A stretch of DNA of 64,000 bases from Gentiana macrophylla (lineage: Eukaryota > Streptophyta > Magnoliopsida > Gentianales > Gentianaceae), in contig CM047806.1 of the NCBI GenBank assembly GCA_026214975.1, positions 96,743,811-96,807,810 on the forward strand, read 5' to 3'. The translations under genes were made by a program, and so were the position numbers. The notes under the pieces were generated by a model. It had not been told where the DNA came from and made no database searches. It saw only the letters and a list, made by a program, of their open reading frames with translations. Below, one piece after another: positions 1 to 64,000 of the stretch. Each line of letters starts with the position of its first letter. Position 1 is the first letter of the stretch.

Positions 1-67
1 TCAGCTCTCTAATACTTAACCTACTACAGTTAAACATGCACTCTAGAGTTCTCATTGGCATTAGGCT

Positions 68-232
68 ATGTCTGAAGAATTTAATGCGCTTGTGCGCAAT
101 GGCACTTGGTCTTTGGTTCCTCTTGACAACTCATTTAATGTTGTTGGTAGTAAGTGGGCCTTCCGCATTAAGCGTAATTTTGATAGTACTCTTGAGAGGT
201 ATAAGTCTCATTTGGTTTCCAAAGCTTTGCGT
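68..232 (+). pseudogene. Copia reverse transcriptase N-terminal fragment
   Basis: The frame starting at 68 reads as the opening of a Ty1/copia reverse transcriptase: an E-F-N-A-L segment, N-G-T-W-S-L-V-P, then S-K-W-A-F-R-I-K-R and R-Y-K-S-H-L-V. This is the usual order of the RT entry block (target form W-x-F-x-x-K-x-N-x-D-G-x-x-x-R-Y-K-A-R-L-V). The similarity stops near 232, where unrelated AT-rich sequence begins, so neither the palm domain with YVDD nor RNase H is present. It is a short relic of a retrotransposon, not a gene. Which Copia lineage it came from cannot be told from this length. Confidence 0.75.
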
Positions 233-1306
233 AGCGCCCTCGAATTATGAACATGAATTGTGATGATATGTGATATAACAAAGTATGTAGGTGTGTGATC
301 AAAATTGAGATGACATAATAAGATTAAGTGTTTAATTCAATTTATTTAGTCACATATAAGTTTTACTTTGAAACAATCAAACTTACAATCAACAAGGGGC
401 AATGAACATAGATTACTCAACACACGTGTATTACTTGTTTGATGCAATATGAGTTAAACTTGGTTGTCTTCTGGTGTGTTATGACTCTAGGATATGGTAA
501 TCTAAATGCTGTAAAGACACCATGGAACTACTTGCAAAAAAGATTAGTAAAATGGGGATGATGGTGCAATTGAAATGGTTGCATCGTCGATATGTCTGCC
601 TACGTATTGGAAAACATAATCGAGCTATTTTGTAGTTCACCGTTGTAATAAGCGTACCATTCACTGATGTGAATGTGAAATTTTTATATATGAAGATGTC
701 GATGTATGAAATCTAGATATCTTGCTCCATCAGAGTAGTAGTCGAACCCTTAAGAGTGCGTGCCTAGAGAAATATCCAATCAAGCTTACCTTGTCGCCCA
801 GACCCGTGGGACCTATTGCAAAAGGGGTTAGTATACACGTACACATATATACATAGTCAATGATCTGGAGGCCTATTTAGGCCGCCTAGTAGTTGGAGTA
901 GATGGATCAGTCTTAAGGTCTCCCGATGTCATGCAGAGCCATGGCACTCCTGATAAGAGCGCCTTAATACTATATCTCAATTTCATTCCAAGCATTTATG
1001 CATGTGGGGATCAATATGTTAGGGCAACCAACGAAGAGTCCTCCTAGGAGCCTATAGACCGTGAACCTTGCTGATAACCTGGTAATTCACATTTCAATTC
1101 AATAAACATGACCTCATCAACGATCAACAAATGATTAAACGTATAGACTAATCAATCCACAAAATGACATGAGTTTGGATAAAATGAGTGACAAATGCTT
1201 TTCCTTTTATTTCATATTAATATGCAAAGCATTTTTGGAAAGAAAACAAAAGAACCTAAAATGATTGCCTTCCATTATGTTCATATATATTGTGTAATAA
1301 AAATAA
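233..1306. other. Unassigned spacer
   Basis: This stretch has no open frame with recognisable domains. It lies between the Copia scrap and MULE-1. It is less AT-rich between about 760 and 1080 and could be old retrotransposon sequence, but I see no LTR boundary, primer-binding site or terminal repeat that would prove it. Confidence 0.4.
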
Positions 1307-2007
1307 GGGGGTTCTATTTGGACCCCCCTTTTTACTACTTGCACCCACTTACTACTTGTACCACAAAATTTTACTTTTGGCACCACAAGATTATTTTGAT
1401 TATTTTTATACTTCTCACACTACACAATTAATAAAATAATTACTACCTACACCACATATTTATGAAATTATAAACTAGTCCTCCTAAAACCTAAATAAAC
1501 AATTTGATCATTCTATTCAATTAACACCTTAAAACATAAAACACACTTCTTCATCATCATATAAAACATTTCATCACTTCATCACTTAAATATAAAACAT
1601 TTCATCATCTACATCACTTATTCACTTCTTTACTTCTTCACTTCTTCATCTTCCTCATCTCTACATCCATGGAACCTTCATCATCTCCCAATTCAAATTT
1701 TGAAAGTCAACATTTTGAATCAATTCATAACAATGAACAACAAATGCATTGTGATATAGAAGATGTAGCAATCTCACTTGAAGATATACCATTTTCAAGC
1801 CAAATTGAGAAGAAGATGGATTCCTCAAATATGGTAATTTCTTGTTTGAAAATTTCGTTGTTTATGTTCAATGTGTGATTTAAGTTAATGGGTAATCTTC
1901 CTACATACATATTATCATGTTTAGAGGTCATAAATGGAAGAAAATAGTGTTATTTCGCCATGTCCGATCACCCCTAGGTCTTCCCCCGTCGTTCTTTTAC
2001 GTTTCAC

Positions 2008-2355
2008 AACGTCAATGGCAAGCTTCTGGAACGTCACCCACACTGTCGCCCGTAATGCATTAGTAACGTCACCATGGTTGACGTTTACACCAGCAAAGAA
2101 GATGAATATGCATGTCCCAAACGTTACCCTTGATGACGCTCCTCTGACCACTAAAACGTCGGTCCTGAATGACGCTTTGTGTTTCCAACCAACTTTAAAC
2201 ATATTTGTTGTTAACGCCACCAATCGACGTTTATGTTTACCTTTCAACGCCAATATAGCCAACGTTTTCTTGACTCTTGCCTGGAAAAGGCTTCCTTTAC
2301 AACGTCAAATAAGGGGCGTTGATTTGGCCAACCCAACGCCGGTTTCCTCAAGTTC
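2008..2355. repeat. Dyad array 1 (intron of MULE-1 transposase)
   Basis: This array has AACGTCA-type left arms and TGACGTT-type right arms separated by 7 bases. Dyads begin at about 2030 and 2065, 2120 and 2155, 2213 and 2246, and 2301 and 2335, giving start-to-start distances of 35, 35, 33 and 34. A lone left arm lies at 2008. The clearest dyad is 2065-2085. Several right arms are decayed and one spacer is 5 bp. The array lies between the ATG exon and the FAR1/DDE exons, so it is probably intronic. Confidence 0.8.
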
Positions 2356-4860
2356 GGATCTGTAATTTTTCATTTTGACAAGATGTGTTTTTACTTGGTT
2401 TTATTACTATTGAATCCATAGAAACAATGTAATGAGGCAAATCATGACAAAAGCAATGATGAGGGCGATTGCTTTTAGGCGACGGCGAGTATTTGAAGGT
2501 GAGAAACTATTAAATGGATATGTTATTTTCTTATTCTCATCCAATTGGCTATGACAATTATACGTTTCCTTGCGCTTTTGGTGATGAAATGATTGAAGAA
2601 GATCAAGAAAATCTTCGTAAAGTTCGAGATACCACACTCGCAATGATGGATGACCCACATGAAGAGTTATCGAATCGATTTGACTTCAATTTTACAAGCG
2701 ATCAAGTAAGTCTCTAAAACTTATACTATCTAAATGTATGTGATTTTTAAACTTGACTTGGTATTCATTACATTCATATATTATTCATAGGTATTTGATT
2801 CACATGAAGCCGCCACCAAACACCTCAAGGCATTGGCAAGAGAGAAAGGCGTTGTCATTGTGAAAAGAGATCCAACATGACCGGAAAGCGGACACATTTC
2901 ATTTTATACCAATGTGAGAGGAGGGATTTCCAAGAGAATACGAGAAAAGGTTAGCGGTACCGGAAAAAATAAGCCAAGAGAATCGCCTACAAAGAAATGC
3001 GGTTGTCCGTTTCTATTGAAAACCTTGAAGGATAACTTTAGGGAGGAGTGTGGACCGTTAGAGTATTGAATGGTGTACATAATCACAAGTTATTCAAGAA
3101 CGAGAGGAGGGTCATGCATACCTCGGCCGGATTGATAGAGAACAAGTTGATTTTGTTGCAACAATGACTCGCAAACGGTATTTTGCCTAAACATATACTA
3201 CGTATGTTGAGAAAGGATGATAAGAAGAATCAGACGTCATCAAAGGCGATCTACAATGTTCGTAAGCTAAGATAAAGAAGAAGGCACGAGAGGGCCGTAC
3301 AGTGATGCAAGAGGTTTTCAAATTGGCAGATAAGAACACATCATTCGTGGAATGTAGGCATGACGAAGGAAATGTAGTGAAGGATGTTTTTTGGGCCTTT
3401 AATGAAAGCTTGTCCCTTGCAAGGTGCTTTCCTACCGTGATGCTTATGGATTGTACATACAAGACGAACAAGTACAAGATGCCCCTCTTGCAAATTGTTG
3501 GCGTTACGTGTACGGATATGACATTTTCGATAGGATTTGCTCTACTTTGTTTGGAGAGGGAAGAGAACTACACGTGGGCTTTGACTATGCTTCGGAAAGC
3601 AATTGGTGTGAAAAGTGATCAAACATGTTGTATCGTGACAGATAGAGAAGAAGCATTAATGAACGCTTTACGGGTGGTTTATCCAAAAGCAAAGAACTTG
3701 ATATGCAGGTGGCATATAGAGAAAGGTCTTGTGGCGAATCTGAAGACGAAGACTACGAGCGAAGTTTGGCAAGATTTGATGACTGCTTGGACAGAGGTTG
3801 TTAAATCAGAATCAGAAGATGAGTTGAATGAGAGATTGGAAGAGTGTAAGAAGATTTTTAGTGAAGACGCCATGAGTTATGTCTCTTGTACATGGTTGAA
3901 CGCACATAAGGAGGCATTCGTCTCTGCATGGACCAACTCTGTTTTTCATCTGGGAAACACATCAACCTCGAGAGTAGAGGGAATGCATTCGATGATTTAA
4001 AACGGCTAAAAACCGGGCTTGGGGACTTGGTTGCGAGTGGGAAGCCGGTCTTTGCTTGATCGATCAAGAGATCAAAACATCAAAAAGTCATTCGAGACGT
4101 CTCTTTTCATGGAGCCAAAAAATATAAAGATGTTGTGTTGTTTAAAGAGCTTAAACATCGTGGTATCCATATACGCATTGGGCTTGTTGTATCTTTGAGT
4201 TGAAAAAACCAATGATAGTGATGCGTTGAATAAGGAGTGCCGATGTACTATTCGAAAGACACATGGATTGCCCTCAGAGACATGAGATGGCTAGATTTAA
4301 GAAGAAGCCATGATGCATCCTTTATCATTATCGATATTCATTGGAAGACCCTAGATATCAAAGGGCCACCTCCAAATGAATCCGAGTTAGACTATGTGCC
4401 GGTTCTGAATGCCTTAGAAGAAAAGTTGAAGATGGCAGATGTTTGGGAGAGACAACGGTTGATCATGAAGTCCCGTGACATTTGTCAACCGGTTAATACG
4501 GTTTTGCAAGAGCCAAAAACTAAAACCAAGGGTCGTGGCATACTAAGGGTTCCGGAAACAAGAGGAAGTTTGTTGAGGACTCTTCAACTAAGAGAGAGAT
4601 GAGCAAGTTTGAACACGTTGAGAAAGAATTGTCGAGTGTGAATGCCGCGATAAGCGTCTGAAGGTGTTTCTTCCGCCCCAACTCCACATGCATCGAAGGT
4701 GCTTCTAATGTCAAAAAGAAAAAAACCCATGACTCGAGCGGCATCCAAAGGTAGAATGCCAAAGGTTCCAAAGGTTGAGTGTAAAGTATCTTCTACCGTC
4801 GGAAACAGTATCTTAAAGAGTTTCCACCAAATGTGCATGAGCACATTACGCCTATGGTTG

Positions 4861-5417
4861 ATGTAGAGGCGATGGAAATTGCGGGTTTAGAGTAATAGCA
4901 CATGCAATAGGTCTTACTGAAACGATCGCCATTGGTGAGAAAAGCACCGCATTATGAATTGATGACGGACGTGGGATCATTATATTGCATTATTTTGGCG
5001 GACAAGAATGGATCTACTAAAAATGCATGGCTTGTGTTTGTCATGAAAAAGGACCATGCGGAGTGGAAAAGTATTTTGACAAATACCTTGGTTGGGTTGT
5101 GTGCAATGCATATGTGTGTCCGCAAGCATATTGTCTGCTCTCGCATGGAAACCAAACATTCTTTCCTAGTAAGAAAAAACCTTCGGTTTGGCCCGCCGCC
5201 ATATATGGATGGGGTTGTGCAAGGGTATCCATTTTGTTCGCTTGTTTTTGAAAGATACTTGTCCACTTCCTGAGTGAGCGTAAATTGGCATAAGGCTCGG
5301 ATGTTGAAAGCAAATGAATGGTATGTGAAATATCAACATAGGATCGATTTATGGCATGATGTGGTCAAGGATCATTGGATGGGGGATCATATTGATTTGG
5401 ACAATCTACCTGATTGA
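4861..5417 (+). pseudogene. OTU cysteine-protease domain of the MULE-1 transposase
   Basis: The block D-V-E-A then D-G-N-C-G-F-R-V-I-A-H-A-I-G fits the OTU family active-site signature, where Asp and Cys belong to the catalytic set. The two halves lie in different frames, meeting at about 4870. Downstream in the same frame as the motif is L-L-S-H-G-N-Q-T-F-F-P-S (about 5130-5170), typical of OTU-bearing plant MULE proteins. In the region where the family has a G-N-H-F-type catalytic His, this copy reads G-Y-P-F, so the His is lost. OTU enzymes remove ubiquitin or related modifiers. Here the domain is fused to a transposase and is inactive by both frame and residue. Confidence 0.75.
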
Positions 5418-6111
5418 GCGGGGTGTAGGCTGGAACACGGTTTTGTAAATTCATATGCAATATGATGAACTAGTTTAATTATTTTGGCATGATGCACAAT
5501 GAAGTAGTTAAATTCCAATGTTGTATTTCCAATGAAGTAGTGAAATTGGCATGATGCACAATTGGTTTAATTTTGATGTATGATTGTTTGTTAAGAAAAG
5601 GAACAATGTTGATTCTGGGTCAAATAACGTCAGTCAGAGTGACGTTTGGATTGAGATATAAACGTCGATAGTGATGACGTTTGAAGCTCCAATATCATCA
5701 AACTCTCTGTCCATAAAAATCCTTAAAACGTCATCCATAATGACGTTAATATGAAAGGGAACGCCGGATGACCGACGCTTTAAAGATTTTTAGTACGTAG
5801 AGTTGATGATTTTGGGGCTTCAAACGTCATCACCGCTGACGTTTATACATCAATTGAAACGTCACTATGGATGACGTTACATCCCGTAATCAACATTTTT
5901 CTTTTCTTTCCCACACCAATTCAAGTGACACCATTTCAAACATCAAAGGCCAAATAACCCAAATCGCATACGAACAAATAGGAAATCAACGGGGAATAAA
6001 AATACAAAATCCAAATACTAAATATAAACACGATTTTAAACAACCCAAACATTAAACTTATGAAAGTAATAAACGTGTCAAAGTTATAAATGTGTCAATG
6101 TTATAAGACAA
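5418..6111. repeat. Dyad array 2 in the spacer between the convergent MULE-1 genes
   Basis: Dyads begin at 5626 and 5661, 5727 and 5760 (decayed, GC-type), and 5823 and 5858. Pair spacing is 35, 33 and 35, and pairs repeat about every 96-101 bp. The dyads at 5626, 5661, 5727, 5823 and 5858 have full 7-bp arms and 7-bp spacers. The flanks (5418-5625 and 5879-6111) are AT-rich and hold no gene that I can support. Confidence 0.85.
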
Positions 6112-8651
6112 CTAAGTCTTTTTCGCGGCCCTCGAACGCTTCTTTGGTCTTTTAGCTTGTATCTGACTAGATTCTTGTGCTTCGACACCATCATCTTCAA
6201 CATCGTGTGTACATGCACTGTAGTCGAAACTCTTACGCCATTTGAAGCGCTTTCACTAAATCCTTTTTGGTTTTTTAGAAGCATTTCCAATCGTGATCTC
6301 GTGACCGCATCAATCACTCTACCCTTGCATTCATTCTCCTACATGTTAAACATAAAAACGTTCATTAAATTGAAAACGGAAACAACAAAATAGATTGTAT
6401 ATTCAAATACCTCTCTTGAATCTCGTTGCTTTCTTTTGCTGACACCGGTCAAACGACGCACGGCAACACCTCGATACCAAGTCATATACTCAGATGTGTA
6501 TTCCCAATCAAACCTAGCTTTTCCCATCCTTTGTTCCTTATTGACTAGATGATTTGCAAAATGGATAAAGTCATCGTCGCGTGATTCATGAGTGACATTG
6601 TACTGTTTCGCCTTCCCGCTTCGATTCGATGCCTTTGGAGGAATTGGTGACTGAGGGATACCTTGAATATGGCCAAATTGACGAACGACACGGTTTGGGT
6701 GATACACCTCTTCAATGTCCAATGTCCTTATGCACCCATAGAACCAACAGACGTCATTCTCAGGCACCGTTCTAAATTGCCGATAAGCATCCCAAACAAC
6801 CTACAAAATAGATAATGTAAGTTCAATGCGAACCGCATAAGTTACATTGTCCTATTATAAATTTAGTTAACTTACTTCTCGGGCCTCCATCAAGTCCAAG
6901 TCCTCTCTTGTATGCCTTAACGATGACAATGCCACTGTGTCATTAATTCCCGTAACATTTTTCCACTTTAATGTCCGTACCATCTCCCCTTCAATGAATT
7001 TCGTGTTTGGTGGAGGTCGCAATGAAGGAAAATGTTCGTACACCCATGCCTGCATAACACATATTACAAAATATTTCTTTAAACATTCAAACATAAAGAC
7101 AAAAAACAAAAAAAAAATTTATAAAACAAGTGTTACCTCCAACAATGTTAGGTATCCAGAAATTCCAACAGTACTGTTCCTAGTGGCCTTCGATAGCTGT
7201 CGGTAAAGATTTGCCAGTGTGGCAGCACCCCAAGCCCAATCACCAACCTTATCCAGATCCCGTAGAAAATGAAGGTAGTTAATGTTTATCTTATCCCCAC
7301 TACGGTCTTGCATCAAAGTACATGCAAGAAGATACAACAGATATCCGCGCACAGCTTGATCCACGATAAATTATCGGTGCGATCGACCGGAACTCGATGC
7401 CTCACCCGATTGATTCTTCTTACCGCATTTACCCGCAAGATCGTTTTTTAGCCAACTTTTGGACACTCTTAGGCCACCAACATGTTCTAACTCCTTTGTC
7501 ACGTCTGCTATTGGAATCCCTAACAGCTCGTGAACAAATGTAACTGGGTTGTCCTCTTTTGCAAATTCATAGTTCACGACCATTCCATCAACCGGTAATC
7601 TGTGATATATCGGACATCGCCTAATGTGATCGCCATCTCACCGAATGGCAAATGGAAAGTGTTTGTTACCGATTCCACCTCTCAACAAAAGCACAAACTA
7701 CCACACGATTCGCTTGGCTATATAAGAAGATTGTACCAGTTGTACAACGGGTTAGCTCTCACCTTGCCTTGAATTCGTCACATTCTTCATCAATCTTCCA
7801 TATCTTCAAGGAAGATGTGTCTTTGCTTACATCCAATTATACCTCGGTCCTGTTCAAATGAGTTTATATATAAAGTTAGATATGTGAAAAAAATATAAGT
7901 TTACCAAATATGTAATAAGATTATAAAACCTAAAAACATACATTTTTATTCAACAACGCGTAACCAACATGCTCCTTCCAATCCTTCCCCAATAGAACAT
8001 CAGTGTCTACCACCACACCATCATCACTGTCATATTGTAAACACTCAACCACGCTTCGCTTCTGCCGGTGCCCCGCATTTCCGGATGTCTCATCCCATAC
8101 TTGCACCAACATTACCTCGATGCCTCACCTATAGTGGCCCCGACTGGATTGGCTCTCTGTTCTGTAATGGCACCAACAGTACTAGAATCTGCAACTGGAT
8201 CAACTGTACCAGAAGGATGCTGCACTCCCGATTGTGTCTTCATATCCACTGACTCAGTGGTGGCCCCAACAAGATCGGAATCGCAGAATCGGATCAACTG
8301 TCCTGAACACATCGAATCGGATCAACTGGATCGATTTAAATCGATCAACTAGATCAACTGGATCAGTTGCAACTGGATCAACTGGATCAACTGCAACTGA
8401 CTCATTGGTCTCAACTACCTCATCTGTCTCTCCTAAACCAGCCTCAGTTGGCTCATTCGCATTTCCTATCTCTGCTTGCACATTCTTTAGTCGTTTACTC
8501 CTTCTTTTATATGGCACACTTGTATGTTCAAAAACAATACTAGGCTGAACTTGAGCTTCGAGGGTGCTTCAAAGAAGACGCTTCATCCATTCATGTACCT
8601 TCATCGCTATCTCAAAGCGTCGTGATACTTACTGCACCTCGTCTTAGTCAT
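6112..8651 (-). pseudogene. Plant mobile domain (PMD, MAIN/MAIL-like) gene of MULE-1, decayed
   Basis: The gene reads on the minus strand from ATG at 8649-8651 (M-T-K-T-R) to a stop at 6112-6114. The start is set by alignment with the MULE-2 copy at 51931. The N-terminus shares V-Q-P-S and K-N-V-Q-A-E with that copy, then becomes low-complexity and acidic with a D-P-V repeat. The PMD core follows in exon pieces: L-G-K-D-W-K-E-H-V-G-Y (about 7960), G-L-R-V-S-K-S-W-L-K (about 7450), D-Q-A-V-R-G-Y-L-L-Y-L-L-A (7364 down), A-W-V-Y-E-H-F-P-S-L-R-P (about 7050), and C-W-F-Y-G-C-I-R-T-L-D-I and V-R-Q-F-G-H (6760-6660). PMD proteins occur both as plant nuclear proteins (MAIN, MAIL1) and as transposon passengers. 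Frameshifts near 8560 and breaks around 7370-7650 make this a pseudogene. Its job for the element is unknown. Confidence 0.85.
8275..8410. repeat. GATCAACTG minisatellite in the PMD-1 N-terminus
   Basis: Short units built on GGATCAACT recur about ten times and encode the acidic D-P-V-D repeat of the PMD-1 N-terminal region on the minus strand. The MULE-2 copy has a different repeat (G-A-T-T and S-G-type units) in the same place. The segment therefore expands independently and is not a conserved fold. Confidence 0.7.
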
Positions 8652-8872
8652 AATTTCCTACACATGATACAAGAAATAAATTGTCAGTCAAATGAAGAAA
8701 TCAACTAACAAAGAAAGTTGACATTCATAAACAAAGCTCAAGGATAAGACATAAACCTCATACAATGTAACATTAACAATAATTTGATAAAAAAATTCAT
8801 AAAACAGACTAACCATAAACAAGTTATAACCAATGTAATCTCTAAAGTAACAAAACCTCTAAATCGTCATCA

Positions 8873-9194
8873 AACGTCAACACCATCGACGCGTGAAAAA
8901 GCCTCTACAACGTCATCACCAGTGACGTTTATAGTGCAAGACATTGGCATGACAACGCTCTGGAACGTCACTGGTAACAACGTTTCATAGGTCAATACAA
9001 CGTCAAAACCACTGACGTTTAAGGGCTAACATATTGCCAAGCCAATGTTCTAAAACGTCACCCCAACCGACGTTGTAGAACAACTACAACGTCATGTATA
9101 CCGCGTTCGGGCTAAACTAATTTTCCCACACACAGGTGGGACGCCGGCCTGGATGACGTTGAAACCTACAACGGGCGCCGGTCTCACCGACGCC
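8873..9194. repeat. Dyad array 3 upstream of the PMD-1 gene
   Basis: Dyads begin at 8873 and 8909, 8964 and 8999, 9054 and 9088, and 9140 and 9174. Pair distances are 36, 35, 34 and 34, and the tandem unit is about 90 bp. The last pair is GC-shifted: GACGCCG-N7-TGACGTT, then GGCGCCG-N7-CGACGCC. Differences from the consensus are mostly transitions. The array sits 220-540 bp upstream of the PMD-1 ATG (minus strand), which suggests a promoter or transposase-binding role. Confidence 0.85.
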
Positions 9195-9778
9195 CCTGTT
9201 TCATCATCTTCTCCGGCCTTCCAAACGGAAAAATGGCCGGAAAAACCAAAATACAACCCAATAAACATAACCCATTACATCCAAATACTAACCCATTACA
9301 TAGAATTTAAACCCATTACATCAAACACAAATTCACTTCCATTTAAACACAAATCCACAAACATTCAAACACATTTTCAAAGATTCACATACCTTGATTA
9401 TTCTTCTCTCCTTCTTTCTTTTCTACAATTCAAGTGAACTCTCCCTTCTTCTTCCCTTCTTCTTCCTCTTCTCTTCTCTTCTCTTCTCTTTCAATTTACA
9501 GTTTTTTTTTTTTTAATTTTGGTAACCACCGATTGGGAGGTTTTTTGGGGAAGAAGTGTTTGAATTAAAATGGTGGGAGAAGAAAAGGTGTATGTATTTA
9601 GTAGTTTTATTTAATTTGTATTTATTTTAGTGTTTTGTATAATTTTAGGGACTAAAGTGTAGTTTTTAAGTTTTTTTTTATTTTAATGTTGTGTAAGTAG
9701 TAATTACGCCAGCAAAAAAGTAAAAGAAAAAATAATCAATAATGCAGTGCAGAGTAGTAAAGGGGCCCAAATAGACCC
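9195..9778. other. Right subterminal region of MULE-1
   Basis: AT-rich sequence with a CTTCTTCC tract at about 9440-9490 and a T-run at 9502-9513. It contains no gene. It ends in the right inverted repeat (about 9748-9778). Confidence 0.6.
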
Positions 9779-10326
9779 TAAAAAATATTTATGGAAAGTA
9801 AATACTACTAAATATAAATACCCATTTTACCCTGCTTTATAAACAAGCCTCCGTCCAACGTCTTGTACACACCCACACAAATTTTCCGTTAAATTTTCTG
9901 GGCTCCTCTCTCTCTCTTTTCTCTTTCGAGAAAGACCGAACTCCCACCCGTTTTTGTCTGCCTTGAAAAAACGCGACCCTATCGCGGCCCCTTTTTCTTC
10001 TCTCTCTCCTCGGAAAAGAAATCCAAAAATATGGAAACGCATCCGTAATAAACCCTATATTCCGTTTTCACCCCTCTAACAACCTCTAAATCCCCTCTGA
10101 AACCCCTACCAGGATCCCCCCGGAATCTCCCCACCGGCACGTAAGTTCACAGAATCCGGTAGCACGATCCATTTCTACTTCTTAACGATCTCATAGATTG
10201 GTAAGAAGGATTGGCGAAGAGTTTTCAAAGAATTTTAGGGTTAGGGTAAAATTAGGGTTAGGGTTTGGGTTTGTGATTTACAATGTTATGGTGCAAGCCT
10301 GGTGGTGGTACCGGTGGTTTGAGACT
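9779..10326 (+). promoter_or_regulatory. Core promoter and 5' UTR of the PHD-finger gene
   Basis: TATAAATA at 9813-9820 and TATAAA at 9838-9843 are the candidate TATA boxes. The second is followed after about 60 bp by a CT-rich tract (9904-9926), common in plant 5' leaders. The coding start is taken at ATG 10327. An in-frame ATG at 10288 would add 13 Trp-rich residues and is less likely. The MULE-1 end lies 35 bp upstream of the first TATA candidate and 60 bp upstream of the second, so all more distal control sequence is transposon. A GTAAGT at 10141 could be a donor in the leader, but no good acceptor follows before the ATG. Confidence 0.55.
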
Positions 10327-44107
<33,781 letters not shown>

Positions 44108-45376
44108 CAGCTTGATTGCTATACATTGGAATTTGTGTTTTAGAATACCATCACCCAGGGAATCAGTGGATGCCCTACTCATGATAATTCCTTTCTGAGT
44201 TAGTTCTGATTGCTTATACCCGCTTATGATGTCTAAGGAGTACACAGTGTAAAGTTGGTGTATATATAGAATAGTTAGAGCAATTGTATTTTCCCATATC
44301 GGTTGACAATGCAACCTATTCATCAAGTCTATATTCCTATTTATTTTTATCATGTTTTGTCGCACATTGCAGATCCACTTCTATTAGATTGGAAGGCAAG
44401 GTGTCATAAAAATTACTGTTGGGTAGAATTCCTTTGTGGATTTGGGTTTTATTGGCTGTTTTTTGTTGCAGTACATTTTTTTATTTTTTTATTTAATGGG
44501 TTTGTGTTAGATTGGAGGCAGGAGGGCATTAAAAAAATTTAGCCCTTATTTAATTGATCAATTCTTTTTTGTATTGTCACCATCTCTTTTATGTGCCCCG
44601 TCCCCTTTCTCCTTCCCTCCCCTTCATGCGGGAGGGAGGGAGTCATGTCATGCATTTGGAGTCGATAGCAGGTATCAATGGAGCGGCTGAGCTGGTCATG
44701 GAAATCAAGAGTTGGGGAATTTGACGTGTTCTCCTCTTTTGACATCAAAGAAGCTCCACGCATCGTCTTCAGAAAGCTAGTTGATATAGCACAATTATTA
44801 CGCTTAGGTAATCACTGCCAATTTCCTTCACTGCTAACTTTTCTTCCAGTTTTTCCCTTGGGTTCTCTTGAGTTGCTGGTAGTTAGACAATGAATGCCCT
44901 CCATACCCCTAATCATCCCCCAAAGAACCTCTGTCCCTTTCCCTGAGAAGAACTAGGTTTTACACTTTGAGAAGGGAAAGGTGGTCTTGATGCAGCGTTA
45001 AAAAGTGTCGCCCTGTGATTAGACGAGTTTGAGCCTTGGAAATAGTTTTTTACAGATCGCAACTTCTTAAAATTAGTGTATATAGAAATACAAGGTCAGA
45101 CTGTGTAGAGTAAATGTAATAATGGCCGGGCCATTCCTTGTACCATGTATCGGTGGAGTGCTTCCTTGTTGCATCGCTACCCTTATTATTGCACTTGGAG
45201 AGGACATTTGTTAGATGAGTTTGAGCTGCGGTAACAACCCCTTATGATTTTGGACTGTCTATAATAGTTTCAAATGCCCTGGATGGATGGGATACTCCAG
45301 ACATTGGGCTGCCCTATGTTAAGTATTTGATTGTCATTTCTATCTCTAAAAGAGGGAAACTATCTATTTATCTTTT
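44108..45376 (+). other. 3' UTR and downstream region of the PHD gene
   Basis: Follows the TAG at 44105-44107. No clear AATAAA lies close downstream, so the transcript end cannot be fixed. No further gene can be supported here. Confidence 0.45.
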
Positions 45377-45501
45377 GGGAGCCTTTAAGGGCACCACATC
45401 AAATCTACTTGGGGCACCACATCAAGGTTTAAAAATATACATGAACTGGGGTGCCCACAAGGGAAATGGTAGATTTAGTGTGGTGCCTTTAAAGACCCCA
45501 A
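45377..45501. mobile_element. 125-bp foldback MITE with perfect 9-bp target duplication
   Basis: The left arm GGGAGCCTTTAAGGGCACCA and the inverse of the right arm (GGGGTCTTTAAAGGCACCAC) pair over about 30 bp. TTATCTTTT is present on both sides (45368-45376 and 45502-45510). A 9-bp duplication and G-rich ends fit Mutator-type MITEs. No frame is present. Confidence 0.85.
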
Positions 45502-45675
45502 TTATCTTTTTCCCTTGATGTTTTACCTATTCATGTTAAATTTTGTTCCAGATGCTCATTGAAGGATCTGAACTACTACTGAGTTGCCAGGCTGGAGATG
45601 GTGCAGATTCATATATTTCTGTGACAGCCAAGTACTATTGTGTTTTCTCTTCTTCATACAGCCAAGTATTATTAT

Positions 45676-46229
45676 TAGGGATGGCAATGGGTCGGGTAGG
45701 GGACGGGTTTAGCTCCACCCGACCCATACCCACTTCTAATTTTTTTTACCCATACCCGACCCATACCCGAACGGGTATAAATAAAATTCCCCCATACCCA
45801 CCCCCAACGGGTAACGGGTAGGGTACGGGTACATGAACATGTATAAATATTTTTTTTAAGTACAAAATGAATTTGATTTTAAGTACAAGTTAAGACATTT
45901 TGCAAATGAATGTCCTATTAGGAACTAATGTTTTTTAGTTTTTTTATCAGTTCTATTCTACTAACAGTAACGTTAGGTTTAGTTCTTTTCTAATTTCTAC
46001 TAACCTCAAAGAAAAAGCAACGGGTAGGGTAGGGTACGGGTCGGGGAATGGGTCGGGGACGGGTAGGGTAGGGTTTTATGTTATACCTGATACCCGACCC
46101 GATACCCGAACGGGTATAGAAATTTTACCCATACCCGACCCATTACCCGAATGGGTAGTTGAAAATCATACCCGAACGGGTAGGGTAACGGGTAGGGCAG
46201 GGTCGGGTTGGGCGAGATTGCCATCCCTA
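45676..46229. mobile_element. hAT non-autonomous element, 554 bp, with perfect 8-bp target duplication
   Basis: The ends TAGGGATGGCAAT and ATTGCCATCCCTA are exact inverses. ATTATTAT flanks both sides (45668-45675 and 46230-46237). The subterminal 150-200 bp on each side is packed with ACCCGACCC-like and GGGTAGGGTACGGGT-like units in both directions, the usual layout of transposase-binding regions in hAT elements. There is no transposase frame. Confidence 0.95.
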
Positions 46230-46237
46230 ATTATTAT

Positions 46238-46802
46238 GATATTATCCAGATCCAGTGTGCTTTTTATTTTATTTTATTTAATTGCTGAAATTATAGCAGT
46301 TCATCTTTGTCAAGGTGATTGTAGTAAGAATCACTGTGGAATGTGTAGACATGCTGTAAATTTAACCAATGAAATCTCCTGTTCATACTGGGCTATGTTT
46401 ATCCGATGTTAGAACTTTCTTGGTTGATAGTCCTATTGCTACTTTATTTTTATTTTTATTTTTATTTTGGGGGTGTTTTACACCACTTTTTTTACAACAC
46501 TATTATTCATTTTTTTTAAGGGTAAAACTATTATTCTATACAAGTTGCAAAATCAAATTATATGCATAAGAAACTATGAAAACATGAGGAATAGAAAATG
46601 GATCTCAAACCTTTAGTCTGTCGTGCAGTACCTTCTGTCTTGGATAATCCGTTTAGGTGTCATTTGTGTACATCCTACTAATCGACAGGTTAGAAAAGTA
46701 AGATGAATAAGCATTTGCGTGTTGGTGGATTTAGGCACGGCGTGGCTTATGGATGTGATTAAACCTTGTTAATCACAAAGCTTTATTGATTTTTTTACAG
46801 GG
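46238..46802. other. Spacer with no recognised gene
   Basis: AT-rich, with a short TTTTA repeat near 46443. Nothing else is seen. Confidence 0.5.
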
Positions 46803-49800
46803 TGTTAGACAACATTTAATCAAGCTAACATTGCAAGATCAACGACCCTTAACATGATTTTTAGAATTGATTTCATCACCATTTTGTTTGATCAAGCTTT
46901 TGCTTGATGAAGATTTTTAGGATTTGATCAAGAATTTCATCTCCATTATGTTTGATCAAGCTTTGCTTCATGAGATACAATGTGATACATTTTGTATCAT
47001 TAATCAAGGTTTAAACACCTTAATCAATTCAGCCAAGAGACATAAAGAGCCATAGGATCAAATCTTGATCTAAGGGATAGAAGTTGGCTTGAAAGTCCTT
47101 GCAAATGCAATGTCAAATCACTCGACCTCTTCGCTTCTCGTCAGATTACACAACAGATTACTTGATCAATTGAGCTCCTAATTGCCTTTAAAGTATCTGA
47201 TACACGAGAGTAAGGAAGGAGGAAGTTTCATGTGCTTCCAACGGCTGAAATTTTGAGCTAAATTCTGAATGTAACGGTTACTTTCAGTTTGGTATTGGTT
47301 GTTGTCATCTGCCTATAAAAGAAGTGGTTTCGAGAGTGTTAAAGACTATTGCTACATTTGCCAAAGCTAAGGATTTGTTTAAGTCTTTAGTGAGCTCTTA
47401 ATTGGGCAAACAATATTCATCTTTGAGTAATATTTTGAGAAATCAGAAATTGTCAGTCAAAACTATGTTTTGTCTGTTTTATAGCTTTGTTGCAAGGCTG
47501 GTTGAGACTTAGGTTTAGTCTTGATCAATTTGTGATTTGGAAGAACAATCAAAATAGCACAAGTTGTGATCTATCAAAAGGTACAATGTTTGTCTCATTA
47601 CATACAAGGATTTCTTTGGATTGAGCAGAGGGTCATGTTTTATCCATTACACCTATGTAATTGTGTGAGTGAATTCTGGTATGCTTTTACAGATCAAGCT
47701 TTGGCTTGGTGAATTGATTTGAGGTGTATACTTTCTGATTTTAACACTTGTTATCTAAATAAAATAAATCTCACTAAATGAAGGTTTACAAATCCAAGTC
47801 TACATCCTTGTGTTCACTACTCTGCACCTTTCTTTGCTTTTAATTGAATGCTTTGTATGCTTACTTTCTGATATCAACTTTCATCCAAGCATATGCAATC
47901 ACCCTTAATCAAAAGTTCATGAGAACTTGAACGCATTCTTTGCAATCTGATCAATCTGTTCTACTTTGCTCATCTTACATGATCTGGTATATATAAGTCA
48001 TTTAAGACTTGTTCTGAGTTGGATAAAGGTCTTATACAACATTGTAATCCGTATTTAACCACTTGATTTTCCATCTAACCTTATACGTTGAAATTAGAAC
48101 AATCGCACTACTTGATTGTTGAGGGGAGTATTCAACACAAATGTTTGGTAAAAAACCATTAACCTCTGGTTCATATTGGACCTTATTGATCTTATCAATT
48201 GGTATTAGAGCACTAGTTAAATATGAAAATTTATTTAATACATTTTGACAGAATGACTCAATGACTTTTACTAAGCCTCAAGAGGGCATGTCAAGTAAGA
48301 GGTAACCATACTTTACTGTGTGCATTTTGATCACTTGAAAAAGAGATATGAGATTGCGCATGGAATATCTTGTATGTCCTTGAGGATAGACCATTTGTCC
48401 CCATGAAAACCAAAATAACTGGAATATTGCTGAGTTTGTTCCTAAGATCTGACAAGAATGGAAAGAATTTGACAAGAATGAAGTGTCATGAAATATTAAA
48501 TCTATGGTTGTCTTGATCAATGCTTTGAGAAATGAAGAGGCTATATATTTCTCTCTTTGCAAGTAAAACTAATAAATTGGGTCAAAACTTGAATTGAAAT
48601 ATGACCGAAAAAATATAGTAAAAGAATCCAAGGTAAATATCTTAATGCATTCGTATGAGCTATTTAAGTAGAAATCCACTGAATCTATATGTGAATTGGA
48701 TGCTAGACTACATGAAATTACAAATGGTTTAGAATATCATGAGAAAGTTTTCTCAAATCAAGAGAAAGTATGAACTCATGAGGAGTTAACCTGAGTGGGA
48801 TGCTAAAATCACTGCAATACAAGAATATAGGGATTTGTCTATCCTTGAAAAGGATGAACTGATTAGATCCTTGTTGGTATATGAATTAATTCTAATGAAA
48901 GGAAGATTGAGAAAACAGAGACTGAGAAAACAGATCCTCATAAAGTTGCTTTGCAGGTTTTGAAGGAGAGATGCTCAAATGAAACTATACATGATGCAAA
49001 ACCTCAAAACAATGATGAGGATATGTCTGAAGAACTCATTTGCTTGTTAAATATTTTAGAAGGTTTGCAAAGAAGGCTCTCACTCACAACAAGAGGAGTG
49101 ATTAAAATCCCGATCAGATGAGAGATAAATGAATTGTTAGATGCTACAAATGCAATATATTTGGTCACTATGTTGGCAATTGTAATGAAAAGAAAGTCGA
49201 GTCTCAACATGCCGAGATGAAGAGGAAATTATTCAAATCGAAATCTTCATGAGATGATTCATCATTAGATGAAGAAGATGAACACTGTGCAAGGATTTGC
49301 TTGCTTGCAGATACAAATGATAACAACTCTGAGTAAGTTGAAGCATTTCATGAAATCAACACTAGTGTAGATGCTAAGATCAATGCTGAGATTGATGGAA
49401 AAATCAATGGTGAAGATGAAGTATATTCCGAACTTTCTGATTCCAAGTTTGAAACATTATTTGAAATATCTCAAAGTTTCATGGCTTTGAATGAGAAGCT
49501 CAATATTAGGAATAACACACTCATACTAGAGAATAAACAATTTAAAGATGAAAATGTCAGACTTACTAAATAACTATCATCAATGACAAAGAGTGTTGCT
49601 AATCTGACTATTGATGCAACTGATTTAGAGTTACCGAATCAATGTTTACATGCCGAAATTGATTCTATTAAGGAAAGAATAGTTTGTCTCGAAATGAGTA
49701 TTCTCAAATTTGATAATACAACTAATAGTCTTGATCTCTTCCCAGAGAACTATCAGTTTGGTGAAATACTGAATCACAGAATCAGAACCTTGATTCAAGA

Positions 49801-49850
49801 GATGCATGTCCTTAAGAAGATCAGAAAGTCCTAGTGCATCAACATAGAAA
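46803..49850 (+). mobile_element. Partial Copia element E (5' LTR and gag region)
   Basis: A putative LTR of 1,395 bp runs from TGTTAGAC (46803) to ...TTATCA (48197). A primer-binding-like TGGTATTAGAGC follows at 48200-48211. Downstream is a broken gag: stops are frequent, and the longest open part (49583-49834) is a leucine-rich coiled-coil stretch like the gag C-terminal region of long-LTR Copia families. The sequence stops near 49850 and no pol or 3' LTR is present, so the element is truncated. Confidence 0.65.
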
Positions 49851-49905
49851 ATCTATCAGCTATATTTTTCCAAACTGCTTAGGAACTTATGAAGTACATT
49901 AAACC

Positions 49906-50226
49906 CTATGCAATTGTGTTTTCAACAGAGTTCAAGATCCAATATCTCACCATAGCATCACACTGCCTCCAAGCCTGAAAGTCCGTTAAATATGTTTCTG
50001 GCATTTTAATTATGCCATCTACGATGCAATGTATGTTCTTGGTGATCAACACCATTTCTATTGACATCTTCCAAGGATTGTAATTGTTGTCATTCATCAA
50101 TGGCTGCACTAACACCAGTGATGGCTTCTCATTTGGATGAACATAGAATGGACTAGAGGGGCTCAGTTCTTGCTTCTTTGCTGCCATAGCTGCTAAGAAC
50201 ATAAAATCCACACTAGAATATAGCAA
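49906..50226 (-). pseudogene. Copia F gag N-terminal fragment
   Basis: Open for 106 residues. The L-N-x-x-N-Y-x-x-W core (here M-N-D-N-N-Y-N-P-W-K-M-S-I) and a following V-D-G-x-I-x-x-P segment are typical of Copia gag. It has no zinc knuckle because the element ends here. Confidence 0.75.
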
Positions 50227-50778
50227 AAGATGATCAAAAAATGATCAAGAACTCAGAAATAACACAAAATTCTCTCAAGAAAATGTGTGCAATCCATAAA
50301 AAAATGAAAAAATCTCTCAAGTTTCTTCTGAAACATAGTAAAAATGAAGAAAACCAATGTAAACTCTCAAGTTTTACACTCTAATACCATGTTAAAGTTG
50401 TGAAATTGAAGAACACGACACAATAAAATGCAGAATTATTATTACTCAAGAATAGTGAATGAGTTAAGTTAAATGTTGCTGATCATGGGGTATTTTAGTA
50501 CATACACCACATTAATCAATTAAAAAGAAGCTACAAGATAGTGATAACATAATTATTGCTTTCCTATACTATTCAGCTCACTGTTGTAACTTCAGCTCTG
50601 CTGAGTTGACCTCCTATTGTTGAATTGATATGTGAAGCTGTGCACATCCTCTTGCATCAACAACTATTTATCTATATATTGTAACAATCGGCTGATATAT
50701 GGAGGAAGCTTGGGATGACTGTTGGGTCAAGGAGAGTTGGGCTTCAAAAGTCAAGAGGCCCAGATGAAAGAGAGCACA
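49906..50778 (-). mobile_element. Partial Copia element F on the minus strand (LTR and gag N-terminus)
   Basis: On the minus strand a candidate LTR (50778-50390, TGTGCTC...TTTAACA) is followed by TGGTATTAGAG (50389-50379). Then comes a 106-residue gag start (50226-49906) with L-V-Q-P-L-M-N-D-N-N-Y-N-P-W-K, the N-terminal signature of Copia gag. It is cut at 49906, next to the tail of element E, so the two partial elements lie tail to tail. Confidence 0.7.
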
Positions 50779-51280
50779 TATCATCATGCCACTTTATTTA
50801 GGGGGGTTCTACTGTTCTAGTGGCACCCTTTTCTTGATTTTTTTTACTTACACACACCACATAAAAATAATAAATATTACATACCTACATTTTAGTCCCT
50901 ATATTTTTAAACATTAAAATACACACAAATTATCATAATACTCTAAATCCTCCCCTTTTAATAATACATTACTTCCCTCCTATTTAATTCAAAACACATA
51001 TCACATTTCAAAACACATTTCCAAACACTTTTTCAAAGTTGCAGCGGCAAGGAGTGGAACGGAGGGTAGAACGAACCGTTTGCTAATGGAGGGAAGAACG
51101 GAGAGCACCGATCGAGATAAATTGTTGTATAACTTGTCTAAGGTATGTCGATTTTTGTTTCATTAAAATGGGTATTAATTGTTGGTTGAAATCTGGTAGA
51201 ATTCGGAGGATGTTTGGGCATTATTCGACCAGCTGGCCGTTTTCCGATCGGAGGAATGAGGAAGATGACCGGGTGCTTGA

Positions 51281-51557
51281 AACGTCGTCCATACTGACGT
51301 TCTTGCTGCAGAGCCAACGTCACCAGGGCTGAAGTTCAGGTCATAAAATCCCAGTAGGGTAACCTAGTTCTTTATCAGTGTGGGTGACGTTACTCTTGTC
51401 CTTGGAACGTCGAAGTGGGTGACCTTCCCAGAACGTTTGTGGTGGTGACGTTTAGGTAAAAACAGAAATGTCCATGTGGACGGAGTTTGTGTCTTACCAG
51501 AAACGTTCATGAAGCTGACGTTTATTTGTGTATGATAACGTCAACATGACTGACGTT
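51281..51557. repeat. Dyad array 4 upstream of the PMD-2 gene
   Basis: Dyads start at 51281 and 51316, 51371 and 51406, 51432 and 51467, and 51502 and 51537. Every pair is exactly 35 bp apart. The best are 51281-51301 and 51537-51557. 51371 and 51467 keep the position but have worn arms. The array is 370-650 bp upstream of the PMD-2 ATG, matching array 3 of MULE-1. Confidence 0.88.
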
Positions 51558-51930
51558 ATATGCTGAATTTCATTATAATGGCTTAATTAATGTGCATATA
51601 ACAACTTCAAATTAGTGTATTTTTTTACATTGTAAACAACTTTCCAACTATAAATTAGCGTATTTCCAACTATGAATTAGTGTATTTCTTCATATTGTAA
51701 ACAAATTTCCAACTCTGAATAAATGAATATCGATACTTATTAATGCGCAATGTGTCATGAATTATATTGTTATGAATTTTGCATATTTGTGGTAGTATTT
51801 CCTGTGGTGAAAATATATATGTCATGCATATGGTTTTTAACTAGGCTTTGTTGCTTTATTTTGAGTTTATTTGTTAGTTGATTACTTCATTTGCATGACA
51901 ATTCATCTGTTGTCACATTTGTAGGAAATT

Positions 51931-54900
51931 ATGGCTAAGACGAGGTCTGGTAAGCATGTACGCTTTGCAGAGAGTGATAATGTGATTGATGAAGGTACCG
52001 CAGTGGATCAAGTTTGTTCGGAAGCACCGTCTGAAGCTCATGTCCAACCTAGTAATGTTTCTGAACATACAGGTGTGGCATATAAAAGAACTCGGAAACA
52101 GCAAAAGAATGTGCAAGCCGAAAACATACAAGTCTAGAAGCCTACAATGGAAGTTGATGTTGCCTCTAACACTGAGGCTGCATTAGGAGAGACAACTGGT
52201 AGTGTAGTGGCAATTGAGGTAGTTGAGATGCAGGAAGAGAGTCAATCAGGGACAGTTGAGGCAGTTGAGACAAAATAAGAATGTCAATCAAGAATAGTTG
52301 AGGCAGATGCAATATTGAGTGCTAGGGACACTACATAAGCAGTTGGGAGTGCAGGGGCATTAGGACAGACAGTTTCTAGTGCCAGGGCCACTACAGATAT
52401 AGTTGGGGCCGGGGTGTTAGTGTTGGGGCTACGACAGACACTCAGTTGGGGGTGTTAGTGTCGGGGCTATGACGGAGGCTTTTGGGAGTGCATGTGAATC
52501 AGCAGAGACAATTGGTAGTGCTGGGGCCACTACATGAGAGGCATCCGGTAGTTTCGGGTCTGCTATAGGAGAGGCATCTGGTAGTGTTGGGGCACTGACA
52601 GAGGCATAAGTAGCCACAGCTTAGTATTTAGAGTATGATAGAGACGATGGTGTGATGGTAGACACCGATATTCTATTGAAGGATTGGGAGCAGCATGTTG
52701 GTTATGGGTTGTTGAATAAAACAAAGGTATGGTATTTTCAAAGTTGTATAGTTTTATCGTATTGTTTTAAACATATATATAACGTTATATTCTTATCGGA
52801 AAATTGAACACGACCGAGGTATCATTGAATGAAATCTAAACACATCTTTCCTTCGTCCGTGGAAGATTGATGATGAACGTGATGAATTCAATGCAAGGTT
52901 GAGAGCTAATCCGTAGTACAATCTGGTACATTGTTCATAAACCCAATCCAATCGTGTGGTCGTTAGTGCATTTGTTGAGAGGTGGCATCCGAAAACACAC
53001 ACCTTCCACTTGACATTCGGTGAGATGACGATCACACTATATGACGTCCGATATATCACATGCTTACCGGTTACGAAACATGCCGTGAACTTTGAATTTG
53101 AAAAAACTGATAAACAAGTACACTTTGCTCATGAGTTGTTAGGGGTTGGTATACAAGAAGTGGAAGTTGAGTTAGCCCATTCTAATGGACTACGGGTGTC
53201 CAAAAGTTGGTTGAAGAACATGCTTGCGGGTAAATACGGTACACGAAGTAATGAGGGTAAGGGATCCTGTACCGGTCAGACTGCACGGATCATTACTGTG
53301 GATCAAGCTGTGAGCGGATATTTGTTGTACATGCTTGCATGCACTTTGTTTCAAGACCATAGTGGAGATAGATAGACATATCTTACCTTCATTTTCTACG
53401 GGATTTGGATAAAGTAAGTGAGTGGGCTCGGGGTACTGCTACACTGGCAAATCTTTACCGGCAACTATCGAAGGGTTCTAAGATCAATAATGTTGGAGTT
53501 TCTGGATACCTGACATTGCTAGAGGTAACACATGTTATTTAGATGATTTTTTGTGTTTAGTGTATATCTTTAAACGATTACACGACCGTTTCAGAAATAT
53601 GTTTTTTACAGGTGATCACGTGCTACTCATTAATTACTAACAAGAGTAGCAGCATAGCAAGGGCGAGTCAAGGTCGACCCCACATAGACAATGCAACATT
53701 GATAATAAACGTATTAATCTAACTAAGAACACATATAATGGTCTACAACCCACATAAAGATAGAAAATAAAGTTGGTGTTCCTCCTCCTAACTGATCTCC
53801 TAGCTTGGTGTAAGTAATCATTATGTTTATTTATTTATTTATTTTTTGAAAATAATCATTATGTTTACTTTCCCCGTAATTCCCTGATTCAATCAGAACT
53901 TATGTTTCAATTCAGTTTTAGGTACGGGTGCAATCTCTTAACCTTGTTTACTTCCATTTGCAAGGACAATAAACGTCTATGTGCAAATAACCTCCTTCGT
54001 TGGTTGTATTAACTAACACGCAATAAGTTCTAGAAAGTGCCGGCTCAAGACCGAGAACCTCCCTAAGCAGCCATCGACATTTACTGGCATGTTCCTAAGG
54101 ATTGATCCAGACTATGTCCTAACTAACACTTCACCTTGCAAGTCCTTCATGTTAATTTACAAAATACGACAAGTAGATTGACCAGATCTAACCTACCGCG
54201 AATTAAACTGGTCGATCAACGTAGCTGAATCTCCATATTTAGGGTGACCTAGATTTGCCTCGCAATTGCGAGATAGACCGTCGCAATTGCGAGCACGGTG
54301 GTTCCTAACTTTGGAATTTTATAGTTCTATTCCGATTTATTCTGGTAAAGTTAAACATGCAGATTAATTACATTGCGTTAAATAAAGCTAATCAACCATA
54401 ACGAAAATATAAAGGAACGTTCAAAGCTTCATACCTTCGACTATGGCAGATCTAGCTTGATCAACTCAAGCTAGTTGATGTCTTGGGGAAGGAAACCAAT
54501 GGAAGAACTCAAAGCAATAACCAAGAAACTAATTTATTTCATAAAACTAAATAGTAGTTGGAGTATGTGTTACAATGGGGCTGGTACAGGCTATAAATAA
54601 GCACTGTAACTGACTTAGTATGATCTAAAACCCTAGCTGACTTAGACATAACACGCATATTCATTTCTTGTCGCCCAAGGTCTCGTAATTGCGGGCGTGG
54701 CTTTTGCTTCTGTAATCCCTGTAGACTTCTTCGTGGACTCTCTTATTTCGGCCTAATGACTCTTTATGACCCGGATTCATCCTCCTTTGCTCCAGAATAT
54801 GGTATACCTAAAGAGCACGGAAAACAAGGCAAAACAGTACCCAATCCAAGGATAAATACGTAAATGCAAAATTAATGACCAAGGAACATACACTAAGCAA

Positions 54901-55937
54901 TCGATATGTATTTCACACAATAACCGGACTATCTCTCATCAATTGAGCACGATTTAGGGTAAATAATTGTATAGTTTATAGTATTAAATATAGTGTTATC
55001 AACAGGCTTGGGTGTACGAACAATTTCCAGCATTGCGACCTCCGACTAACAACTATTTCAATGCATGGGAGATGGTACGGTCATTGAAGTGGAAACCTAT
55101 TACTGAAATTAACGATTATATGGAAGTGTCATCGTTAAAGCATTTAAGAGAGGACTTAGACGTGATGGAAGCACGAGATGTATGTATGAACTTTCACATT
55201 AACTAATATAATAGCACGTTTAGTTATACTTAAAGCATTTTTCATCTTGCAAGTTGTTTGGGATGCTTATCGGGAAGTGCGAACGGTGTCTGATGATGAC
55301 GTATACTGGTTTTATGGATGCATAAGGACACTAGACATTGTAGAGACATGTCAACCAAACCGTATCGTCCGTCAGTTTGGTCATGTCCAATCCATACCAC
55401 AGTCATCGATTCCTCCAGATAAATCCACCAGAAGCGAGAAGGTGAAAGAATACAGTGTCAACTATGCAACACGTGACGATGACTTCATCCATTTTGTCAA
55501 CAATCTAGTGCATAACAGTCAAATAATGAGGAAAGTTAGATTTGATTGGGAATGCACGGATGATTACATGGACTGTGATCACGGTGTTTCTGTACGTCGT
55601 TTGACCGGAGTGAGCAAAAAAGAAGCAATGATATTCAAGAGAGGTTTGACCATATCTATTTATGAATAGACAGTAAGTTGTGTCTTTTTTCATTGTAATT
55701 AATGTTTTTTCTGTTTAACTATAGGATGAGGCAAACAAGACTAAAATGATTGATGCTCTACAAGATGCGATGGTGAATGGTTCAAAGAATAGTAAAAAGA
55801 ATCAATTGAAGGTCATTGAGATGGCATGCGAGTTTTTGAATGATGGTGTAAGTACCCAAGATGTCGGTGTCGAAGCAGAGGCCGAAGTCAAAGATGGAGA
55901 ATCAGAACAAAGACCGAAGAAAGACCGTGAAAAATAA
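51931..55937 (+). pseudogene. Plant mobile domain (PMD) gene of MULE-2
   Basis: ATG 51931 (M-A-K-T-R-S-G) is set by the match to the MULE-1 copy. An N-terminal region rich in G, A, T and E runs to about 52725 and has stops (first at 52135). The PMD core follows: F-H-L-T-F-G-E-M-T-I-T-L (about 53010), G-L-R-V-S-K-S-W-L-K-N (about 53190), D-Q-A-V-S-G-Y-L-L-Y-M-L-A-C (about 53300), then an intron (53526-55004) with a large insert, A-W-V-Y-E-Q-F-P-A-L-R-P (55005), W-F-Y-G-C-I-R-T-L-D-I (55310), V-R-Q-F-G-H, R-F-D-W-E, R-R-L-T-G-V (to 55640), and a charged tail ending at 55935-55937. It is better kept than PMD-1 (140-residue open core blocks) but has stops and a shift after 53370. Confidence 0.85.
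53598..54990. other. Unassigned insert in the PMD-2 intron
   Basis: About 1.4 kb lies between a donor (53526) and an acceptor (55004) where MULE-1 has only a short intron. It includes two copies of the palindrome TCGCAATTGCGA (54261-54272 and 54281-54292). No frame, LTR pair or terminal inverted repeat could be fixed, so the element type is unknown. Confidence 0.45.
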
Positions 55938-58188
55938 GTTCTGGTCTTAGATCCTTGATACATTTCCGTAAACATATAACTTTACATTTCCGTCTTTCAT
56001 TTGGAGTTTTTATTTCCATATTTTTATTGGTTTGATTTGGAGTTTGGAGTTTTCATTTGGAGTTTGGAGGTTTATTGGTTTGGATTTTTATCGGTTTGAT
56101 TTTGATTTTGTTTGGAACATTTTATTAGTTTTGATGATGGTCATACCATTTGTTATAGTTAGCCTGAAACAAGTCTAAAATTGAAATGTATAGGTTTTAT
56201 TAGAAATCTAACATTGTATAAGTTAGTCAAACTAAGCACTGTAATTAGTAGTTTGGTTGGCCAGCTTAGTAGAGTGAAGACCGAAGATCAGCTGAGTACC
56301 AAGGCTGAGGATCCAGACTTAGTTAAGTGAAGACCTATGGACTGACTTACAACCAATGAAGTCTGGGATGACCTTGGGTAAGTGTAAGATAAGCATCTAC
56401 GAGATGAAATAATTGTTTGTCAAAATGGTGTACACTGACCTCACCCAAAATAAGCGTCAGTGAAATGCCATCTTAATCGGCTAAAGAAAATAAAAAGTGA
56501 AGCATCGGCAGAGAAAATATAAGCTTAGAAGAATCAGCAGAGTAATAATCAACACAGAAGCGAAGCTGAAGATTGAACAACATACAGAAGTCAGCCAAGT
56601 GGCAATAAGCAAGCTGACTATGAAATCAAGTGATATGACCAAGCAAACACTTTAGTACACAAGAATCAGCCAAGTTCAGTGAACAAACCAGGCAGTTGAT
56701 TAATCAAATGAACTACCTGAAGTAAGCCGACAGACGCAAAAAGCAAATTAAACATGTGGAAAATATGGAAGACAAGAAATTGAATGCAGAAATATTCCAG
56801 GATGGATTTTATGATGGACGTTGGAATTAAAATCGGGAACACGCAAATCAGGAGAATTAAATCAGGATAGAATTAAGGATTATTCCCTTGTCATTAATTA
56901 GCCAACAGACAAAATTTCAAATTCAAGGAAATCATGGCTATAAATAGAAGGCTTCATCAGAAGGCAAAATAATAAGAATAACGATCTATCTTTTGCTCAC
57001 ACTGTGTCAAAAAGCTATATACTCAGAGCTTCAAAGAAGAACAAGAAATCAAGTTCAGAATTCCCAGGCTCTTACAAGATTTATCAAGTCTGAACTTGAT
57101 CAAGTTTGTGAATTCTTCAATTCAAATCCTTGTTATCTCTTTTAGAGATCGTCAAATCAGTGAAGAGACATCAGTTGTCTTCAAGGACTGAAGCAACTGA
57201 ATTAGAGCCATTTGAGAATGAGTTGTGTGTGATAGCTATTGAGGACAAAATCCGAAGAAACGATGTTGGAGTTCAATCACTGAAGCATTTATTGCCAGGA
57301 AGTGATAACTCGAAGATTGTGAAGATTTTGTAGTGAAGCACAATCACCTCTATTGTAACGATGTACCACAATAGTGAATTCCTCCGATAATCACAAGAGA
57401 ATAGAGGACTAGGGGACTACACCACCCCGAACCTCTATAAGCCTTGCGTTATTTACATTTCAGCATTTATTTATGCATTTACTTTCTGTTTACTTATTTG
57501 TCTTTGTGTGTGATTGCATAACTTTGAAGAACTCATATTTTAGAAGGGTTATTCAGCTGCATAAACTTTTCAAGAAGAAAAAGTTTTTAAATTACAGATC
57601 AAGATCATTCACCCCCTTCCCCCCTTTCTGACCCTTGATCTACCCTTCTCTGGGAAATAAAATTTGGTATCAGAGTAGTGTTCTTTGTATCAGAACATGT
57701 TCAGATATGATTTTCTGGTAACAAAGAAAGCGGATTATTTTTCAATGTTTTTCAAAGTTTTAATACATTTACAAAATTTTAGTCTCAAGGATTTATGTCT
57801 AAGATTCCCATCTTCAGCATTAACAATTTTGAAGAATATGAAATTTTATGCTCTCTTCTCTTGCAACCACTCATGAGGAGATGCTAGATGTGATCAATGA
57901 TGGCCCAATAAAGATAATGACTCAAGTGACCGTTGGTGCAACTCAAGAAAGCTGGGTGGAGAAACCCAAAACAGAATGGACCAAAGATGATAGGAAAAGA
58001 GTCAACCATGACTTTGTGGCCAAAATAATATGATTATAAAGACTCTAGACAACAACATGTTCATGAGGGTGAAAGAATGCAAGACACTTAAAGATACGTG
58101 GGACAAGCTTGCCTTGATAAACGGAGGATCTGAAGCTATAAATGAGAACAAACTGTCTGTTGCTAAATAGAAGTTTGAAAACTTCAAG

Positions 58189-58578
58189 ATGAAGAGTGGA
58201 GAATCAATTGAACAGATGGATATCAGGTTTTCTACAATACTCACCGAACTACAACAGCTGGGTCAAGTCTACCCTCAAAAGGAAGTGTGCTTGAAGATTC
58301 TTAGAGCTCTACCAGAAAGATGGAAGATCACCACTTCCGTTCTGAAGGGAACTATTGAACTAAGCACGACAGATACACTGACCCTAATGTCTGAGCTGAA
58401 AGATCATGAGTTCAAGTTAAATAATGAAGATGGAAGACCCGCTGAGGCACCCAAGACCAGCGCACTGGTGGCACCTCAGCAAAGTAAAGCTGATGACAGC
58501 GTCAGCAAAGAGACTCAAGAGCTAAGAGAGAAAATTGCATTAATGGTCAGAAGATTTGAAAAATTCACAAAGAGGTAG
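58189..58578 (+). pseudogene. Copia G gag core
   Basis: 129 residues in one frame with M-K-S-G-E-S-I-E-Q-M-D-I-R-F-S and L-R-A-L-P-E-R-W-K-I, the retrotransposon gag core (UBN2 type). It ends in K-R just before a stop. The upstream gag start (57848) is in the same gene but separated by a stop at 58031. Gag normally forms the particle around the RNA. Confidence 0.8.
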
Positions 58579-61364
58579 TATAAAGGTAGCTCATCATCCA
58601 AACACAAGACTTCATCAAGCAAAGACTTCAAGAAAAGAGATAAAGAAGTACGCTGCTTGAACTACAAGCGAAAGGGGCATTACAAAGCTGATTGCCCTTA
58701 AGAGAAGAAAGAGAATGATGAAAAGAAAATAAAGAACAAGTCCTCAGACAAGATAAGGCACTCATCTGACAAGACCAAGAGTAGAAGAGCACTAAAAGCA
58801 AAAACCATCAGTAGCAGTACTAGCAGTACAAGTGAATCAGCTGACAACATAGATTGATCCAGCTCAGAGGATGAGAAAGCATGTCTATGCCTAATGGAAA
58901 AAGAGATATAAGAAACATAGATATTGTCTTGTAACTCTACAACTAGAGCATCTGTTTCTGATACTGCACAATCTTCTATTCTCCCACTTGGATCTGAGAG
59001 TCTAATTCAAAATCTCATGAGCAAAATTGAAGAAATTAAAATAAATCTTGAGGTTCTTGAAAATGAATGTGATGATTTAAGGAAAGAGAATAAAAATTAA
59101 GAAGAAAACTGGATAAGCTAAGATCCAACTCAGCTGGTAATGAGAAAGACTCAATTGGTCAAAAGGAATCAGATGACAAGTCATCTGATAACAACAGTCC
59201 GGCTGATAAAGTCTCAGTATCAGCTGAAAGGATTTCTGAACCAGCTTACAAACCTCCCAAAAGGTTTAGAGCCAGATCTGGTCTTGGCTATGGCAGCCGG
59301 GATGAGAAAAGGTCTAATAATCAGCACACATCTAAACTCAAGACCAAAACTGGTCCTAAATTCAGAAAATGGCAGATTATTATATTAGGTCAAGCATTCA
59401 TCCTGCACCATCTAAGTAAAAGACCAGTGTAGTAAACCAGAAAGGTAAGTCTTCCTATAGCCAGCCTACTAAAGACAAAGATACAGTTAAGGGTAAATGA
59501 AGACTTTATCCCTCAGATGATGGCTGGAATGTTCCACCTCTAGCACTAAAGATTACCAGCTCACATATGGAAATCTGAATCTAGGAAGAACCATAATAAG
59601 TCTGGTCCTGGATACAGAAGTCAGTATGATAGCATGCCAACCCAGTCTACTGAAGAGTGAAGAGATATGCCAGTAGGCTGAAAGGGAGAAAGGTATCTCA
59701 TAATACCTTCAAACACTTTGTTAGAAGTTATTCTTCCATGCCTTACACCTATGAAGTTGATGACTTCAACCTACCAAGAAAAAGTTGGTTATACACTTAG
59801 GGTAAGAGGCATTAAAGCTAACATGTATGGACCCAAATAGTGTTGGGTACCTAAAAGTGCATAATCTGTTTTGCAGGCTATCTGGTACATTGACAATGGA
59901 TGTTCTAAACACATGACTGGCAGCAAACACTGGTTGACTGATTATAAAGCTTTTGATGGACCCAAAGTCAATTTGGAGGCAAAGAGAAGCCTGGAAAGAC
60001 TAAGGGGGAGTGAAATAAATTAAAGAACAACTTGAAGATCCAGAATGTAGCCTATGTCAAAGGACTGAACTTCAATTTCCTAAGTATCAGTTAGTTCTGT
60101 GACAAAGGATACAATGTTTGTTTCAACAAGGAAGGTTTTCAAGTGAATCACAAGCGTAACATTGTTGTCCTATCAAGAAAAAGGGAAGACAACATGTATG
60201 TAGTGCACAGGAGCACAACCAAAGCAAAGACTTGCCTGATAGTCAAAGCCAAGTAATCACCTATATGGATATGACACAGAAGACTAAATCATCTAAACTT
60301 CAAATCCATCAACAAGCTGGCAAAGAGTAAATTGGTAAAAGTCTTACCAGAAACAACTTTCAAGAAAGAGAGCTTGATGCATGTCAGAAAGGGAAACAGA
60401 TTAAAAACTCATTCAAATCAAAGCCACACCAGTCAACAACCAGGATCTTGAAGCTGTTACACATGGACCTTTTTGGACCTGTCACACCGGTCAGTGTAAG
60501 TGGAAATAAGTATACCTTAGTGGTAGTTGATGACTACTCCAAATACACTGGGACTGTGTTCATGAACAAGAAAAAGGAGACACTCAAGAAACTTCTTGAT
60601 CTTTTAAGAGATTGAAAAATGAGAAAGATCTGAAGATTTGTAAGATCAGATCAGACAGACGAACTGGATCTCTAAATCAAACTATTAGGAGCTATTGTGA
60701 AAAGAATGGAGTAATGTATCAACTATCTACATCAGGCACTCCACATCAGAATAAAGTAGCAAAAAGTTGAAACAAAACACTCAAGGAGGTTCTCAGATCA
60801 ATGATTGCAGAAGCAGGCCTTCTCAAGAGATTGTGGACTGAAGCAATAAATACAACATGCTATACTCAGAACATATCAATCATGAACAAACATCATGGAA
60901 GACACCGTATGAGTGAGGAATGGGAGAAGACCAAACATCTCACACCTACATATGTTTCGGAGCCAAGTGTTTTGTCCTCTATAATGCCAGGAACCATCAT
61001 AGTACATTTGATGAGAAAGCTGATGAAGGCATATTCATGGGATATTCAGATACCAGCAAAACGTTCAAATCCTGAACAAGAGGACATTGGTGATTGAAAA
61101 TTCAATCCATGTGGTGTTTGATGAACCAAATACCAGCTGTGAAGACCCAAGAATCCCAAAAGATGAAAGGACCAAAGGAAAGGATTTTGAACCTGTCTAT
61201 ACAAATGCAGAAGTACAAACTGCAATCCCAGAGGACTCAGTTGAAGACCAAGAATCAACACCAGCTGATACTGCAGCTAAGATACCAGTTCAAGCACAAC
61301 TCTAACTAGATATCAACTAGCTTAGAGATCACTCAGCTTATCAAGTCATTGGAGATGTAAACAT

Positions 61365-61975
61365 ATGTGTCAGAACCAAAAGACAACTGGAGAGTATGCT
61401 AACTTGTTTCTGTCACAGGTTGAACCAATTACAATGGATGATGCAATCCAAGATGTAGATTGGATCACGGCAATGCAAGAAGAACATAATGAGTTTGAAA
61501 TAAATCATGTTTGCGAAATTGTGGACAAACCTGATCATGCCAACATCATAGGAACCAAATGGGTGTTCAAAAACAAGATGGATGAACGATGAGCAATAGT
61601 CAGAAAACAAGGAAAGATTGGTGGATAAGGGTTCATCACATCTGAAGGAAAAGACTATGATGAAGCCTTTGCACCAGTAGCAAGATTGGAGGAAATCGGT
61701 CTGTTTCTGGCATATGCAGCTCACAAGAACTTCAAAGTCTACCAAATGGATGTGAAGGGTGCATTTTTAAATGGATTGCTTGAAAAAGAAGTTTATGTGG
61801 AGCAACCACATGGATTTCAGATCATAGTTAAGGAAGATAAAGTGTAAAGATTGAAGAAAGCATTGTATGGACTCAAACATGCACCCAGAGCCTGGTATGA
61901 GACTCTGTCACAATTTCTCATCAGCAATGGATTCAACAAAGGAACCATTGACAATACACTATTCAAGTTAGAAGA
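61365..61975 (+). pseudogene. Copia G reverse transcriptase, truncated
   Basis: W-I-T-A-M-Q-E-E and G-T-K-W-V-F-K-N-K (to 61590), then A-F-A-P-V-A-R and [11 protein letters not shown] (about 61745), and A-L-Y-G-L-K-H-A-P-R-A-W-Y (about 61860). Stops at 61590, 61626 and 61845 interrupt it. It ends before the YVDD box, where the hAT-like piece begins. Confidence 0.82.
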
Positions 61976-61981
61976 TGGATC

Positions 61982-62265
61982 CATCTGGGGGTGGCATTGA
62001 GTTGGGACCCGACCGGTAAACCTCCTACCCGAACCTGTCCCGACAAGATTCGGGATTCTATTTTTCTTCCGAGCCCGTACCCGATATGCATCGGGTTCCG
62101 ACAATTAGGATACCCGAATGTTCGGGATCTCGTCGTGCTGGGAATGAATGTCCCGAACATATGATCTTAAAAAAATATTCTTGTTAATATAAAAATATTA
62201 CGACAATTACTTGATCAAAACAATAGTTCAAAAGGTGGGGCGGAGAAATGAGTTAACGGTGAGTA
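61982..62265. mobile_element. hAT-like GC-rich fragment within Copia G
   Basis: Starts GGGGGTGGCATTG and carries many CCCGA and TCGGG units in both directions, like the subterminal region of the hAT element at 45676. After about 62160 it is AT-rich. No second terminus or 8-bp duplication is evident. It joins cut RT directly to a truncated 3' LTR. Confidence 0.5.
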
Positions 62266-63482
62266 ATAATGCTTAGAAGAATCTCTGAGTAATAATCAAC
62301 ACAGAAGCTAAGCTGAAGACTGAACGGCACACAAAAGTCAGCCAAGTGGCAAGAAGCAAGCTGATTATGAAATCAAGTGAGCTGGCCAAGGAAACACTTC
62401 AGTACACAAGAATTGGCCAAGTTTAGTGAACAAACCAGGCAGCTGATTAATGAAATTAACCAGCTGAATCAGTAAGCTGATAGATGCAAAAAGAAAAATT
62501 AAACACGTGGAAAACATGGAAGACAAGGAAGAGAATGAAGAAATATTCAAGGACGGGTTTTATGATGGACGTTGGGAATTAAAACGAAGATTATGCAAAT
62601 CATGAGAATTAAATTAGGACAGAATCAAGGATTATTCCCTCGTCATTAATTAGACAACAGGAAAAAAATTCAAATTCAAGGAAATCATGGCTATAAATAG
62701 AAGGCTTTATTTGAAGGCAAAATAACAAGAATAACGATCTAGATTTTGCTCACACTCTATCAAAAAACTATATACTCAGAGCTTCAAAGCATTATCAAAA
62801 ACTCAAGTTTAGAATTCCCAGGCTCTTACAAGGTTTATCAAGTCTGAACTTTCTCAGGTTTGTGAATTCTTCAATTCACATCCTTTTTATCTCTTCTAGA
62901 GATCGTCAAATCAGTGAAGAGACATATGTGTCTTCAAGGACTGAAGCAACTGAATCAGAGCCATCTGACAAGGAGTTGAGTGTGATAGCTGTTGAAGGAT
63001 GAAATCCGAAAGAACAGTGTTGTAGTTCAATCATTGAAGCATTTGTTTCTAGGGAGTGATAACTCAAAATGTGAAGCTTTTGTAGTGAAGGACAATCACC
63101 ACAATAGTGAATTCCTCCGATCATCACAGGAGTAGAGAGGACTAGGGGATTACACCATACTGAACCTCTATAAGCCTTGCGTTATTTACATTTCAACATT
63201 TATTTACGTATTTACTTTTGTTTACTTATATGTCTTTGTGTGTGATTGCATAACTTAAAAGAACTCATATTTTAGAAGGGTTATTCCGCTGCATAAACTT
63301 TTCAAGAAGAAAAAGTTTTTAACTCCTGATCATGGTCATTCACGCCTCCTATGACCCTTGATCTACCATTCTGTAGGACCAATAGATTTTTATTGCTTTG
63401 ATTTGAAAAATAGAACATAAACAATCTGGTCTTTTATTTGCATTTCATACTCCCAATAGAACATATACAATCTGGTATTCTA

Positions 63483-63981
63483 AACGTCAACCCTACTAAC
63501 ATTAATGTGTGTAAAGCAACGCCAGTTGTGGTGACATTTTGAAGAACAAAACCAATTTCATTATGTTCTTTAAAACGTCAACAAGGCCAATGTTGTTGAT
63601 GAATAACAAACGTCAGTGTTGCTGACGTTCCAAATGTAGAATGGTCTAGCTTCTATTTTTTCAGACGTTAGCAGGGGCGTTCATATGGACTTAGGAAAGT
63701 TAGAGTGGTTGATGTTTGGATGAACATAATGGTTTAGCTTCTATTTTTTAAAATGTCAGCTATAGATGTGTTCATATGGACTTAGGAACGTCGGAGTGGT
63801 TGACGTTTGGATGGTTTAGCTTCTGTTTTTTAAAACTTCAGCTGTTGGGTCATTCCTGTTGGAATATCGACGTCATTGTGGTTGACGTCTATGGTTCAAG
63901 GTTCTATATTGTTTCTGGTTTACCAGGCGTCGGTTCCACTGACGTTCACGGTGTTTGATGATTTCCTTTATGGCTGGTGTT
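63483..63981. repeat. Dyad array 5, MULE-2 middle array
   Basis: Dyads start at 63483 and 63518, 63574 and 63609, about 63664 and 63696 (with a small deletion), 63752 and 63787, 63834 and 63869, and 63926 and 63961 (worn). Five of six pairs are exactly 35 bp apart. Best examples are 63609-63629, 63787-63807 and 63869-63889. The latter has GACGTCA-N7-TGACGTC with matching outer changes on both arms. The place corresponds to array 2 of MULE-1. Confidence 0.88.
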
Positions 63982-64000
63982 CTGTAAAATAGAACCTATA

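What the first reader, a model, noticed from the sequence alone, without database searches (positions are those of the whole stretch)
2008..63981. A 21-bp dyad with fixed 7-7-7 geometry, always in pairs 35 bp apart, marks this MULE family
Seen directly: in five arrays of two separate elements the motif RRCGYCR-N7-YGACGYY recurs with conserved 7-bp arms and a spacer whose length (7) is kept while its sequence changes. Dyads are paired with starts 35 bp apart (33-36, mostly exactly 35), so half-sites fall at 0, 14, 35 and 49. The worn dyads still sit at the 35-bp position. The 14-bp linkers are not conserved. Inference: selection has kept spacing, as expected for a multimeric DNA-binding complex. 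The ACGT core resembles bZIP/TGA targets, but the inverted 7-bp spacing does not fit the as-1 tandem. I know of no description of such an array.
Basis: partly seen in the sequence, partly recalled or inferred. Interest (0 to 1): 0.92.

Follow-up and report, generated by a model that had tools for sequence, protein, structure and literature searches.

The report
Paired dyad arrays in plant MULEs
A plant jumping-gene family carries arrays of a short two-armed DNA mark whose arms are kept while the DNA around them changes fast, which suggests a docking platform that may help the element resist silencing.

Summary
The dyad AACGYCA-N7-TGRCGTT forms six arrays in three elements here. Eight further elements, picked from the 1.79 Gb genome by transposase match (65-97% identity), all carry it: 98 dyads at spacer 7 against 0.3 expected. 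Arrays sit in an intron of the transposase gene, between the convergent transposase and PMD genes, and in the PMD 5' intron. Start-to-start distance is 34-36 bp in 50 of 110 consecutive gaps, with a period near 91 bp above it. Arms are kept; linkers and especially spacers diverge faster than four-fold sites in 7 of 7 pairs (E1/L026: arms 8%, linkers 19%, spacers 36%, four-fold sites 3%). Miniature elements of about 350 bp are little more than terminal repeats plus an array. Best reading (0.5): a platform for a dimeric, element-encoded protein that counters silencing, as VANC does in VANDAL, in an arms race with small RNAs. It is not a VANC system: no listed DUF1985 gene lies within 15 kb of 60 copies. 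The binder is unknown; there are no binding, methylation or small-RNA data here.

The parts
1307..9779 (+). Element E1: MULE with tip GGGGGTTCTATTTGGACCCCC, transposase gene (+) and convergent PMD gene (-)
   Evidence: TIR tips; MULE PF10551 E=7.4e-27 and PMD PF10536 E=1e-9
1669..1833 (+). E1 transposase exon 1 (55 codons); donor GTAATTTCTT at 1834, also in L020, L026 and L027
   Evidence: intron inferred from sequence, no transcript
2008..2335 (.). Array A1 in transposase intron 1 (dyads 2030, 2065, 2120, 2246; single half-sites 2008, 2301)
   Evidence: high divergence against L020 and L026
3266..5354 (+). E1 transposase coding remains: MULE domain 3266-3997, OTU-like C-terminal region about 4868-5354
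   Evidence: MULE; OTU-like by tblastn with L033
5626..5878 (.). Array A2 between the convergent transposase and PMD genes (dyads 5626, 5661, 5727, 5823, 5858); lies in a 77-bp imperfect inverted repeat
6342..7719 (-). E1 PMD coding remains
   Evidence: PF10536, 6342-6800; tblastn with the E2 PMD piece to 7719
8652..9392 (-). 5' intron of the E1 PMD gene: donor GTATGT at 9392, first ATG at 8651 just after the acceptor
   Evidence: inferred from sequence
8754..9194 (.). Array A3 in the PMD 5' intron (dyads 8909, 8964, 8999, 9054, 9140, 9174; worn 8754, 8873)
29310..29658 (.). Element E3: 349-bp miniature element, TIRs GGGGGCTAATATTGG / CCAATAGGAATCCCCC, flanks TACAAATA / TACAAAGA (7 of 8 alike)
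29431..29549 (.). Array in E3: four worn dyads at 29431, 29466, 29494, 29529
50800..64000 (+). Element E2, related to E1 (PMD-side pieces 73-76% identical), interrupted by an LTR-retrotransposon-like insert about 56540-63322; runs off the window
51281..51557 (.). Array in the E2 PMD 5' intron (donor GTATGT at 51143)
52941..55666 (+). E2 PMD coding remains (52941-53372 and 55190-55666)
   Evidence: PF10536 E=3.6e-20 and 5.5e-7 (the second below the curated cut-off)
63483..63946 (.). Array downstream of the E2 PMD gene, at the place of A2; holds one younger 91-bp tandem duplication (63640-63813, 82% matches)

Best explanation
The arrays are cis-acting docking platforms for a protein that binds the 21-bp dyad as a dimer and neighbouring dyads cooperatively. 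The binder is probably encoded by the element itself (PMD protein, or the transposase with its OTU-like tail). It works as VANC does for VANDAL: bound in the first introns and the shared 3' region, it keeps silent marks off the element, and in trans off miniature copies that carry the array, so that genes are expressed and ends stay open. The host answers with small RNAs against this DNA, so all that the protein does not read diversifies fast, above all the spacer, the only part of a 21-24-nt window over a dyad that is free to change. Shown: motif, spacing, places, arm conservation, local high divergence, presence in miniature elements. Inferred: the binder, dimer binding, anti-silencing, the small-RNA pressure.
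For: (a) 8 of 8 elements chosen by transposase match carry arrays: 98 dyads (<=2 mismatches, spacer 7) against a shuffle mean of 0.3. (b) Profile not conditioned on dyads: of 115 exact half-sites in the panel (8.9 expected) 75 have TGACGTT (<=1 mismatch) at +14 and 42 at +49, i.e. the partner arm and the next dyad 35 bp on; no other offset from 7 to 60 has more than 4. (c) Places match VANC21 targets, which lie in introns, intergenic and terminal non-coding DNA. (d) Arms are kept while the rest runs: E1/L026 arms 31/389, linkers 133/710, spacers 69/194, four-fold sites 3/88; L032/L033 7/119, 20/221, 16/59, 1/91. The largest connected peaks of divergence lie on the arrays. VANC targets also diverge rapidly, and escape from RdDM is proposed as the cause (PMC10398659, abstract and passages). 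(e) Miniature elements keep TIRs and array and little else. (f) Ikeda et al. speculate that MULE-captured PMD acts in anti-silencing (PMC5418596, passages). (g) 37 of the 60 best transposase hits have a listed PMD hit within 12 kb downstream, 37 of 37 on the opposite strand (lists). (h) The CG in the arm survives: C changed to T in 8 and G to A in 2 of 94 partner arms.
Against: No binding, methylation, small-RNA or expression data. I know of no report that PMD binds DNA (recalled, not searched). L031 has 18 dyads (<=3 mismatches) but no PMD was found in its 8.8 kb, which points to the transposase as binder, or to a loss. In L006/L024 the array is not a hotspot (linkers 0.16, outside 0.23). In L029/L030 spacers were not faster than linkers (0.33 against 0.34). 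In E1/L026 other stretches on the PMD side are also high (0.13-0.32 near 6.1, 6.7-7.1 and 7.2-7.4 kb) and two array windows are low (0.03, 0.07). Point (h) is weak because CpG is only mildly depleted in the elements outside dyads (observed/expected 0.62-0.90). Spacing may in part be inherited from tandem duplication: L032 holds a young 7-copy 91-bp array.
Confidence: 0.5

Rival explanations
1. The arrays are internal transposase-binding sites that assemble the transposition complex, like subterminal repeats of other DNA transposons.
For: Miniature elements that must be moved in trans keep TIRs and array. L031 has arrays without a detected PMD gene. MURA and TnpA also lower methylation of their own elements (passage in PMC10398659), so this rival can merge with the best explanation.
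Against: Arrays are not at the ends: in E1 they begin about 0.7, 4.3 and 7.5 kb into an 8.5-kb element. The TIRs have a repeated motif of their own (TTCTATTGGCACC and the like), unlike AACGYCA.
Confidence: 0.2
2. The dyads are bound by a host transcription factor (for instance TGA-type bZIP) and serve as promoter-proximal enhancers of the two genes.
For: ACGT core in 60 of 94 partner arms; two of the three arrays lie in 5' introns. MITEs that spread host factor sites are known (passage in PMC13317346).
Against: 21 of 94 partner arms carry ACGC instead of ACGT; the third array lies between two convergent 3' ends; a host factor gives no reason for divergence several-fold to over tenfold that of four-fold sites.
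Confidence: 0.15
3. The arrays are neutral relics of tandem repeats; spacing is kept only by common descent.
For: Clear tandem origin in places: L032 91-bp x7 with a 182-bp super-repeat, 34-bp units in miniature elements, 91-bp duplication at 63640-63813.
Against: Neutral decay cannot keep arms at 8% beside spacers at 36% (E1/L026), nor put arrays at the same places in elements with 64% identical transposases.
Confidence: 0.07
4. Divergence is high because the arrays are mutation or exchange hotspots (palindromes, conversion between units), not because of selection for diversity. This bears on the divergence only and can hold beside the other readings.
For: Dyads are palindromic; arrays gain and lose units.
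Against: Inversion of spacers is not seen (reverse complement fits better in 1 of 21 strongly changed spacers). Spacer changes are unimodal (0 to 6 of 7, mode 3, 40 dyads), unlike block replacement. Transversions exceed transitions in spacers (118 to 77, summed over the five autonomous pairs), unlike deamination. Some exchange cannot be excluded.
Confidence: 0.08

Closest known systems
VANDAL/VANC anti-silencing system of Arabidopsis (VANDAL21/VANC21, VANDAL6/VANC6)
   Same: MULE; short motif at high density in introns, intergenic and terminal non-coding DNA; tandem origin; rapid divergence of the target DNA (PMC5735166, parts 1-3 of 6 read; PMC10398659, passages).
   Different: VANC motifs are 8-9 bp, YAGTATTAY arrayed in one orientation; here a two-armed dyad with a fixed 7-bp spacer, in pairs. 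No listed DUF1985 near these elements. Arms held while spacers outrun linkers is not described in the parts I read. A 2022 EMBO J paper by Sasaki et al. on diversified VANC systems is cited in papers seen but not held; that it reports motif density and helical periodicity as determinants is recalled, not seen, and would bring the two systems closer.
MUDR-clade MULEs with an antisense PMD gene
   Same: Transposase plus PMD on the opposite strand: 'PMD in antisense for most of them' (MUDR), 'PMD in most, often antisense' (MUDRAVI2) (table passage in PMC6446971)
   Different: No motif arrays are mentioned in the four passages seen
En/Spm TnpA and MuDR MURA
   Same: Transposon-encoded proteins that lower methylation of their own element (passage in PMC10398659)
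   Different: MURA acts on TIRs (same passage); that TnpA sites are subterminal is recalled. Here the sites lie in introns and mid-element
as-1 / TGA bZIP elements
   Same: TGACG core
   Different: Inverted arms with 7-bp spacer, ACGC tolerated; as-1 geometry recalled

Membership tests
VANC/VANDAL anti-silencing | MULE transposase in the element | tested here: met
   PF10551 E=7.4e-27
VANC/VANDAL anti-silencing | Short motif arrays in non-coding regions of the element | tested here: met
   8 of 8 panel elements and E1, E2
VANC/VANDAL anti-silencing | Target DNA diverges rapidly between related copies | tested here: met
   linkers and spacers above four-fold sites in 7 of 7 pairs; the pair L006/L024, without transposase, shows no hotspot
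VANC/VANDAL anti-silencing | Encodes a VANC protein (DUF1985) | tested here: not met
   0 of the 60 best transposase hits have one of the 150 scored DUF1985 hits within 15 kb, nearest 207 kb; only 150 of 1628 DUF1985 candidates were scored; none in the open frames scanned
VANC/VANDAL anti-silencing | Degenerate or no TIRs (usual, not universal: some of the clade have TIRs) | tested here: not met
   E1 has TIRs; miniature relatives have clear TIRs
VANC/VANDAL anti-silencing | Protein binding to the motif and loss of methylation | not testable with these tools
   needs EMSA, ChIP or bisulfite data
MULE with antisense PMD (MUDR/MUDRAVI2 type) | MULE transposase and PMD on opposite strands | tested here: met
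   37 of 60 with a listed PMD hit, 37 of 37 opposite strand
MULE with antisense PMD (MUDR/MUDRAVI2 type) | 8-10 bp target-site duplication | tested here: inconclusive
   E3 flanks 7 of 8 alike; E1 flanks A/T-rich and ambiguous
MULE with antisense PMD (MUDR/MUDRAVI2 type) | Transposase falls in that clade of a tree | not tested
   no tree was built
as-1/TGA bZIP element | ACGT core in each half-site | tested here: inconclusive
   60 ACGT and 21 ACGC among 94 partner arms
Transposase subterminal repeats | Sites near both ends, sharing the TIR motif | tested here: not met
   one array lies about 4 kb from either end of E1; TIR motif differs

The most novel reading that the evidence does not exclude
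PMD-MULEs run their own, VANC-independent, sequence-specific anti-silencing system, the missing role of the captured PMD (or of the transposase-OTU protein). The code is geometric: a dimer reads two 7-bp arms 14 bp apart, and facing half-sites of neighbouring dyads lie 21 bp within a pair and 42 bp between pairs (2 and 4 helical turns). The unread spacer and linker DNA is under diversifying selection to escape small RNAs, which leaves the binding footprint readable from sequence divergence alone.
Probability: 0.35. Interest if true: 0.88.

Novelty: new variant of a known kind. Interest (0 to 1): 0.7.

Why it matters
MULEs in many plants carry PMD genes, and what PMD does there is not established in the papers I saw; a cis target that co-occurs with them makes the proposed anti-silencing role directly testable. 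If right, anti-silencing by motif arrays works outside the VANC lineage too. Frozen arms beside fast-changing spacers would show selection for escape from homology-based silencing at single-base resolution, and the array is a ready bait for finding the binder.

Tried and rejected
Spacer inversion across the palindrome: rejected (1 of 21 strongly changed spacers fits better as reverse complement). Deamination as cause of the hotspot: not supported (spacers 77 transitions to 118 transversions in five pairs; arms are transition-rich, 112 to 53). One recent tandem expansion with identical spacers: rejected for E1 and most arrays looked at; true in part for L032. RNA hairpins: not pursued. Helical phasing of facing half-sites (21 and 42 bp): fits 35- and 56-bp gaps but not the 26-27, 47-48 and 53-54 bp gaps; left as an idea. 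PDB search with the L032 transposase: no match. Identifying the species: not achieved; the closest protein is an unnamed 58% hit. The exact genome count of AACGTCAN7TGACGTT did not complete. No structure was predicted.
Full report
WHAT IS THERE. The window lies in a 1.79 Gb genome (G000:C2:96743811-96807810); that it is a plant follows from its MULE, PMD and retroelement content. Three elements of one MULE group lie in it. E1 (1307-9779) has a transposase gene on + and a PMD gene on -, tail to tail. E2 (from 50800) is the PMD half of a related copy, 73-76% identical in four blastn pieces, interrupted by an LTR-like insert. E3 (29310-29658) is a miniature element. All carry the dyad. Exact dyads occur 9 times at spacer 7 and never at another spacer from 0 to 20; with up to 2 mismatches there are 23 against 0.14 in shuffles.

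WHERE. In E1 the arrays lie in intron 1 of the transposase gene (exon 1 1669-1833, donor also in L020, L026 and L027), between the two 3' ends, and in the 5' intron of the PMD gene (donor GTATGT at 9392, ATG at 8651). E2 has an array in the same PMD intron and one downstream of PMD. Introns are inferred from sequence only.

PANEL. The E1 transposase domain matched 150 scored places (of 2421 candidates), 62-100% identical. I fetched eight of them, 65-97% identical, for a spread of identity and mostly for an open frame, without regard to the motif. All eight carry arrays: 21 exact, 33 one-mismatch and 44 two-mismatch dyads at spacer 7; mean of 40 Markov shuffles 0.3, maximum 2. The next commonest spacers up to 30 are 27 (15), 15 (7), 19 (7) and 13 (6), none exact. 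Of 110 consecutive gaps within 17 arrays, 50 are 34-36 bp; random placement gives 6.5, maximum 16 in 2000. Of 112 consecutive gaps up to 130 bp, 21 are 54-57 bp, so the pair tends to repeat every 90-91 bp. Anchoring on exact half-sites alone (115, 8.9 expected by composition), the partner arm TGRCGTT stands out at +14 to +20, two spacer positions (2: Y, 6: R) keep a symmetric bias, and the next dyad shows at +35. Of 115 exact TGACGTT, 94 have a partner arm with at most 2 mismatches. The intron and intergenic places hold in all eight; dyads at the PMD 5' side within the fetched stretch are seen in L026, L027, L029 and L032, the others being cut short, lacking that part or without it. PMD pieces were found in 7 of the 8; L031 is the exception. 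An OTU-like region follows the MULE domain in 9 of 9 elements including E1 (the Pfam OTU match in L033 is below its cut-off).

GENOME-WIDE. Reversed-pattern controls give 6707:493, 3880:237 and 2498:657. In one search I tallied 39 of the 50 listed places at spacer 7. In one search, 63 of the 100 listed places have half-sites 33-35 bp apart. The listed places come from the first 36 Mb of contig 1, so these tallies are a positional sample.

MINIATURE ELEMENTS. Twenty loci were taken from the first 14.2 Mb of contig 1 around dyad hits (20 of roughly 28 clusters listed), so they are chosen by the motif. Only one (L020) holds E1-like transposase; none gave a hit to the PMD pieces. By my reading, 8 of 20 (L007, L008, L010, L011, L015, L017, L022, L023) are short elements of about 0.2-0.4 kb with the TIR motif TTCTATTGGCACC (up to 3 mismatches) facing inward on both sides of the dyads; L006 and L024 are alike but about 1.6 kb. 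Those drawn out hold about five dyads, mostly in 34-bp steps. L007 and L008 are two ends of one inverted 10-kb duplication (96%) and count once. L032, a copy with transposase, has a similar TIR at its far end.

ARMS HELD, REST RUNS. Sliding comparisons show E1/L026 at 0-8% over most of the element and mostly 9-32% over the arrays (two array windows at 3% and 7%), with other high stretches on the PMD side (near 5.5, 6.1, 6.7-7.1, 7.2-7.4 and 8.1 kb); L032/L033 and L028/L030 have their main peaks on arrays too. By class (arms, linkers, spacers, four-fold sites): E1/L026 0.08, 0.19, 0.36, 0.03; E1/L020 0.13, 0.25, 0.44, 0.02; L032/L033 0.06, 0.09, 0.27, 0.01; L028/L030 0.09, 0.26, 0.42, 0.13; L028/L029 0.22, 0.43, 0.49, 0.08; L029/L030 0.16, 0.34, 0.33, 0.04; E1/L027 0.14, 0.55, 0.64, 0.35. 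Caveats: four-fold sites are few (60-91 per pair); a homologous dyad can be counted from both sides; dyads with at most 2 mismatches in one copy are the units, which lowers arm differences somewhat; in E1/L027 the alignment itself leans on the arms. With dyads found in either copy arms come out higher (0.12-0.22), close to the linkers in E1/L026 (0.136 and 0.138) and above them in L032/L033 (0.224 and 0.189), while spacers stay at 0.34-0.46 in the five autonomous pairs. So the firm results are that spacers change most and that intact dyads tend to have intact homologues; how far arms lie below linkers depends on which dyads are counted. The pair L006/L024 shows no hotspot.

INTERPRETATION. Fixed geometry, arms conserved beside changing spacers, placement in introns and between genes, fast turnover, and retention in miniature elements together fit a binding platform used in cis by all copies. 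The VANC system of VANDAL elements has the same overall logic (PMC5735166; PMC10398659, passages). But this is no VANC system: DUF1985 matches abound in the genome, yet none of the 150 scored lies within 15 kb of the 60 best transposase hits, and the motif is two-armed. Ikeda et al. had speculated that PMD captured by MULEs serves anti-silencing (PMC5418596, passages); the arrays give that idea a target. In tea, 175 loci of phased small RNAs lie at PMD genes (PMC10673657, passages), so small-RNA pressure on such genes is real in at least one plant. Which protein binds remains open; the TIRs have a different repeated motif, which argues mildly against the transposase as the only reader.

CONFIDENCE. 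Observation near certain. Selection on arms and spacing very likely. Binding by a dimeric protein likely. Anti-silencing by an element-encoded protein about even.

Noticed in passing
window:4868-5354; L033:3598-4206: OTU-like cysteine protease region at the C-terminal end of the transposase gene in all nine elements compared (E1 and L026-L033); weak to Pfam (E=1.4e-3, below cut-off).
   Followed up: partly
window:56540-63322: LTR-retrotransposon-like insertion inside E2: direct repeats about 5.75 kb apart, pieces 82-95% alike.
   Followed up: no
L032, array at 4428-5009 of the reversed locus: Seven 91-bp units with an alternating 182-bp super-repeat, the youngest-looking array seen.
   Followed up: partly
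L007 and L008 (G000:C1 near 1.29 and 1.63 Mb): A 10-kb inverted duplication, 96% identical, about 333 kb apart.
   Followed up: no
G000:C1:16559255, 22931190, 20442341 and others: A second array type with 35-bp steps, second arm TGGTGTT and a linker like TTCCTTGTGGAACACCA, perhaps a sister family with a changed arm.
   Followed up: no
genome G000: Many DUF1985 (VANC-domain) matches (1628 candidates, 150 scored, all 150 over the cut-off), so DUF1985-bearing elements, perhaps VANDAL-like, seem abundant beside the PMD-MULEs.
   Followed up: partly
window:10186-11784 (+): PHD-finger gene 0.4 kb beyond the right end of E1.
   Followed up: no
panel arrays (L026-L033): Centres of facing half-sites are 21 bp apart within a 35-bp pair and 42 bp between pairs, near whole helical turns; several other observed gaps do not fit.
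   Followed up: partly
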